Both the position numbers and the translations under genes were made by a program. Of a stretch of DNA of 64,000 nucleotides, positions 1-64,000 are shown piece by piece; positions within the stretch are counted from its first letter, which is position 1; every line of letters begins with the position of its first letter. The stretch is from NCBI RefSeq assembly GCF_041346925.1, contig NZ_CP166840.1, forward strand, positions 310,001 to 374,000. Direction: 5' to 3'. The notes under the pieces were generated by a model, which saw only the letters and a list, made by a program, of their open reading frames with translations, was not told the DNA's origin and made no database searches. Origin of the DNA: Agaribacterium sp. ZY112 (GTDB taxonomy: Bacteria; Pseudomonadota; Gammaproteobacteria; Pseudomonadales; Cellvibrionaceae).

Positions 1-824
1 TCATAAACTAGCCAGACGTAAACTTTTTGATCCAACTGATCCAAGCTGGCGATGGCATCGGCACCGCCAATTTTATCCAACGCTAGACTTAAAGAATGAA
101 TGGCATCTTCGGCAACAGCCGCTTGCTTTTTATCAAGTTGATCCGTGCCTTCATTGGCGCCAAGCAGGCTATCAAGCACAAAGGCAAAACTGCGAGCAGA
201 AGCGCGGAACTGCGAGCGTTTATACTGGGACCAACCAAGCATATAGTGGGCGTTAAGCGTAATGCTGCCACCGCCTATCTCTGTTACCGATTGATAAGCT
301 TTTTCGGCGTCACTATAGCGCTCATGACTAAAATAAATATCACCTAGCCTAAAGTACGCTTCAGCATTATTAGCATAAGTAGGATGGCGGCTCACCAGTT
401 GCTCAAGCATGGCCTGAGCCTCATCTTGCTGCCCCTCCATATCATAAGCTTTAGCTAACTGATATAAGACCTCTGCATTATCGGGGCTATTTGGATAGCG
501 CTCTAAAATATTACGATAGGCTTTAATTGCATCAACGTAATAGCTCGCATCTTGTGTGTTTTCGGCCTGATCTTGAGCACCTTCAAGCATATACACATCG
601 GCAATACGACGTTCAATATTCTCTTTTAGCTTCTCATCCTCAAAAACATCCAATAATTCTTTGTACTCTTCTCGAACTTGTTCGTGACTTAAAGCCTCAA
701 ATTCGATTTCCTGTTCTTCCTCAGGCTCGTATTCAAGCTGCCCTAAGGTTTTTGTATTACCACCACAAGCACTTAACCCTAAGGCCATGATGCTTATGTA
801 GAGCAAACGGTATTTACTCATCAT
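1..824 (-). CDS. TPR lipoprotein (3' end cut by window edge)
   Basis: The reading frame is open to the left edge, so the C-terminus is missing. The N-terminus is a lipoprotein signal (MMSKYRLLYISIMALGLSAC, lipobox LSAC), followed by a very acidic linker and several tetratricopeptide repeats (for example AEVLYQLAKAYDMEGQ and AEAYFRLGDIYFSHERY). TPR lipoproteins of this kind are periplasmic assembly or scaffold proteins. The start ATG overlaps the stop of the upstream TPR gene as ATGA, so the two are probably translationally coupled. The specific partner is unknown. By analogy with similar gammaproteobacterial loci the operon may continue outside the window with ExbB/ExbD-like energising proteins, which is inference. 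Confidence 0.8.
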   Translation of the reverse strand, partial: MMSKYRLLYISIMALGLSACGGNTKTLGQLEYEPEEEQEIEFEALSHEQVREEYKELLDVFEDEKLKENIERRIADVYMLEGAQDQAENTQDASYYVDAIKAYRNILERYPNSPDNAEVLYQLAKAYDMEGQQDEAQAMLEQLVSRHPTYANNAEAYFRLGDIYFSHERYSDAEKAYQSVTEIGGGSITLNAHYMLGWSQYKRSQFRASARSFAFVLDSLLGANEGTDQLDKKQAAVAEDAIHSLSLALDKIGGADAIASLDQLDQKVYVWLVY

Positions 825-2581
825 TGTTTTCCTACTTCACTTGCTTGCTGCTTTACACGTTTTTTAGCTTTATTAAGATCTTGCAAAGTGGCGTCATAAA
901 GACGGGCTTTTGCTAACCGAGCCTGAGCCTGATAATAAGTCATGCGCGAACGGTGGCGACTTAATTCATGTTTAACCTGTGCACGAACAATAACTTCAAG
1001 ACGCTCGACCAGCTCATTAGTGACTGCTAGCTTTTCACGTATCTGTTGCTGTTTTATTTTGATTTCAGGAGCCAAATGCGACGGAGGCCTATAGGGCTCT
1101 TCAATTTCTTTAACAAGCCTTATTCTCTCATTTACTTTCTCTAACTCTGTTCGCGTTGCCCCCAGCAGGGCTTCAAAACGATCTTGCTCGTCTTGTTCAA
1201 GCGACAACAACAATAAACGCTGTTCTTTTTCCAAGCGAGCCAATTGCTTTGCAAGCTTGTCTCTATCATTAATATGCTCTCGCGTCTTAGCATCAAAATC
1301 TTTCTTTTTAGATTCCTCTAAAATAAGAAGGTGCTGCTCTTCTTGCAAAGACCAATATTCAAGGTTTTCTTGCACTGAATATAGATCCCCAAGTTCTCTC
1401 AATACTTCGTTAAAATTATTAGCCGCTAATAGGTCAATTAGAAAAGGAGTAAGTTTTCTATAATCAACCTCTGGGCGTTCTCCATACCAGTCTGTTTCTC
1501 TAACAATATTATTTAAGTTAGCGATAAACTCTTTGGGAACATCCTTCATATTAATAATGCGTTCTGCCTCATCAAGCATTAACAAGCCTGAGGCGAATTC
1601 TTTTTCAGCAACAATATTTTGCTTTAAGGCTTTACGTGGCAACTGGTCTTGCTCATAAAGATGAGCCAACAATACTTTCGACTCTTGCACTTCAGGCAAA
1701 GCAATTGAACGACTATCTAATATTTGCAAGGCGGGTATAGCTGCCTTGTATTGCTTAAGTTTAATAGCCGTCCATGCATATGAGAGCAGAGCGCGATTAC
1801 TGTATAAGCCCGTTGTTCTAACTGAACTTAATTGACGCCACGCCTCAGCAAGATCTCCTTGCTGGCTCGCAACAATAGAAAGGCCATGCTTAGCACGATC
1901 AGCAAGTACCTCATACTCTTCACCTAAATAAGCGTAAGTTTGAACCTCGGCCATAAGTGATCGAGCATCCTCAACACGCCCTTCATCAAGCGCAGTGACA
2001 GCAAAGTTAAATAGATAATAAGGATATTCAGGCAGTTCATCTTTAAGCCTATCTAGCGCCTCACGACTGCTATCCAAATGATCACCAGCACCGCCAATAA
2101 GAGAGCTTAGGTAGTGATAATCGATATGAAGATCTTTTTGTATTGCACCGCGAATATGAGAAAGAGCCTCTTTTGCAGCAGGTGTATTCGACTTGGCATA
2201 ATACAATTTAGCAAGGTAATACCATGCGGCATTGCGAACGACTTGATCTTCACTATGATCTAAAGTTTGTTTAAATATGCTGCGAGCACTCTCAGGTAAA
2301 CCGTAGCTTAGCTGCATACCAGCTTTAAGCAGACGACCATCTTCATTGACCGCATATCTATTTTGGGCAGATTCAACCTGAGCATTATTAATAAGCGCAT
2401 TAAAAAAATCACGCTGATACAATTCAAATAAAACCGTACCGTAATAAAGCTCTTCGCGCTTTTTCTCTGCTTTTTTGCTCAGAGCATAAGCGCTAGAACA
2501 CACCGTTAAAGCAATGACTGCAATAAGCACTATGCGTATCAATACGGGATAAAGGAGCTGAATTAAGTTCGTTATAAGCAA
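821..2581 (-). CDS. Exported TPR/coiled-coil protein, 586 aa
   Basis: An N-terminal hydrophobic segment (about residues 8-33, ending CSSAYA) predicts export or membrane anchoring. Residues about 40-330 form degenerate tetratricopeptide helices. Residues about 400-580 are charged and heptad-rich (repeated KL/LEKEQ patterns), which suggests a long coiled coil. No catalytic motif is visible. It lies 16 bp downstream of the small exported protein and overlaps the following TPR lipoprotein by 4 bp, so the three look like one operon. A scaffold role in an envelope complex is likely. I cannot name a family with certainty. Confidence 0.8.
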   Translation of the reverse strand: MLITNLIQLLYPVLIRIVLIAVIALTVCSSAYALSKKAEKKREELYYGTVLFELYQRDFFNALINNAQVESAQNRYAVNEDGRLLKAGMQLSYGLPESARSIFKQTLDHSEDQVVRNAAWYYLAKLYYAKSNTPAAKEALSHIRGAIQKDLHIDYHYLSSLIGGAGDHLDSSREALDRLKDELPEYPYYLFNFAVTALDEGRVEDARSLMAEVQTYAYLGEEYEVLADRAKHGLSIVASQQGDLAEAWRQLSSVRTTGLYSNRALLSYAWTAIKLKQYKAAIPALQILDSRSIALPEVQESKVLLAHLYEQDQLPRKALKQNIVAEKEFASGLLMLDEAERIINMKDVPKEFIANLNNIVRETDWYGERPEVDYRKLTPFLIDLLAANNFNEVLRELGDLYSVQENLEYWSLQEEQHLLILEESKKKDFDAKTREHINDRDKLAKQLARLEKEQRLLLLSLEQDEQDRFEALLGATRTELEKVNERIRLVKEIEEPYRPPSHLAPEIKIKQQQIREKLAVTNELVERLEVIVRAQVKHELSRHRSRMTYYQAQARLAKARLYDATLQDLNKAKKRVKQQASEVGKQ

Positions 2582-2597
2582 TGTCTATGCTCCGCTG

Positions 2598-3158
2598 CTA
2601 CCACTGACGCAGTTCAAAATCTGCTTCTAAGGCAGAGCTATTATCTTTAATCACCAACTCCAAAAAGCCCTGACCCACAGACTTCTCAAAACTCAACTCG
2701 GCAGCTCGCTTATAAGGCGTAGCATTAGGGCCTAGCCCCGTAAAAAACACCGTAGCGGTATGCTTGCCTTCACTTAAGTTAGTAACAAATAATTTATGAA
2801 TGCCGCCACGAACTAAGGCATCACGCTTTTGCTGATCATAAAGCTGAGTCACAACAAGCTTGCCATCTAGCTTAAACTTGATACTTTCTAAGGTGAAAAA
2901 TTGACCACCAGTAACTGAAACAAACACCGTGTACTTAGTGCTAGAGGGGTAAAGCAGCTGCTCTTCCAGCTCGAGAAGCTCCTTATTGAGATCAATCACA
3001 CCGAGCTTAAGGTTCTGGATATCACTCGATAGCTTCTCTATTTCGCGAAGGTTTTCTTTATCATTCGCAGGTAAATTTGCCGAAGCTTGGTCATTAGCTT
3101 GCACTGCCAAGCAGAGCAATGACAAAAACAGTGTCGCAAATAGCTTATTAAGCATCAT
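2598..3158 (-). CDS. Small exported protein, 186 aa, first gene of TPR operon
   Basis: A signal peptide (MMLNKLFATLFLSLLCLAVQA) is followed by a short coiled coil (LREIEKLSSDIQNLKLGVIDL) and a beta-rich domain ending in FELRQW. The frame extends 33 bp further upstream, but the only candidate there is a TTG directly abutting an AGGAG, which is too close to use. I therefore take the ATG giving MMLNK, although its ribosome binding site is weak. It is probably secreted to the periplasm and made with the two TPR proteins downstream. No enzymatic motif is seen. Confidence 0.7.
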   Translation of the reverse strand: MMLNKLFATLFLSLLCLAVQANDQASANLPANDKENLREIEKLSSDIQNLKLGVIDLNKELLELEEQLLYPSSTKYTVFVSVTGGQFFTLESIKFKLDGKLVVTQLYDQQKRDALVRGGIHKLFVTNLSEGKHTATVFFTGLGPNATPYKRAAELSFEKSVGQGFLELVIKDNSSALEADFELRQW

Positions 3159-3516
3159 AAATAGGTCTTGGTGGTTGTAATAACTGGGCAACTCCTATCG
3201 TACGGAGGCTTAGCCTAGGTTAAATCTGGTTTCTCTTGCTCACCTAAGCACTTAATCTAATGCAAAAGGAGCAGGTGGTGGATTCTGACGCCTACTGGTT
3301 AAAAATAAAACACATTAAAAAGACAGGTGTGAAGCCGTTCACGCTCTGAAGTATGACATCTAACGAATGTGCACTAATACCATTTTTGGTACTAAAGCAT
3401 GTGAAGCGTCACTTTTGTGCAGTTCATCAAGCCGCAAGATCAACGGCCTTTGATATAGTCACCTGTAAACTGGCAGCTATAAAGCGGCCCTCTATCAGCC
3501 CTTGGATCTTGATACT
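3159..3516. other. Intergenic region between divergent envelope genes
   Basis: This 358-bp stretch separates the minus-strand TPR operon from the plus-strand beta-barrel gene and should hold both promoters. A small palindrome (TACCA, four T, TGGTA) lies at 3378-3391 and GTGAA-gccg-TTCAC lies nearby around 3331-3344. I see no convincing consensus promoter and no gene. Confidence 0.4.
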
Positions 3517-4164
3517 GTGAAAAAACTACTAAGCACCCTGCTTGTTATGAGCTCTGCAACAACGCTCGCGCAAGCACAAACCATTGGCGAAGCCGGACAA
3601 GAGCCCAAAGAAGTGACCATCATTGAGCCAGTAAAAAAGACTCAAGAAATAAAAAGCGCTGCTATTGACGATGAGCATTTTGAGCTCGGTGGCTACGCAG
3701 GCTTTATCTCGCTTGAAGACTTTAATACGGTCACTTTACTGGGCCTCAGCGCAAGCTACCACATTAATGATAAGTGGCGTATCAATGTAGAGTACGGCCA
3801 GTCTGCCGCTGCAGAAGCTTCTTTTGAAGAGGTTATTGGTGGTGACTTCGTCGAAGACCGAGATTCCGGCTTTCAATACCTATCCCTTCTTGGCAGCTAC
3901 GAATTTTTACAAGGTCGAAGTTTCTTGGGCCGCTCTCACAAATTCAATACTCACCTCTACGCTGACTTTGGCGTTGAGAGCAGTAGCTTTGCAGGTGAAA
4001 CCAACACCGGAGCCGTTATTGGTGCCACCTACAAACTCGTATTAACTGATTGGCTAAGTGCAGACTTGCGTATGCGCGACCATATCGTTACACGTGATTT
4101 CTTGGGTGAAAGCAAACTGACCCAGAACATAGAAGCCTCTTTTGGCCTAAATGCCCTGTTCTAA
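3517..4164 (+). CDS. Outer-membrane beta-barrel protein A
   Basis: A signal peptide (VKKLLSTLLVMSSATTLAQA, GTG start at 3517) is followed by a short acidic linker. Eight or so amphipathic strands run from about residue 52 to the C-terminus, which ends in phenylalanine (GLNALF), as in outer-membrane barrels. A frame extension to a TTG at 3502 would break the signal peptide, so GTG is preferred. The strand pattern (FELGGYAGFISLEDFNT and DLRMRDHIVTRDF) matches the two barrels encoded opposite at 4.5-5.8 kb, so these are paralogues. The pattern resembles the barrel family found in myxobacteria and gammaproteobacteria (TIGR04565-like), a recollection that needs a profile search. Confidence 0.75.
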   Translation: MKKLLSTLLVMSSATTLAQAQTIGEAGQEPKEVTIIEPVKKTQEIKSAAIDDEHFELGGYAGFISLEDFNTVTLLGLSASYHINDKWRINVEYGQSAAAEASFEEVIGGDFVEDRDSGFQYLSLLGSYEFLQGRSFLGRSHKFNTHLYADFGVESSSFAGETNTGAVIGATYKLVLTDWLSADLRMRDHIVTRDFLGESKLTQNIEASFGLNALF

Positions 4165-4181
4165 GCCCTGCGTACAGACAC

Positions 4182-4210
4182 AAAAAAGCCAGTCACTTTA
4201 AGTGGCTGGC
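4182..4210 (-). terminator. Intrinsic terminator between converging barrel genes
   Basis: An inverted repeat (GCCAGTCACTT / AAGTGGCTGGC, one mismatch) at 4188-4210 is followed on the minus strand by six T (4187-4182). It best serves minus-strand transcripts from the barrel pair at 4486-5822, and may also stop the plus-strand barrel gene. Confidence 0.7.
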
Positions 4211-4485
4211 CAATACACAACATAAATCTTTAAAGCCCCCCAATTCGACCACGAAAACCATCGAATGCCTCTCGCATCTGAGGCCGGCCGCTAAAAACTA
4301 TAAGCTCAGAGTCACCTAGAACAGCTAAACGACACTCAGCACATACCCACTTTCGCAACCAACATCATCCCCTGAAAAACAGCAAGCAAAAAGGATTAAA
4401 GAGAGCAGAGTGGGAACACAAGAAATGAATAGAATAAGAATAAAGAGTAGCACTAAGACACAGCTACCACTCGTTTAAAGAAGCA
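4211..4485. other. Non-coding spacer
   Basis: This is the spacer downstream of two converging barrel genes. Apart from the terminator at its left end I see no gene, repeat or recognisable site. Confidence 0.4.
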
Positions 4486-5070
4486 CTAGAGCAAGTAACC
4501 AATACCAATACTTAATTGAGTATTGTGGGTAGTGGCATCATTCTTAATCAAGTCACTTTGGTAGATATGATCACGAAAATCGAAACGCAAATTTAAGCGC
4601 CTAGTCAGGCCCAGCTTGTAGCCCAAACCGAGGCTTGCGCCAAAACTTTCTTCACCACCAAAGCTATTATTACCTACGCCCGCAACAAGATACAGATTAC
4701 TTAAGGTACTCACCCCCTCACTAGGGTAAAGCTCTCCAGCCAGCAAGTTATAACCTAGCAGTAGATCGTAGTGAGTAAAACGGCGATCATCCCCTTCAAA
4801 ATAAGGGCCCTGACTATTTTCAAAGGCGCTATAACCGGCATCCGCAGTTAGGTAATTAAACTGCAAAAAGAAGTCTTCCGAGCCGTGGAAAGTCGCATTA
4901 AAACCTGCAGCTAACTCAGTGTTAAAATCTTGTATAGCGAGTACTCCAGCATCAACACCAAACTCAAATAATTCATTATCCAAATTCGGCCTAGCATCTT
5001 GGGCATGGCCAGATAGCGCTGCAAGCAATAAGCTAAAACTTAAAAGAACGTGCTGAAACCGAACAACCAT
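4486..5070 (-). CDS. Outer-membrane beta-barrel protein B, 194 aa
   Basis: A signal peptide (MVVRFQHVLLSFSLLLAALSGHAQ) precedes an acidic linker and a beta-barrel domain. The domain contains FEFGVDAGVLAIQDFNTELA and RFDFRDHIYQSDL, and ends in GIGYLL. The start follows AGAGGA nine bases upstream and lies inside the 3' end of the SH3-barrel gene (31-bp overlap), so the two are translationally linked. It is paralogous to the plus-strand barrel at 3.5 kb. A structural or pore role in the outer membrane is likely. The function is not known. Confidence 0.75.
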   Translation of the reverse strand: MVVRFQHVLLSFSLLLAALSGHAQDARPNLDNELFEFGVDAGVLAIQDFNTELAAGFNATFHGSEDFFLQFNYLTADAGYSAFENSQGPYFEGDDRRFTHYDLLLGYNLLAGELYPSEGVSTLSNLYLVAGVGNNSFGGEESFGASLGLGYKLGLTRRLNLRFDFRDHIYQSDLIKNDATTHNTQLSIGIGYLL

Positions 5071-5822
5071 GTGTCGAATTCCTCTTTGTCGTTGGTATCA
5101 AGGGTTAAGGTGCGGTATTCACCACGCATAATAAAATTACGGCCGAGGTAGACATTCAAACGTGCGCCCATCACTGAGTGATCAGCACTATCTAAATCAC
5201 CTGTTATTTGTCGCGGCTGAACGGAAAAATCTGTACGCCCTAAGCCATAAGTGAAAGCAGGTGAGACTCGCCAACTTGAGGTCGCCTTAAACAAAGGGAA
5301 AGGCTCAAAGACGGCCGTAAGTCCTAATTGAGAGCCCCTAGCTTCGTCACCGTAAAACTTACCAGCCTCTAGTTCAGCCCCCAAATAACTCAAAGGGTAA
5401 TAAGCTAAAGTGGCATTAAAGGTTTGAGCATCATCTAGCTCTTCTGCGCTAAGCAAACCGGCATTCATACCTACTCGCCAGCGATTCTTAACGTAATCAC
5501 CATAACCAACCGAAGGCAAATCGGCAGGTTCACCACTTGCCTGTAAGGTTCGGCCAAGTTGAGAGGCTTTTACCCACCCCACTTTATCGCCCGCACTACG
5601 AACTTCATACCAATCTGGCCGGCGGGTTAATACTTCAATCTTGTCACCTTGCTCCACCACAAAGAATACGGGGTAGCCTCGACCTGGCCCTGTATGCATC
5701 TCTAGATAAGAGTCGATCACCTCAAGAGACGTACTTTGCTGCTTAGGCTCTGCCTCCGCTACGCTTGCATAGACATACAAGAGGCCGAGCGATGACAGTA
5801 TTAAGAATAATTGTTTAAACAT
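5040..5822 (-). CDS. SH3-domain outer-membrane beta-barrel protein C, 260 aa
   Basis: A signal peptide (to about residue 25) is followed by a bacterial SH3 domain at about residues 33-92 (LEMHTGPGRGYPVFFVVEQG, WYEVRS and VGWVKASQLG). A beta-barrel of the same type as its two neighbours follows (WRVGMNAGLLSAEELDD onward) and ends FGFSTFF. The SH3 module probably sits in the periplasm and may contact peptidoglycan or a partner, while the barrel sits in the outer membrane. It is the first gene of a two-gene unit with the smaller barrel. The fusion suggests a link between the outer membrane and the wall. Confidence 0.8.
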   Translation of the reverse strand: MFKQLFLILSSLGLLYVYASVAEAEPKQQSTSLEVIDSYLEMHTGPGRGYPVFFVVEQGDKIEVLTRRPDWYEVRSAGDKVGWVKASQLGRTLQASGEPADLPSVGYGDYVKNRWRVGMNAGLLSAEELDDAQTFNATLAYYPLSYLGAELEAGKFYGDEARGSQLGLTAVFEPFPLFKATSSWRVSPAFTYGLGRTDFSVQPRQITGDLDSADHSVMGARLNVYLGRNFIMRGEYRTLTLDTNDKEEFDTWLFGFSTFF

Positions 5823-6041
5823 ATCGGATACGTTGGCTATGGAATGCGCTCAGTTTAAATGACTTCAGCCGCCGAGCAGTGAGCAGGCCTTCACAAATAT
5901 GTCGATTGCCTTAGTACTTTTTCTAATACTTATTACGGATAGCACTGCGACTGACATTAACCCTACTCCCCTAGCAATAGAGCCCTTCAGCGTCTGAACC
6001 AAAAGCCTTAGCCGAAGAGCCTAAAGCGAAGGAGCAGGCAT
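5823..6041. other. Non-coding spacer upstream of the barrel pair
   Basis: The region between the SH3-barrel start and the greA terminator should hold the minus-strand promoter of the barrel pair. I could not identify it with confidence, and no gene is visible. Confidence 0.3.
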
Positions 6042-6076
6042 AAAAAATCCGGTAGCCACAAGCGTGAGTACCGGAT
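6042..6076 (-). terminator. Intrinsic terminator of carAB-greA
   Basis: A perfect 8-bp stem (ATCCGGTA / TACCGGAT, 6047-6076) is followed on the minus strand by six T. It lies about 40 bp after the greA stop, at the end of the carA-carB-greA transcription unit. Confidence 0.85.
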
Positions 6077-6117
6077 TAATCAAAGCCTAACAAAGTGCTT
6101 TAAGACAACCTTTGAAG

Positions 6118-6594
6118 CTAGATATATTTCACTTCGGCAATCTCGTATTCAATCTCACCGCCTGGAGCAAGCACCACCGTAACTTCACCTTCTTCCTTGC
6201 CAATAAGCGCACGCGCAATTGGAGAAGTCACGGAGATTTTATTAGCTTTAATGTCAGCCTCATCTTCACCTACAATCTGATAAGTAAGCTCTTCATCATT
6301 CTCACAGTTAATTAAATCAACTGTAGTACCAAAGATAACACGACCTGTTTTAGGCATGGCAGTCACATCAATCACCTGCGCCGTGCTGAGCTTAGCTTCA
6401 ATCTCCTGAATACGCCCCTCACAGAAGCCTTGTTGCTCACGCGCTGCATGATACTCGGCATTCTCTTTCAAATCGCCATGCTCACGTGCTTCAGCGATGG
6501 CAGCAACAATTTCTGGACGCACTACTTTTTTGAGGTTTTCAAGCTCATCACGAAGAGCCTTTTCGCCCACAACTGTCATAGGATACTTTTGCAT
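6118..6594 (-). CDS. greA: Transcription elongation factor GreA
   Basis: The 158-residue length is standard. The N-terminal antiparallel coiled coil carries the acidic tip ([16 protein letters not shown], Asp41 and Glu44) that is inserted into the RNA polymerase secondary channel to stimulate cleavage of backtracked transcripts. The C-terminal globular domain contains [14 protein letters not shown]. The gene starts 11 bp after the carB stop and ends in a strong terminator, so it is the last gene of the carAB unit. The carA-carB-greA order is also known in Pseudomonas. Confidence 0.97.
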
Positions 6595-6605
6595 AGAATG
6601 ATTCC

Positions 6606-9600
6606 TTATTCTTCAACCAGCTTGTGCAGCTCTTGCAAAGGTCGAACAGTATGATTTTGACCAAAACGTAAAGCCATGCACAAAGCATTACCCGCTGCAA
6701 GTGTGGTGGTGTAATAAACGTGACTCGCCTCTGCACCACGACGGATAGAAGCAGAGTCTTTTGTCGCTGCTTTACCTTCCGTGGTATTGATAATTAATTG
6801 GATTTCGCCATTTTTAATCAAATCAACAGCATGAGGTCGACCTTCCGTCACTTTGTTTACTACTTTAACGTCAATGCCAGCCGCTTCGATAACTTTCGCA
6901 GTGCCTCGGGTAGCCACGATGCTGAAACCCAAGTCGTGAAGCTCTTTAGCAATCACAACAATGCCGTCTTTATCAAAGTCGCGCACACTTAAAAATGCGG
7001 TGCCTTCAGACGGCAATGCCGATCCAGACCCCATCTGTGCCTTAGAGAAAGCTTCAGCGAAGGTATCACCAGTGCCCATTACCTCACCGGTACTCTTCAT
7101 CTCAGGACCGAGAATCGGGTCAACTGCAGGGAACTTATTAAACGGGAAAACCGCTTCTTTAACGTTCATGAACTCAGGTACGATTTCTTTAGTGAAACCG
7201 GCCTCTGCCAAGCTCATACCCGTTTGACAGCGAGCCGCCACTTTCGCCAAGCTGGTACCGATACATTTACTAACAAAAGGCACAGTACGTGAGGCGCGAG
7301 GGTTCACCTCGATCACATAGATTTTGCCGTCTTGATAAGCCAACTGCGTATTCATCAGACCAACGACACCAAGCTCAACAGCCATCTTACGCACTTGCTC
7401 GCGCATTTGATCTTGCACATCGGCATCCAAACTATAAGGAGGCAATGAACATGCTGAGTCACCAGAGTGAACACCACATTGCTCAATGTGCTGCATGATC
7501 GCACCGATCACAACATCTTTCCCGTCACTGACGGCATCGATATCAACTTCAATCGCATTGTTAAGGAAGTGATCCAACAACACCGGCGAATCTTCACTGA
7601 CTTTAACCGCTTCGGTCATGTAGCGGCGCAGCTCTTTTTCGTTGTAGACGATTTCCATTGCCCGACCACCAAGTACATAGGACGGACGAACAACCAGCGG
7701 GTAACCTACTTTTTCAGCCTGATGAATGGCCTCTTCTGTTGAGCGCACAATGGCGTTTTTAGGCTGCAATAAGCCTAAACGCTCAATCATTTGCTGGAAC
7801 AATTCACGATCTTCTGCGCGATCGATAGCCTCTGGGCTAGTACCAATAATCGGCACACCAGCAGCCTGTAGGGCATTTGCCAATTTAAGCGGCGTTTGAC
7901 CACCAAACTGAACAATCACACCTTTGGGGTTTTCTTTATAAACAATTTCCAATACATCTTCGAGCGTAACTGGCTCAAAGTACAAACGATCAGAAGTGTC
8001 ATAGTCGGTACTAACGGTTTCAGGATTACAATTAACCATAATGGTTTCAAAACCGTCTTCACGCGCAGCCAAAGCCGCGTGTACACAACAGTAATCAAAC
8101 TCAATACCCTGACCAATGCGATTAGGGCCGCCACCAAGCACCATGATTTTGTCACGATCGCTAGGGTTGGACTCACACTCTTCGTCGTAGGTGCTGTACA
8201 TGTAAGCTGTAGACGTTGAGAACTCAGCTGCACAGGTATCCACACGCTTGTAGACAGGGAAAACTTCAAACTTGTGGCGCAATTCACGCAGGTTCTTTTC
8301 GCTCACACCAAGCAATTCACTTAAGCGCTTGTCGCTGAACCCCTTGCGCTTAAGTTGACGCATAATGTCGGCATCAAGGTCGCTTAAACCCATAGAGCTG
8401 AGCGCTTTTTCGGCCTTGATGATGTCTTCAATCTGCACCAAGAACCAACGATCAATGGCGCTTTGCTCAAAGACCTCATCGATGCTCATACCGGCGCGGA
8501 AGGCGTCGGCGACATACCAAATACGCTCGGCACCAGGGGTATTTAAATCGCGACGAATCTTAACTAAGGCCTCATCGTCTTCAAGATCAACTATCGGCTC
8601 AAAACCTGCAGACCCCACTTCCAAACCACGCAGAGCTTTTTGCAAACTCTCTTGGAAATTACGACCAATCGCCATCACTTCGCCTACAGATTTCATCTGT
8701 GTGGTTAGGCGCGCATCAGCATCACCAAATTTCTCAAAGGTGAAACGAGGCACTTTAGTCACAACGTAGTCGATGCTCGGCTCAAAGGAGGCCGGAGTCG
8801 CACCACCTGTAATGTCGTTCTGAAGCTCATCGAGGGTATAACCCACCGCCAACTTAGCGGCGATTTTAGCAATAGGGAAACCAGTCGCTTTAGAAGCCAA
8901 GGCTGATGAACGGCTCACACGCGGGTTCATCTCGATCACAACCATACGGCCGTCTTTTGGGTTCACCGCAAACTGTACGTTTGAGCCGCCGGTTTCAACA
9001 CCGATCTCACGCAGTACCGCCACTGAGGCGTTACGCATGATCTGGTATTCTTTGTCCGTCAGGGTTTGGGCTGGAGCAACGGTGATGGAGTCGCCAGTAT
9101 GCACCCCCATCGGGTCGAAGTTTTCAATCGAACAGACGATGATGCAGTTGTCGTTTTTATCACGAACCACCTCCATCTCGTACTCTTTCCAGCCAAGCAA
9201 ACTTTCATCGATAAGCAACTCGTTGGTCGGGCTCAAATCTAGACCGCGAGTACAAATCTCTTCAAACTCTTCCCAGTTGTAGGCGATACCACCGCCTGAA
9301 CCACCCATGGTGAAACTTGGGCGAATAATCACAGGGAAGCCGTACTCTTTAGGTACTTCAAACGCTTCATCCATGGTGTGTACGATCTTCGCACGTGCAC
9401 ACTCAAGACCAATGTCTTTCATGGCCTTATCAAAGCGCTGTCTATCTTCAGCTTTGTCGATGGCATCTTGCTTGGCGCCGATCAACTCACAGCCGTATTT
9501 GTCGAGTACGCCGTTGTCATGTAGAGCAAGTGCGCAGTTCAGCGCCGTCTGACCACCCATGGTTGGCAGAATCGCATCAGGGCGCTCCTTCTCGATAATT

Positions 9601-9827
9601 TTCTCAACCGTCTGCCAAGTGATAGGCTCGATATAGGTCGCATCGGCCATGCTTGGATCAGTCATGATGGTTGCAGGGTTTGAGTTCACCAAGATAACTC
9701 GGTAACCCTCTTCGCGCAGGGCTTTACAAGCCTGAGCACCACTGTAGTCAAATTCACAGGCCTGGCCGATGACAATCGGGCCAGCGCCAATAATAAGAAT
9801 GCTTTTTATGTCGGTTCTTTTAGGCAT
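6606..9827 (-). CDS. carB: Carbamoyl-phosphate synthase large subunit
   Basis: The 1073-residue protein has the complete duplicated ATP-grasp organisation. The N-terminal half begins [20 protein letters not shown] and contains [13 protein letters not shown]. The C-terminal half contains [19 protein letters not shown] and [11 protein letters not shown], followed by the MGS-like allosteric domain (from about residue 940). It uses ammonia from CarA, bicarbonate and two ATP to make carbamoyl phosphate for arginine and pyrimidine synthesis. It lies 12 bp after carA and 11 bp before greA. Nothing is truncated. Confidence 0.98.
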
Positions 9828-9839
9828 GGCTCTGTATTC

Positions 9840-11012
9840 TTAGGCTCGTTCGTTCATTAATTCAATGAAGTGGTCAAACAAGGGCGCCGCATCGTGCGGG
9901 CCAGGGCTCGCTTCAGGGTGCCCCTGGAAGCTGAACGCAGGCTTGTCAGCACGATGAATGCCCTGCAAAGAACCATCAAACAGTGACTTGTGGGTCGCTT
10001 TAAGGTTCGCAGGCAAAGTAGCTTCATCGGCAGCAAAACCGTGGTTTTGACTGGTGATCATCACACGACCAGACTCAAGCTCTTGCACAGGGTGGTTTGC
10101 GCCATGGTGACCAAACTTCATCTTCACGGTTTGTGCACCGGAGGCCAAAGCCAAGATCTGGTGGCCCAAGCAAATACCAAAAATGGGGATGTCTTTCTCA
10201 AGGAAGGTACTTACCGCTTCAATGGCGTAAGTACAGGGCTCAGGGTCACCAGGGCCATTACTTAGGAAGATACCATCTGGGTTCATGGCTAGGACATCAG
10301 CCGCTGGCGTTTGAGCAGGAACCACCGTTAATTCACAACCGCGATCGACGAGCATGCGCAAGATATTTGCTTTTGCACCAAAATCGTAAGCAACCACGTT
10401 AAAGCGCTTACCTTCAGGTAGCCCTTGGAAACCCTGGCCAAGCTGCCAGCTACCAGCGTCCCAAACATGCTGTTCTTTACAGCTCACTTCTTTGGCTAGA
10501 TCCATACCGGCTAAGCCCGTAAAACCTTTAGCAAGCTCAAGCGCGCGGGCTTCGTCTAAATCATCACCCGCTAAAATACAGCCACTCTGTGCGCCAGTAT
10601 CTCGCAAGATACGAGTTAAGCGGCGAGTATCAATATCGGCAATGCCAAGAATATTGTGCTCTTTGAGGTAAGCATCCAAGGTTTGCTCACAGCGGAAGTT
10701 CGAAGCCAGTTCTGGCAAGTCGCGAATCACTAGGCCAGCCGCCCAGATTTGATCGCGCTCTTCGTCTTCTTTATTCACACCGGTATTGCCGATATGAGGA
10801 TAGGTTAGGGTCACGATCTGACGCGCATAGGAGGGATCTGTAAGGATCTCCTGATAGCCAGTGATTGCGGTATTAAATACCACCTCACCTACGCTTTGAC
10901 CATCTGCGCCGATGGCGGTCCCACGGAACACGCTACCATCTGCCAAGACCAATAGGGCCTCGCGACGTTGCGCACGCTTAAAATAACTGAGATCTACTTG
11001 CTCTGAGGCCAA
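9840..11012 (-). CDS. carA: Carbamoyl-phosphate synthase small (glutaminase) subunit
   Basis: The class I glutamine amidotransferase subunit supplies ammonia to CarB. The N-terminal domain ([16 protein letters not shown] and [21 protein letters not shown]) is followed by the GATase domain. The nucleophile cysteine lies in [15 protein letters not shown], and the histidine/glutamate pair in [13 protein letters not shown]. The frame is open 132 bp further upstream, but I choose TTG at 11012. It follows GGAGGA at 8 bp and gives 390 residues ([15 protein letters not shown]...), close to family length. The extended version has an N-terminus unlike any CarA. The long leader contains a terminator-like hairpin. 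Confidence 0.93.
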
Positions 11013-11184
11013 GTAAAATTCCTCCGCGCCGAATGCTAAAAAGAAGTGCCGTGTGTACTTACCCGAGCTTACAACAGGCCGAACGAAAGAGCCGCGCTTG
11101 GTGTGCTCAGGAGCTAGCCACCTTGGCTTTCCTAAGTTAAGCACGCTTCTGCTTTTATGCAGTTGCTGTTCGTAAGACTGTTGT
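11013..11184 (-). other. carA leader (non-coding)
   Basis: An open frame crosses this stretch in phase with carA, but its translation does not resemble CarA. It lies upstream of the well-placed GGAGGA/TTG start. I treat it as the untranslated leader between the hairpin at 11189 and carA. Confidence 0.5.
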
Positions 11185-11219
11185 AAAAAAGCGAGCAGAA
11201 GCTTTGCTTCTCCTCGCTT
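11185..11219 (-). terminator. Terminator-like hairpin in carA leader (possible attenuator)
   Basis: GCGAG-c-AGAAGC / GCTTCT-c-CTCGC with flanking AA/TT forms a 13-bp stem with one C/C mismatch and a TTT loop (11189-11219). Six T follow on the minus strand. It points toward carA and ends about 173 nt before the TTG start. No minus-strand gene lies immediately upstream, so it either attenuates carAB or is the residual terminator of a removed neighbour. Confidence 0.65.
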
Positions 11220-11302
11220 GGAATGTTCTTGTTGTGTCGGGGCCTATCACTGCCAAGCAATAAAGCTGGCCAAAGGCTGCACGCACATATGGCTGGGGCG
11301 GC

Positions 11303-11331
11303 ATTTTAGTCGAATTTAAAGCTTGAGTCTA
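11303..11331 (-). promoter_or_regulatory. Candidate carA promoter
   Basis: On the minus strand, TAGACT (11331-11326) and TAAAAT (11308-11303) are separated by 17 bp, matching sigma-70 spacing. Transcription from here would pass through the terminator-like hairpin before carA. The -35 match is only moderate. Confidence 0.4.
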
Positions 11332-11461
11332 TGAGAATCATACAGTGAAAAAACGGCAGCCTAGGCATTGCCATTGTCCCGTCAACACATTGCGAGCAAG
11401 CTCAAACAAAGCTAACCTGCCACGACCACATAGCCAAGCGAGAACCAACAAGGAGAGATTG

Positions 11462-12286
11462 ATGCACTTAAGCGAAGAGCAGATTTGCGAGAAGATAAAA
11501 CAACGCCACAGTTTTGCCGCGACTATAGATTCGGGGGCATTTAGCATCAAAATTGACCGCTATGAACCTATGTTTGCAGCCGCCATTCACAATGGCAGTA
11601 AACTTCGCCAAGAGCTAGAGCAAAACTGCCTACTTAGCGAGCAAGAACGCTATTTTGAAGAAGATCCACACACTGGAACCTTTATTTCTGAGCAAGCCAT
11701 CACCCTTATTGCTCACGACTCACGCTACGAATACGACCTGAATCGAGGCCCTGAGACCTGCGTATATGAAAGCGCCTGGGGTAAAGAGGTTTGGAAAACA
11801 CCACTAACTGAGCCCCAAAAACAAGCAAGCCTCAATAAACACAGCCAGTTCTTCCGTATTGTCTCCGCTCTTGTTACAGCTTTGTTAGAAGACTTTGGAC
11901 ACTGTATTGTCTATGACACCCACTCTTATAACTGGCGCCGCTTTGAAGAACAGCGCACACCGGTTTTTAACTTAGGCACAACAACCATTACAGACAGCAA
12001 ATGGCGCCCTGTTATCACCCACTGGTTGAAGCAGCTCAACAATATCGAGGTCGAGAACTTAGATATAGATGCTAAAGAAAATGATGTGTTTTTTGGCAAA
12101 GGCAATCTAGCCGCTCACTGCCACAACAACTTCGACAATGTTGCTGTTCTAGCCACTGAATTCAAAAAAGTATTTATGGATGAAAGAGACGGCAGCCCCT
12201 TCCCCGACACCATTAAAGCCCTACAAGCTGGTTATCAAGAAGCCATGCAGAGCACAAACGCATTCCTCTTAAACTCAAGTAAATAA
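11462..12286 (+). CDS. N-formylglutamate amidohydrolase-family protein
   Basis: The start is the ATG at 11462, preceded by AAGGAG. An upstream in-frame ATG at 11345 would add 39 basic residues without homology. The 274-residue protein has the layout of the N-formylglutamate amidohydrolase fold: HDSRYEYDLNR near residue 87, a central DTHSYN motif (metal-binding type Asp/His) and a later NLAAHCHNNF. The family hydrolyses N-formyl or related amide bonds on glutamate-like substrates, but no histidine-utilisation genes are nearby, so the substrate is open. It converges with the symporter fusion, with a hairpin between them. It is the first gene of the accessory block after carA. Confidence 0.75.
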   Translation: MHLSEEQICEKIKQRHSFAATIDSGAFSIKIDRYEPMFAAAIHNGSKLRQELEQNCLLSEQERYFEEDPHTGTFISEQAITLIAHDSRYEYDLNRGPETCVYESAWGKEVWKTPLTEPQKQASLNKHSQFFRIVSALVTALLEDFGHCIVYDTHSYNWRRFEEQRTPVFNLGTTTITDSKWRPVITHWLKQLNNIEVENLDIDAKENDVFFGKGNLAAHCHNNFDNVAVLATEFKKVFMDERDGSPFPDTIKALQAGYQEAMQSTNAFLLNSSK

Positions 12287-12300
12287 TCCCCAGCATAAAT

Positions 12301-12328
12301 GGGCTCTTAGCTGTACAACTAAGAGCCC
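12301..12328. terminator. Hairpin between convergent genes
   Basis: A perfect 10-bp stem (GGGCTCTTAG / CTAAGAGCCC) with an 8-nt loop sits between the stops of two converging genes. There is no strong T tract on either side, so it may act as a weak bidirectional terminator. Confidence 0.5.
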
Positions 12329-12340
12329 TAGTGACGCCTG

Positions 12341-14512
12341 CTACAGATTCCAGCCAAAAACATCCTCAGCAACAGACCATCGGCGAGTCACCTTTTGCGG
12401 ATCTCTGCCCAAAATCCAATGATTGTAGATAGGCTCAATAGCGCCGCCATCACGCTTCAAAGACAACCACGTATTCATATAGATTAACCAGCTAATATCC
12501 TGCTTAGGCAGGGCAAAGACCACCGGCGCCTTCATATTCACCCCTTCAGGTATCACCACGGTGTACTCTGGATAGAGCACCGTCCAAGCTGAAGCCACCT
12601 CGGCCGAATACACAAAGGCATCAACACTTTCATCCTCACCGCCTTTAAAGAAATTACGTGGACCTGCAACCGTAATACGTTCAGCATTCGGGAAAAGCTC
12701 ATGAATGGGCGATTGGAAATAACGAGCCTTAGGCATGCCTAAGCGTAAACCCTCCATTTCTAAGATATCTGAGCGTTCACGGAATTCTTCACGACGTTTA
12801 TCTTTCACAACCAAACCAATGCTGTGATAGGTATAGGCTTCAGTGAAATTAATTTGAGTAGCACGCAAAGGCGTGATGGTTATCCCACCTAGAAGCAAAT
12901 CTATTGTGCCGTTATTCAAAGCCTCTACAGCCTTATCAACACTAGAATGTAAACGGTGTGCAACAAGCTCAACATCAAGATCCAAAGCTAACTGATGCGC
13001 CAGCTCCATATCAAAACCAACCACCTCGCCCTTTTCATTACGAAAAGCAAAAGGTAAACGATCAGGGAAATACCCTACTCTTAAGCTTCCTCGCTCACGA
13101 ATCAAGGCCAGCCTTTCCATCGCCAATTGCTCAGCAGTAAGAGCTTGTGGCTCTTCTTTGTGGACCTTAACGAGATTATTGGTTAAGCGCATCGCCTCAA
13201 AGCTTTTATCACCCGTGTAGTTATAGGGAATGGCTTTAGTCATAACAATGCCAGCCCCTATCATCAACACCGCCGTCAGCCCTAAGTGAATACCCATAGC
13301 CTGAAATAAGTTGCGCCACTTCAGGTGCTTCTTCACCGCAGCAGCAACCAAGAGAGTTACCACAAAACCATGTAGAGCAGCCAGCGCCGTGGCAAAACGC
13401 GCGGTAACAACCGACCCCAATAAATAAAGCTGAAATTGATCAGCAGGAAGACCAAAATAGTCCAACATAAAAGGAATAGCGACCGCCATGCTACCAAAAG
13501 CAGATAGCGCTCCCATCACGACAAAAGAGGCGTATTGATCCAAGCCCAGAGGCGAACCCACATACCAAGCCGAGAATAAAATAAAACCCAAGCCCATAAG
13601 GGTGCCAGCACTTGGGAAGCTGTATGCCGTGGGCACCAAAACATCAATAACGGAATCAGTCTCTTTGTTTTGTATGCCTTTATCTTCAATCATTTCCTTA
13701 CAGCGTTCGGCGATCATCGGTAATACCACTAAAACTGTACCGGTTGCCATAGCGGTAATCATTGCCTCACCGGCATTACGCATCAACTCACGATAAGAAA
13801 ACGGGGTCGACCACTTCACCAATAAGGGCATCGCCAATAAAGCCAGCATCAACCAAGCAAGTAGATACACCCATAAGAAGACCTGCAGTTTACCAAGTTC
13901 CTCAGGGTCCAAAGTACCTGCAGCCGAAGCTGAAATCGCAAAAATACCAATAGGCGCCAACTTACCAACCAGTGAAGCCACCCTCATTAGAGCATCGCTA
14001 ACATTAGTGGTTAAATCGAGCAGCACCCCTTTATTCTTTACGGTGATCAAGGCCCCGCCAATCAACAAACAAAACAACACCACAGCAGGCACAATGGTAT
14101 TCGACAGGGAATAGAAAATATTCGCAGGAATATACAGATCGAGAAAATTAAAATCGGCCTTAGGGTCGAGCATGCTCGCACTGAAGAAGCCTGCTGTTTG
14201 CCAATCAGGGTAAGCTAAAGGCAAGGTCAGCAACGTCAGCATGGTTAACAACCATAAAAACAAAATGACCAAACCACCGCGCATGCCTATTTTCTGCGCT
14301 GTGGTCGCATCGAGACGGCCAAGACCGCCAATAATGCTAACCAGTACATAAGGTAGTACCGTCATTTGCAACAAGCGCACATAGGCATTACCAATAATTT
14401 CGAGCTTACCCATCACCTCACCGAAAAACAGACCCGAGGCAATTCCCAAAAGCAAACCAATGATAACGCGCTGAAAAGCGCTAAGATTCTTAAAGAAGCG
14501 TACGATAGCCAC
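12341..14512 (-). CDS. SDF-family cation symporter fused to periplasmic solute-binding domain
   Basis: Residues 1-430 form a dicarboxylate/amino acid:cation symporter (SDF/DAACS) with about eight hydrophobic segments and re-entrant features (VPTAYSFPSAGTLMGLG). The usual NMDGT signature is not evident. Residues about 477-710 form a family-3 solute-binding domain (LRVGYFPDRLPFAF and VVGFDMELAHQLALDLDVELV). One polypeptide thus joins a secondary transporter to a binding protein, with the binding domain probably in the periplasm after the last membrane segment. I prefer GTG at 14512, with GGAG seven bases upstream. A longer frame starts at 14596 with no good binding site. The substrate is probably an acidic amino acid or dicarboxylate. 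Confidence 0.85.
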   Translation of the reverse strand: MAIVRFFKNLSAFQRVIIGLLLGIASGLFFGEVMGKLEIIGNAYVRLLQMTVLPYVLVSIIGGLGRLDATTAQKIGMRGGLVILFLWLLTMLTLLTLPLAYPDWQTAGFFSASMLDPKADFNFLDLYIPANIFYSLSNTIVPAVVLFCLLIGGALITVKNKGVLLDLTTNVSDALMRVASLVGKLAPIGIFAISASAAGTLDPEELGKLQVFLWVYLLAWLMLALLAMPLLVKWSTPFSYRELMRNAGEAMITAMATGTVLVVLPMIAERCKEMIEDKGIQNKETDSVIDVLVPTAYSFPSAGTLMGLGFILFSAWYVGSPLGLDQYASFVVMGALSAFGSMAVAIPFMLDYFGLPADQFQLYLLGSVVTARFATALAALHGFVVTLLVAAAVKKHLKWRNLFQAMGIHLGLTAVLMIGAGIVMTKAIPYNYTGDKSFEAMRLTNNLVKVHKEEPQALTAEQLAMERLALIRERGSLRVGYFPDRLPFAFRNEKGEVVGFDMELAHQLALDLDVELVAHRLHSSVDKAVEALNNGTIDLLLGGITITPLRATQINFTEAYTYHSIGLVVKDKRREEFRERSDILEMEGLRLGMPKARYFQSPIHELFPNAERITVAGPRNFFKGGEDESVDAFVYSAEVASAWTVLYPEYTVVIPEGVNMKAPVVFALPKQDISWLIYMNTWLSLKRDGGAIEPIYNHWILGRDPQKVTRRWSVAEDVFGWNL

Positions 14513-14673
14513 CCTGCGACTCCATTCCCGAAAAGCATTAAGTATAAGATTAGCGGCGATTCTACAAGAGATAAGAGTAGAAAGAAGCCTTGCCAAGGAG
14601 AAAAACTAAATAGTTTAAATAAGAGCAGAGGGTAAAACAGGCGCGCTGTTGCCAGCACGCCAAAGAAACAGCT

Positions 14674-15795
14674 CTAGCTGTTCACTGTGATAACTTTAAT
14701 TCCCTCCATGCGGATATTGGTTTCTACCGCCTCGGTTATTTCTTCAAGCGGGAAGGAATGAGTCACCAGTCGGGCAATCGGCAAGCCCATGTCTTTGATT
14801 GTTTTCATACAGGCAATCGCATTTGGATAATCTTCAGGCGAGTACGCCCAAGAGCCAACCAAAGTAATCTCTTTGTTACAGATATCAACATGAGGGTTAA
14901 CAGCCGCCTCACCATTATCAACAAAGAAACCCAGCTCACACAAACCACCACCACGAGCAATCAACTTCCAAACACTGGTCGCCGCAGCAGGCACTCCCGT
15001 ACACTGGAACGCAAACTTAGCTCCACGACCATTTGTTAAGTCTTTAACGGCCTCGGCAAGTTTTTCTGGAGATTCGTATTTGGAGAAATTCAAAACATGG
15101 TTCGCTCCCAAGTCTTGAGCAATAGTCAACCTATCATCTTGACCATCCACAGCGATGATGGTTTGTATACCCATAGATTTGAGCACCGCAATAATCGACA
15201 AACCAATAGGGCCACAGCCTTGAATCAATACCGGAGAAGCCCAGTTCAATAGGTTAGTGGTTTTTGCACGCTCGACAGCATGCACAGCCACCGCTACGGG
15301 TTCAATAAGGATGCGTTCTTCAAGGCTAAATTCACTGACATTAAAAAAGGTCGAGCCATTTTTAAGAACAAGGTAATCGCCAAACCAGCCATTAAATTTA
15401 TTATCCTCCTGCTCCCCCATCAGACCGTAACAACCCATGTTTTCACACATATTAGTACGCCCAGGCATAGACACACAGGGCTCACATTCGCCACAGGGAA
15501 TAATACTGGTAATAAGCTTAGAGCCGAGCTCAACTTTATTGCCAACAGTATCGGTTTTTACATTTTTACCGAGCTTAACAATTACCCCCGTACCCTCATG
15601 GCCAAGCACGACGGGAATCATCTTAAAGGGGTCATTTTTATATTCATGGACATCCGTACCACAAACACCACAGCCCTCTACTTTCACCAATATTTCATCA
15701 TCGGAAATCTCTGGCAACGAGAACTCTTGGAGTTCAAACTTTCTCAGTTCGGTAAGTACGGCAACGCGGGCTGCTGAAGGTAAATCGGCGCTCAT
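14674..15795 (-). CDS. Zinc-dependent medium-chain dehydrogenase (sugar/polyol type)
   Basis: The 373-residue MDR-family enzyme has the catalytic zinc signature (GCGVCGTDVHEY and GHEGTG). It also has a structural zinc lobe with four cysteines (PCGECEPCVSMPGRTNMC) and a Rossmann nucleotide site (IQGCGPIGLSIIAVLKSMG with Asp in AVDGQ, favouring NAD). The start is the ATG after AGGAG; 25 further in-frame codons upstream look non-coding. It probably oxidises a sugar, sugar alcohol or similar secondary alcohol. Its upstream region carries the same 21-bp element as the kinase-isomerase-aldolase operon 12 kb away, which suggests a shared regulon. Confidence 0.88.
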   Translation of the reverse strand: MSADLPSAARVAVLTELRKFELQEFSLPEISDDEILVKVEGCGVCGTDVHEYKNDPFKMIPVVLGHEGTGVIVKLGKNVKTDTVGNKVELGSKLITSIIPCGECEPCVSMPGRTNMCENMGCYGLMGEQEDNKFNGWFGDYLVLKNGSTFFNVSEFSLEERILIEPVAVAVHAVERAKTTNLLNWASPVLIQGCGPIGLSIIAVLKSMGIQTIIAVDGQDDRLTIAQDLGANHVLNFSKYESPEKLAEAVKDLTNGRGAKFAFQCTGVPAAATSVWKLIARGGGLCELGFFVDNGEAAVNPHVDICNKEITLVGSWAYSPEDYPNAIACMKTIKDMGLPIARLVTHSFPLEEITEAVETNIRMEGIKVITVNS

Positions 15796-15929
15796 ATGGC
15801 TCTCCTGTAAGTTAGTAATGCTGTATCTAACGTTCTGACAACCATCTCTTTTTGCAGAACAAATAATCAAGATTTGAACAAACTATAACAAGGCCCAAGC
15901 ACCCACTTTAAGTACACAAAAACGATAAA

Positions 15930-15950
15930 TATGTACTATTTTTTCAGCCC
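15930..15950 (-). promoter_or_regulatory. Putative AraC-type operator upstream of dehydrogenase
   Basis: The plus-strand word TATGTACTATTTTTTCAGCC(C) matches the element upstream of the PfkB kinase at 18 of 21 positions, including 13 in a row. It lies about 135 bp upstream of the dehydrogenase start. A second GTAC lies 21 bp away at 15912, the two-turn spacing typical of AraC half sites. Confidence 0.55.
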
Positions 15951-16105
15951 CACAGAAATTTGACCCAGGTTAAAAAGTCGTTCTTAGCCCTCAATAAAAA
16001 CGTTATCAACGTAAAACTAAAGCTTGCAAACAAGGGCAGGAACAGCATTACTCCCCCACAATTCTAACGAACCTGTTTTTTGTGGAAGCAGTGACAGCCC
16101 CCCCC

Positions 16106-16867
16106 TTATAATTTATAAGCACCTAAATTCAGACGCTTTGTAGACAGGAGATACGCTTCGCCATCATCTTCTCCCTGCTCCCACAAAGGGAATAAGCGCC
16201 CATTTACTTCCATCAAACAAAAGACGGAGTTTTTAGCACTTGTATCGACACGGATTTTTTCACATGAGTACTGCACATTAGCGACCTTAACAAGGTCTTT
16301 TCCTACACGGTATAAATCCACATCTTTGACACTAAAGTCATCAAGATCGAGCACCGTAAACCTCGCCTTATCTTTGCCGCTCAGTAAAAAGCGGAAGAAC
16401 AATCTGCTATCAAGCACCTCATGCTCTGCTTGCGCAATCACGTTACTTTCACGCTTAGCATCATAATGACTCTGCAAATGCCAACCTTGATCGGAGCGTT
16501 CTAATAAAAATGCAACTTCGGAATCATTTTCATCAATACGGGAACGCAAACGCTGAAGGCCCCCGCTCGAGTAGAACGCATGATCGATGCTATGCAAACG
16601 ATAACGATAAAAAGCCCAGCGAATATTGATGGACATCTCCCGAATGATCTCAGCTCCTTGTTCTCGATAGCAGTAATTGACATAGCCAATCTCATCCCCG
16701 TCAGCACTCATTAGCTGTTCAACAAACATATCGCAATGCTGCAAGCTAGTTGGCACATCATTTTGGCCGCCCTGCTCTCCATGCGGCTCTCCATAGACAG
16801 CCGAGTACAACAGCACTCCTGTGAGCACTGCGCATGTCTTTCGAACGAACTCACTCAGCCTTGGCAT
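16106..16867 (-). CDS. Exported protein of unknown function, 253 aa
   Basis: The ATG at 16867 is preceded by AAAAGGAG and gives a signal peptide (MPRLSEFVRKTCAVLTGVLLYSAVYG). The mature part is beta-rich with scattered aromatic residues (EIGYVNYCYREQGAEI and AFYRYRLHSIDHAFY) and one likely disulfide pair near the end (YSCEKI ... SVFCLME). The pattern recalls small DUF-type periplasmic proteins, but I do not recognise the family. It is divergent from the RND operon at 17.1 kb and might share its promoter region. A function cannot be assigned. Confidence 0.65.
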   Translation of the reverse strand: MPRLSEFVRKTCAVLTGVLLYSAVYGEPHGEQGGQNDVPTSLQHCDMFVEQLMSADGDEIGYVNYCYREQGAEIIREMSINIRWAFYRYRLHSIDHAFYSSGGLQRLRSRIDENDSEVAFLLERSDQGWHLQSHYDAKRESNVIAQAEHEVLDSRLFFRFLLSGKDKARFTVLDLDDFSVKDVDLYRVGKDLVKVANVQYSCEKIRVDTSAKNSVFCLMEVNGRLFPLWEQGEDDGEAYLLSTKRLNLGAYKL

Positions 16868-17083
16868 AAGATCTCCTTTTTTGAACTCAGCTCTATTGCT
16901 TAAGCAGTGTGTACTGCCAGCAAACCCAGTTACAAGCCTTGCTGACAAAGGCTGACATTTCATAGTCATGGCTGACGGAAACGATGCCCGCAAATCTCTA
17001 TATTACTGACAGGGCATAAGCCCAATAAGCAGTAACAAGCAAAATCGCCCAAGCAGGTATGCACCAGTGACATTGATAAGCCT

Positions 17084-18250
17084 ATGAAAAAACCACGCCC
17101 CATCCATCTTTTTTACCTAAGCTCAGCCTTGCTAATATTATTAACGGCGCTGATTGCTTTAGACGAGCCCTCACCCAAAGAAGCGATAAAACAAACACAG
17201 CAAGCCACTCTGGTGAGCACGCAAACCATATTTAAAAAGAGCCACAAAGCGAGACTAAGCCTCAACGGCTACCTCAAACCCAATCAACAAGCTAAATTGC
17301 ACAACCTTGTTGAAGGCCAAGTGGAATGGATTAGTCCAGCATTCAACAATGGCGCGCAAGTGCAGCAAGGGCAAAGCCTTATTCGTTTAGAGAACAGCGC
17401 CCTTAAGGCTGAACTAAAACAGGCTAACGTAGCTCTCGCTCAAGCAGAGCTCAGTTTATTGCAAGCTCAGCGACGCTCCCAGCGAGCCATAGAAGACTGG
17501 AAAAAACACTACAACAAAGTACCGACAGACCCTTTAGTCAGCAAAACCAGTCAATTAAAGCTAGCGCAGGCAGAAGTTGAAAGCGCACAAGCTCAACTAA
17601 ATTATGCGCTGCGCCGTTTAAGCTATTCCGACCTTAAAGCCCCTTTTGATGGCGAATTATCACAGCGCCAGCTCAGCCTCGGAGAATGGCTGGATGAAGG
17701 ACAAGAGCTCATACATATAAGCGCCAATACGCACCTTGAATTGGAACTACAACTCAGCCCCAGACAGTGGCAACAACTATTCGCAGATCACCCACCCCAG
17801 TCGTTACTCAAAGCCTTTATTTCTAACTCGAATACCTTGTGGCCAATAACATTAGAAAATGCAGCGCAGCAACTCGACCCAGACACTCAGCTTCGCTCTT
17901 TATTTTTTCAATTTGATAGCACTAAAGTGCATCAAGTATCAGCACCTGCACCAAGAGCCGGTCTTTGGGTTGACGTAAAACTTGAAGGCATCGAACACAA
18001 AGATCTTTGGGCCATCCCGCATTCAGCGTTCAGTAAAAACAGCCTGATTTGGTGGCTCGATAAACACAGCCGCCTAAGAAGCAGCCCCGCAATCAGTAAA
18101 TTTAAAGACGCAAATCACAGCTACGTGTATTTACCCGAGCTAAAACAAGCATCCATAGAGTTAGTGCTTTACCCACAGGCACGATTCATTGACGGCCAAT
18201 TAGCAGAACCCCACAAACAAGACCTTAACGCTCAAGGCGGTCACCAATGA
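17084..18250 (+). CDS. RND efflux periplasmic adaptor (HlyD/MFP family)
   Basis: An N-terminal membrane anchor (residues about 8-26) precedes the biotinyl-lipoyl-like half (LVEGQVEWISPAFNNGAQVQQGQSLIRLEN). A helical hairpin follows at about residues 108-165 with repeated AQAEL heptads, then the second lipoyl half (APFDGELSQRQLSLGEWLDEG) and a beta-barrel domain. It links the inner-membrane RND pump to an outer-membrane channel. Its stop overlaps the pump start as ATGA. No TolC-type channel gene is in the operon. A MipA/OmpV-like barrel lies after the sensor kinase instead. Confidence 0.88.
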   Translation: MKKPRPIHLFYLSSALLILLTALIALDEPSPKEAIKQTQQATLVSTQTIFKKSHKARLSLNGYLKPNQQAKLHNLVEGQVEWISPAFNNGAQVQQGQSLIRLENSALKAELKQANVALAQAELSLLQAQRRSQRAIEDWKKHYNKVPTDPLVSKTSQLKLAQAEVESAQAQLNYALRRLSYSDLKAPFDGELSQRQLSLGEWLDEGQELIHISANTHLELELQLSPRQWQQLFADHPPQSLLKAFISNSNTLWPITLENAAQQLDPDTQLRSLFFQFDSTKVHQVSAPAPRAGLWVDVKLEGIEHKDLWAIPHSAFSKNSLIWWLDKHSRLRSSPAISKFKDANHSYVYLPELKQASIELVLYPQARFIDGQLAEPHKQDLNAQGGHQ

Positions 18251-21200
18251 ATAAACTCATGTCATGGTTTATTCGCAATCCAGTTGCAGCAAATTTCTTA
18301 ATGGCTGCAATCATGTTGATAGGCTTATTAAATCTCAACGAAATCAGAATTGAAGGCTTCCCGAAACTACCTGCCGATACGATAGAAATTAACGTCGTTG
18401 ATTACGGAGCAAGTGCCGCTGAGATTGAGCAAAGTATCAATCGCGATTTGGAACAAGCATTTGAAGGCTTGGCCGGGGTGGACTTTATCACCAGCATTGC
18501 CATAGACGGGCAGGCGATTCTGCAACTTAAAAAACAAGACTCCTATCCCGTCGAAAAGCTTCTCGAAGGCGCTCGTTTACGGATAGATAGCTTAAGTAAC
18601 CTGCCAAGCAGCGCCGAGAAACCCCAGCTTCAATTACTTGAATTTAATTATCCCGCTTTAATCGTACAAATATATGGTGATGTTAATCAGCAAGCCTTAC
18701 AAAAAGCCGCACAGAAACTCAAACAGCGATTATATTCTCTAGATCAAGTCAGCCAAATAAACCAATGGGGACAAAAAGACTACGAAGTATCCATAGACGT
18801 ATCACCCGCAAAGCTACAAAGCTTAGGGCTTAGCTTTAACGATGTTGCCCTTGCTATTTCCCAAGGAAGCCAGCGTTACCGAAGTGGCGAAATAAAAACA
18901 CAGCATTCACGCATACAACTTCGTGCAGATAAGCAAGCCAAATACAAACTAGACTTTGCCAAGATCCCCGTGCAAATACCCGCAAGCGGCCGAATAATTC
19001 GCCTAGAAGACATTGCGGAGATTAACGATGGCTTTAATGATCAGGATGTCCGAGTTCTATTCCAAGGAAAAAGCACCGTTGGTTTTGAAATAGCGATTTC
19101 ACAGAAAGGCAACATCATCGATCTAAACGAAGATGTTCAAAACCTCATCCGCAGCAGCCAAGACATTCTCTCCGAAGATATTCAAGCTGAAGTCTGGGCC
19201 AACCAAAGCACCTTTGTTACAGAAAGGTTAAACATGTTAAGCAGTAACGCCTGGCAAGGTTTGATCTTGGTTTTTATCATACTCAGCTTGTTTTTACAGA
19301 GTCGTTTAGCGTTTTGGGTTGCACTTGGCATTCCTATCAGTGTGCTCGGTGTTTTTTCCATGATCGGATCACCGCTTATGGATTATTCGCTTAATGATGT
19401 CACAACGCTTGGTTTAATAATTGTACTGGGCATTATCGTTGATGACGCCGTCGTAGTTGGAGAAAGCGTACACGAAGCGAGGCAACAAATAGAAGACCCC
19501 ATTGCCGCAGCCGAACACGGTGTACACCAAGTTGCAACGGCAACCATATTTGGCGTATTGACTTCCATTGCTGCTTTTTTCCCATTAACCCAGCTAGACA
19601 GTGCACTTGGAAAAGTTCTCGGTAGTTTTTCTATTGTAGTCATACTTGCTTTGACGTTTTCATTAATTGAAAGCAAATTCATACTACCATCACACTTAGC
19701 TCACAGTAACGGCAAAAATAACAATGAAAATATATTAAGTCGATACTTAGGCCAAGTAAGAAAATATTTAAACGACAAACTAAATTATTTCACTAACCAT
19801 TATTATGAACCTTCCCTGCGCTGGTGCCTCAACAATCGCATAAAGACTTTAAGTCTATTTTTTTGTAGCTTCATATTAGTGATCGCCATGTTAGACAAGG
19901 GACATATCCGCAGTGTGTTTTTCCCTTCCATACCGGGCAATATTATTTCAATCAAAATGAGTTCAGACAGTCAAAGTCCTTTTTCTATGAACTTGAGCAA
20001 TGCAGATAAAATCACCCATGCAGCCAAGGAACTCAACCAGAAACTTATACTTGAACATGCACTTGATCAGGCACCCATTAATAAAGTAATGGTTGCATCG
20101 GTGGGTAATGAAACTGAACTATATGCTCAACTGAGCTCAGAGGCTAAAAAAATTGGCAGCTTGGCCATTATGCATGCATGGCAAAAAAATCTAGCGCCAC
20201 TCGAAGGCGTCTACAAACTCAGCTTTAGCGCAAGCGAAGAGACTGCCGGAGGTTTTCAACTTGAAGTGTATAGTGAAAACATTAACGACTTAAATGCTGC
20301 CGCTGAGGCCGTACAACATATTCTAAAGCAACTACCCGAAGTCAGCAGTGTTAGCAGTGACCTACAGGCGTTAAAACCTGAATTAAAGCTGCGTCTAAAT
20401 GAACGAGGTGAAGCTCTGAATTTGCGCCTTGAAGATATTGCCCGCCACATTGGCGATGGCTATGGAGGCCTTGAATTACAGCGCTATAGCAGGGGGCATG
20501 AGCGTGTTAAGACCTATCTAAGATTTGACCAACAGCACAGGGACAATATTCACGATTTAGAAAAAATCAATATTGCATTAAGCAATGGCAAGTTTGTGCC
20601 CCTTCGCTCAGTGGTCGAATTTGAAGCCAATTATGTGCCTCAGTACTTCTGGCGAAAGAACTTGCGTTACGGCGCTCAAGTTCAAGCTCAAATAGATAAG
20701 GACAAAACCAATGCCAAACAGGTTTATCAAAACATCATCGACAGTTCGCTATGGCAGGAATTAAAACGCCAAGACCCAAGCTTAGAGCTTATTGGTGCCG
20801 GAGAGCTCGCTAAAGAAGATGAGATATCCAATGGTTTAAAACACGCACTGCTCATTGCACTACTGCTCATCTACGGTTTATTGGCTATTCCTCTAAAGTC
20901 GTATTTACAACCTTTTATTATCATGTCCGTCATTCCCTTTGGTTTTGTTGGCGCCCTGCTTGGCCACTACGTTATGGACTTACCACTGTCAGTATTATCT
21001 TTCTTCGGCATGCTTGCGCTATCTGGCATTGTCGTTAATGACAGCTTAGTATTAGTCAATCGCTGCAACCAACTACGCGAACAAGGCAACAAAGACGCCC
21101 TAGTTCAGGCTTGCAAAAGTAGGGTGAGGGCTATCTTTCTTACCACAGTCACCACGGTCGCCGGTTTACTCCCCATCCTCAGTGAACAAAGTGAGCAAGC

Positions 21201-21336
21201 CCAGTATTTAATCCCTGCAGCGACCTCTCTCGCTTTTGGGGAAATTTTTGCTACACTGATCACCTTAATCTTGATCCCTTTATTACTTAGCTTCCGCACT
21301 TGGCCACCTCAAAAAAATGAGGAAACAAGATTATGA
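18247..21336 (+). CDS. RND efflux pump permease, 1029 aa
   Basis: The length and layout are those of an AcrB/MexB-superfamily inner-membrane proton antiporter. There are two sets of six membrane segments separated by two large periplasmic loops. The proton relay pair lies in GIIVDDAVVVGESVHEA of segment 4, with a further conserved stretch GIVVNDSLVLVNRCNQLREQG in the second half. The gene is coupled at both ends by ATGA overlaps to the adaptor and to the response regulator. It probably exports a toxic compound sensed by the two-component pair. The substrate class is not determinable from the sequence. Confidence 0.92.
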   Translation: MNKLMSWFIRNPVAANFLMAAIMLIGLLNLNEIRIEGFPKLPADTIEINVVDYGASAAEIEQSINRDLEQAFEGLAGVDFITSIAIDGQAILQLKKQDSYPVEKLLEGARLRIDSLSNLPSSAEKPQLQLLEFNYPALIVQIYGDVNQQALQKAAQKLKQRLYSLDQVSQINQWGQKDYEVSIDVSPAKLQSLGLSFNDVALAISQGSQRYRSGEIKTQHSRIQLRADKQAKYKLDFAKIPVQIPASGRIIRLEDIAEINDGFNDQDVRVLFQGKSTVGFEIAISQKGNIIDLNEDVQNLIRSSQDILSEDIQAEVWANQSTFVTERLNMLSSNAWQGLILVFIILSLFLQSRLAFWVALGIPISVLGVFSMIGSPLMDYSLNDVTTLGLIIVLGIIVDDAVVVGESVHEARQQIEDPIAAAEHGVHQVATATIFGVLTSIAAFFPLTQLDSALGKVLGSFSIVVILALTFSLIESKFILPSHLAHSNGKNNNENILSRYLGQVRKYLNDKLNYFTNHYYEPSLRWCLNNRIKTLSLFFCSFILVIAMLDKGHIRSVFFPSIPGNIISIKMSSDSQSPFSMNLSNADKITHAAKELNQKLILEHALDQAPINKVMVASVGNETELYAQLSSEAKKIGSLAIMHAWQKNLAPLEGVYKLSFSASEETAGGFQLEVYSENINDLNAAAEAVQHILKQLPEVSSVSSDLQALKPELKLRLNERGEALNLRLEDIARHIGDGYGGLELQRYSRGHERVKTYLRFDQQHRDNIHDLEKINIALSNGKFVPLRSVVEFEANYVPQYFWRKNLRYGAQVQAQIDKDKTNAKQVYQNIIDSSLWQELKRQDPSLELIGAGELAKEDEISNGLKHALLIALLLIYGLLAIPLKSYLQPFIIMSVIPFGFVGALLGHYVMDLPLSVLSFFGMLALSGIVVNDSLVLVNRCNQLREQGNKDALVQACKSRVRAIFLTTVTTVAGLLPILSEQSEQAQYLIPAATSLAFGEIFATLITLILIPLLLSFRTWPPQKNEETRL

Positions 21337-22028
21337 GCACAACAGCAAACAGCAAAATAAACATTATCTTGGTCGAAGACGACACACGCCTATCAAATCT
21401 GATCTGTGCTTATTTACGCAGCCTAAGTTTTGAAGTCGAAGCCATCCACGATGGCGCGCTCGCCGTTACCGGCATTCTAGACAAGCAACCTCAACTCGTT
21501 ATTCTCGATTTAATGTTACCCAATGTCGACGGCTTAGAAATTTGCCGCCAACTGCGCCCCGACTTTAGTGCCCCTATACTCATGCTCACCGCCAGCGACG
21601 ACGACATCAATGAAGTCAGCGCTCTCAACGAAGGCGTAGACGATTATCTCTGTAAACCGTTAAGACCTCATATATTGCACGCGAGGATTAATGCCTTACT
21701 ACGCCGGCATGGATCGGCGAGTAATAGTTTGTCAGTGGCCGATCTCGTTTTACATTTAAACAAGCGTTATGTTGAACAAGCGGGCACAAGGCTTGAATTA
21801 ACAGATGCCGAATATGAACTATTAAAAGTACTTATCACCTGTGCAGGAGAAATATTAAGCCGAGAAAGATTATTCACCTTATTACGAGGCATTAGTTATG
21901 ACGGCATGGATAGATCTATAGACCAACGCATAGTGACCTTAAGACGCAAGCTAAACGACCAAACAAGCCCCCATCGCTATATTCAAAGCATTCGTGGTAA
22001 AGGCTATTTACTGTGCAGTGATGACTAA
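21333..22028 (+). CDS. OmpR-family response regulator
   Basis: The receiver domain carries the acidic pair (VEDD, residues 15-17), the phosphoacceptor Asp59 (VILDLMLPNVDG), a Thr at about 86 and Lys108 (LCKPLRP). The C-terminal winged helix (residues about 130-228) contains LTDAEYELLKVLITCAGEILSRERLF and RSIDQRIVTLRRKL. The ATG overlaps the pump stop, and its own 3' end overlaps the sensor kinase start by 8 bp. It probably activates its own operon in response to the pump substrate or envelope stress. Confidence 0.93.
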   Translation: MSTTANSKINIILVEDDTRLSNLICAYLRSLSFEVEAIHDGALAVTGILDKQPQLVILDLMLPNVDGLEICRQLRPDFSAPILMLTASDDDINEVSALNEGVDDYLCKPLRPHILHARINALLRRHGSASNSLSVADLVLHLNKRYVEQAGTRLELTDAEYELLKVLITCAGEILSRERLFTLLRGISYDGMDRSIDQRIVTLRRKLNDQTSPHRYIQSIRGKGYLLCSDD

Positions 22029-23340
22029 ATTATTTTTTCGCTTCTACCTCGGTGCCGTTTTAGCATGTGCCGTATCCCTTACAGCGGCAACACTCTACCT
22101 ATCCGATTTCTATACAAAAACTGAAGCCAAAGCTTATTTGCGAATGACCTTAGGTCTACAAAAAAGCATTGTAAGTCAGGCCCAACTCCATAATACGGCG
22201 CCAGACTTTAGCGATCTTGAAAACGATTATCCATTTTTAATAAGCGAAATCGACCTAAACACCCTGCCTGACGATGTACGTAAAGGCCTGCAACAAAACT
22301 CTGTGCATGTCGCCTTGCGCGCAAGCCTATTTCAGAGTGAAGTCGACGTCTACTACCCTTCATATAGAGAGAACAAAGCTTTAGTATTTGAGCCCAACAC
22401 CAATTTTGATCAGCCCTACAACCAAATGCTTTTAACCTTGCTGGTGTTTACACTGCTAGGGCTAGCTTTGATGATGTTTTATTTAATACAGCCGATTAAG
22501 CGACAATTAAAGGATATCGCCAATATCGCCCAAGAGATAGGCCAAGGGCGCTTTAACAATAGAGCCAATGAATCTGCCCCAGCGCCTATTAACCAACTCG
22601 CTAGCTCCATCAATAAAATGTCAGATCAATTACAAAAATTGCTCGAAGACAAAAAAGTGATGATGGGTGCCGCTGCACATGAACTTCGAACACCGCTTGC
22701 GCGTCTGCGTTTTGCTCTTGATATTGCCCGCTCTGATACAGAGCCAACAAACACCATCAAGCAGCTTGAAGCCATGGACCCGGATCTAGATCAACTTGAG
22801 AGTCTAATCGATGAAATTTTGTTGTTTTCAAAACTAAGCTTTGAAACCTCAAAACCCGACTGTAAAAAAATTAATATTCGCCCAGAACTTGAGCGACTTA
22901 TCGAAGAAAGAGCCGTGTTTTATCCCAAGCTTAATATCGATTTAAACGTGCCAGTGAACACATTCGTATATGCAGATAGAAGTTTATTTTTACGCGCATT
23001 CAGCAATATTCTTAACAACGCGCTTCATTACAGCAAACAACAATTAAGCATCACATGCCTAGAGTCTACCGAACATATAAATATATACGTTGAAGATGAC
23101 GGACCTGGCCTAGCTACTCACTTATATAAACAAGTATTGCGCCCTTTCTTTCGAGCAGACCAAAGCCGCAATGCCAATCACGGTAACAGCGGCTTAGGCC
23201 TTGCCATAGTTAATAATATTATGGACCTTCACAGCGGAACGATAAGCTTAGAAAAGTCGGAGCTAGGTGGCCTCAAGATTAGCTTACAATGGCCACTGAC
23301 CGACACTGACAATAAGCCAACAACGCAAGAACAGAAATAG
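22021..23340 (+). CDS. Sensor histidine kinase
   Basis: The ATG at 22021 overlaps the regulator stop. The protein has two membrane segments (residues about 5-28 and 136-156) bracketing a roughly 105-residue periplasmic sensor. A HAMP domain follows to about 208, then the HisKA box with His220 (AAAHELRTPLARLRFAL) and the HATPase domain (NNALHYS, DDGPGL and GNSGLGLAIV). All catalytic boxes are intact. It is the cognate kinase of the preceding regulator. The sensor domain has no cysteine or histidine cluster that would suggest metal sensing. Confidence 0.93.
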   Translation: MTKLFFRFYLGAVLACAVSLTAATLYLSDFYTKTEAKAYLRMTLGLQKSIVSQAQLHNTAPDFSDLENDYPFLISEIDLNTLPDDVRKGLQQNSVHVALRASLFQSEVDVYYPSYRENKALVFEPNTNFDQPYNQMLLTLLVFTLLGLALMMFYLIQPIKRQLKDIANIAQEIGQGRFNNRANESAPAPINQLASSINKMSDQLQKLLEDKKVMMGAAAHELRTPLARLRFALDIARSDTEPTNTIKQLEAMDPDLDQLESLIDEILLFSKLSFETSKPDCKKINIRPELERLIEERAVFYPKLNIDLNVPVNTFVYADRSLFLRAFSNILNNALHYSKQQLSITCLESTEHINIYVEDDGPGLATHLYKQVLRPFFRADQSRNANHGNSGLGLAIVNNIMDLHSGTISLEKSELGGLKISLQWPLTDTDNKPTTQEQK

Positions 23341-23394
23341 CTGCACGGGAACTTTACACTAAGGTTTCTCTTTTACAGTTAGTTAGCCATTTGC

Positions 23395-24165
23395 ATGAAA
23401 ACCGCAATTCCCCTGTTTATTGGCGCAAGTGTATTTTTTAGCCATACAAGTTTTAGCCAAACATGTGAGCAAGTTCTAGCTGGCACGGCCAAAGATTACA
23501 CAGCGCCGTGTATCTATTTAGGCGCCTATGCTGAGCTGCAGAATAATTACTACAAACAAAGTAACAGTGAGTACTTTCCAGCCATTACCGCTCTATGGCG
23601 ATACGTTTATATAGATGGCAGTGAGCTGGGCATGTACTTTGCCGGAGACAGCAAAGACGATGTCTATTGGTATAGTTCACTTCACCTCGCGTATGAAGAA
23701 GCGCCTTATAAGCATCTTAAAAGCGAATATTCTGATAAGAAACTAAATCAAGATGATGCAACCATGGCGGGTTTTGGTTTTGCCTTTGGCTCTAACTGGG
23801 GTCATGTTGTTTTGCGATCACAAAGTGACCTTAGTGACACCTACAACGGCCATGAAATTTCATTAAACTATCGTTATTTATGGCAATACAAAAACTTACA
23901 AACCACGCCATTTGTAGGCACACGATATTTAGACAACAACAAAGCCGAGTATCTTTTAAGCCACCCTAGTTTAATAAACCGTGACACCCCCAAATCGGGC
24001 GCCGAGTTCTTAACTGGAGTTAATTTTATCTACAACATCTCCGCACACTGGTCTTTATATCAACTCAGTGAGTATCAACACTTAAGCGACGATTTATCAC
24101 AGATGTCACTCGTCAAAAGCAAACAGGCTTGGTCTGCACTCTTTGGCATCAACTACTTGTTTTGA
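23395..24165 (+). CDS. MipA/OmpV-like outer-membrane barrel
   Basis: A signal peptide (MKTAIPLFIGASVFFSHTSFSQ) is followed by a barrel-like domain of alternating aromatic strands. These include YLGAYAELQNNYYKQ, ALWRYVYIDGSELGMYFAG and TPFVGTRYLDNNKAEYLLS, and the chain ends LFGINYLF. The topology and terminal phenylalanine fit MipA/OmpV-family scaffolding or porin proteins. It lies 54 bp after the kinase on the same strand and is probably the last gene of the pump operon. No clear ribosome binding site precedes the ATG. Confidence 0.7.
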   Translation: MKTAIPLFIGASVFFSHTSFSQTCEQVLAGTAKDYTAPCIYLGAYAELQNNYYKQSNSEYFPAITALWRYVYIDGSELGMYFAGDSKDDVYWYSSLHLAYEEAPYKHLKSEYSDKKLNQDDATMAGFGFAFGSNWGHVVLRSQSDLSDTYNGHEISLNYRYLWQYKNLQTTPFVGTRYLDNNKAEYLLSHPSLINRDTPKSGAEFLTGVNFIYNISAHWSLYQLSEYQHLSDDLSQMSLVKSKQAWSALFGINYLF

Positions 24166-24173
24166 CAAAAATG

Positions 24174-24203
24174 AAAAGCGCGCTGAATTAGACTCAGCGC
24201 GCT
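24174..24203 (-). terminator. Intrinsic terminator of the sugar operon
   Basis: A 10-bp perfect stem (AGCGCGCTGA / TCAGCGCGCT, 24177-24203) is followed on the minus strand by TTTTCATTTTT. It ends the aldolase-isomerase-kinase operon and also lies just after the plus-strand barrel gene. Confidence 0.8.
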
Positions 24204-24238
24204 CTATATAAAACTACTATAAAACCACTTAAAGTAGT

Positions 24239-25084
24239 TTAGCCGTTCTTTATGCTATTAACCGCGCACAACCTGTCGTAAACAACATCGGCCACTTTAG
24301 GGATCACTTCCTTCATTAAAAAAGGAGGATATGCACCGGCAACGTCTTTACTCATCACATCGTAAGTTTCACGCATATAAGTAGTATGTACGATGGTGCC
24401 GATATTAATCTTGGCTATGCCCATGGTGATAGAGCGCTGAATATCTTCATCAGGAATACCTGTGCCGCCGTGAAGCACAAGAGGCGCAACTACCGCGTCG
24501 GCAATTTCTTGCAAGCGATCAAAATGAATTTTAGGCGTTGTTGGAGTAAAACCATGAGCGGTTCCGATACCAACAGCAATTGAATCCGGGCCGGCCTCCT
24601 CTGCCAAAGCCACTACATCGGCAACTGCAGCGAGGTAGTCATCTTCAGTTTTGGCAACCACATCGCGGCCCATAATTTTGCCAATTTCGGCCTCAACCTG
24701 AACACCAGCACTAGCAGCATAATTTACAACTTCTTTAGTACCGCGAATATTATCAGCCAATGGCATTTGTGAGCCATCAAACATCACCGAGTCGTAACCG
24801 TCATCAATGGCCTGTTTACACAAGTCAACATCAGAGCAGTGATCAAGGTGCAAATAGAGTTTGTTGTTTGCCAATTTTTCAAAACCATCTGCCATTTTAC
24901 GGCATAGGTAAGAGCTATTTAATTCAACTACAGGACCATAGGTCATTAACATGGCAGGAAGGTCAAGGCGGTTAGCTGCTTCCACAACTGCATGGATATC
25001 GTAAATATCGTTGACATTAAAACCGGATAGGCAACGACCTTGAGCTCGGTAATCTTTAAGTAATTCAGCTAATGGTTTAGTCAT
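24239..25084 (-). CDS. Class II (zinc) fructose/tagatose-bisphosphate-type aldolase
   Basis: The 281-residue TIM-barrel enzyme has the class II aldolase signature. Asp81-His82 (LHLDHC) provide catalytic and zinc residues, with EAEIG at 131-135, His177 (GTAHG) and His205 (LHGGTG) as further zinc ligands. A phosphate site follows (INIGT). It would cleave a phosphorylated ketose into dihydroxyacetone phosphate and an aldehyde. It is the last of three co-directional genes with the isomerase 10 bp upstream, so it is the third step of the pathway. The exact sugar phosphate is unknown. Confidence 0.9.
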   Translation of the reverse strand: MTKPLAELLKDYRAQGRCLSGFNVNDIYDIHAVVEAANRLDLPAMLMTYGPVVELNSSYLCRKMADGFEKLANNKLYLHLDHCSDVDLCKQAIDDGYDSVMFDGSQMPLADNIRGTKEVVNYAASAGVQVEAEIGKIMGRDVVAKTEDDYLAAVADVVALAEEAGPDSIAVGIGTAHGFTPTTPKIHFDRLQEIADAVVAPLVLHGGTGIPDEDIQRSITMGIAKINIGTIVHTTYMRETYDVMSKDVAGAYPPFLMKEVIPKVADVVYDRLCAVNSIKNG

Positions 25085-25094
25085 TGTCTTCTCC

Positions 25095-26606
25095 TTAGAA
25101 GTTCATGTCTTTAGGCTGGCTGCGACCACTAGTGACGCTATCCAAAATAGGTAATTCATCTACACCAATCCAGTGGTTAAATTCGCGCAGATCTTCAAGT
25201 AGGTGGCCGCGGGCAACAATCCAGTGATGATCGAGGCCATTAGTCAGTACAGTATTGATAACGGACTTAGTAGTGCAGTTTTTAGGATCGACCTCACCGT
25301 AAGAACCGCGGAAGCGCATTTCCGAATCAACAATATCGCCTTCAAAAGCCATAACCTTGCTAGCGTGAGGGTACTGGTATTTAGCAACAGTGATTGGGCC
25401 GGTTTCCTGTAGGAATTCCAGCATCATGCCGCAGCTGGTTTCTTCATCGAAGTTGTCGAGTATGCTGTGGTTGCGCATTTGGAACTTGGTGCCCTGGCGC
25501 AATAAACGTGTTGCAGTACCACCGCAGTGCCACATACCCACTTTATTATCGTTAGCATTTAAGTAGCTAAGATCCATCAGTGTAGGCAGACCAGCACCTT
25601 CCGTTAATTCGTTAAAAGTCACCATGGTCAACAAACCGCCCATGTCACTTTCATCTGCAACTGGAATACCCAAGTCCTGAACCAAACCACCGGCGCCGTC
25701 ACCAGCAATACCGTAGCGGTCAAATAATTCAGGCCAATTTTTCAGGGCTATGCCAAGATAACCACCACTACGAGTGTAATCAGCAATTGACAGAGCAAAA
25801 CGCACACTCAAGTACAATTCTTTTTCTTTAACTTCGTTTTCATCACAGAGCTCAGAATTTATCAAAGCCTGAACAATGGGATTAATTTGCTCTGCAGTGA
25901 ATTTTTCACCGTGCTGCCAGAGTTCTTCCAGATCTACTCTATCGACACTTAAACCAAAGTGGCGAGCAATGCTCATTTCATTGAGCTCACAGTCGTAGAA
26001 ACCCGGTACACGCATGCCACCGATCATTAACAACTTGCCTTGATTTAAGCGACTCTTAGCAAGTAGTGAACGACAATAGCGACTCAAAATTTCATTCAGC
26101 GCATCGGTGCCTATGTCTTCAAACACCCAGCTGTATTTAATTTGCATATTGTTAAATACATTGAGCATAAAGTTCTGTGAGCAGAAACGGTTAGCGCGCA
26201 AGTTACCGCCAGTCATTTCAGTGTGCGCCCAACTAAGCACCGGCATATTGTTGTCTTTTAACCAAGTCGCAACCGCCAGAGCAACAGCACCGTCGATAAA
26301 TGAGGCGTGATAAATAATCAAACCCGTCATGCCTTTGGCTTTATATTCATTTAATAAAGCCAATACATCTTCTTTGGTTTGCACAGGCTCTTCGGCATTA
26401 AGCAAAGTCGCCGCAGCGGGAACAACTTCTTTAGTTGCGGCTACCGCTTCTGTATAGGCTTTTTTACAAAGGTCCCAGTCAAAATGCATTTCCAAACCAA
26501 GGCCAAGCAGGCCAATGGCACAATCACTTTTACTTGGGGCTGGAGTAACCAGCTCGTCCATTTGTTTTTGGACGACGCCCACTCTAGCTAAAAAATCAAC
26601 ACTCAT
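25095..26606 (-). CDS. L-fucose/L-arabinose isomerase superfamily enzyme
   Basis: The 503-residue protein lacks strong local similarity to canonical FucI but keeps the superfamily's metal-site motifs. These are a Glu-Ser-Asp in VADESDMGGLL (about residue 320), a WHCGG motif (about 362) and a late His-His (GLDHHWIVARGHLLEDLREFNHWIG). The family interconverts aldoses and ketoses using a divalent metal. Position between a sugar kinase and an aldolase supports an isomerase as the first step. The spacing is 10 bp to the aldolase and 17 bp from the kinase. It could instead act on an uncommon sugar such as a modified or sulfated one. Confidence 0.8.
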   Translation of the reverse strand: MSVDFLARVGVVQKQMDELVTPAPSKSDCAIGLLGLGLEMHFDWDLCKKAYTEAVAATKEVVPAAATLLNAEEPVQTKEDVLALLNEYKAKGMTGLIIYHASFIDGAVALAVATWLKDNNMPVLSWAHTEMTGGNLRANRFCSQNFMLNVFNNMQIKYSWVFEDIGTDALNEILSRYCRSLLAKSRLNQGKLLMIGGMRVPGFYDCELNEMSIARHFGLSVDRVDLEELWQHGEKFTAEQINPIVQALINSELCDENEVKEKELYLSVRFALSIADYTRSGGYLGIALKNWPELFDRYGIAGDGAGGLVQDLGIPVADESDMGGLLTMVTFNELTEGAGLPTLMDLSYLNANDNKVGMWHCGGTATRLLRQGTKFQMRNHSILDNFDEETSCGMMLEFLQETGPITVAKYQYPHASKVMAFEGDIVDSEMRFRGSYGEVDPKNCTTKSVINTVLTNGLDHHWIVARGHLLEDLREFNHWIGVDELPILDSVTSGRSQPKDMNF

Positions 26607-26623
26607 AATTTACTCCAGGCGAA

Positions 26624-27535
26624 TTACAGCAATTCGTTACGATTAATTACTTCAAAGACTTGCTCGGCTGAGGGGTGGAAGGTACGACCACCAATATGCT
26701 GAGCGACAAGGGACGCGTAAGCAGAAGCAAACTGCATACGCTCTTTAATGTTCATGCCGTTGAGCAGGGCATAGGCATAGGCACCGTGGTAGCTATCACC
26801 ACAGCCTGTGGTATCGACCACTTTGGTTTTGTAAGCGCCTTGGTAGACAACATCCTGGTTAAACCAAGCCCAGGAACCCTTGGCGCCGTCGGTAATAACA
26901 AATTGCGCATCACTATTTTTAGCCAGCTCAACCAAGGCCTCTTCAGGTTTTTCTTTACCTGTAATCGCAACAGCTGCTTCCAGAGGCAAAATGGCGTGAC
27001 TGCCAAGGCGGATCATCTCAAGTAGCTCTTCGCGAGATCCAGCTTCAACATCGAGCACAGAAGGGACACCAAGTTCGCGAGCGCGCTTAAGCAAAGCAAT
27101 GTTTCCAGCCCTGTCGTAGCCGTCGACAAACAACAACTTGGTGTCGCGCAGCCATCTGTCATCAATATCTTTCGGCGCAAGGGCGGCGTATTGATTTAAG
27201 CTGTAAAAAACGGTGCGTTCGCCGTTATTCGGATCGATTTCAACCAAAGCAACGGCAGGATTGTGCTCGGGCTTTTTCAACATCAATGAGGTGTCGACAT
27301 CGCAGCGCTGTAACTCACGCTTGGCGATATCACTTAATACATTGTCACCCTCATTGCCAAGGAATGCGGTTTTCATTCCTAATTGGGCCATCACACTTGC
27401 CGCGTTACCCGCAGGTGCGCCACCTTGAATCAAAATAGATTCAACTTCGTGTTTACTGTCTCGCTTTACCTGCTCGGGTAAAGTGAAAAGTAGATCCACT
27501 ACATTTAGGCCGCTGACTACAACATCAAAGCACAT
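26624..27535 (-). CDS. PfkB-family carbohydrate kinase
   Basis: The ribokinase-like fold carries the N-terminal glycine motif (IQGGAPAGNAASVMAQLG) and the C-terminal signature VVDTTGCGDSYHGAYAYAL. The catalytic aspartate and anion hole are present, with Cys in place of the usual Ala of GAGD. I start at the ATG giving MCFDVVVSGLN, which follows AGAGAG. A GTG nine codons upstream is possible. It phosphorylates a ketose or similar sugar before aldol cleavage. It is the first gene of the minus-strand operon and is transcribed away from the AraC gene. Confidence 0.9.
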   Translation of the reverse strand: MCFDVVVSGLNVVDLLFTLPEQVKRDSKHEVESILIQGGAPAGNAASVMAQLGMKTAFLGNEGDNVLSDIAKRELQRCDVDTSLMLKKPEHNPAVALVEIDPNNGERTVFYSLNQYAALAPKDIDDRWLRDTKLLFVDGYDRAGNIALLKRARELGVPSVLDVEAGSREELLEMIRLGSHAILPLEAAVAITGKEKPEEALVELAKNSDAQFVITDGAKGSWAWFNQDVVYQGAYKTKVVDTTGCGDSYHGAYAYALLNGMNIKERMQFASAYASLVAQHIGGRTFHPSAEQVFEVINRNELL

Positions 27536-27603
27536 CGTCAAACTCTCTCTTGCTAGTTGCACTGAATATGCGGCTAGATTAGAGGAGCAAGAGGCAAAGA
27601 ACT

Positions 27604-27644
27604 TAATACTATTCAGCCAAGTTTATGTACTATTTTGTCACCCA
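27604..27644 (-). promoter_or_regulatory. Putative AraC operator upstream of kinase operon
   Basis: Two ACTATT words (27608-27613 and 27629-27634) lie 21 bp apart. The second lies in TATGTACTATTTTGTCACCC, which matches the element upstream of the dehydrogenase at 18 of 21 positions. It sits about 90 bp upstream of the kinase and about 60 bp upstream of the divergent AraC gene, so both may be controlled from it. Confidence 0.6.
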
Positions 27645-27701
27645 TTCTGTATATTTGATTTCGGTCAAACAGATTCAATACACTCTTATAGGTAGTAGAT
27701 T

Positions 27702-28547
27702 GTGAAAGCCCAATACGAACACATCGCCGCAGGTCAGCAACAAAGCTTTTACAGCCGAAACTATCAAGCTAAGAGCTTTAATAGCCCCTGGCATTACCAC
27801 CCACAATGGGAACTGACTTACATTAAGAAAGGTGAAGGCCTGTGCTATGTCGGCAATAGCATTAGACCTTTTGCATCAGGGGAGCTGGTCTTAGTTGGTA
27901 GTATGTTGCCTCACTGCTGGAAAAGTGATGAAACGGCGGGCCGAGTTGAGTCTATTTTTGCACAGTGGGATGATGGGCTGCTTGGCAAAGACTGGCTGCA
28001 ACAACCTGAGTTAACACGAATAAACAAGCTGCTTAAAGACAGCGATAGAGGTCTTATTTTCTCTCAAACCCTCAGTGAGGAGCTTGGCCGAAAACTAGAA
28101 ATGCTCTGTTCTCTGCCCCCTTTTGATAGCTTGATAGCCCTACTTCGCATACTTCAAAGCCTAGCCAATAGTGACTACAGCTACCTAAGTGAAGGCCAAA
28201 GCTTAAGTATCAACGCCAATAGCAGCGAACGCATCGAAAAGATTCTGCAATTTGTAGAACAGCACTATCAACAAGACATTCAAATAGAGCAGTTGTGTGA
28301 GCTGTGTAACATGACCCAAAGCTCTTTCGCCCGCTTTTTTAAGCGCAGCTTGGACAAGCCCTTCAGCCACTACCTTAGTGAATACAGAGTCAATCGAGCG
28401 AGCAACCTATTAAAGAGCAGCGAGCTAAGTATTGAAGCCATTGCTTACGACGTGGGCTTTAGGAATATGAGCTACTTTCATAGGCAGTTTAAAAAAACCT
28501 TTAATAGCACTCCGGCAAACTACCGGCGAAGCTTCCAGGCCCTCTAG
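27702..28547 (+). CDS. AraC-family transcriptional regulator with cupin sensor
   Basis: The N-terminal cupin (residues about 25-85, FNSPWHYHPQWELTYIKKGEG) is a sugar-sensing pocket. The C-terminal double helix-turn-helix runs from about residue 185 to 277 (IEQLCELCNMTQSSFARFFKR and SIEAIAYDVGFRNMSYFHRQFKKTF). The GTG start follows AGG eight bases upstream. It is divergent from the kinase-isomerase-aldolase operon and probably its activator, with the dehydrogenase at 14.7 kb as a second target. A TTACC-like or metal-dependent effector cannot be judged from the sequence. Confidence 0.9.
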   Translation: MKAQYEHIAAGQQQSFYSRNYQAKSFNSPWHYHPQWELTYIKKGEGLCYVGNSIRPFASGELVLVGSMLPHCWKSDETAGRVESIFAQWDDGLLGKDWLQQPELTRINKLLKDSDRGLIFSQTLSEELGRKLEMLCSLPPFDSLIALLRILQSLANSDYSYLSEGQSLSINANSSERIEKILQFVEQHYQQDIQIEQLCELCNMTQSSFARFFKRSLDKPFSHYLSEYRVNRASNLLKSSELSIEAIAYDVGFRNMSYFHRQFKKTFNSTPANYRRSFQAL

Positions 28548-28561
28548 AACAGGGCAGCTAA

Positions 28562-28578
28562 GGCTGGTCGCCAGCCTA
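28562..28578 (+). terminator. Weak hairpin after AraC gene
   Basis: AGGCTGG-tcg-CCAGCCT is a perfect 7-bp stem 15 bp after the AraC stop. It has no T tract, so it is only a possible terminator. Confidence 0.35.
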
Positions 28579-28678
28579 GATCCTGCTATAGTTAGCTTAG
28601 GTAAGCCCCACCATTTGAGGCACTTTATTTGTGTGTGCTTTTTCAACACTTACTGCTTGGGTACACAGGACGTCACCG

Positions 28679-29608
28679 ATGAACTCCCGCCCACTGTGGA
28701 TTGCAGTGACGGTACTCATATGCCTATTGTTCAGTTTCAACCAAGTTGACGCACAGCAGAATAAGACCCCCTATCAATCAAAACTGCAGCTCAAGATTGC
28801 CACTAATGTGTCCACCATTGAGCGACACAAAATAAACAACAAGAGGGACTTTTGTAACGAGCTAGCCAAACAGGACAACCTTGATCGAGCAGCTGTCGAG
28901 TTACTGCTAATTTGCATGTCATTAAAGATGGAAGGTGTAGAAGCCGAGCTAGAACTCATTCCGTCCCCCACTTACGGACGTGCGATTCAAATGCTACAAG
29001 ATGGCAAAGCCCATATCGCCGCCCAAAGCCTTTGGGCCTCAGACATTAACCCCGAGTTAATTCACCTAACTGAAGCAACTATTCGGCTTGGTGAGTTTGA
29101 AAAAGGCATATACACCACCAAGAATCACCCCCTACAACAACAAAAAGGCCAGCACTACCCGCTAAATAATTATCTTGGTGTAACCCTTCGCTCATGGCAT
29201 CACGACTGGCGCATATTAAATGAGCTTACGCCAAGTAGCATTTCAACAATACGCTACGACTCCATGATTAAAATGCTGAGTGTTGGCAGGGGAGACTTTA
29301 CCTTGCACGAATTCCCCAACAATGACGAACTTGTTGTACGTTATAGCGGTGTCGATCTCTACCCCCTACAGGGGGTAAAAATTGTTATTCACGATATTCG
29401 CGCATTTGGTATTTCGTTAAAGGCGCCCAGCAGTGAGCGCCTTATCCACATTATGAATAACGGCGTACATAAGATGCGGGAACAAGGCTTAATCAGAGAA
29501 ATTTACGAGAACAATGGTTTTATCAATCAACAAACCAATGGCTGGGCCATTTTAAACCCAATAGAAAAAACAGATAAAAGCCCCAACAAGGCTGGGGCTT
29601 TACAATAA
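28679..29608 (+). CDS. Orphan periplasmic solute-binding-like protein, 309 aa
   Basis: A signal peptide (MNSRPLWIAVTVLICLLFSF...VDA) is followed by a type-2 periplasmic binding fold. Hints include LKIATNVSTIER, LELIPSPTYGRAIQMLQDGKAHIAAQSLW and HEFPNNDELVVRYSG. It has the general shape of family-3 binding proteins. The ATG at 28679 has AGGA eight bases upstream. No transporter genes are adjacent, so it may be a sensor partner or a stand-alone receptor. Its last codons contain a hairpin that doubles as the dapB terminator. Confidence 0.7.
   Translation: MNSRPLWIAVTVLICLLFSFNQVDAQQNKTPYQSKLQLKIATNVSTIERHKINNKRDFCNELAKQDNLDRAAVELLLICMSLKMEGVEAELELIPSPTYGRAIQMLQDGKAHIAAQSLWASDINPELIHLTEATIRLGEFEKGIYTTKNHPLQQQKGQHYPLNNYLGVTLRSWHHDWRILNELTPSSISTIRYDSMIKMLSVGRGDFTLHEFPNNDELVVRYSGVDLYPLQGVKIVIHDIRAFGISLKAPSSERLIHIMNNGVHKMREQGLIREIYENNGFINQQTNGWAILNPIEKTDKSPNKAGALQ
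29578..29602 (-). terminator. dapB terminator inside the neighbouring coding end
   Basis: AGCCCCA / TGGGGCT forms a 7-bp stem lying in the last codons of the binding-protein gene. On the minus strand it is followed by TTTTATCTGTTTTTT. It lies just after the dapB stop (29611) and serves dapB transcripts, while also being compatible with stopping the plus-strand gene. Confidence 0.7.
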
Positions 29609-29610
29609 GG

Positions 29611-30444
<834 letters not shown>

Positions 30445-30502
30445 TTAGATCAATCTTAGGCGTGGATAAGTGCTTCGGAGCAGTACCGGCACAGTTTGTC
30501 TG

Positions 30503-30560
30503 GACACGCCGTGAATACATCCCTATAGGCTCGGCCGCCGCATCCATGCGGCAGACGGTC
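30503..30560 (-). repeat. Intergenic 58-nt repeat, copy A
   Basis: Read on the minus strand, it aligns without gaps over 58 positions to copy B at 30753 (43 identities by eye). It contains the hairpin CGCATGGATGCG and a core ending CACGGCGTGTC. Sequences with an ATGGATG...TTCACGGCGT pattern are familiar as dispersed intergenic elements of marine gammaproteobacteria, which I recall but cannot verify here. Confidence 0.65.
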
Positions 30561-30726
30561 CAGCCCAACTGGCCGGAACCGCTCTTTGTATTTCTCTGCC
30601 AGTTCAAAACACATTGAACAAACAAGGACTTAAATTTGAATGAAGAATAGTAGCGAAATCTCGACGCATCTGCCGAGTCCTCTCTGCCACTTGTGATATG
30701 CAAGTTGGAATTGGCACCTTGTATCG

Positions 30727-30836
30727 GGCGAGTATTCGGTAGTACTTAGCGAGACCATCTGCGCCATGGATGGCGCGGCTGAGCCCCCACGGAAGGGCTC
30801 ACGGCGAGTCTCGAGAAGTACTACCGAATACTCGCC
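30727..30836. repeat. Perfect 21-bp inverted repeat enclosing copy B
   Basis: The left arm at 30727-30747 (core CGAGTATTCGGTAGTACTT) and the right arm at 30816-30836 are exact reverse complements. A further GAGAC/GTCTC pair (30751-30755 and 30808-30812) extends the stem. The whole 110 bp can fold into a long cruciform or RNA hairpin with internal loops. Confidence 0.85.
30753..30810 (+). repeat. Intergenic 58-nt repeat, copy B
   Basis: It has the same length as copy A in opposite orientation. It contains two internal stems, GCGCCAT-gg-ATGGCGC and GAGCCC-ccacggaa-GGGCTC. The first stem differs from copy A at paired positions yet stays base-paired, suggesting conservation of structure. Confidence 0.65.
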
Positions 30837-30851
30837 TGCACCAAAGCCAAA

Positions 30852-31988
30852 TTACAACTTCATATCACCAAAAAAATTCTTCATGCCTTCAAACCAACTA
30901 TGCTGGCGAGGACTGTGTTTTTTACCTTTCATTGAATCACGCAGCTGCTCAACAAGAGAGGTTTGTTCTTTATTGAGATTAACCGGTGTTTCTAATACAA
31001 CACGACACATCAAATCGCCGGTAGCTCCGCCACCGCGAACTGAACCGACGCCCTTGCCACGCAAACGGAACATTTTTCCAGTTTGTGTTTCTGCTGGAAT
31101 ACGCAACTTCACTCGACCATCCAAGGTCGGCACTTCGATCTCACCACCTAAGCAGGCATCAAAGATACTAATGGGCACTTCACAATAAAGGTTCTTACCA
31201 TCGCGCTGGAAAAATTCGTGTTCACGAACATGCATTTGCACATAGAGATCACCGGAAGGGCCACCATCAGCGCCAGCCTCTCCCTCACCAGACAAACGAA
31301 TTCTATCGCCAGTATCAACACCTGGAGGCACTTTAACCGAAAGGGTTTTAGTCTCTTCTACTCGACCTTGACCATGACAACTAGTGCAAGGATCACTAAT
31401 GATGGTGCCTTTACCACGACAGGTAGGGCAAGTTTGTTGAACAGCAAAAAAGCCCTGCTGCATACGCACCTGACCGTGACCACCACACGTTGAACACGTT
31501 GTTGGTTTTGAGCCCGCTTTCGCACCACTGCCGTCACAAGGTTTACAAGCAACCAAGGTAGGCACTTTAATTTTTACGGTTTTACCTTTAACAGCATCTT
31601 CAAGGCTCAATTCAAGGTTGTAACGCAGGTCGGAGCCACGAGCTGGGCCACCACGACCGCCACCGCCGCCGCCACCAAAGATGTCGCCAAATACGTCCCC
31701 AAAGATGTCACCAAAACCACCGGCTCCGCCGCCACCAAAGCCACCACCCATACCAGATTGGCCATCAACACCCGCATGACCATATTGATCGTAGGCGGCT
31801 CGCTTTTGAGAATCCGAAAGAATTTCATAGGCTTCAGAAGCCTCTTTGAATTTTTCCTCCGACTCTTTGTTGTCTGGGTTGCGATCCGGATGATGCTTCA
31901 TCGCCACACGGCGATAAGCCTTTTTAAGATCTTTTTCCGAGACGTCTTTGCTGACGCCGAGTATTTCGTAATAGTCGCGCTTGGACAT
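30852..31988 (-). CDS. dnaJ: Chaperone DnaJ
   Basis: The 378-residue type I J-protein contains a J-domain ([12 protein letters not shown] with HPD in [10 protein letters not shown]) and a glycine-rich linker ([14 protein letters not shown]). The zinc finger has four CxxCxGxG repeats (residues about 140-205: [32 protein letters not shown]). A C-terminal substrate-binding domain follows. It delivers substrates to DnaK and stimulates its ATPase. It lies 143 bp after dnaK, with two hairpins between them. Confidence 0.98.
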
Positions 31989-32020
31989 AGGTGCTACAAA
32001 CTTTTCTGTCTATTTCAATT

Positions 32021-32052
32021 ACAACAAACGCGGAGCAAGCCCCGCGTTGTTA
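32021..32052 (-). terminator. dnaK-dnaJ intergenic hairpin
   Basis: AACAACGCGGGGC and GCTCCGCGTTTGTT pair with one mismatch and one bulge in the leader of dnaJ. There is no T tract. It could modulate readthrough or RNA stability between dnaK and dnaJ. Confidence 0.4.
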
Positions 32053-32091
32053 TCTTTATTCCCTGCGCCACTCGGCGCAAAGCTAAAACGC

Positions 32092-32121
32092 AAAAAGCCC
32101 AGACGTTACCGCCTAGGCTTT
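32092..32121 (-). terminator. Terminator after dnaK
   Basis: AAAGCCTAG / CTGGGCTTT forms a 9-bp stem with one wobble. It is followed by TTTTT on the minus strand and located just after the dnaK stop. It probably reduces dnaJ transcription relative to dnaK. Confidence 0.65.
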
Positions 32122-32131
32122 GCTTAACGAC

Positions 32132-34057
<1,926 letters not shown>

Positions 34058-34150
34058 TTTCAATCTCCACTTACTGGGGCAGAGCGCTGCGCGCACTGCT
34101 AAATTCAAATCTGTTCGTTCTCTAATGAGACCGGAGCGTTAAGCTTGGCT

Positions 34151-34181
34151 CATATATAGGATCATTTTTTCTGTTTTCAAG
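34151..34181 (-). promoter_or_regulatory. Sigma-32 heat-shock promoter of dnaK
   Basis: On the minus strand CTTGAAAA (34181-34174) is followed by CCTATATATG (34160-34151), with a 13-bp gap. This resembles the CTTGAAA / CCCCATNT heat-shock consensus. It lies about 95 bp upstream of dnaK, just after the grpE stop. Confidence 0.75.
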
Positions 34182-34198
34182 GGGGCTTTAACAAATGC

Positions 34199-34777
34199 TT
34201 AAGCGTCGGCCTTGCTAACAACAACCATCGCAGGGCGTACTAGACGGCCACTCAGGGTATAACCTTTCTGCACCACATTAAGCACAGTGTTTGGCTCAAC
34301 ATCAGGGCTAGGCACAGCAGAAATTGCTTGATGCAAATTAGGGTCAAACGGCTCGCCCTCCGGTGCAACGGCTTCAACCTTGTGACCTTTTAATGCGTCA
34401 TGGAAGGTTTTTAGCGTTAATTCAACACCTTCATTCAAGGCATTAACATCCGCACCTTCTGTATTTGCGGCTTCGAGTGCACGCTCCAGGTTATCCACCA
34501 CAGGTAACAAGCTGTTCACTAATTTTTCCAATCCAAACTTATGCGCTTTTTCAACGTCCTGCTCTGCACGTCGGCGAACATTTTGAGCTTCAGCTGCGGC
34601 TCGCAAGGCATTTTCCTGCACTTGGGCTAGCTTCTCTTCAAGCTCTGCAATTTTTGCAGCCGCATCATTCTCTGGGCTACTTTCTTCACTAAGGTCAGCT
34701 TCAGCTTGAACTTCAGCTTCTTGCTCTAACTCAACCTGTTCTTCAACAGCGTCGTTTTTTTGATCTTCGCTACTCAC
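34199..34777 (-). CDS. grpE: Nucleotide exchange factor GrpE
   Basis: The 192-residue protein has an acidic N-terminal tail, a long coiled coil (AAKIAELEEKLAQVQENALRA and the RRRAEQDVEKAHKFG motif) and a C-terminal beta-wing (PFDPNLHQAISAVPSP and VLNVVQKGYTLSGRLVRPAMV). It releases ADP from DnaK. The GTG start has GGAG seven bases upstream. It is divergent from recN and has its own sigma-32 promoter. Confidence 0.96.
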   Translation of the reverse strand: MSSEDQKNDAVEEQVELEQEAEVQAEADLSEESSPENDAAAKIAELEEKLAQVQENALRAAAEAQNVRRRAEQDVEKAHKFGLEKLVNSLLPVVDNLERALEAANTEGADVNALNEGVELTLKTFHDALKGHKVEAVAPEGEPFDPNLHQAISAVPSPDVEPNTVLNVVQKGYTLSGRLVRPAMVVVSKADA

Positions 34778-34821
34778 GTACTTACTCCGAACTCATAGCA
34801 GTTTCTTAAGGTCTGGCGCCT

Positions 34822-34849
34822 ATATGGGGGCTTTGATTCACGCTTCAAG
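34822..34849 (-). promoter_or_regulatory. Sigma-32 heat-shock promoter of grpE
   Basis: On the minus strand CTTGAAG (34849-34843) and CCCCATAT (34829-34822) are spaced by 13 bp, a near-perfect match to the heat-shock consensus. It lies about 45 bp upstream of the grpE GTG. Confidence 0.85.
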
Positions 34850-34880
34850 GGTAAAAATTGAAGAAAACTTAAACAGACTA

Positions 34881-34919
34881 TTGGCAAGCCTACAAAAAGT
34901 ACTGTATAAATAAACACAT
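34881..34919 (+). promoter_or_regulatory. recN promoter with overlapping LexA (SOS) box
   Basis: TTGGCA (34881-34886) and TGTATA (34903-34908) form a sigma-70-type promoter with a 16-bp gap. The word TACTGTATAAATAAACACAT (34900-34919) matches the LexA consensus TACTGT-N8-ACAGTA in its left half and ACA core. recN is a classic SOS gene, which supports the call. Confidence 0.7.
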
Positions 34920-34945
34920 CTGTTCGCACATACAGGGAATTTGAC

Positions 34946-36607
34946 ATGCTCACCCACCTACAAATCAGCAACTTCACACTTGTCGAACAACTCGAGCTTG
35001 AACTAAAGCGCGGGCTAAGTGCTCTGACTGGTGAAACCGGCGCAGGTAAAAGCATCTTGCTCGATGCCCTAGGTTTGGTGGCCGGTGACAGAGCCGATGC
35101 CGACAAGGTACGTCATGGTGCCGAGCGGGCAGACATTCAAGCGAGCTTCAACGTAAGCAAGCTGCCTTTTATTGGTAAGTGGCTAAGCGAGCAAGAGCTA
35201 GGCAATGAGGACGAGTGCTTGCTGCGCCGAGTAGTCACTCGCGAAGGTCGCTCTCGCGCATTTATAAACGGCCAAAGCGTCACCCTTCAACAACTTAAAC
35301 TGCTAGGTGACATGCTAGTCGATATTCACAGCCAGCATGAACATCAAAGCCTGCTAAAAAATACAACTCAGCAGCGCCTGCTTGACGCTTTTGGCCAGCA
35401 GCGAAGCTTGGTAAAAGAAGTGAAACGCGCCTATTTCCACTGGCATAGCTGTAAAGAGCAATTAGAACACTTACAAAGCCAAAGCGATGAGATTGATGCT
35501 CGCTTCCAATTGCTTAGCTACCAAGTTGAAGAACTCGATCAACTCGCCCTTGGTGAAAACGAACTCAATGAACTAGAACAAGAGCAACGCCAACTTGCCA
35601 ACCTAGAGTCCATTCAGCAGAGCTGCCAATACCTTAATGAACTCTGTAATGATGATGAGAACGGCTTACTTGCTAAGCTACATAGCGCCTTGAGGGTACT
35701 CACTGAGCTACCAAAAAAAAGTGAGCACTTACTTAACTCGCAATCTTTACTGGAACAAGCCCTGATCAACAGCCAAGAGGCCCAAGCAGACATTGAGCGC
35801 GAACAATTTAGCAATGAGCTAGACCCAGCACGGCTACCTGAGATTGAGCAGCGCTTAAGCAGCATCTACGATGTCGCCCGCAAACATAAAGTTTTGCCCG
35901 AAGAACTCAGTGCCTTACACCAGCAACTCAGTGCTGAGCTACTGAAGCTGCAAAGTGGGGACGAACAAATTGAAGCCCTTGAAAAGGCCTTGCGTGAACA
36001 CTTAGAAAACTACCAAAAACTAGCAGATAAACTCAGCCGTAAACGCCAAAGCGCTGTCACGAAATTAAACCGCGCCGTCAATGGCAAGCTCGCCCAGCTC
36101 GCCATGGGCCACGCCGATTTTGTTGTGGAACTTGTTGAACTCGATGAAAAGCCACACTGCAATGGCAATGAACAGGTTCATTTCTTAATTTCCACCACCC
36201 CCGGCCAAGCCCCTAAAGCGCTTAGTAAAATTGCCTCTGGTGGAGAATTAAGCCGAATCAGTTTGGCAATTCAAGTAGTCACCGCTCAAACCTCCACCAT
36301 CCCCACCTTGGTCTTTGATGAAGTTGATGTCGGCATAGGCGGGACAACAGGAGATATCGTCGGCAACCTCTTACGCGAGTTAGGCGAGCAAGGCCAAGTG
36401 CTATGTGTGACCCATCTGGCCCAAGTAGCCAGTAAAGCCCATCAACATTTACGAGTTGAGAAAACCATAGCCAAAGACTCGGTGAACTCCTCTTTAAACC
36501 AACTCAATAACGATGAAAAAGTCGTTGAGATAGCTCGCATGATGGGTGGCGATGTTGCGTCGGAGCAAAGCCTCGCTCACGCAATGGCCATGTTAAAAAG
36601 CGCCTAG
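34946..36607 (+). CDS. recN: DNA repair protein RecN
   Basis: The 553-residue SMC-like ATPase begins MLTHLQISNFTLVEQLELEL and has Walker A GETGAGKSILLDALG (residues about 31-45). A central coiled coil contains many Glu/Gln/Leu heptads. The C-terminal half has the signature KIASGGELSRISLAIQVV and Walker B LVFDEVDVGIGGTTGDIVG. It works in recombinational repair of double-strand breaks. It is divergent from grpE, as in Pseudomonas. Confidence 0.97.
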   Translation: MLTHLQISNFTLVEQLELELKRGLSALTGETGAGKSILLDALGLVAGDRADADKVRHGAERADIQASFNVSKLPFIGKWLSEQELGNEDECLLRRVVTREGRSRAFINGQSVTLQQLKLLGDMLVDIHSQHEHQSLLKNTTQQRLLDAFGQQRSLVKEVKRAYFHWHSCKEQLEHLQSQSDEIDARFQLLSYQVEELDQLALGENELNELEQEQRQLANLESIQQSCQYLNELCNDDENGLLAKLHSALRVLTELPKKSEHLLNSQSLLEQALINSQEAQADIEREQFSNELDPARLPEIEQRLSSIYDVARKHKVLPEELSALHQQLSAELLKLQSGDEQIEALEKALREHLENYQKLADKLSRKRQSAVTKLNRAVNGKLAQLAMGHADFVVELVELDEKPHCNGNEQVHFLISTTPGQAPKALSKIASGGELSRISLAIQVVTAQTSTIPTLVFDEVDVGIGGTTGDIVGNLLRELGEQGQVLCVTHLAQVASKAHQHLRVEKTIAKDSVNSSLNQLNNDEKVVEIARMMGGDVASEQSLAHAMAMLKSA

Positions 36608-36669
36608 CGGCTACTAGGCTATTTGTCAGCAGGATTTAGAGACAAGCAACGAGATTAAGTAGCAGAAAC

Positions 36670-36696
36670 ACTGGCAGCGGTAAATCTTCTGCCAGT
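36670..36696. terminator. Hairpin between recN and binding-protein gene
   Basis: ACTGGCAG / CTGCCAGT forms a perfect 8-bp stem between converging stops. No strong T tract is present, so it is a weak bidirectional terminator candidate. Confidence 0.5.
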
Positions 36697-36701
36697 CCAT
36701 A

Positions 36702-38012
36702 TTATTTATCCGTCTCAATAAACACTTTTTGGCGCAAAGCCTCCAGCTGTGCTGTCGTACGATGAATATCTCGATGCTCTAAAAAGCTCACCAATATGGC
36801 TGGCACCTCTTTAGCAAAAGCGTACTCCGTATCCCGATCTAAGTACTGAATACCTCCCGCTGAATCTCGAATAGCATCCTGCATTGCTTGTGTGCGGCTA
36901 TCACCATAGGTTTTGCCCTTAATATGAGCAGGAGGCCTAAAAATACTTTTATTAAATTCACTCTGAAAGTCGGCACTCGCTATATAGAGCAGTAATGTGT
37001 CTAACTCAGGGCTTGGCTCGACATAAGCGGGTACAAAAAACACATTAACAGGCGCGACAGTATAACGAGGAATGCCCTCAACAATCGATGGAAAGGGCAT
37101 TAAGCGCAGCCCCTGCCGACGCTCTTGAGCTGTTCCCTGTGGTACCCCATCAATCAAACTCATGGCCGAAAGGCCATGATAAATTCTAGGGAAGCTTTGC
37201 CATAAATTATAAGAGCCGTGGTTGGCGTTAAAACAATCCGACTCTAATAACTGCTTCCAATATGAGAGAGCGGTATGAACACGCACATCGGTATAAGCAA
37301 TTTTACCGGCCAATAAACCCCTGTAAAAATCCAAGCCGTTGACCCGAAGGTTAAAATAATCAAACCAGCCATGCGTGGCCCACGCCGTTTGTGAACCAAA
37401 GGTAAACAGATCAATGCCCTGCTCGCGCAAACTCGTGCAGCCATACATAAGCTCGACCCAGTTTGTAGGCAAGTCCAAGCCCATCGCCTTAATACTCGGC
37501 TCATGGTAATACAAAGCCCAAAAGTAGTAAGTAATGGGTATCGCTAGCATTCTGCCCTTATGCATGGATGCTTGACGAAGGGCAAGCGGGAAGTCTTTAT
37601 GTAAATTATTTTTAGACCAGAAGGCGCTTAAATCAGTGACTTTGCCTTTACGATCAAACTGGTTTAAACGCTGGCCCCCGTACCAATATATTAAATCAGG
37701 TCCACTACCTGAGCGAATCCAGTACTCAACCTTGTCGTTGTATTCCCCGATGCCGCGTGTCGCCATTAAGTGCACATCTATATTCGGGTTTTTCTGTTCA
37801 AACTCTTTAACTAATCGCCGCAAGTGCCCACGATGAGTACCACCATCGGCATAAATAGCAACTTTAAGTACCTTAGGCTTATTAATCGTTTTTTCGGCAT
37901 CGACCGCAGTAGAATTCCCTGCAGCCAAAACCACAGACGGAACAACTATTAAAAAACACACAGCCACGCAGATACAGCGCCCAATTACGCTGCGCTTAAA
38001 CCGCTGGAACAT
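36702..38012 (-). CDS. ABC-type extracellular sugar-binding protein (orphan)
   Basis: A signal peptide (to about residue 30, SVVLAA) is followed by a family-1 extracellular solute-binding fold (LKVAIYADGGTHRGHLRRLVKEFEQKNPNIDVHLM and GSGPDLIYWYGGQRLNQFDRKGKVTDLSAF). Such proteins feed oligosaccharides to ABC importers, but no permease or ATPase gene is nearby. It may work with a distant importer or with a signalling partner. There is no obvious ribosome binding site upstream of the ATG. Its 3' end converges with recN. Confidence 0.82.
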   Translation of the reverse strand: MFQRFKRSVIGRCICVAVCFLIVVPSVVLAAGNSTAVDAEKTINKPKVLKVAIYADGGTHRGHLRRLVKEFEQKNPNIDVHLMATRGIGEYNDKVEYWIRSGSGPDLIYWYGGQRLNQFDRKGKVTDLSAFWSKNNLHKDFPLALRQASMHKGRMLAIPITYYFWALYYHEPSIKAMGLDLPTNWVELMYGCTSLREQGIDLFTFGSQTAWATHGWFDYFNLRVNGLDFYRGLLAGKIAYTDVRVHTALSYWKQLLESDCFNANHGSYNLWQSFPRIYHGLSAMSLIDGVPQGTAQERRQGLRLMPFPSIVEGIPRYTVAPVNVFFVPAYVEPSPELDTLLLYIASADFQSEFNKSIFRPPAHIKGKTYGDSRTQAMQDAIRDSAGGIQYLDRDTEYAFAKEVPAILVSFLEHRDIHRTTAQLEALRQKVFIETDK

Positions 38013-38130
38013 TTCTATATCGGCAAGGAGGTTAACGTCAAGATCCTATCTAGTAAGGTAATCTACGTTTCAGTATAGGTAGTACTAACAATAGTGCTTA
38101 AGACAAGCATGGCACTTAAGAGCACGAACA

Positions 38131-39201
38131 GTGATAATGTTGAACAGCCTAAGCGAGATGGAAAAACACGTGTCCAACATTGAGATCCAAACACCAGCAG
38201 AGGAAAACACCTCAGCCCATGCCAGACCTCCTTTTGATGGGCTCAGTATCGACAAAGTTATCGATTCGGTTGAAAGTCTGGGCTACTTAAGCGACTTGCG
38301 TGTTTTCCCGTTAAACAGCTACGAAAATCGTGTTTACCAAGTGGGTATTGAAGACGAGCAACCTCTAATCGCCAAGTTCTACAGGCCCGAGCGCTGGAGC
38401 GATGAGCAAATTCTCGAAGAACACCAGTTCAGCCTTGAATTGCACGAAGCTGAAATCCCCGTCATTCCCCCAGTAATACACGACGACCAAAGCTTGTTTC
38501 ACTACGGAGGCTATCGTTTCTCTTTAGCTGAGCGCAAAGGCGGCCACGCCCCTGAACTCGATAATCTCGACACGCTCTATACATTGGGCCAGCATCTCGG
38601 CCGGATCCATGCCATTGGCGCCGCCAGTGCAATGCAATGTCGGCCTGAGCTAACCCTTGAGAGCTTCGCCAGCAATAGCCGCGAGTTTCTATTAAATTCA
38701 GATATGCTACCTAGCAGCTTAAGAGCCGCCTATGAAGCTATTAGCGAACAGCTTATAGAAAAACTCTCTGAGCAATTTAGCCAGCACGATTACCAGCGTA
38801 TTCGCCTACATGGCGACTGTCACCCGGGTAACATTATTAGCCGGCCGGACTCTCTCTATATTGTCGATCTCGATGACTGCCGCTCCGGCCCCGCCATTCA
38901 AGATTTATGGATGCTACTCAATGGCGAGCGCGAAGAAAAAACACGCCAGTTTATTGAGCTCTTAGAAGGTTACGAAGAGTTTCACGAATTCAATCGCGCA
39001 GAGCTTCGTTTAATCGAGCCCTTAAGAACCCTGCGTTTAATGCACTACGCCGCATGGCTCGCAAAACGCTGGTACGACCCAGCCTTTCCTCAAGCCTTCC
39101 CCTGGTTTAATACCGAGCGCTACTGGGCCGAGCATATTAATGAACTTAAAGAACAACACTTTGCTCTCGACGAGGAACCACTAAAACTACAGAGCTACTA
39201 A
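38131..39201 (+). CDS. srkA: Stress response kinase SrkA-like protein
   Basis: The 356-residue protein has the aminoglycoside-phosphotransferase-like fold of the SrkA/YihE family. It shows NSYENRVYQVGIEDEQPLIAKFYRPERW, the catalytic loop RLHGDCHPGNIISR and the metal motif YIVDLDDCRSGPAIQD. The family phosphorylates Ser/Thr on proteins and protects against stress-induced death. The start is uncertain: GTG at 38131 has AAGAG eight bases upstream, and ATG codons at 38137 and 38158 are alternatives. It is divergent from the sugar-binding protein gene. Confidence 0.88.
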   Translation: MIMLNSLSEMEKHVSNIEIQTPAEENTSAHARPPFDGLSIDKVIDSVESLGYLSDLRVFPLNSYENRVYQVGIEDEQPLIAKFYRPERWSDEQILEEHQFSLELHEAEIPVIPPVIHDDQSLFHYGGYRFSLAERKGGHAPELDNLDTLYTLGQHLGRIHAIGAASAMQCRPELTLESFASNSREFLLNSDMLPSSLRAAYEAISEQLIEKLSEQFSQHDYQRIRLHGDCHPGNIISRPDSLYIVDLDDCRSGPAIQDLWMLLNGEREEKTRQFIELLEGYEEFHEFNRAELRLIEPLRTLRLMHYAAWLAKRWYDPAFPQAFPWFNTERYWAEHINELKEQHFALDEEPLKLQSY

Positions 39202-39420
39202 GGCTCTGTATCCAAGCCTGCGGAACGAAAAACGCGCCATTATTTTTCTGGCACGCACTTCAACCCTAGACCCTGCCACAAAAGCCTGAGAGCATTGCTG
39301 GGCAGTTTGTGTATACGCTACTTGTTCGTATAAGCAACAATGGGCGCCGCCTATTTAAACCCTAAGCCCCTGTTTAGATAGTGCAAGCTCATGTCATCAC
39401 ACTACATGGAAGATGGACCA

Positions 39421-41901
39421 ATGAAGCACCGCATCTTAGTCGCTGCAATTGCCGCGACGCTCAGCTTTAGTCTGGGCGCTTGTAAAGAAGAAACAAAGCT
39501 CGCTGTAAAAGAAGTAGAAAAAGCTGAAAGCACCCAGCTGACTAGTTCCGATGCCTTAATCACTCCGGCCGAAAAAGCGGCCAAGGAATTTAAAGGCAAA
39601 ATCGATATCGACATCCGTAAATCCAAAGCCGATTGGGAACCCTACATGCCCAAGGCTGCTCCGAGTGATGCGCCCAATGTTTTGATAGTGTTATACGATG
39701 ACACCGGTTTAGCGGCTTGGTCACCTTATGGTGGCGCTATTAATATGCCGACCCTCGACAAAATTGCCGAAAATGGTCTGACCTATACCCAGTTCCATAC
39801 AACCGCCCTGTGTTCACCAACCCGCTCCACTTTATTGACGGGGCGCAACCATCACGTCAACGGTTTTGCTTCCATCTCTGAAGCCACTAACGGTTTCCCC
39901 GGCCAGCATGGTCGCCTGCCAGAGCAAACGGCCACCATGGCCGAGGTGCTTCAAGAAAATGGCTGGAGTACCTTCTGGGTGGGTAAAAACCACAACCTTC
40001 CAGAAACCGATGTCGCCGAAGGTGCCAGTCGCAAGTCCTGGCCTCTGCAACAAGGTTTTGACCGCTTTTACGGCTTCTTAGGTGGTGAAACTAATAACTG
40101 GTATCCCGACTTGGTTGAAGACAACCACTTTATCGACCAGCCCTATATGCCCGAAGACGGCTATCACCTAAGTAAAGATTTGGCCGACCAAGCCATTAAG
40201 ATGATTCGCAATCAAAAAGCCTCAAACCCATCTAAACCTTGGTTTATGTGGTTTAACCCTGGCGCCAACCACGCCCCTCACCACAGCCCCAAAGACTATG
40301 CCGACAAATACAAAGGCGTGTTTGATGACGGTTATGAGGTATATCGTGAGTGGGTATTAGAGCGCATGAAAAAGCGCGGCATCGTACCTGCAACAACCAA
40401 ACTCACGCCAATTAATCCCATGCCTAAAGATATGGCCGACCCCAATGATGCGGTTCGCCCTTGGGATAGCCTAAGCGCCGACGAGAAAAAACTCTTTGTG
40501 CGTATGGCCGAAGTCTATGCTGGTTTTTCTGAGTACACCGATGCTCAAGTTGGTCGAATGATCGATTACCTAGAAAAAAGCAAACAATTGGAAAACACCA
40601 TTATTCTTTACGCTGCCGATAACGGTGCTTCCGGCGAAGGTACGCCCAACGGCTCTGTTAACGAAAATAAATTCTTTAACGGCTGGCCAGATAAAATGGA
40701 AGAAAACATGAAGTACCTCGACGTGCTGGGTGGCCCTGAGACTTATAACCACTACCCCACAGGCTGGGCTGCTGCATTTTCTTCACCTTTCCAAATGTTT
40801 AAGCGCTATTCACAATTTGCAGGCGGCACCGGTGATCCACTCGTTATCTCATGGCCTAAAGGCATTAAAGCGCGCGGAGAGCTGCGCCACCAGTACCACC
40901 ACAGTGTCGACATTGTGCCAACCATTCTTGAGTTAACCGGTTTAGAAATGCCTGAAGTATTTAAAGGTGTTCCTCAATACCCGCTTAACGGTGTATCTAT
41001 GGCCTATAGCTTTGACGCCACTCCCGATGCCAAAACCCAAAAAGAAGTTCAGTACTACACCATGTTTGGTACACGCGGAATTTGGAAAGATGGCTGGAAA
41101 GCCGTTGCTATGCACGCGCCCTTTGGTAAAGGCAACTTTGAACATGACAGGTGGGAACTCTACAACGTAGAAGAAGATAGATCTGAATCCACCGACCTTT
41201 CTGCGCAGTACCCCGAAAAACTCGAAGCCTTGAAAAAAGAGTGGTACAAGCAAGCTCAGGAAAACTTGGTCTTACCATTGGATGACAGAACTCCGCTTGA
41301 AATCCTAACCACCTATCGCCCTACAACGGAGAAAAAACGCGAGCGCTTTATCTACTTCCCGGATACCGCCCCCGTGCCTGAAGGTGTTGCAGCCAATGTT
41401 CGCGGCCGCTCCTATAAAATCTTAGCGAATGTGGAAATCACCAAAGGCAGTGACGGTGTTCTCTTTGCCCACGGCTCGCGCTTCGGTGGCCACAGTTTGT
41501 TTATTAAAGACGGTAAACTCAACTACGTGTACAACTTCCTCGGCATAGACCCGGAGCAAAAGTTCACAAGCAAAGAAAAACTCAAACCCGGCAAATACAC
41601 CCTCGGTGTTGAGTTTATTAAAGAGTCTAGTGGCAAGCACGGCGAGTCCATCGGTAAAGCCAAACTCTACATAGACGACAAAGTTGTTGCTGAAGGCCCC
41701 ATGCGTACCCAGCCTGGTAAATTCACACTCTCCGGTGACGGCCTGTGTATTGGTTACGACAGTGGCGATGCCGTTAGTAAAGAATATCAATCGCCGGGTC
41801 GTTTCAAAGGCGGCAACATTGATTTTGTTGGCATCACAGTTGAAGGCACGGATTATATCGACTTAGAGCAAGAAGCCCGACGCATGTTAATGAAGCACTA
41901 A
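39421..41901 (+). CDS. Lipoprotein arylsulfatase, copy 1, 826 aa
   Basis: The start ATG follows GGAAGATGGACCA, identical before copy 2. A lipobox (LSFSLGAC, Cys21) predicts a lipid anchor. The sulfatase domain has the formylglycine motif ALCSPTRSTLLTGRN with Cys131 (CxPxR), paired metal aspartates (VLYDDTG, 93-94) and the AADNGASGEG metal site. A C-terminal beta-sandwich (VLFAHGSRFGGHSLFIKDGKLNYVYNFLG) follows, as in Pseudomonas-type arylsulfatases. It removes sulfate esters, probably from algal or other marine glycans. It needs a maturase not seen in this window. Confidence 0.92.
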   Translation: MKHRILVAAIAATLSFSLGACKEETKLAVKEVEKAESTQLTSSDALITPAEKAAKEFKGKIDIDIRKSKADWEPYMPKAAPSDAPNVLIVLYDDTGLAAWSPYGGAINMPTLDKIAENGLTYTQFHTTALCSPTRSTLLTGRNHHVNGFASISEATNGFPGQHGRLPEQTATMAEVLQENGWSTFWVGKNHNLPETDVAEGASRKSWPLQQGFDRFYGFLGGETNNWYPDLVEDNHFIDQPYMPEDGYHLSKDLADQAIKMIRNQKASNPSKPWFMWFNPGANHAPHHSPKDYADKYKGVFDDGYEVYREWVLERMKKRGIVPATTKLTPINPMPKDMADPNDAVRPWDSLSADEKKLFVRMAEVYAGFSEYTDAQVGRMIDYLEKSKQLENTIILYAADNGASGEGTPNGSVNENKFFNGWPDKMEENMKYLDVLGGPETYNHYPTGWAAAFSSPFQMFKRYSQFAGGTGDPLVISWPKGIKARGELRHQYHHSVDIVPTILELTGLEMPEVFKGVPQYPLNGVSMAYSFDATPDAKTQKEVQYYTMFGTRGIWKDGWKAVAMHAPFGKGNFEHDRWELYNVEEDRSESTDLSAQYPEKLEALKKEWYKQAQENLVLPLDDRTPLEILTTYRPTTEKKRERFIYFPDTAPVPEGVAANVRGRSYKILANVEITKGSDGVLFAHGSRFGGHSLFIKDGKLNYVYNFLGIDPEQKFTSKEKLKPGKYTLGVEFIKESSGKHGESIGKAKLYIDDKVVAEGPMRTQPGKFTLSGDGLCIGYDSGDAVSKEYQSPGRFKGGNIDFVGITVEGTDYIDLEQEARRMLMKH

Positions 41902-41927
41902 GTTCTTATTAATTAATAACTATACTC

Positions 41928-41952
41928 ATCGGCCCTGCGGGGCCGATTTTTT
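41928..41952 (+). terminator. Intrinsic terminator of sulfatase 1
   Basis: ATCGGCCC-tgcg-GGGCCGAT is a perfect 8-bp stem followed by six T on the plus strand, 27 bp after the stop. Confidence 0.92.
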
Positions 41953-42303
41953 GACCCTAGATTAGTGTAAAAACAAACAGCAGCACGTCAGCCCCGCTAA
42001 GCGCATTTCCTTCTATTCCTTTTCCATTTAAGCCCCTACAAGAGCAGTGCCTATTTAACAAACAGCACTAGATCACAGAAGAGTAGAGTAAAAACCCAAC
42101 ACACAGAAAAAAGCGCGCCATTATTTTTCTGGCGCCCAAGTCTACGCTAGACCCCGTCACAAAAGCTTGAGAGCATTGCGAGGCAATCTGTGCATGCAGT
42201 ATTTGCTCAAAAAGCAAACAACTGTGCATCGCCTATTTAAGCTGCCAGCCCTTGTTTAAATAGAAACAACTTCTTTCATCAATTACACACGGAAGATGGA
42301 CCA
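41953..42303. other. Inter-sulfatase spacer
   Basis: This spacer contains the duplicated leader of sulfatase 2, which begins at about 42114. Conserved words with the first leader include CGCGCCATTATTTTTCTGGC, TGAGAGCATTGC and GCCTATTTAA. No gene is visible in the first half. Confidence 0.5.
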
Positions 42304-44784
42304 ATGAAGCATCGCCTCTTAGTCGCTGCAATCGCCGCGACGCTCGGCCTTAGCCTGAGCGCCTGTAAAGAAGAAACAAAACTCGCCGTAAAGGAAGTAG
42401 AAAAAGCTGAAAATACTCAGCTCACCACTTCCGACGCCCTTATTACTCCGGCCGAAAAAGCCGCAAAAGAGTTTAAAGGCAAAATCGACATCGACATCCG
42501 CAAATCCAAAGCTGACTGGGAACCTTATATGCCCAAAGCGGCTCCATCGGATGCCCCCAACGTGTTATTTGTTTTGTACGATGATACAGGCATGGCAGCT
42601 TGGTCCCCCTATGGTGGCGCCATCAATATGCCGACCCTGGACAAGATCGCGGAAAACGGCCTGACTTATACCCAGTTCCACACAACGGCTCTATGTTCGC
42701 CAACCCGCTCTACTTTATTAACCGGCCGCAATCACCACGTAAATGGTTTTGCTTCTATTTCTGAAGGCATTAATGGCTTCCCCGGCCAGCACGGTCGTAT
42801 CCCCGAAGAAACGGCAACCGTAGCCGAAATCCTTCAAGAAAATGGCTGGAGCACATTCTGGATTGGTAAAAACCACAACCTTCCAGAAACCGATGTTTCT
42901 GAAGGTGCGAGCCGCAAGCAGTGGCCTCTAGAGCAAGGCTTTGACCGTTTTTACGGTTTCTTAGGCGGTGAAACCAATAACTGGTATCCAGACTTGGTTG
43001 AAGATAATCACTTTATCGACCAGCCTTATCTACCAGAAGACGGCTACCACCTAAGTAAAGATTTGGCCGACCAAGCCATTAAGATGATTCGCAACCAAAA
43101 AGCCTCGAACCCATCTAAGCCTTGGTTCCTTTGGTTTAACCCAGGTGCCAACCACGCGCCTCACCACAGCCCTAAAGATTACGCCGATAAATATAAAGGC
43201 GTATTTGATGACGGTTATGAGGTGTATCGCGAATGGGTATTAAACCGCATGAAAGAGCGCGGTATCGTTCCTCAAAATACCAAGCTGACGCCACTTAACC
43301 CATTGCCAAAAGATTTGGCCGATGCTGCGGACATGGTTCCCGCCTGGGACAGCCTAAGTGCCGATCAGAAAAAACTCTTCACCCGTATGGCTGAAGTTTA
43401 CGCCGGTTTCTCTGAATACACCGACGCCCAAGTTGGCCGTATTATTGATTACCTAGAAAAAAGCAAACAGCTGGAAAACACCATTATTCTTTACGCTGCC
43501 GATAACGGCGCTTCGGGTGAAGGCACACCAAACGGCTCGGTTAACGAAAACAAATTCTTTAACGGCTGGCCAGATAAAATGGAAGAAAACATGAAGTACC
43601 TCGAGGTACTCGGTGGCCCTGAAACCTACAACCACTATCCTACTGGCTGGGCTGCAGCTTTTTCTTCACCATTCCAAATGTTTAAGCGCTACTCTCAATT
43701 TGCAGGCGGCACCGGTGATCCACTGGTAATCTCCTGGCCTAAAGGCATTAAAGCGCGCGGTGAATTGCGTCATCAGTATCACCACAGCACGGATATCGTA
43801 CCAACCATTCTTGAACTAACCGGTTTGGAAATGCCACAAGTATTTAAGGGCGCTCCCCAGTATCCACTTGCCGGTGTTTCTATGGCCTACAGCTTCGACG
43901 CCAAACCAGACGGCAAAACCCAAAAAGACGTTCAGTACTACAGCATGTTTGGTACTCGCGGTATTTGGAAAGATGGCTGGAAAGCAGCAAGCGTTCACGC
44001 CCCCTTTGGCAAAGGCGACTTTGAAAACGATAAATGGGAGCTCTACCACGTCGATGTCGACCGGTCAGAGTCGACCGATCTTGCCGCCAAATATCCTGAA
44101 AAACTCGAAGAGTTAAAAAAGGAATGGTTTAAACAAGCTCAGGAAAACTTAGTATTGCCACTGGATGACAGAACTCCGCTTGAGCAATTACTCACCTATA
44201 GACCGACCACTGAGAAACCACGTGAGCGCCATATCTACTACCCAGATACAGCCCCAGTGCCTGAAGGTGTTGCCGCCAATGTTCGCGGTCGCTCCTATAA
44301 GATATTGGCTAATGTCGAAATCACTAAAGACAGCGAAGGTGTGATCTTCGCTCACGGTTCACGCTTTGGTGGCCACAGCTTGTTTATTAAAGACGGCAAA
44401 CTTAACTACGTGTACAACTTCCTCGGTATAGACCCAGAGCAGAAGTTCACCAGCAAAGAAAAACTCAAACCTGGCACCTATACCGTTGGTGTTGAGTTTA
44501 TTAAAGAGTCTACCGGTAAACATAAAGAGTCTATTGGTAAAGCCAAACTTTACATAGACGACAAAGTTGTTGCTGAAGGCTCTATGCGTACCCAGCCCGG
44601 TAAGTTCACTCTTTCCGGTGACGGCCTATGTGTAGGTTACGACAGCGGCGATGCCGTAAGTAAAGAGTACAATTCTCCCGGACGTTTCACCGGCGGTGAA
44701 ATTCAAGGTGTTGCTGTTACGGTTGAAGGCGAAGCCTACGCCGACCTAGAGCAAGAAGCTCGCCGCTTGATGATGAAACACTAA
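42304..44784 (+). CDS. Lipoprotein arylsulfatase, copy 2, 826 aa
   Basis: It has the same length and layout as copy 1. The lipobox is LSLSAC (Cys21), the formylglycine motif is ALCSPTRSTLLTGRN, and the metal and C-terminal motifs are intact. Both copies look functional. Substitutions are scattered, with local clusters such as YFMA/REGI-type changes near residue 160 and a different charged stretch around residues 325-345 (LADAADMVPAWDSLSADQ). This suggests the duplicate is old enough to have begun diverging in specificity. A strong terminator follows, then the HAD lipoprotein gene. Confidence 0.92.
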   Translation: MKHRLLVAAIAATLGLSLSACKEETKLAVKEVEKAENTQLTTSDALITPAEKAAKEFKGKIDIDIRKSKADWEPYMPKAAPSDAPNVLFVLYDDTGMAAWSPYGGAINMPTLDKIAENGLTYTQFHTTALCSPTRSTLLTGRNHHVNGFASISEGINGFPGQHGRIPEETATVAEILQENGWSTFWIGKNHNLPETDVSEGASRKQWPLEQGFDRFYGFLGGETNNWYPDLVEDNHFIDQPYLPEDGYHLSKDLADQAIKMIRNQKASNPSKPWFLWFNPGANHAPHHSPKDYADKYKGVFDDGYEVYREWVLNRMKERGIVPQNTKLTPLNPLPKDLADAADMVPAWDSLSADQKKLFTRMAEVYAGFSEYTDAQVGRIIDYLEKSKQLENTIILYAADNGASGEGTPNGSVNENKFFNGWPDKMEENMKYLEVLGGPETYNHYPTGWAAAFSSPFQMFKRYSQFAGGTGDPLVISWPKGIKARGELRHQYHHSTDIVPTILELTGLEMPQVFKGAPQYPLAGVSMAYSFDAKPDGKTQKDVQYYSMFGTRGIWKDGWKAASVHAPFGKGDFENDKWELYHVDVDRSESTDLAAKYPEKLEELKKEWFKQAQENLVLPLDDRTPLEQLLTYRPTTEKPRERHIYYPDTAPVPEGVAANVRGRSYKILANVEITKDSEGVIFAHGSRFGGHSLFIKDGKLNYVYNFLGIDPEQKFTSKEKLKPGTYTVGVEFIKESTGKHKESIGKAKLYIDDKVVAEGSMRTQPGKFTLSGDGLCVGYDSGDAVSKEYNSPGRFTGGEIQGVAVTVEGEAYADLEQEARRLMMKH

Positions 44785-44800
44785 TAGCTCTTAGCACCTT

Positions 44801-44827
44801 AATCGGCCCCACCAGGGCCGATTTTAT
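44801..44827 (+). terminator. Intrinsic terminator of sulfatase 2
   Basis: AATCGGCCC-caccA-GGGCCGATT forms an 8-9 bp stem followed by TTTTATTT on the plus strand. It is equivalent to the terminator of copy 1. Confidence 0.88.
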
Positions 44828-44869
44828 TTACAGCCTAAGAATTTAGCACTCAATAAAAGGAGCTTATTA

Positions 44870-45856
44870 ATGGCACTTAGAATTATTAGCGCACTAGCAC
44901 TTAGCCTTGTTTTACTCGGCTGCAAAGAGCAACAAACAGATGCTCTACCCTCCTGGAACAACAACACAAGCAAACAGCAAATTATTGAATTTGTAGAACA
45001 AACAACAAACTCGGATTCAGAACACTATGTGCCCGTCAGCGAGCGCATAGCTGTATTTGATAACGACGGCACCCTCTGGGCCGAACAGCCCATGTACTTT
45101 CAATTATTTTTTGTATTGGACCAAATTAAAAAGCAGGCCTCTCAGCACCCTGAATGGAAGAACACTCAGCCTTTTAAAGCAGCACTCGAGGGCGACATCG
45201 CCACTCTTGAAAAAGGCGGTATGAAAGCGGTAATGACTCTGCTTATGGCCACTCACGCGGGTATGAGCACGGAAGAATTTAAACTCGAAGTCAGCAACTG
45301 GCTGAGTAACAGTGTGCACCCTACGACCAAACGCGCCTATACAGACATGATCTATCAGCCCATGTTAGAAGTGCTGAACTATATGCGCTCCAAAGGTTTT
45401 AAAACCTTTATCGTCTCCGGTGGCGGTATTGAATTTATACGAGTCTTTTCTGAAGAAGTCTATGGCATTCCTCCAGAGCAAGTTATTGGCAGCTCAATCA
45501 AAACAGGATTCAGCTGGCAGGAAGGCAAACCGATCATTCAACGCCTACCTGAGATTAATTTTATCGATGATAAAGAGGGGAAACCCCTAGCAATAAATCA
45601 CCACATAGGCCGCCGCCCTATTGCCGCCTTTGGCAATTCCGATGGTGACCATCAAATGCTGCAATGGACTGATGCAGGTAAAGGCTTAAGCTTAAAAGTA
45701 TTGGTGCATCATACCGACGCCCAAAGAGAATGGGCTTACGACAAAACATCAAGCATTGGTAAGCTAGATAAAGCATTACTTGAAGCGCAAGAAAAAAACT
45801 GGACAGTGATTAACATGAAAAACGACTGGAGAACTGTATTCCCTAATATAGAATAA
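44870..45856 (+). CDS. HAD-superfamily phosphatase lipoprotein
   Basis: AAAAGGAG precedes the ATG. A lipoprotein signal (MALRIISALALSLVLLGC) is followed by a haloacid dehalogenase fold. Motif I is AVFDNDGTLWAEQP (two aspartates), motif II is TFIVSGGG, and motif IV is AFGNSDGDHQML. It is therefore probably a phosphatase or phosphotransferase anchored on the periplasmic face of a membrane. Its position directly after the sulfatases suggests it acts on the same substrate, for example removing phosphate from desulfated fragments, but this is inference. Confidence 0.85.
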   Translation: MALRIISALALSLVLLGCKEQQTDALPSWNNNTSKQQIIEFVEQTTNSDSEHYVPVSERIAVFDNDGTLWAEQPMYFQLFFVLDQIKKQASQHPEWKNTQPFKAALEGDIATLEKGGMKAVMTLLMATHAGMSTEEFKLEVSNWLSNSVHPTTKRAYTDMIYQPMLEVLNYMRSKGFKTFIVSGGGIEFIRVFSEEVYGIPPEQVIGSSIKTGFSWQEGKPIIQRLPEINFIDDKEGKPLAINHHIGRRPIAAFGNSDGDHQMLQWTDAGKGLSLKVLVHHTDAQREWAYDKTSSIGKLDKALLEAQEKNWTVINMKNDWRTVFPNIE

Positions 45857-46137
45857 CAGTCCTGCTTAAGGCTTATAACCACTGCACAACTAGGCTGTTG
45901 CACATGCACGTACATATTAAGAGTGCAACTATCGTCGCCATTGATACAAGGTACGAGATAATAGGGGGCCAAAGGTCTCCTTGCTCCAATGGCGTATTGG
46001 TGTTCATCAAGAGCAGGCCCCCACAGCTACCACCAACAAGCCCGCCCTCAAGAAATCGTACAAAAAACAAACTAATCATGGCGCCTGCGTCAGCATTCCA
46101 GTATGCTGCGCGCCCCTTTACCCTATCGAGATGAAAT
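45857..46137. other. Spacer before rhlE
   Basis: Open frames of 70-90 codons occur on both strands here, but none has a ribosome binding site or a recognisable protein. I regard the region as non-coding. It should contain the rhlE promoter, which I cannot place. Confidence 0.35.
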
Positions 46138-47613
46138 GTGAGCAAACGCTTTGCCGATCTTGGCCTGCGAGCCGAACTATTAAAAGCTGTTGAAGACCAA
46201 GGCTACGATACTCCTTCCCCTATTCAGGCCGAGGCTATACCGGCGGTACTGGAAGGTCGAGACGTACTCGCAGCAGCACAAACAGGCACAGGTAAAACAG
46301 CAGGTTTTAGCTTGCCGATTCTCGATAGACTAAGCCGTGGTGAACGCGCCTCGGCCAACCAAGTTCGCGCCCTTATCCTATGTCCAACACGCGAACTTGC
46401 AGCCCAAGTAGCAGAAAATGTTGCCCACTATAGTGCGCATTTGCAATTAAGCTCAGCCGTCGTTTTTGGCGGAGTAAAGATCAACCCTCAGATGCAGCGC
46501 TTACGCCGTGGTGTTGATGTCTTGGTTGCAACACCAGGTCGTTTACTCGACCTTCACAACCAAAACGCCGTTAAGTTTAAGCAATTAGAAGTATTGGTCT
46601 TTGATGAAGCCGACCGCATGCTCGATATGGGGTTTATTCACGATATAAAACGTATTTTAAAAGTATTACCTAAAGAACGTCAGAGCCTGATGTTCTCAGC
46701 CACTTTCTCGAAAGAAATTCGAGAACTGGCTAAATCCATGGTGCGCAATCCCGTAGAAATATCTGTAACACCTCGCAATGCGGCGGCTAAAACCGTTAAA
46801 CAATGGTTGGTTCCCGTTGATAAAAAACAAAAAGCCCGCTTGCTTATCGCCTTATTCAAACAGTATCAATGGCAACAAGTACTCATCTTTTGCCGAACCA
46901 AACACGGCGCCAACAAATTAACAAAACAATTAATTGAAGCTGGTATTCAGGCGGCCGCGATTCATGGCAATAAAAGCCAAGGCGCACGCACACGCGCACT
47001 GGCCGAATTTAAAGATTTAAAAATACGTGCATTAGTTGCCACCGACATTGCTGCTCGCGGCATTGATATCGACCAACTACCGCAAGTGGTTAACCATGAC
47101 CTTCCTAATGTCCCAGAAGACTATGTTCACCGCATAGGCCGAACAGGTCGTGCTGGAGCCACAGGTGAAGCCGTTTCACTTGTAGCTGCTGACGAACATA
47201 AACTGCTTGTCGATATTGAACGCTTAATAGGTAAGCTTATTGATCGTGAGTACGAGCCAGGCTTTGAACCTTCGCATGAGTTGCCAGCATCAACAGCTAA
47301 TTTTAAACCTAAAAAAATAAAAAAACCGAAAAAGCCAAAATCAACTAACGAAAACCGAACACAAGAGCAAGGAAACCGCCCTGCTCGAAATGCTACAAAC
47401 AATAAAAAACGCAAAGACAATCATCGTAATAGCGATGAACACCGCGACGGCCAAAAGCCAACTGGCAGCCGTCATAAACGTCGCAGCGGTAATAGCAGCA
47501 ATAAAACGACCAGCAACAACAGCAAAGCTAGTAATCGCGATGGTCGCAATGTCAACGGTGAAAAAACCAAAAGTCGACCTAAAAGCGCTGGCACACTTGT
47601 TAAACGCCGTTAA
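46138..47613 (+). CDS. rhlE: DEAD-box RNA helicase, RhlE type
   Basis: The helicase motifs are complete: Q motif ([14 protein letters not shown]), motif I AQTGTGKT (about residue 47), [20 protein letters not shown] and HRIGRTGR. After residue about 370 there is a 120-residue low-complexity tail rich in Lys, Arg and Asn, typical of RhlE and likely to bind RNA. The start is GTG at 46138 ([10 protein letters not shown]), with GAG eight bases upstream. RhlE works in ribosome assembly and RNA turnover and is often important in the cold. Confidence 0.92.
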
Positions 47614-47652
47614 CATTAAAAGCAGTATTAAACCCATAATAGAAAATGAAAC

Positions 47653-47677
47653 ATGCCCTCAATAAAATAGAGGGCAT
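47653..47677. terminator. Hairpin after rhlE
   Basis: ATGCCCTC / GAGGGCAT is a perfect 8-bp stem 39 bp after the rhlE stop. There is no T tract, so it is a weak terminator candidate. Confidence 0.45.
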
Positions 47678-48034
47678 AAATCTATAGGCACTAGATCATC
47701 CCATCAAAGCTTAGTAAATCTCTCCTCACAGAATGCAAGCTATAGAACATATCCAGTAGTAACGAAGTACTTTTCTTGATCCTTACCCTGAAAAACACCA
47801 CTTATTACTTTTTCGAATAAGACAAGGCGTCGTGTTACTGACGCAGTTTGATACTTAAATTCCCACATGCATCATGGTGGCGCGTTTTTCATTGACAGTA
47901 CATACAAACACAACCAATAATGCGCCTTTGATATAGCTATAACCTTCCTACCATTTACTACTTAAGGTTCTATATCAGAGTTCCCAGGGATGGCTTGCAC
48001 TATAAATTTAGCTTCAATAAAAATAAGGTGTCCC
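47678..48034. other. Upstream region of the lectin/beta-helix gene
   Basis: This 357-bp stretch has no supported gene. It contains a good sigma-70-type promoter at 47892-47921 and an AT-rich leader with the RBS AAGGTG just before the start. Confidence 0.5.
47892..47921 (+). promoter_or_regulatory. Candidate promoter of lectin/beta-helix gene
   Basis: A perfect TTGACA (-35) and AATAAT (-10) are spaced by 18 bp. They lie about 115 bp upstream of the start. Confidence 0.5.
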
Positions 48035-49873
48035 ATGCAAGCAAAACTTAGTCGTTTTCGTTTATTCTGTTCTGTCGCCGGCTTTACGCTTTTAAGCACG
48101 GTTATATCGTCTTCACTTCAAGCCCAAACGATAGGGCACTCGTCGGGCATGTGCTTAAGCACAGAGAACAATTCAGCCAGCCCTGCTAACGGTAGTAAAG
48201 TTGTACTTAGCAACAGTTGCTCAGGCCTTGCATCTCAGTTTAGCTGGACCTCAGGCGGTAGCATTAAGCACCTACCCTCTAATAAATGTGTACATCCTGG
48301 CGGCGCCAGTATTCCTGAGAACGGGACTAATTTAGTTTTGTGGGATGGCTGTGATTTTGCCGACCGGGTGCGTTTCAACCGAAGCGTAGCCGGAAGCATG
48401 CAACAAGTATCCAGCAACATGTGTGTACACCCCAATGGAGGTTCGGCAAATCCAGCCAACGGCACAAACCTTGTTATGTGGAGTGGTTGCGGTGAAACAC
48501 GCCTTGCCTTTACCCCTCAAACAAGCAGTGATAACAATCAGCCCGTTGCTGGCGTCGCAAGTCGTAGCGCCTTAGTGAGCGCAATCAACAACGCAAATGC
48601 CGGTGATGTTATTACTTTGTCAGCCAACTTCGCTTACCAAGAAGCCATTACGATTACTAAGTCCATCACGATTGAAGGTAACGGTAAAACCATTAATCAC
48701 AGCGTGCCAACAAGCGGAGCCTATGCAGAATTTACACCTGCTTTTGTTATAGCAGCTAACAATGTTGTACTTCGCAACCTAACTATTAATGGCAACAACC
48801 GCAATGGTTCTAACACGCTAGTAGAAATGAATAATAAAGGCACAACACGCTCAAATAACTTTAGCCTTTATAACGTAACTTTGATGAATGCGACTGCTGG
48901 ATTACGCAACCAAGGCCTTATTCCTTCTAACTTAAGTGTGCAGAAAAGCACCTTTCGCAACCTAAACAAAGGGATAGACCTGACTCGCGACGCCTCATTA
49001 GCTACATTCAACCCAACATCAACCAATCTCTACGATACAGCCGGACAACGCTTGTATTACCAAAGTGCTGGTTCATTAATAATTAAGGAAAATAGATTCT
49101 TTGTTGATGCGGGCCAACTGAGCATGCAAGTAGGCGTGCAGATTGATGCAGGCAACGATGGCTTTAATGCGTATGAGGCACCAGGTTTTCCGACAAATAC
49201 ACAAGCATATCGTGGTGCCAACAATTATTTGATCACGAAATTTAATGGCGGTGTTATTTCTCATAATACTGGCCAAGCTTCCTCTGACCCAGTTCGAGCA
49301 AGCGAATTTCCAATTGCCGTCGCCAAAGTAGCCGATGTCAGTATCGAACATAACTATGTTGAAACCATTGGTACAACCAGTGATCAATATGATTTCTCAT
49401 CAGGTATTAATGTTGAGCATATGTCCCGTGATGTTACCGTGCAAAACAACACTGTTGCTGTCAACCGAGTGGTTAATGGGGATCAAAACAATCAGGCGAT
49501 TAGCGTTTTACCTTTCCAAGACCACGGCAGTAATGCAAACAGTGCAGACGCAACCGTCGGCGTTAAGGTTATTAATAACGTATTCTACGGCTCTGCTCGT
49601 AGCGGTATTTTTGCATTAGCGTTTAGAAATTTAGAAATTGACGGTAATGACTTCAGTAACTTCACCGTATCTCGTCAGGGTCTATCAACGTTTAACTTAT
49701 TTAACACTGATGATAATGGCAATGGCGCATTAGATGCAGCTGAACGATCAACCCTAACAGGCTCATTTGTAAATATTGGCGCAAGCTCCAATCTTGGTGC
49801 AAGCGGCTTAGTTGAAGCAACCTTGTTTAATACCGAAGACCCTTCTACCCTTCCTCCAGATCAGCGTCACTAA
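48035..49873 (+). CDS. Secreted protein with ricin-like lectin repeats and parallel beta-helix
   Basis: The start is the ATG after AAGGTG; 15 further in-frame codons upstream are not used. The signal peptide ends near SSLQA. Residues 37-62, 83-106 and 128-152 are three related repeats with a C-[VL]-[HS]...NGTNLV-x-W-x-GC pattern (a beta-trefoil-like lectin with paired cysteines). Residues about 173-590 show ladder-like stretches (SITIEGNGKTI, NNVVLRNLTINGNNRNG and VTVQNNTVAVNR) typical of a right-handed parallel beta-helix, as in pectate lyases and other polysaccharide-active proteins. The substrate is unknown and no lyase active site is evident. Confidence 0.78.
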   Translation: MQAKLSRFRLFCSVAGFTLLSTVISSSLQAQTIGHSSGMCLSTENNSASPANGSKVVLSNSCSGLASQFSWTSGGSIKHLPSNKCVHPGGASIPENGTNLVLWDGCDFADRVRFNRSVAGSMQQVSSNMCVHPNGGSANPANGTNLVMWSGCGETRLAFTPQTSSDNNQPVAGVASRSALVSAINNANAGDVITLSANFAYQEAITITKSITIEGNGKTINHSVPTSGAYAEFTPAFVIAANNVVLRNLTINGNNRNGSNTLVEMNNKGTTRSNNFSLYNVTLMNATAGLRNQGLIPSNLSVQKSTFRNLNKGIDLTRDASLATFNPTSTNLYDTAGQRLYYQSAGSLIIKENRFFVDAGQLSMQVGVQIDAGNDGFNAYEAPGFPTNTQAYRGANNYLITKFNGGVISHNTGQASSDPVRASEFPIAVAKVADVSIEHNYVETIGTTSDQYDFSSGINVEHMSRDVTVQNNTVAVNRVVNGDQNNQAISVLPFQDHGSNANSADATVGVKVINNVFYGSARSGIFALAFRNLEIDGNDFSNFTVSRQGLSTFNLFNTDDNGNGALDAAERSTLTGSFVNIGASSNLGASGLVEATLFNTEDPSTLPPDQRH

Positions 49874-49947
49874 AACAAGTACAAAGTAAGAGGGAGCCTA
49901 TCTACCCCTCTTACTTTTATTTTTTCACTTTAGAAAATCTATTTAAA

Positions 49948-50439
49948 TCACTTTTTAAGATCAGGCCAAACAAACTCAGATTTAGGTCTTAGTTTTTCTT
50001 GTAAGCCTTGTAAAAATCGCCTTAACACCTGATCTTTACACTCACGATAATGCTTATGTTTTTTTGCTCGAAAAAAAGCGCTCAATTCATGAGGCCCTAT
50101 TTTTAAGCCGCCCAACTGAATCAGATCGATCATCGCCTCACTCTGCAATTTAAAAGCAATTTTCAACTTGCGTAAGATGAGATTATTATTGAGCCTGTTT
50201 TCGGGTTCAGGTGGCCCGCCCTCTACAGCACCTCTCTTATCGACAATCAAAGCATTAAGAAAGATAGCAAGCTCACGATCTTGCATACTCTGATAATCGT
50301 CATCGTCGTTGCTTTTCATCCAACTGCACAGCTGAGCTCTTTTCACCTCTACACCGAGCAAGGAGAAAAGCTTAAGCATTTTCTCATCATTGTAATCCAG
50401 AGCATAACGAAGCCGCCTAAGCACGTCATTATTGGTCAT
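49948..50439 (-). CDS. DUF1456 (YehS-like) protein
   Basis: The 163-residue protein consists of two similar helical halves. The first reads NDVLRRLRYALDYNDEKMLKLFSLLGVEV and the second NNLILRKLKIAFKLQSEAMIDLIQLGGLKIG. This is the internal duplication typical of DUF1456/YehS proteins. I start at the ATG giving MTNNDVLRRLRY; 17 further upstream codons are probably non-coding. No enzymatic role is known to me. It converges with the beta-helix gene and lies 263 bp from the epimerase gene, which is divergent. Confidence 0.82.
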   Translation of the reverse strand: MTNNDVLRRLRYALDYNDEKMLKLFSLLGVEVKRAQLCSWMKSNDDDDYQSMQDRELAIFLNALIVDKRGAVEGGPPEPENRLNNNLILRKLKIAFKLQSEAMIDLIQLGGLKIGPHELSAFFRAKKHKHYRECKDQVLRRFLQGLQEKLRPKSEFVWPDLKK

Positions 50440-50701
50440 TGTATAGCTACCCCAAGTGCCATTAGCGTTAACATAGAACATGAAAGCCACTACGCTAGAG
50501 TGTGGCCAAGTTGTAACAGGCTACAGGACTTATAACTCTTTTTCACTTAACAGCGCGCCCAATAAACACCCTATTAATATGCTTAGGTCCCAACTTAAAC
50601 CACCTCGTGCAAACTACAACAAGAAGGCAGAGATCTATAAACCCACTACATACGTACTATGTATTAGGTGCTCAGAACATAAGTGAAATATAGAGAAAGC
50701 C

Positions 50702-51637
50702 ATGAATATACTAATCTCAGGGGGTACTGGTTTTATAGGCCGTGCTCTATGCAAACAGCTAGTCAAAAACCACACTCTGCTTATTAAGACCAGATACACT
50801 AAAGCGCCTAAGTGTCTTTCTGAGCAAGATGAAATACACTTTATCCAAGATTTGACTGAACTGCCAGATACCTATAAATGTGATGTAGCCATCAATCTTG
50901 CGGGTGAACCTATAGCCGATAAACGCTGGAGTAATGCTCAAAAGCAAGAGCTACTTAGAAGTAGAGTTTCAAGCACACAAGAATTTATTGACTTATTTAT
51001 ACGCCTTAAACAAAAACCCGAAGTTTTTATAAGTGGCTCGGCGATTGGATATTATGGTATTGATTCATGCGATCAAGCTATCAATGAAGAAGGGCGAAAC
51101 GATCACAGTTTTTCCTCTTACCTTTGCCAGCAATGGGAGGCTTCTGCCCTACAGGCAACAGAACTCGGTATTCGAACCTGTCTTTTGAGAACTGGTATCG
51201 TGCTCGGACATGACGGTGGCGCATTAAAGAAAATGCTTACTCCTTTCTCTCTAGGACTAGGAGGTAAAATAGGAACAGGGAAACAATGGATGCCATGGGT
51301 TCATGCCATTGATCTTATTGGCATTATCGAGTTATGCATAACAAACAAGCAACTAAGTGGTCCGGTTAATGGCACTGCCCCCAAGCCTGTTAATAATAGT
51401 GAATTTACGCATGCTCTAGCTCACTCACTTAAGCGGCCAAGTTTCTTTACAACACCATCGTTTGTGATCAAACTTATTTTTGGACAAATGGGTGTAGAGC
51501 TATTGCTCTCTGGGAAAAAAGTAATACCAGAAAAAGCCATCAATAATGGCTACCAATTTCAATACCCAACTATAGAAGAGGCCCTGTCTAAAATACTTAA
51601 ACAGGGAGTTGCTCTTAACAAAAATCAAGATAAATAA
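50702..51637 (+). CDS. SDR-type epimerase/oxidoreductase (YfcH-like)
   Basis: The extended short-chain dehydrogenase has the N-terminal nucleotide motif (MNILISGGTGFIGRALC). A YYG-containing active-site stretch (SGSAIGYYGIDSCDQAIN) and the C-terminal signature of the YfcH/SDR39U1 family (PWVHAIDLIGIIELCI and GPVNGTAPKPVNNSEFTHAL) are also present. Members reduce or epimerise unknown nucleotide-linked or lipid substrates. It stands alone on the plus strand, converging with the AhpD-like gene. Confidence 0.88.
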   Translation: MNILISGGTGFIGRALCKQLVKNHTLLIKTRYTKAPKCLSEQDEIHFIQDLTELPDTYKCDVAINLAGEPIADKRWSNAQKQELLRSRVSSTQEFIDLFIRLKQKPEVFISGSAIGYYGIDSCDQAINEEGRNDHSFSSYLCQQWEASALQATELGIRTCLLRTGIVLGHDGGALKKMLTPFSLGLGGKIGTGKQWMPWVHAIDLIGIIELCITNKQLSGPVNGTAPKPVNNSEFTHALAHSLKRPSFFTTPSFVIKLIFGQMGVELLLSGKKVIPEKAINNGYQFQYPTIEEALSKILKQGVALNKNQDK

Positions 51638-51679
51638 ACTCAGAAAAAATGTATATTGCCATTCTCGCCTAAAAGAAAC

Positions 51680-52141
51680 TTAAGAAAACTGCCCTATTTG
51701 ATAATCACCAGCAGGAATACCAAAAGCCTTCATTAGCTTTGTCCACGAATGTATATTCGTTATTGCCAAGCTTAAAATGGCAATGTTTTCTTGGCTTATG
51801 AAGTTAAGTAACTGCTGATAAAGCTCCTGCCCCTGTTGCTCATTACCAGACTCTAGTAGGAACTTTGCCCAAGCTAAGCATGCATGCTCTAAGTCGCTGT
51901 AATAGTCGACGCTGTCAAACACACAAACAGAATAGAGCTTATTAAGTTCTATTCCTGCATGCAGGGCTTCTTTAATATGCATATCAATACAATAGGCGCA
52001 TTTTGAGTCAGTTGAAACATAGACACAGACAAGTTCTAACAGCCCCTTATCTAAACCACTACCGTGTACGGTTTCACCTATCGCAGACATTGACTGATAA
52101 ATACTTGATGGAACTTCGTTAAAAGTAATTCGCGCTGTCAT
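51680..52141 (-). CDS. AhpD-like carboxymuconolactone decarboxylase-family protein
   Basis: The 153-residue protein has the CxxC-type active site of AhpD-like peroxidase partners (SKCAYCIDMHIKEALHAGI) and the family's downstream helix pattern. It is probably an alkyl-hydroperoxide or thiol-disulfide enzyme rather than a true decarboxylase. The ATG has AGGAG seven bases upstream. It is divergent from a LysR regulator with a perfect palindrome between them, which suggests redox-responsive control by that regulator. Confidence 0.88.
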   Translation of the reverse strand: MTARITFNEVPSSIYQSMSAIGETVHGSGLDKGLLELVCVYVSTDSKCAYCIDMHIKEALHAGIELNKLYSVCVFDSVDYYSDLEHACLAWAKFLLESGNEQQGQELYQQLLNFISQENIAILSLAITNIHSWTKLMKAFGIPAGDYQIGQFS

Positions 52142-52229
52142 AGTTATACTCCTGTTTTAATAAGCCTTAGCTCTATTTTGTGAAAGACAACCGCATCATA
52201 AGCATTGCTCAAAAAACCTGAATACGACT

Positions 52230-52254
52230 ATTATGCAAAGTACATTTGCATAAT
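52230..52254. promoter_or_regulatory. Palindromic operator between AhpD-like and LysR genes
   Basis: ATTATGCAAA-gtaca-TTTGCATAAT is a perfect 10-bp inverted repeat with a 5-nt spacer. It lies 89 bp before the AhpD-like start and 27 bp before the LysR start. LysR-type regulators usually bind such T-N11-A dyads and control the divergent gene and themselves. Confidence 0.75.
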
Positions 52255-52280
52255 ACGCAAAGGCGAACAGGAGTAAGCGA

Positions 52281-53213
52281 GTGCTTTCAGGTATTGAAAT
52301 TCTTTTAAAGGTCATTGAGTGTGGTAGCTTTTCAAAAGCTGCAAGCGCTTTAAACCTTGCAACCTCGTCAGTAACTCGCCAAGTAAGCACGCTTGAAAAG
52401 GAACTAGGCACCGTACTCCTAAAACGTAGCACGCGCAGCTTAATGCTCACTGAGCATGGTGAGCAATTTATCGATGAGGCCAATGAGTTATTAGAGCAAG
52501 CCTATAGACTTAAACACAGATTCAAAGAAGAAAGCTCTAACATTAAAGGCAATCTCCACCTCTCTGTCTTTGAGAGTTTTGGCCGTGTTTTACTAGCGCC
52601 AAAACTCAAACACTTTCTGCATCGCTACCCAGATATTAATGTCGATTTATCCTTAGATAATCACGTTATTGACTTAAATAAACACAACATCGATATAGCA
52701 ATACGTATTGGCAAACCACAAGACTCATGCTTAAAAGCAAGAAAACTGTTAAACAATGAGACTATTTTAGTTGCTAGTACGGACTATCTGCATAAAAACG
52801 GCTCCCCCCAAAAACCTGAAGATCTTGTCCATCACAGCTGCCTAAAAATCGGCAAACTAAAACAGAGAAACTATTGGTATTTCAGAAAAAAAACAAATAA
52901 AGCTAAGACAATACATTCCGACCAAGAACAGAAAAAGATAGCAATTAATGGCCGACTTTCTTCACTAGGAGGAACGGCCGTCATACAGGCTGCCAAAGAT
53001 GGCCTAGGTCTAGCCCAGTGCTCGAAATGGCTGATTCAAGAAGAGCTTGCTTCGGGCCAACTGCAAACATGCTTGGGAGAGTGGCGGTGCAGCATGACAG
53101 AAGGGGAAACAAGCGAAATTTTTGCCCTCTATCGATCAGCAACAAGTAAGTCAGTATTAATCAATGCGTTTATGGCTTTTCTAGCCGAACAATTCCCTTT
53201 AAACGACGCTTAG
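52281..53213 (+). CDS. LysR-family transcriptional regulator
   Basis: The N-terminal winged helix (residues about 2-60: LLKVIECGSFSKAASALNLATSSVTRQVSTLEKEL) is followed by a periplasmic-binding-like effector domain (NLHLSVFESFGRVLLAPKLKHFL onward). The GTG start has AGGAG seven bases upstream. It is divergent from the AhpD-like gene and a perfect palindrome lies between them, so it very probably regulates that gene. The effector is unknown, and a redox signal is plausible. Confidence 0.92.
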   Translation: MLSGIEILLKVIECGSFSKAASALNLATSSVTRQVSTLEKELGTVLLKRSTRSLMLTEHGEQFIDEANELLEQAYRLKHRFKEESSNIKGNLHLSVFESFGRVLLAPKLKHFLHRYPDINVDLSLDNHVIDLNKHNIDIAIRIGKPQDSCLKARKLLNNETILVASTDYLHKNGSPQKPEDLVHHSCLKIGKLKQRNYWYFRKKTNKAKTIHSDQEQKKIAINGRLSSLGGTAVIQAAKDGLGLAQCSKWLIQEELASGQLQTCLGEWRCSMTEGETSEIFALYRSATSKSVLINAFMAFLAEQFPLNDA

Positions 53214-53384
53214 TACTTCGCGCTAATTGGCTCAAGACGACATTACCAAAGGCATGCTCACAATGCCTTCAATCAACAAGAAAATGACCGCAAAAGCCAA
53301 ATACAAACGATGGAAAGGCACTAAGATAAAACGTATTAACGCTTTAACTAAGAACCAGCTAGCATCCTAATAGATGGAGCCCAT

Positions 53385-53849
53385 ATGGATATTAAAGTAG
53401 AAACTGAAATCAACAGCCCAATAAAAACCGTATGGGAAGCCATTACCGATTTTGAACACTGCGCCGATCGAATCAGCGGCATTATCAATACAAAGGTCCT
53501 TGAGCGGCCTCAAAATGGCTTAGTTGGCCTAAAGTGGGAAGAAACCCGCCAAATATTCGGTAAAGAATCAACGGAAACAATGTGGATTACAGACACGGAA
53601 GAATATAGCTACTACCGTACGAGGGCTGAAAACTGTGGTGCCATTTATCTATCAACAATGTCTGTCAGACAAGAGGGTGCGCTCACTGTTTTGAGCATGT
53701 CGTTTAGTGGTTCGGCAAATAGCCTGATAATGCGCTTGATTTCATCACTGATGGGAATCTTTATTCAGGGCAGCATGAAGAAAATGATGCAAAAAGACCT
53801 TGATGACATCAAAGCCTTTATCGAGAGCAGTGCGCAGATTACCAGCTAG
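53385..53849 (+). CDS. SRPBCC/polyketide-cyclase-like protein
   Basis: The 154-residue protein matches the START/SRPBCC helix-grip fold, with the starting strand (MDIKVETEINSPIKTVWEAITDFEH), a middle sheet and a long C-terminal helix (GSMKKMMQKDLDDIKAFIES). Such proteins bind small hydrophobic ligands or act as cyclases or stress proteins. The ATG follows GGAG. The last 11 bp overlap the 3' end of the opposite-strand gene. Confidence 0.8.
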   Translation: MDIKVETEINSPIKTVWEAITDFEHCADRISGIINTKVLERPQNGLVGLKWEETRQIFGKESTETMWITDTEEYSYYRTRAENCGAIYLSTMSVRQEGALTVLSMSFSGSANSLIMRLISSLMGIFIQGSMKKMMQKDLDDIKAFIESSAQITS

Positions 53850-54270
53850 ACCAATATGCGCCCCGAGCCTGCTGAGAATCAGGCTCTCCGTGTTTACTTG
53901 CTTCTACACGATCAAGCAGATGGCTACCGTTTAACTTTCCCTTTTCGATTAGCTCACAAATGGCAGCACCTATTACCTTGGACTGATCCGCGACATGCCC
54001 AGGCCTTGGTAATTCCGCTTCCAGCTTGCCTCTCAAAATAGCAATATGCATGCGCGGAATCATAGGCTCAAGGTGGTAGGCAAACATCTGCGCAAGCCCC
54101 GGCTCTAACCAACTTTGATTCTTGATATAAAAGACCCATGAGGTATCACGCAGGATCTTGGTTGCTGAGTCACTTAGCTGGTTAAAACACCAACGGGCGT
54201 AGGCTTCAGTATGGGTATCGTGCACTCGAATTTGGCTCTGATTAAAAGGCCAAGCGTAACGTACATCCAT
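53839..54270 (-). CDS. Unknown protein, 143 aa
   Basis: I start at the ATG giving MDVRYAWPFNQSQIRV; six upstream codons are less likely. The protein is helical with tryptophan and aromatic clusters (TSWVFYIKNQSWLEPGLAQMFAYHLEPM) and has no signal peptide or recognisable motif. It overlaps the SRPBCC gene by 11 bp in a tail-to-tail arrangement. I cannot assign a function. The gene could be a real accessory gene, and its codon composition is not obviously different from its neighbours. Confidence 0.55.
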   Translation of the reverse strand: MDVRYAWPFNQSQIRVHDTHTEAYARWCFNQLSDSATKILRDTSWVFYIKNQSWLEPGLAQMFAYHLEPMIPRMHIAILRGKLEAELPRPGHVADQSKVIGAAICELIEKGKLNGSHLLDRVEASKHGEPDSQQARGAYWSSW

Positions 54271-54540
54271 GATGTCATATCTCCACATCCCTATTATCTA
54301 GTTGCCAGTATAGTGCAGCCAGTGGCGCTTGCTTTAACTGTTACAGTAAAAGCAATATTTGCTGCCACACAAAAACCTTAAAAGATAAGGTCTACACATA
54401 GAGGCCAATAGCCATAGGGGCTGGAGGGTAAGCGGTATTCCTAGGAGCCAAGAAGAATAAGGTATTTATGACTAAAAAATCTAAAAGCTAAGCTCTGTTT
54501 AGGCTTAGCTACAATGCTAAAAAGCAAACGCTATAAGCAT
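54271..54540. other. Non-coding spacer
   Basis: This lies between the unknown gene and the glucosaminidase terminator. No gene or repeat is evident. Confidence 0.35.
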
Positions 54541-54579
54541 AAAAAAAGCAGCGCCACACCCTGTATGTTCACGCTGCTT
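54541..54579 (-). terminator. Terminator of Bax-like gene
   Basis: AAGCAGCG / CGCTGCTT forms an 8-bp stem (54546-54579) followed by seven T on the minus strand. It lies 22 bp after the glucosaminidase stop. Confidence 0.82.
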
Positions 54580-54600
54580 TTCTTAGCCCAATATATGGAC

Positions 54601-55521
54601 TCACTGACCGTGTTTGGCTGGCACCAAGTAGATGGGCTCCATATCGGTCAAACTCGCACTGTCAGCTGCCGCTAGGTGATTATGGCGTATCATCGAATGT
54701 AATAGCTCTACGTACTCTTGGCCTTTTTCACTGTATTTCACCAACCCGTTTGCCAAAGCCGTGCCCGTTAACTCTTTACCTTGCGCGCGTAACTTACTGC
54801 GAATCTCACGCAAAGCTTGATAAGCCGCATGCGTGTTTAAGTTCTGCATGTAGGCGACCACACTTTGCAGCGGGCTTTCAAACGCGGCCAGACCATAATT
54901 ACCTAAGTGCTTGCGCTGCTCGGAAGGTTTCATGGCGTGATCACCCCAAGTCCACTGACCAAAAAGTGAATTACCCTGAGTGGCAAAACGTGAAGTACCC
55001 CAACCACTTTCTACTGCGCCCTGAGCCAAGGCCAAACTAACTGGAATAACATCAACTCGGATTGCCAATTCAGCGGCTTGTTCAGCTCCCAAGCTAATAT
55101 CTTCCGTTTTGAGCACCTTGTAGCTTCGAGCAAGCTCAAGCAACCACTGCTTATCGCTCTCTTTCAGAGACTTAAAATCTGACTTAGTTAAGCTCAGAAA
55201 ACGCTTACGCTGCTCAATAATCAGCTCATTGGCCCGCAGAACCAAGGGAGCTAAACCGCGGAAAAATAAGCGTTTTTTATTCGCCACGGTAATTTCTTTG
55301 CTTGTTTTACTGCTCCACGACTCAGGGATACTGGTGAAATAAAGGCGCGGAGCTTCACGCACCCCAGCTTGCCACGCTTCTGGTGTGTAGTTGTATTGCT
55401 TGTACAGTACCAAAATGTCTTGGTAACTATGGTAGATCTGAGTTTTGTGCTCTTCGGCAAAAACAGATGAAGTGAGGAATAGCGCTAGCAAGGTGATGCT
55501 GGCAAGTCCTTTTTTAAACAT
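54601..55521 (-). CDS. Bax-like glucosaminidase-domain protein
   Basis: The start is the ATG after AAGGAG, giving a signal peptide (MFKKGLASITLLALFLTSSVFA); 24 further upstream codons are discarded. The domain shows the glucosaminidase-type motif ALAQGAVESGWGTSRFATQGNSLFGQW, with the catalytic Glu, and a downstream LQSVVAYMQNLNTHAAY stretch. Members act as periplasmic peptidoglycan hydrolases or scaffolds. It is the last gene of the second accessory block before fur. Confidence 0.88.
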   Translation of the reverse strand: MFKKGLASITLLALFLTSSVFAEEHKTQIYHSYQDILVLYKQYNYTPEAWQAGVREAPRLYFTSIPESWSSKTSKEITVANKKRLFFRGLAPLVLRANELIIEQRKRFLSLTKSDFKSLKESDKQWLLELARSYKVLKTEDISLGAEQAAELAIRVDVIPVSLALAQGAVESGWGTSRFATQGNSLFGQWTWGDHAMKPSEQRKHLGNYGLAAFESPLQSVVAYMQNLNTHAAYQALREIRSKLRAQGKELTGTALANGLVKYSEKGQEYVELLHSMIRHNHLAAADSASLTDMEPIYLVPAKHGQ

Positions 55522-55689
55522 CGGGCCGGCTCCTTCTTGGAATGGCTTTATATTTAATCGTCTATAAATGGATATAGAAAGGGTGTGAAACAAGAGAAAA
55601 GCCCAACCAAACCCTACAATGTCCGAAAGATACGTTTGGCTAGGCTGAATTTAAACAATACAGCGCCCAAACACTGTATTGAGCCTTGA

Positions 55690-56097
55690 TTAAGCTTTAG
55701 GCTTAACGTAGATGACCAAACTATGACCGGTTATCTCATAACCTGCCGTTTCTGCGATTTCATGCTGAAGACGCTCAATATCTTCATTGTGGAACTCGAT
55801 TACTTTACCAGATTCGATACAAACCATGTGATCATGATGGTCGCCACGATCAAGTTCAAAGACACTGTGACCACCATCAAAATTATGGCGTTCAACCAAA
55901 CCTGCACTCTCAAACTGAGTGAGTACGCGGTATACCGTGGCTAAACCAACATCTTCACCCGCTTCCAACAATGCTTTGTAAACATCTTCCGCACTCATGT
56001 GACGGGTATCGGAATTCTCCAGTATTTGAAGGATTTTAACCCTAGGTAAAGTTACCTTAAGGCCAACTTTTTTCAGTTCTTGGCTTTCTGCGGCCAT
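55690..56097 (-). CDS. fur: Ferric uptake regulator Fur
   Basis: The 135-residue protein has the Fur helix-turn-helix (LKVTLPRVKILQILE and GLATVYRVLTQFESAGLVERH) and the metal-binding dimer domain (HSVFELDRGDHHDHMVCIESGKVIEF). The second cysteine of the usual CxxC is Ser, as in Pseudomonas Fur. It represses iron-uptake genes when iron is plentiful. It is divergent from bamE (77 bp apart) and would lie next to recN in Pseudomonas, but here 19 kb intervene. Confidence 0.97.
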   Translation of the reverse strand: MAAESQELKKVGLKVTLPRVKILQILENSDTRHMSAEDVYKALLEAGEDVGLATVYRVLTQFESAGLVERHNFDGGHSVFELDRGDHHDHMVCIESGKVIEFHNEDIERLQHEIAETAGYEITGHSLVIYVKPKA

Positions 56098-56174
56098 CTT
56101 GATGCTCCGTGGGCTTCAAAGTGTGTATAAAGCACAGTATTATCGTCGGCCTGCATGCTTTCGGAAAGCCCTAA

Positions 56175-56585
56175 ATGAAAAAAAGACTCAATCTCACCCT
56201 GATCAGCTTAATTATCCTTAGCTGCAGTGCGTGTTCTAACCTTAAATTCCCTTGGGTTTACCAGGTGAAGATTATGCAGGGTAACTTTATTGAACAAGAT
56301 ATGGTCGATCAGCTCGAAATTGGCCAAACCAAAAACCAAGTGCGCTATGTTCTAGGCACCCCGCTAGTAGAGGATACCTTTAACCCAGATCGCTGGGACT
56401 ACTTCTACAATGTGCGCCGTGGTGACAAGGACTTTGGCAAGTGGCACTTCACCGTATTTTTTGAAGATGGCAAGTTAGCTCGTTGGGAAGGTGATGCCGA
56501 GCCTCGTAAGAAGGGACAAGTTGACAGCGAAGAACAAAACGAAGCTCTCGAACAAACCACCAAGAAACGTGACGCTAAGTTCTAA
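56175..56585 (+). CDS. bamE: Outer-membrane assembly lipoprotein BamE
   Basis: A lipoprotein signal (MKKRLNLTLISLIILSCSAC) precedes the BamE fold: VYQVKIMQGNFIEQDMVDQLEIGQTKNQVRYVLGTPLVEDTFNPDRWDY-type strands, followed by a charged tail. BamE belongs to the BAM complex inserting barrel proteins into the outer membrane. It is divergent from fur, as in Pseudomonas. The genes usually following (rnfH, ratA, smpB) are absent here. Confidence 0.95.
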   Translation: MKKRLNLTLISLIILSCSACSNLKFPWVYQVKIMQGNFIEQDMVDQLEIGQTKNQVRYVLGTPLVEDTFNPDRWDYFYNVRRGDKDFGKWHFTVFFEDGKLARWEGDAEPRKKGQVDSEEQNEALEQTTKKRDAKF

Positions 56586-56692
56586 TCATAGAGCCACTTA
56601 ACAAGCTTTGAGTAGAAACTTACTTTATGGGCCGAAGCTAAACGTTTGGCCCTGCTAAAACCCAACAGGCGCTTCTTTAGGCCCGACAACAA

Positions 56693-58033
56693 CTAGGCTT
56701 TCTTGGCCGCTGTGCGTTCTGGCAAGTGCTTAACCTGATACCAAGCCACCCACAAGCCCAACAAACCAATCATTGCCGAGCCCACCCATAGACCTATCAA
56801 AATACCCACCGGCCCTGCCATGCTAGCTCCAACATAGACAAAAGGCATAGTAAAGAGAGTCGCTTTAGCGAAGTTCATTGCTGTCGCCCAATGTGCCAGC
56901 TTAATATTGTTAAAGATCGCATTAGTACAAAAAGTTAGACCATTAAAGACAAACATGGTTGATAGCCCCCAACAGAACCAACGAATCAACTCACTGGCCT
57001 CTCCAGAGACATTAAATGCCCAGATTAAAGGGGTACTTAAAGCAAAGAGCAGCGCACAAGCGACCAGGCAATACACCAACACAAAAGCCACACTCTGCTT
57101 TAACGTTTCCTTAATACGATCAAACTGCAAGGCTCCAAGGTTTTGTCCCACAATAGGCCCAACAGAGCCGCTAAGCGCAAATAAGCCCGCAAAGGCCAAA
57201 GGCTGGATTTTGCTAACAATCGCGTTACCAGCAACCGCGGAATCACCAAAAGCCGCCATTGTCGCCGTGACATAGGCAACACCAATGGGCGTGCTTAAAT
57301 TGGTTAATGCTGCTGGTAAAGCCACTTCTGAAAAATGACGAAAATCTCGCTTCAACGAAGCACGACAAGGCCATGCGAATAGCTCATGTTTGTGAACCAC
57401 CAAATAATAACCATAAGCCAACATAGCCACACGGCACAGAACAGTAGCCCAGGCAGCTCCTTCTATCCCCCAATCCAAAGCAAAAATTAAAATAGGGTCA
57501 AGCACAGCATTGACCAAACCACCTAAAAGGGTCAGATACATCGCCTCTTTAGCATTACCTAAAGCACGTATGACGCCACTGGCAGCCATTGCCCCTGCCA
57601 TCAGTGGCATACTCGGCAATACCACCGAGCTATAACTTAGAGCGAGCTCATGCGCTCGCCCCTCTGCACCTAAAGCACTCAGTAAGATAGGTAAGCTCAG
57701 CACCACAGCAATCATAATTGGGGTGGTGATCATCATAATCGCCAGAAAGACATTACCCACCAAACGGCGAGTTGCGACTTTATCCCCCACTCCAATACTT
57801 TGTGAAATCGTTGCGCCCACACCGATGCTTAAACCAATACAAAGACTCAGGGTAAAAAACAAAATCGATCCGGCATAACCAATAGCCGCAGCAAGCTCTA
57901 TTTCCCCCAATAGGCTCAACCAATACATGTCGATAAGGTCAACCAGAAATAGGCTTAAGAGCCCCATTGTAGAAGCCAGCGTCATCACACTGATGTGACG
58001 CATAATGGAGCCCTGAGTAAATTTGGCTTGCAT
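56693..58033 (-). CDS. MATE-family multidrug exporter
   Basis: The 446-residue protein has about twelve membrane segments in two similar halves. Characteristic stretches are GSIMRHISVMTLASTMGLLSLFLVDLIDMYWLSLLGEIELAAA and GAMAASGVIRALGNAKEAMYLTLLGGLVNAVLDPILIF. MATE proteins export cationic drugs in exchange for sodium or protons. It converges with bamE and has no close partner gene. Confidence 0.93.
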   Translation of the reverse strand: MQAKFTQGSIMRHISVMTLASTMGLLSLFLVDLIDMYWLSLLGEIELAAAIGYAGSILFFTLSLCIGLSIGVGATISQSIGVGDKVATRRLVGNVFLAIMMITTPIMIAVVLSLPILLSALGAEGRAHELALSYSSVVLPSMPLMAGAMAASGVIRALGNAKEAMYLTLLGGLVNAVLDPILIFALDWGIEGAAWATVLCRVAMLAYGYYLVVHKHELFAWPCRASLKRDFRHFSEVALPAALTNLSTPIGVAYVTATMAAFGDSAVAGNAIVSKIQPLAFAGLFALSGSVGPIVGQNLGALQFDRIKETLKQSVAFVLVYCLVACALLFALSTPLIWAFNVSGEASELIRWFCWGLSTMFVFNGLTFCTNAIFNNIKLAHWATAMNFAKATLFTMPFVYVGASMAGPVGILIGLWVGSAMIGLLGLWVAWYQVKHLPERTAAKKA

Positions 58034-58119
58034 AAAAGAATATCAAGAGGAGGGAGTTGTTATGGTACGCCAAGCGTGGCTAAGCAGCTAGCAATGTGAA
58101 TACCCTAAGATAAGAAACA

Positions 58120-58147
58120 GCCCCAAGAGCGGTGAACAACTTGGGGC
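58120..58147 (-). terminator. Terminator at the end of the RND-lipoprotein operon
   Basis: GCCCCAAG / CTTGGGGC is a perfect 8-bp stem with a 12-nt loop, followed on the minus strand by TGTTTCTT. It lies 22 bp after the last lipoprotein gene. Confidence 0.65.
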
Positions 58148-58168
58148 GTAGAACGTCAATAGAAGAAC

Positions 58169-58750
58169 TTATGGCTTGGGAGGAAAATCGGCCAAGATAT
58201 TTGCTACAGCGTCTTTAACTACACGATCAAGCTCTTCTTTATTCATCATTACCTCAGGTAAACGACGCTTACCAGTGCCGCGCCAAAGTAACTTGTTACC
58301 AGTCGCCTCAAGCACATCAATGATCAAGATACCTTCGCGGTAGTTCTCAATTTCTGTTTCTGTGTACTCTTCACGTGTCTTTAAAAAGCTGCCGCCTTCA
58401 TCACGATTCCAAGTAAAACCTGGAGCCATACCATCATAGACCTGATAATTATGAACGTCGGCACGATCTCGAGCATTGACGCTGTAGTTCACCTCTAAGA
58501 CCCCATCAGCACGTTCAATGAAACCTTTTTTGGCAAGTTCTACATCAATGGCTGACTTAATTCGCTCATGAGCAATACTCGTCATTGCTGCATGCTGCTC
58601 AGTATCATCACCGTCATACCAGTGATAGGTTTTTACACCACTATAATCAAAAGACTGGTAATCCGTGCTTACTTCAAGCTTGTCTTTGGAAGAACAGGCC
58701 TGCATTAAAACGACACTAAACAGCACACCCAAAAGAGATAGTTTTTTCAT
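58169..58750 (-). CDS. DUF4136 lipoprotein, 193 aa
   Basis: A lipoprotein signal (MKKLSLLGVLFSVVLMQAC) is followed by a DUF4136-type domain: DYQSFDYSGVKTYHWYD, a central VNYSVNARDR strand and a C-terminal ILIIDVLEATGNKLLWRGTGKRRL. The family has no known reaction. It is the last of four small exported proteins behind the RND pump, 24 bp from the previous one, and ends in a terminator. A role with the pump or at the envelope is likely. Confidence 0.85.
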   Translation of the reverse strand: MKKLSLLGVLFSVVLMQACSSKDKLEVSTDYQSFDYSGVKTYHWYDGDDTEQHAAMTSIAHERIKSAIDVELAKKGFIERADGVLEVNYSVNARDRADVHNYQVYDGMAPGFTWNRDEGGSFLKTREEYTETEIENYREGILIIDVLEATGNKLLWRGTGKRRLPEVMMNKEELDRVVKDAVANILADFPPKP

Positions 58751-58773
58751 TGTTTGTTCACAGTTATTTATAG

Positions 58774-59373
58774 TTAGTTAGAAGGCACCGAAGGCATACT
58801 TGCGCCTAGGCGCTGAATGAAGGCCTTAGTTCGCTCTTTGCTTTGTTCAGCAGATATTTTATCGCCAAGTACGTAAGCTTGCACAGCACTGCGCCACATC
58901 AGTGAGTTCGCTGTTTGATAGCCAGGTTTTGTCAATACCATAATCAGTGAACCTTTGTGATCCTGACTTGAGTGGGTATTCAAGTGGGGAAAGATTTGTG
59001 CAAGATGTTGAATGCGATCGGCCTTATGGCTGTTATCTAAAATAATCGCTGCGGCTACTAGATAATCGGCATCATCATGATTATTAACCAAGGTATAACC
59101 ATGATCGGTAAGCTGTTTATTAAGCTCACTGTGAATCCATAAGGTGGTATCAGGCTTTACTTTAACAGGAGATAATTCATCAGCAATGATGACATCTCTA
59201 TACCAGGCTACTTTAGCTCCAGGCTTTGGAGCAAAATCAGGACTGACAGTTGATACCGCTGAGTACTCATTTTTATACGCTGGCGTTGTTTGCACTGGCG
59301 CTTTTTCTTCAGGCTGCGTACACGCACTTAAAGCCCATACAGAAGCAACCACTAAACCTATTCTTTTAATCAT
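58774..59373 (-). CDS. DUF4136-like lipoprotein, 199 aa
   Basis: The ATG giving MIKRIGLVVASVWALSAC starts a lipoprotein signal; a TTG two codons upstream is less likely. The mature domain (PGAKVAWYRDVIIADELSP, DADYLVAAAIILDN and LIMVLTKPGYQTANSLMWRSAVQAYVL) looks like a diverged DUF4136 fold. It lies 24 bp before the previous lipoprotein gene and 18 bp after the next upstream gene, within the RND operon. Confidence 0.72.
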   Translation of the reverse strand: MIKRIGLVVASVWALSACTQPEEKAPVQTTPAYKNEYSAVSTVSPDFAPKPGAKVAWYRDVIIADELSPVKVKPDTTLWIHSELNKQLTDHGYTLVNNHDDADYLVAAAIILDNSHKADRIQHLAQIFPHLNTHSSQDHKGSLIMVLTKPGYQTANSLMWRSAVQAYVLGDKISAEQSKERTKAFIQRLGASMPSVPSN

Positions 59374-59391
59374 TTTCAAATAACCTATACC

Positions 59392-60054
59392 TTAATTTGC
59401 TAAAGCTTGTTCCGCTTCTATAGAGCGTGTCCAACCATCTCGTTCGGTAAAACAAAAAACATAACGGCCACTGGCCGTCCTATCTTTTTTATCAAATACA
59501 CTCAGTGCGGCCGCACGGCACTTTTTACCCTGCCAAGTTTGCACCTTTTCAGCCACAACCACACCACCAACACCAGTACTGGGAGCCTTCCATGTATGAG
59601 GCAAACCAATAGCTTCATCGTTTAAGGTATAGGTAATATTAGACTCCAGGGCCTGTGAATCAGACTGAGTAAAATAACGCAGAGGTGTTTCTCTTATTTT
59701 CCATCCATTTTCATTTTTACACAGATCAAATTGGTAACGTTCACGCCTTTGTTGCTTATTAATAAATTCAAACTTTACTCGGCGACAAGGCAAACCGTCA
59801 CTTTTATAAGAAACCGTCGCTTTCATTCGCCCCTGCAAACCGTCTTTAGATTCCCAATAGCTGACGGTGCGATCAGCACTGTGATCAAGCATCTCACCGA
59901 CAGCTTTACGTAAAGAATCTGTATCCTCTTTATTAAAAGAGCCAAATACAGAGCGAGATAAAAACTCATATTTCTTTGAAGCTTGAGCAGGCAGCGCAGC
60001 GCTGCCCAAGGCAGCGACTACTAAAATCCATTTATAAGAAGAGATCTTCATCAT
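59392..60054 (-). CDS. Exported protein of unknown function, 220 aa
   Basis: A signal peptide (MMKISSYKWILVVAALGSAALPAQA) precedes a beta-rich domain with SYWESKDGLQGRMKATVSYKSDG and CAAALSVFDKKDRTASGRYVF-like strands. Two cysteines may pair near the end. No lipobox is present. It starts 5 bp after the stop of the neighbouring DUF4136 gene and is part of the same operon. I do not recognise the family. Confidence 0.6.
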   Translation of the reverse strand: MMKISSYKWILVVAALGSAALPAQASKKYEFLSRSVFGSFNKEDTDSLRKAVGEMLDHSADRTVSYWESKDGLQGRMKATVSYKSDGLPCRRVKFEFINKQQRRERYQFDLCKNENGWKIRETPLRYFTQSDSQALESNITYTLNDEAIGLPHTWKAPSTGVGGVVVAEKVQTWQGKKCRAAALSVFDKKDRTASGRYVFCFTERDGWTRSIEAEQALAN

Positions 60055-60059
60055 TCTGC

Positions 60060-60638
60060 CTATTTAGCTGAAGCTGGAGCCGGCACTGGGTATTTGCGGA
60101 AAATACGTGACACCGTGTCATAGGTAACATTTTTCACATCGCCTTTATCACTCTCTCTGAGAGTGCCAATGGCTATACCTTCCCAAACCAATTTGTTTTC
60201 TTTGGTATCAACTACGTCGATATTGAGGGTGCCTTCGGTGTATTGGCGCACAGTCGTATCAGTGCCATAACCCATGCCGTAGCTATAACCGTAGCGGCCG
60301 CGATAGCCATAGTAACCCATAGACATAGAAGGGCTGCTTGTGGTGCTGACCTTTTCTTTGGTGTGTATATAGAAGTTGACCATGACATCTCCGCCCTCTT
60401 CAACTTGCTTTACACCCCGGGCAGCCATTTCTTTCACTATTGCGTCTTTTAGGTAGCGCAAAGTGAAACTATCATATTTCTCAGCCTCTTCAGGGCCTGC
60501 ATTCGGTACAAAATTAAAGCTCTTATAGTCAGCAAAATTCCAATCCGGTTCGGTATTGGAGTGAATTCTAGGGGCATTGCTACACGCTGTTAAAAGCACC
60601 ATTAGTAGCGATACAAGAGCAAATTTAAGACTATTCAT
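60060..60638 (-). CDS. DUF4136 lipoprotein, 192 aa, next to RND pump
   Basis: The ATG giving MNSLKFALVSLLMVLLTAC starts a lipoprotein signal and follows GGAGG; six upstream codons are not used. The domain contains DYKSFNFVPNAGPEEAEK, a Gly/Tyr-rich insert (MGYYGYRGRYGYSYGMGYG) and TLNIDVVDTKENKLVWEGIA, as in DUF4136 proteins. It begins one base after the RND stop, so it is coupled to the pump. It probably binds or supports the pump in the periplasm. Confidence 0.82.
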   Translation of the reverse strand: MNSLKFALVSLLMVLLTACSNAPRIHSNTEPDWNFADYKSFNFVPNAGPEEAEKYDSFTLRYLKDAIVKEMAARGVKQVEEGGDVMVNFYIHTKEKVSTTSSPSMSMGYYGYRGRYGYSYGMGYGTDTTVRQYTEGTLNIDVVDTKENKLVWEGIAIGTLRESDKGDVKNVTYDTVSRIFRKYPVPAPASAK

Positions 60639-60639
60639 T

Positions 60640-63600
60640 TTATTCCATCCCTCCATCAGGACTTGCTTTAACTCTGTAAATTAATGCGTATAAAACAGGG
60701 ACTATAACCATGGTTAGAACCGTCGCACACATCAAACCAAAAATAATAGTAACCGCCATCGCTGCAAAAAAAGCGTCTAAGAGCAAAGGCACCATACCCA
60801 AAGCGGTCGTCAACGCAGCCATACTCACCGGCCTTAAACGGCTAATAGCCGAAAACACAATCGCCTCATGCAAAGGTTTGCCCCCTGCACTTTCAATATT
60901 GATCTGGTCAATTAATACAATCGCATTCTTAATTAGCATGCCCATCAAACTTAAGAAGCCAAGCAGAGCCATAAAACCAAAAGGCTGATGCGCACCTAAT
61001 AGACCATAGGTAACACCAATTAGTGCCAAAGGAACACAAGACCAGATAATTAAAGGCTGACGTAAATTATTAAACAGCATGATGGTTATCACCACCATCA
61101 TAAGAATAAAGACAGGCAACTTGCTTGCAAGAGCGGCTTGGGCCTTGCCGCTATCTTCATACTCCCCCCCCCATTCAAGGGTATATCCTGGCGGCAATTC
61201 AAGTGCTTCGATTTGCGGTCTAACACGCTTAAAGAGCGCACTGGCTTGCCCCAGTGTAGGATCTGCAAACACCGTAATAGTTAGCTTTCTATCACGCCGA
61301 TACAACATTTCATCCTCATAGGATGTTTCAAAGTCGGAAACCACTTGGCGTAAGGGGATAAATTTATGTGTCGCATTGGAATAAATTTGAACATTATTCA
61401 AGCTAGACACATCTCGGCGGCGCTCATCGGGCGCTCGAAAGATAATAGGCAATAATAAATCATTATCGCGATAAACCCCTACCTGAACACCATCGAAATT
61501 TTCTTTTATTGTTTCGGCTATGTCCGTACGGGTAATACCATTTAGATTAGCTTGTTCTTCAGCAACAATAGGCTTAACAACCTTCACGCGCTGACGCCAA
61601 TCAGTACGCACCGACTTGCTATCACTATCAGCTAATAAAATCTCTTCAACTTGCAGCGATAAACGACGCAACTCATTAGCATTAGGCCCAGATAAACGCG
61701 CCTGAATTTTACCGACAGAACCTGGCCCCAGCATAAATTTAGAGCCATAAGCCAATACGTCTGGATAGCTCTCACGCATGTGAGCCTCCAACTCAAGAAT
61801 AAGCTGGTCCATATCCGTTTCGGGCTCAACATCCATAATTAATTGAGCATAAGACGAATTTAGCTTTTCAGGCGTATAAGTCAATAAGAAGCGTAAACCA
61901 CCTTGGGCAATCAAAGAGCTCACATGAGTCACCTCCTCACGCCCGAGCAAATACTGCTCAACTTGCTCTGTCGTATCACGAGTGGCATTAATATGAGAAC
62001 CCTGAGGCAGCCAGATATCAAGCATTAACTGGGGACGAGTTGAGGGCGGGAAAAAGCTCTGCTCAACATATTTAAAGCTCCACAAGGAAGAAGCAAATAC
62101 CAACAGTACCGCTATCACCGTTAAGCGGCGACGGCGTATGCACATTTCCAAAAAGCGGCGGTACTTGCTATAAAACCCTCCGGCATAGGCATCACCACTT
62201 TCTGACTTTTTAGGTGCCTCTAAAAACCATACACACAAGAGAGGCATAATCGTCACAGCAGTGACCCAACTTAGTAATAAAGAGACAAATACAACTTGGA
62301 ATAAACTTCGGCAGAATTCACCAGTACTGTCGTTAGACGTACCGATAGCGGCAAAAGCCAAGATGGCAATGAGGGTTCCCCCTAATAAGGGCATGGCATT
62401 TTGGGCAACCACTTCACTGGCAGCACGGCGCCGTTCTACGCCTTGTTGTAACTTCATTAGCATGCCATCTACCACCACAATGGCATTATCGACCAGCATA
62501 CCTAAAGCAATAATAAGTGCACCAAGACTGATACGCTCAAGTGCTACGCCCCACGGCGCTAGAAAGATAAAACTACCAGCAATGGTAATCAGTAAAATGG
62601 CACCAATTAAGAGGGCTGAACGTAACCCCATAAAAAACAAAAGCACAACCACAACAATCACAACGGCTTGCAGTAATGAGCTAGTAAAGCCTTTAATTGC
62701 TGTTGCGACCGCTTCACTTTGCATTGAGATAATTCCCACCTCAATCCCTAAAGGAATCCTGCTCTTTAACTCTTCTGCACGCTCCTGCAGGGCCTCACCC
62801 ATAACAACAACATTACCACCACTGACTGTACTAATTCCTAAACCGATGGCTTCTTGACCATCGTAACGAATCATACTTTGCTGAGGGTCTTTATAGTCTC
62901 TGCGTACAACCGCAATATCTTTTAAATAAATCTGCGCGCTGCCATCCGAGCTAATTAATAAATTTTCAAAATCTTCCTTGGAGCCAATAACACCACTCGG
63001 CTGGATCGCAATATATTCGGTACCCACTTTAACTCGACCTGTATCGGCCACTAAATTCTTACTTTTCAGAGAATTAATCAAGGTATTGGGGGGAATACCT
63101 AGCTGGGTCATGCGCTCGCGATCGAGCTCGACATACATAACTTCTTCACGCTCACCAAAAGTCTCAATTTTGGCGACGTCTTGCACAAGTAATAATTCCT
63201 TGCGCAGCATATCAACAACTTTTTTAAGCTCAGCATAACTATATTCATCACCATAAATGGCAACAAACACACCATAAACATCACCGTAATCATCAATTAC
63301 CATCGAAGAAACGGCGCCAGGTGGTAGCTCTCCCTGGGCATCCCCAACTTTACGGCGTAACTCATCCCAAACCTGCGGTAAGGCAGCCCTATCGTATTTG
63401 TCTTTCATGGTCACGGTAATAGTACTTAAACCACGATCTGACTTAGAGACAACCTCATCGACCTGTCCCATCTGCTGGATGGCTTTTTCAATTTCGTCTG
63501 TTACTTCTTGCTCAACTTCCTGAGCTGTTGCGCCCGGATAGGGGGTAATCACTAAAGCGTCTTTAATGGTGAACTCAGGGTCCTCCAAACGGCTCATGCT

Positions 63601-63690
63601 ATTAAAAGCACTTAAGCCACCTAGCAACATCAATACAGCAATAACTGCTGTAACGGTTGATTTACGAATACAAAAATCTGCAATATTCAC
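60640..63690 (-). CDS. RND efflux/transport permease, 1016 aa
   Basis: It has the AcrB-like layout with two membrane bundles and large periplasmic loops. Segment 4 carries GMLVDNAIVVVDGMLMKLQQG, where the second acidic residue is Asn (typical of some HAE-type or lipid-handling RND proteins). The second half has GMLIKNAIVLIDQINIES. The adaptor gene lies 9 bp upstream and is cut by the right edge, and the lipoprotein gene follows directly. It may export drugs or move lipids or other hydrophobic compounds. The substrate is not known. Confidence 0.9.
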   Translation of the reverse strand: MNIADFCIRKSTVTAVIAVLMLLGGLSAFNSMSRLEDPEFTIKDALVITPYPGATAQEVEQEVTDEIEKAIQQMGQVDEVVSKSDRGLSTITVTMKDKYDRAALPQVWDELRRKVGDAQGELPPGAVSSMVIDDYGDVYGVFVAIYGDEYSYAELKKVVDMLRKELLLVQDVAKIETFGEREEVMYVELDRERMTQLGIPPNTLINSLKSKNLVADTGRVKVGTEYIAIQPSGVIGSKEDFENLLISSDGSAQIYLKDIAVVRRDYKDPQQSMIRYDGQEAIGLGISTVSGGNVVVMGEALQERAEELKSRIPLGIEVGIISMQSEAVATAIKGFTSSLLQAVVIVVVVLLFFMGLRSALLIGAILLITIAGSFIFLAPWGVALERISLGALIIALGMLVDNAIVVVDGMLMKLQQGVERRRAASEVVAQNAMPLLGGTLIAILAFAAIGTSNDSTGEFCRSLFQVVFVSLLLSWVTAVTIMPLLCVWFLEAPKKSESGDAYAGGFYSKYRRFLEMCIRRRRLTVIAVLLVFASSLWSFKYVEQSFFPPSTRPQLMLDIWLPQGSHINATRDTTEQVEQYLLGREEVTHVSSLIAQGGLRFLLTYTPEKLNSSYAQLIMDVEPETDMDQLILELEAHMRESYPDVLAYGSKFMLGPGSVGKIQARLSGPNANELRRLSLQVEEILLADSDSKSVRTDWRQRVKVVKPIVAEEQANLNGITRTDIAETIKENFDGVQVGVYRDNDLLLPIIFRAPDERRRDVSSLNNVQIYSNATHKFIPLRQVVSDFETSYEDEMLYRRDRKLTITVFADPTLGQASALFKRVRPQIEALELPPGYTLEWGGEYEDSGKAQAALASKLPVFILMMVVITIMLFNNLRQPLIIWSCVPLALIGVTYGLLGAHQPFGFMALLGFLSLMGMLIKNAIVLIDQINIESAGGKPLHEAIVFSAISRLRPVSMAALTTALGMVPLLLDAFFAAMAVTIIFGLMCATVLTMVIVPVLYALIYRVKASPDGGME

Positions 63691-63699
63691 AAGTAGCCC

Positions 63700-64000
63700 C
63701 TACTTAAACTCACGCACTTGAGCGCCAGCTTTAAGATGATGTACACCAGATGTTGCAATCACATCACCATTTTTTAGGCCACTTAATATCTCAATATTGC
63801 CTTTCACTAGCTGGCCGACTTCAACAAACTGCTGAGAGACGACATGGCTTGAATCAATAAGCCAAACATAGGCTTTACCATCGGAGTCATAGGCTACGCC
63901 ATTCACCGGCACTTGCATGGCCACACCTTGAACCAGATTGGGTAAATCCACATAAGCTTTTGCCGTCATCCCCGGAAGAATCATCTCATCGCCCTCTGAC
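63700..64000 (-). CDS. RND periplasmic adaptor, C-terminal part (cut by right edge)
   Basis: The frame is open to the window end, so the N-terminus is missing. The visible part is the beta-barrel and membrane-proximal end of an HlyD-type adaptor (MILPGMTAKAYVDLPNLVQG, VPVNGVAYDSDGKAYVWL and SGVHHLKAGAQVREFK). It lies 9 bp before the RND permease and is the first visible gene of that operon. Confidence 0.82.
   Translation of the reverse strand, partial: SEGDEMILPGMTAKAYVDLPNLVQGVAMQVPVNGVAYDSDGKAYVWLIDSSHVVSQQFVEVGQLVKGNIEILSGLKNGDVIATSGVHHLKAGAQVREFK

What the first reader, a model, noticed from the sequence alone, without database searches (positions are those of the whole stretch)
6118..56585. 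Conserved greA-to-bamE backbone interrupted by two large accessory blocks
In P. aeruginosa the run greA-carB-(one gene)-carA-dapB-dnaJ-dnaK-grpE-recN-fur-omlA is contiguous. Here the same genes keep order and strand. However, about 18 kb (11.0-29.6 kb) lies between carA and dapB, and about 19 kb (36.6-55.5 kb) lies between recN and fur. Both blocks hold sensing, transport and carbohydrate genes and no mobility genes, so these junctions look like preferred sites for gain of niche functions.
Basis: partly seen in the sequence, partly recalled or inferred. Interest (0 to 1): 0.72.

Follow-up and report, generated by a model that had tools for sequence, protein, structure and literature searches.

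The report
Gene-insertion sites in a conserved run
A run of housekeeping genes that is unbroken in many related bacteria has been opened in this marine bacterium at two (in fact three) gaps between transcription units, and the gaps hold a mix of newly gained genes and resident genes that moved in from elsewhere; this is a clear but fairly ordinary example of an insertion hotspot without a visible mobile element.

Summary
In detail: greA-carB-carA | 18.5 kb | dapB-dnaJ-dnaK-grpE-recN | 19.1 kb | fur-bamE, with no tRNA, Rfam match, mobility domain or flanking repeat found. Insertion is supported: a congener (G001) has carA-dapB at 0.35 kb and recN-fur at 1.15 kb. The two junctions differ. carA-dapB is loose across the family (over 1 kb in 24 of 37 measurable genomes of other genera). 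recN-fur is closed elsewhere (under 1 kb in 41 of 42) and open in all four members of this genus. 'Gain of niche functions' is only half right. The one block-2 gene shared by all four congeners, srkA, is a near-universal resident gene that sits beside comF in other genera, is missing there in all four congeners, and lies next to recN instead. The DEAD-box helicase, a sulfatase and a lectin/repeat protein have relatives at other sites in one or another sister species. Other genes look gained: the sugar isomerase of block 1 is in 2 of 144 family genomes. A third block next to greA has unrelated content in the sister species. Best reading: boundaries between transcription units that tolerate foreign and relocated genes; known kind, modest interest.

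The parts
6118..11144 (-). Conserved backbone, left part: greA, carB, carA
   Evidence: Pfam GreA_GreB, CPSase_L, CPSase_sm_chain; greA-carB-carA adjacent also in G001, G002, G003
11345..29608 (.). Block 1 between carA and dapB: 14 ORFs (N-formylglutamate amidohydrolase-like, SDF-SBP fusion transporter, Zn-alcohol dehydrogenase, DUF6134-like, HlyD, RND pump, response regulator, histidine kinase, MipA, class II aldolase, AraA/FucI-fold isomerase, PfkB kinase, AraC regulator, binding-protein-like 325 aa)
   Evidence: 8 of 14 found at the same site in G003, junction 353 bp in G001
16106..24165 (.). Sub-insert of block 1 not found in G003: DUF6134-like gene, HlyD-RND efflux pair, two-component system, MipA; G003 has 5.4 kb of other genes there (DUF6359 protein, 5'-nucleotidase-like)
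24239..28547 (.). Sugar cassette: class II aldolase, arabinose/fucose-isomerase-fold protein, PfkB kinase (all -), divergent AraC regulator (+)
   Evidence: isomerase in 2 of 144 family and 1 of 369 class genomes
29577..29601 (-). Terminator-like hairpin just after dapB (11 pairs), right edge of block 1
   Evidence: 8 terminator-like sites in that region, 2.5 expected; consensus match only
29611..36607 (.). Conserved backbone, middle part: dapB, dnaJ, dnaK, grpE (-), recN (+)
   Evidence: dapB-recN span 3-10 kb in 32 of 35 measurable family genomes of other genera
36702..55593 (.). Block 2 between recN and fur: 14 ORFs (SBP_bac_1, srkA, two sulfatases, HAD, DEAD-box helicase, ricin-B-lectin/repeat protein, DUF1456, epimerase/DUF1731, CMD, LysR, polyketide cyclase-like, 149 aa unknown, glucosaminidase)
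   Evidence: 5 of 14 found at this site in G003, srkA in all four congeners and alone in G001
38131..39201 (+). srkA (NF008738, 471 bits, cut-off 194): resident core gene that lies beside comF in other genera and next to recN in this genus
39228..44784 (+). Tandem duplication (repeat spacing 2.88 kb) of a sulfatase gene, proteins 90% identical; one 88% identical copy on another contig of G003
46138..47613 (+). DEAD-box helicase: at this junction in G003 (79%), at another site in G001 (64%)
47990..49873 (+). Secreted-looking protein with a weak ricin-B-lectin match (just below Pfam cut-off); relative (74%) at another site in G003
55656..55681 (-). Terminator-like hairpin just after fur (11 pairs), right edge of block 2
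   Evidence: 42 terminator-like sites in that region, 23.5 expected; consensus match only
55690..56585 (.). Conserved backbone, right part: fur (-), bamE (+)
1..5822 (.). Right part of a third block next to greA (whole block: genome 300214-315822; includes one MotA/TolQ/ExbB and two ExbD/TolR proteins and a TPR protein). G003 has 15 kb with two giant ORFs and no detected homology there; G001 and G002 have about 0.3 kb between greA and the same flanking gene

Best explanation
The two blocks (and a third at greA) are layered insertions into boundaries between transcription units of an old, otherwise stable gene run. carA-dapB lies between the end of dapB and the start of carAB; recN-fur lies between two convergent genes. 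Terminator-like hairpins sit just after dapB and fur, so cargo can enter there without splitting an operon. Cargo came in steps: srkA reached recN-fur by the time of the genus ancestor; the amidohydrolase-like gene, SDF-SBP transporter, alcohol dehydrogenase, sugar cassette, helicase, HAD, SBP and glucosaminidase genes were there in the common ancestor with A. haliotis; the efflux/two-component module, the sulfatase pair and the 48-54 kb genes entered after that split (or were lost or replaced in A. haliotis). Shown: empty, partial and full states among four congeners, and the absence of srkA from its usual place in all four. Inferred: the order of entry, that insulation makes the sites permissive, and that entry used host recombination (flanking homology or end-joining) and not an integrase.
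For: Empty or near-empty sites in the genus: G001 carA-dapB 353 bp and recN-srkA-fur 1,154 bp; G002 carA-dapB 2.1 kb; G001 and G002 about 0.3 kb between greA and its neighbour. Partial states in G003. Junction survey of 77 genomes, own included, and neighbouring junctions as controls. srkA: in 96 of 100 family genomes; within 5 kb of recN in 4 of the 47 genomes for which I compared both positions, exactly this genus; within about 2.2 kb of a comF-like gene in 11 of 11 stretches from other genera, bioB in 10 of 11; all four congeners keep comF and bioB, have no srkA in those 18-19 kb stretches, and comF is followed there by the M48 peptidase gene that follows comF-srkA in G034. In the gaps of 31 genomes, 94 homology groups among 172 ORFs are confined to one genome. 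No mobility domain, tRNA, Rfam match or edge repeat in the blocks.
Against: The background is high: of 40 pairs adjacent in G001 in the 344 kb neighbourhood, 3 carry over 10 kb here (srkA-fur, the greA side, and a 25-31 kb insert at genome 247-277 kb outside the finding), carA-dapB being a further one that the ORF caller missed. Two of 68 gap ORFs scanned from other genera carry a transposase domain (both lists show only the first 25 families). One large gap (G015) holds complex I genes, one (G029) has carA inverted and one genome of the order (G053) has the genes 2.3 Mb apart, which points to rearrangement as well as insertion. Terminators are consensus matches in regions rich in such matches. 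Genomes are not independent: seven gaps share an old gene, a chemoreceptor in the five that I checked.
Confidence: 0.78

Rival explanations
1. Old arrangement: the blocks were ancestral and were lost repeatedly elsewhere. (The rival readings overlap, so the odds do not add up to one.)
For: The nearest relative G003 shares 8 of 14 block-1 and 5 of 14 block-2 genes at the same junctions, so those parts predate that split.
Against: recN-fur is under 1 kb in 41 of 42 measurable genomes of other genera and 20 of 22 in other families of the order; the junctions are closed or nearly so in G001; the third block has no detected homology in G003.
Confidence: 0.07
2. Integrase-borne islands: each block is one or more decayed mobile elements.
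For: Modular cargo; two gap ORFs in other genera carry DDE_Tnp_IS240.
Against: No mobility domain in 28 block ORFs, no tRNA, no edge repeats beyond chance; cargo differs stepwise between sister species.
Confidence: 0.1
3. Mostly internal reshuffling: the junctions are breakpoints where resident genes land, with little foreign DNA.
For: srkA; helicase elsewhere in G001, sulfatase and lectin/repeat protein elsewhere in G003; complex I genes in the G015 gap.
Against: The isomerase is in 2 of 144 family and 1 of 369 class genomes, with relatives in Vibrio-type and Bacteroidota bacteria, so part of the cargo looks foreign. Whether nuo lies elsewhere in other genera was not tested.
Confidence: 0.25
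4. Nothing special: these are ordinary inter-operon gaps, noticed because the flanking run is well known.
For: 3 of 40 G001-adjacent pairs in the neighbourhood carry over 10 kb in this genome, one of them outside the finding and its greA neighbour.
Against: carA-dapB differs from seven neighbouring junctions across genera; recN-fur is opened in all four congeners and hardly elsewhere.
Confidence: 0.3

Closest known systems
Hotspots of horizontal transfer between core genes, including those without mobility genes (Oliveira et al. 2017, PMC5635113; abstract and passages seen)
   Same: Same core flanks with different accessory content between genomes; no mobility genes; the paper reports that 27% of hotspots lack any integrase or transposase searched for and proposes double recombination at flanking core genes
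   Different: Defined there within species by a simulated threshold; here seen between species and genera, and part of the cargo is a relocated core gene
Gene order decay by gain/loss with rarer translocation (PMC12190745, preprint; abstract and passages seen)
   Same: Both processes are visible in one place here
   Different: [quoted passage not shown] here translocated and gained genes share a landing site
Sulfo-EMP2 pathway with a fucose-isomerase-type isomerase (PMC9594981; passages seen)
   Same: FucI/AraA-type isomerase, sugar kinase and PF01116 class II aldolase in one cluster
   Different: Isomerase scores 139 bits against the SftI cut-off of 700; kinase is PF00294, not PF00365; no glycosidase domain among the 28 block ORFs scanned except the glucosaminidase

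Membership tests
Integrase-free hotspot between core genes (Oliveira et al. 2017) | Same core flanks, variable content between genomes | tested here: met
   Between species and genera:
Integrase-free hotspot between core genes (Oliveira et al. 2017) | No integrase or transposase in the interval | tested here: met
   28 block ORFs of the window; but 2 of 68 gap ORFs of other genera have a transposase domain
Integrase-free hotspot between core genes (Oliveira et al. 2017) | More transferred genes than the simulated 95% threshold over all spots of a species | not testable with these tools
Integrase-free hotspot between core genes (Oliveira et al. 2017) | Excess recombination in flanking core genes | tested here: inconclusive
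   Fourfold-site identity to G003 is low, near saturation by my reading (median 0.366 over 113 genes)
Integrative genomic island | Integrase gene, tRNA target, flanking direct repeats | tested here: not met
Sulfo-EMP2 cassette | SqvD/SftI isomerase over the curated cut-off | tested here: not met
   139.1 bits against 700
Sulfo-EMP2 cassette | Class II aldolase PF01116 | tested here: met
Sulfo-EMP2 cassette | PfkA-family kinase PF00365 | tested here: not met
   Kinase matches PF00294
L-arabinose/L-fucose isomerase fold | Fold shared with solved AraA/FucI | tested here: met
   Model mean pLDDT 89.8; best PDB matches are L-arabinose isomerases, TM about 0.77, 11-16% identity

The most novel reading that the evidence does not exclude
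Boundaries between transcription units act as general landing sites that capture resident core genes as readily as foreign ones, without an integrase: srkA leaving its place beside comF for recN-fur opened a junction that is closed across the rest of the family, and the opened junction then took further genes. Hotspot content would then not equal horizontally acquired content.
Probability: 0.35. Interest if true: 0.5.

Novelty: new member of a known kind. Interest (0 to 1): 0.36.

Why it matters
It gives a series of states (nearly empty with srkA only, partly filled, filled) at one junction within four congeners, and shows where the first gene used to be. That is a compact test case for how hotspots without mobile elements start, and a warning that genes found in such blocks need not be newly acquired. 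It also flags a rare isomerase-kinase-aldolase cassette of marine bacteria whose substrate is unknown.

Tried and rejected
Tested and dropped: (1) Recent exchange between congeners from low synonymous divergence: fourfold-site identity to G003 has median 0.366 over 113 genes, too low to date anything; the isomerase, aldolase and dapB are higher (0.47-0.51), but so are carA, carB and dnaK. (2) Attachment sites or target duplications: longest shared words at five pairs of edges (8-9 bases direct, 7-9 inverted) are within shuffled values (means 7.6-8.9, maxima 10-11); the only long repeat found is the tandem sulfatase. (3) RNA elements: none at gathering thresholds. (4) Filing the sugar cassette under sulfoquinovose breakdown: isomerase far below cut-off, other kinase family. 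A route for galactose-type sugars (L-arabinose isomerases also make tagatose; recalled) is only a guess. (5) Literature: the listings (12 of 67 papers shown; 8 of 122; 8 of 3,664) showed no title on carA-dapB or recN-fur as insertion sites; in PMC7336808 the passages with carA and dapB are gene lists of pathways. on the sugar route found no paper with all terms (63) or only listings that I did not read (64).

Limits of the counts: gaps run from domain to domain and exceed the ORF gaps by about 0.05-0.2 kb. Left out of the ratios: carA-dapB, 6 of 45 family and 11 of 28 order genomes with the genes on different contigs and 2 of 45 with a gene missing; recN-fur, 3 of 45 and 5 of 28 on different contigs and 1 of 28 missing. 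The dapB-recN class of 3-10 kb includes some genomes at 7-8.6 kb that do carry inserts. The stretches were chosen partly for large carA-dapB gaps. ORFs in scripts were called mechanically, so some of the 172 may be spurious; 68 of the gap ORFs of other genera went to Pfam, each list cut to 25 of 55 and 25 of 48 families, so further mobility domains may be hidden. The ORF caller used missed dapB of G001 and greA of G001 and G002; one search put both back by tblastn. Block genes were sought in congeners by DNA only, which misses diverged copies, so absence of the DUF1456, epimerase, CMD, LysR and cyclase genes from congeners is not shown. The contig match of isomerase and aldolase is by equal contig length, with the window's own row dropped from the aldolase list and only 120 of 150 aldolase hits listed; a few matches of short contigs may be chance.
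Full report
What is there. The window is 310001-374000 of a single 4.28-Mb contig. The nearest relative held, G003, is very probably Agaribacterium haliotis: the isomerase hit of that name lies on a contig of 255,422 bases, the length of G003's contig 29. The window's genome is placed in the same genus, in NCBI terms Cellvibrionaceae.

Are the blocks insertions? I measured carA-dapB, dapB-recN and recN-fur in 77 genomes: own, 3 congeners, 45 of other genera of the family, 28 of other families of the order. recN-fur: own 19.1 kb, G002 11.6, G003 8.4, G001 1.2; other genera 41 of 42 measurable under 1 kb; order 20 of 22. carA-dapB: own 18.7, G003 19.4, G002 2.2, G001 0.4 kb; other genera 13 of 37 measurable under 1 kb, 10 at 1-3, 9 at 3-10, 5 at 10-60 kb (in one of these, G029, carA is inverted); order 12 of 17 under 1 kb, one (G053) split by 2.3 Mb. 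dapB-recN is 3-10 kb in 32 of 35 family and 18 of 21 order genomes. Named loci from other bacteria agree within their 10-kb reach (27 of 32 and 17 of 20 under 1 kb). In fetched stretches of other genera the neighbouring junctions are mostly closed (0 of 12 or 16 over 1 kb for six junctions, 2 of 17 for dapB-dnaJ) while carA-dapB is over 1 kb in 21 of 27 (this set favours large gaps, and several control junctions lie inside operons). So carA-dapB is a family-wide loose junction and recN-fur is opened only in this genus, as far as sampled.

Layers. G003 shares 8 of 14 block-1 genes and 5 of 14 block-2 genes at the same junctions. Relative to G003 the window has three extra pieces: 8.4 kb between the alcohol dehydrogenase and the aldolase (G003 has 5.4 kb of other genes there), 6.9 kb between srkA and the helicase, and 7.0 kb between helicase and glucosaminidase. 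The HAD gene lies on the other strand and on the recN side in G003. The sulfatases are a tandem duplication (90% identical, repeat spacing 2.88 kb); they are nearer to each other at fourfold sites (0.57) than to the single G003 copy (0.41-0.44), which suggests a duplication in this lineage, though not a recent one.

Relocated genes. srkA occurs in 96 of 100 family genomes. It is within 5 kb of recN in 4 of 47 genomes compared, the four of this genus. In 11 of 11 stretches from other genera it lies within about 2.2 kb of a comF-like gene (phosphoribosyltransferase domain; the name is recalled), with bioB in 10 of 11. All four congeners keep the comF-bioB-bioF-bioHC-bioD genes and have no srkA match in those 18-19 kb. 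In G034, of another genus, the order is comF-srkA-M48 peptidase (htpX-like; name recalled); in all four congeners comF is followed by the same peptidase gene (70-75% identical) with srkA missing between them. The helicase is at another site in G001; a sulfatase, the lectin/repeat protein and a relative of the 149-aa ORF are at other sites in G003. Which way those moved is not shown.

Gained genes. The block-1 isomerase is in 2 of 144 family genomes (window and G003) and 1 of 369 sampled class genomes. Its named relatives are in Vibrio-type bacteria and Bacteroidota, several named after agar, carrageenan or fucoidan use. The aldolase has a like spread, and 40 of 89 isomerase rows have a longest contig whose length recurs in the aldolase list, with consecutive locus tags in two cases, so the pair appears to travel together. 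The model (mean pLDDT 89.8) has the arabinose/fucose isomerase fold. Substrate unknown.

Other genera. In 31 carA-dapB and 19 recN-fur gaps (congeners included) I found 172 ORFs of 70 aa or more; 94 homology groups are confined to one genome, one group is shared by seven genomes (a chemoreceptor in the five members checked), and the rest by two to four. The 36-kb gap of G015 holds complex I (nuo) genes. So content is mostly particular to each genome or genus, with some old shared genes and some core genes.

Third block. Between greA and the same 174-aa neighbour G001 and G002 have about 0.3 kb, the window 16 kb, and G003 15 kb with two ORFs of 1,817 and 2,923 aa; blastp found no homology between the two contents. 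The window's content includes one ExbB-type and two ExbD-type proteins. In 344 kb around the window, of 40 pairs adjacent in G001, three carry over 10 kb here (the greA side, srkA-fur, and a 25-31 kb insert at 247-277 kb), carA-dapB being a fourth that the ORF caller missed. The background is thus high.

Mechanism. Edges lie between transcription units; terminator-like hairpins sit right after dapB and fur. No mobility gene, tRNA, Rfam match or edge repeat was found in the blocks. The best-supported mechanism is entry by host recombination at sites where it does least harm, as proposed for hotspots without mobility genes (PMC5635113, abstract and passages seen). This step is inferred; recombination at the flanks could not be tested because fourfold sites are too diverged.

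Verdict. Observation confirmed and extended; interpretation half right. A good specimen of a known kind, with an unusually clear record of a core gene moving into the site.

Noticed in passing
window 1-5822 (genome 300214-315822): Third accessory block next to greA with ExbB- and ExbD-type and TPR proteins; unrelated giant ORFs at the same place in G003.
   Followed up: partly
window 12341-14596 (-): Sodium:dicarboxylate symporter domain fused to a periplasmic binding domain (SDF + SBP_bac_3, 751 aa); matches at E 1e-60 in 8 of 100 family genomes, own and G003 included.
   Followed up: partly
window 24239-28547: Isomerase-kinase-aldolase cassette, rare in the Gammaproteobacteria sampled, apparently paired with the same aldolase in marine Vibrio-type and Bacteroidota bacteria; possible undescribed sugar route.
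   Followed up: partly
window 39228-44784: Tandem duplicated sulfatases, 90% identical; best solved relatives are bacterial arylsulfatases such as 4cxk and 1hdh; a lipoprotein signal is my reading of the sequence.
   Followed up: partly
window 28631-29608 and L011:321-2356: 325-aa gene next to dapB without a Pfam or NCBIfam match, binding-protein-like by look; two copies in G003, the group 41-47% identical.
   Followed up: no
genome G000:C1:252114-277428: 25-kb insert with many small ORFs of 105-130 aa and two very long ORFs; the flanking genes are 0.7 kb apart in G003.
   Followed up: no
L016-L017 (G015): The carA-dapB gap of 36 kb holds complex I (nuo) genes, a core operon at an unexpected place; its usual place in the family was not checked.
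   Followed up: no
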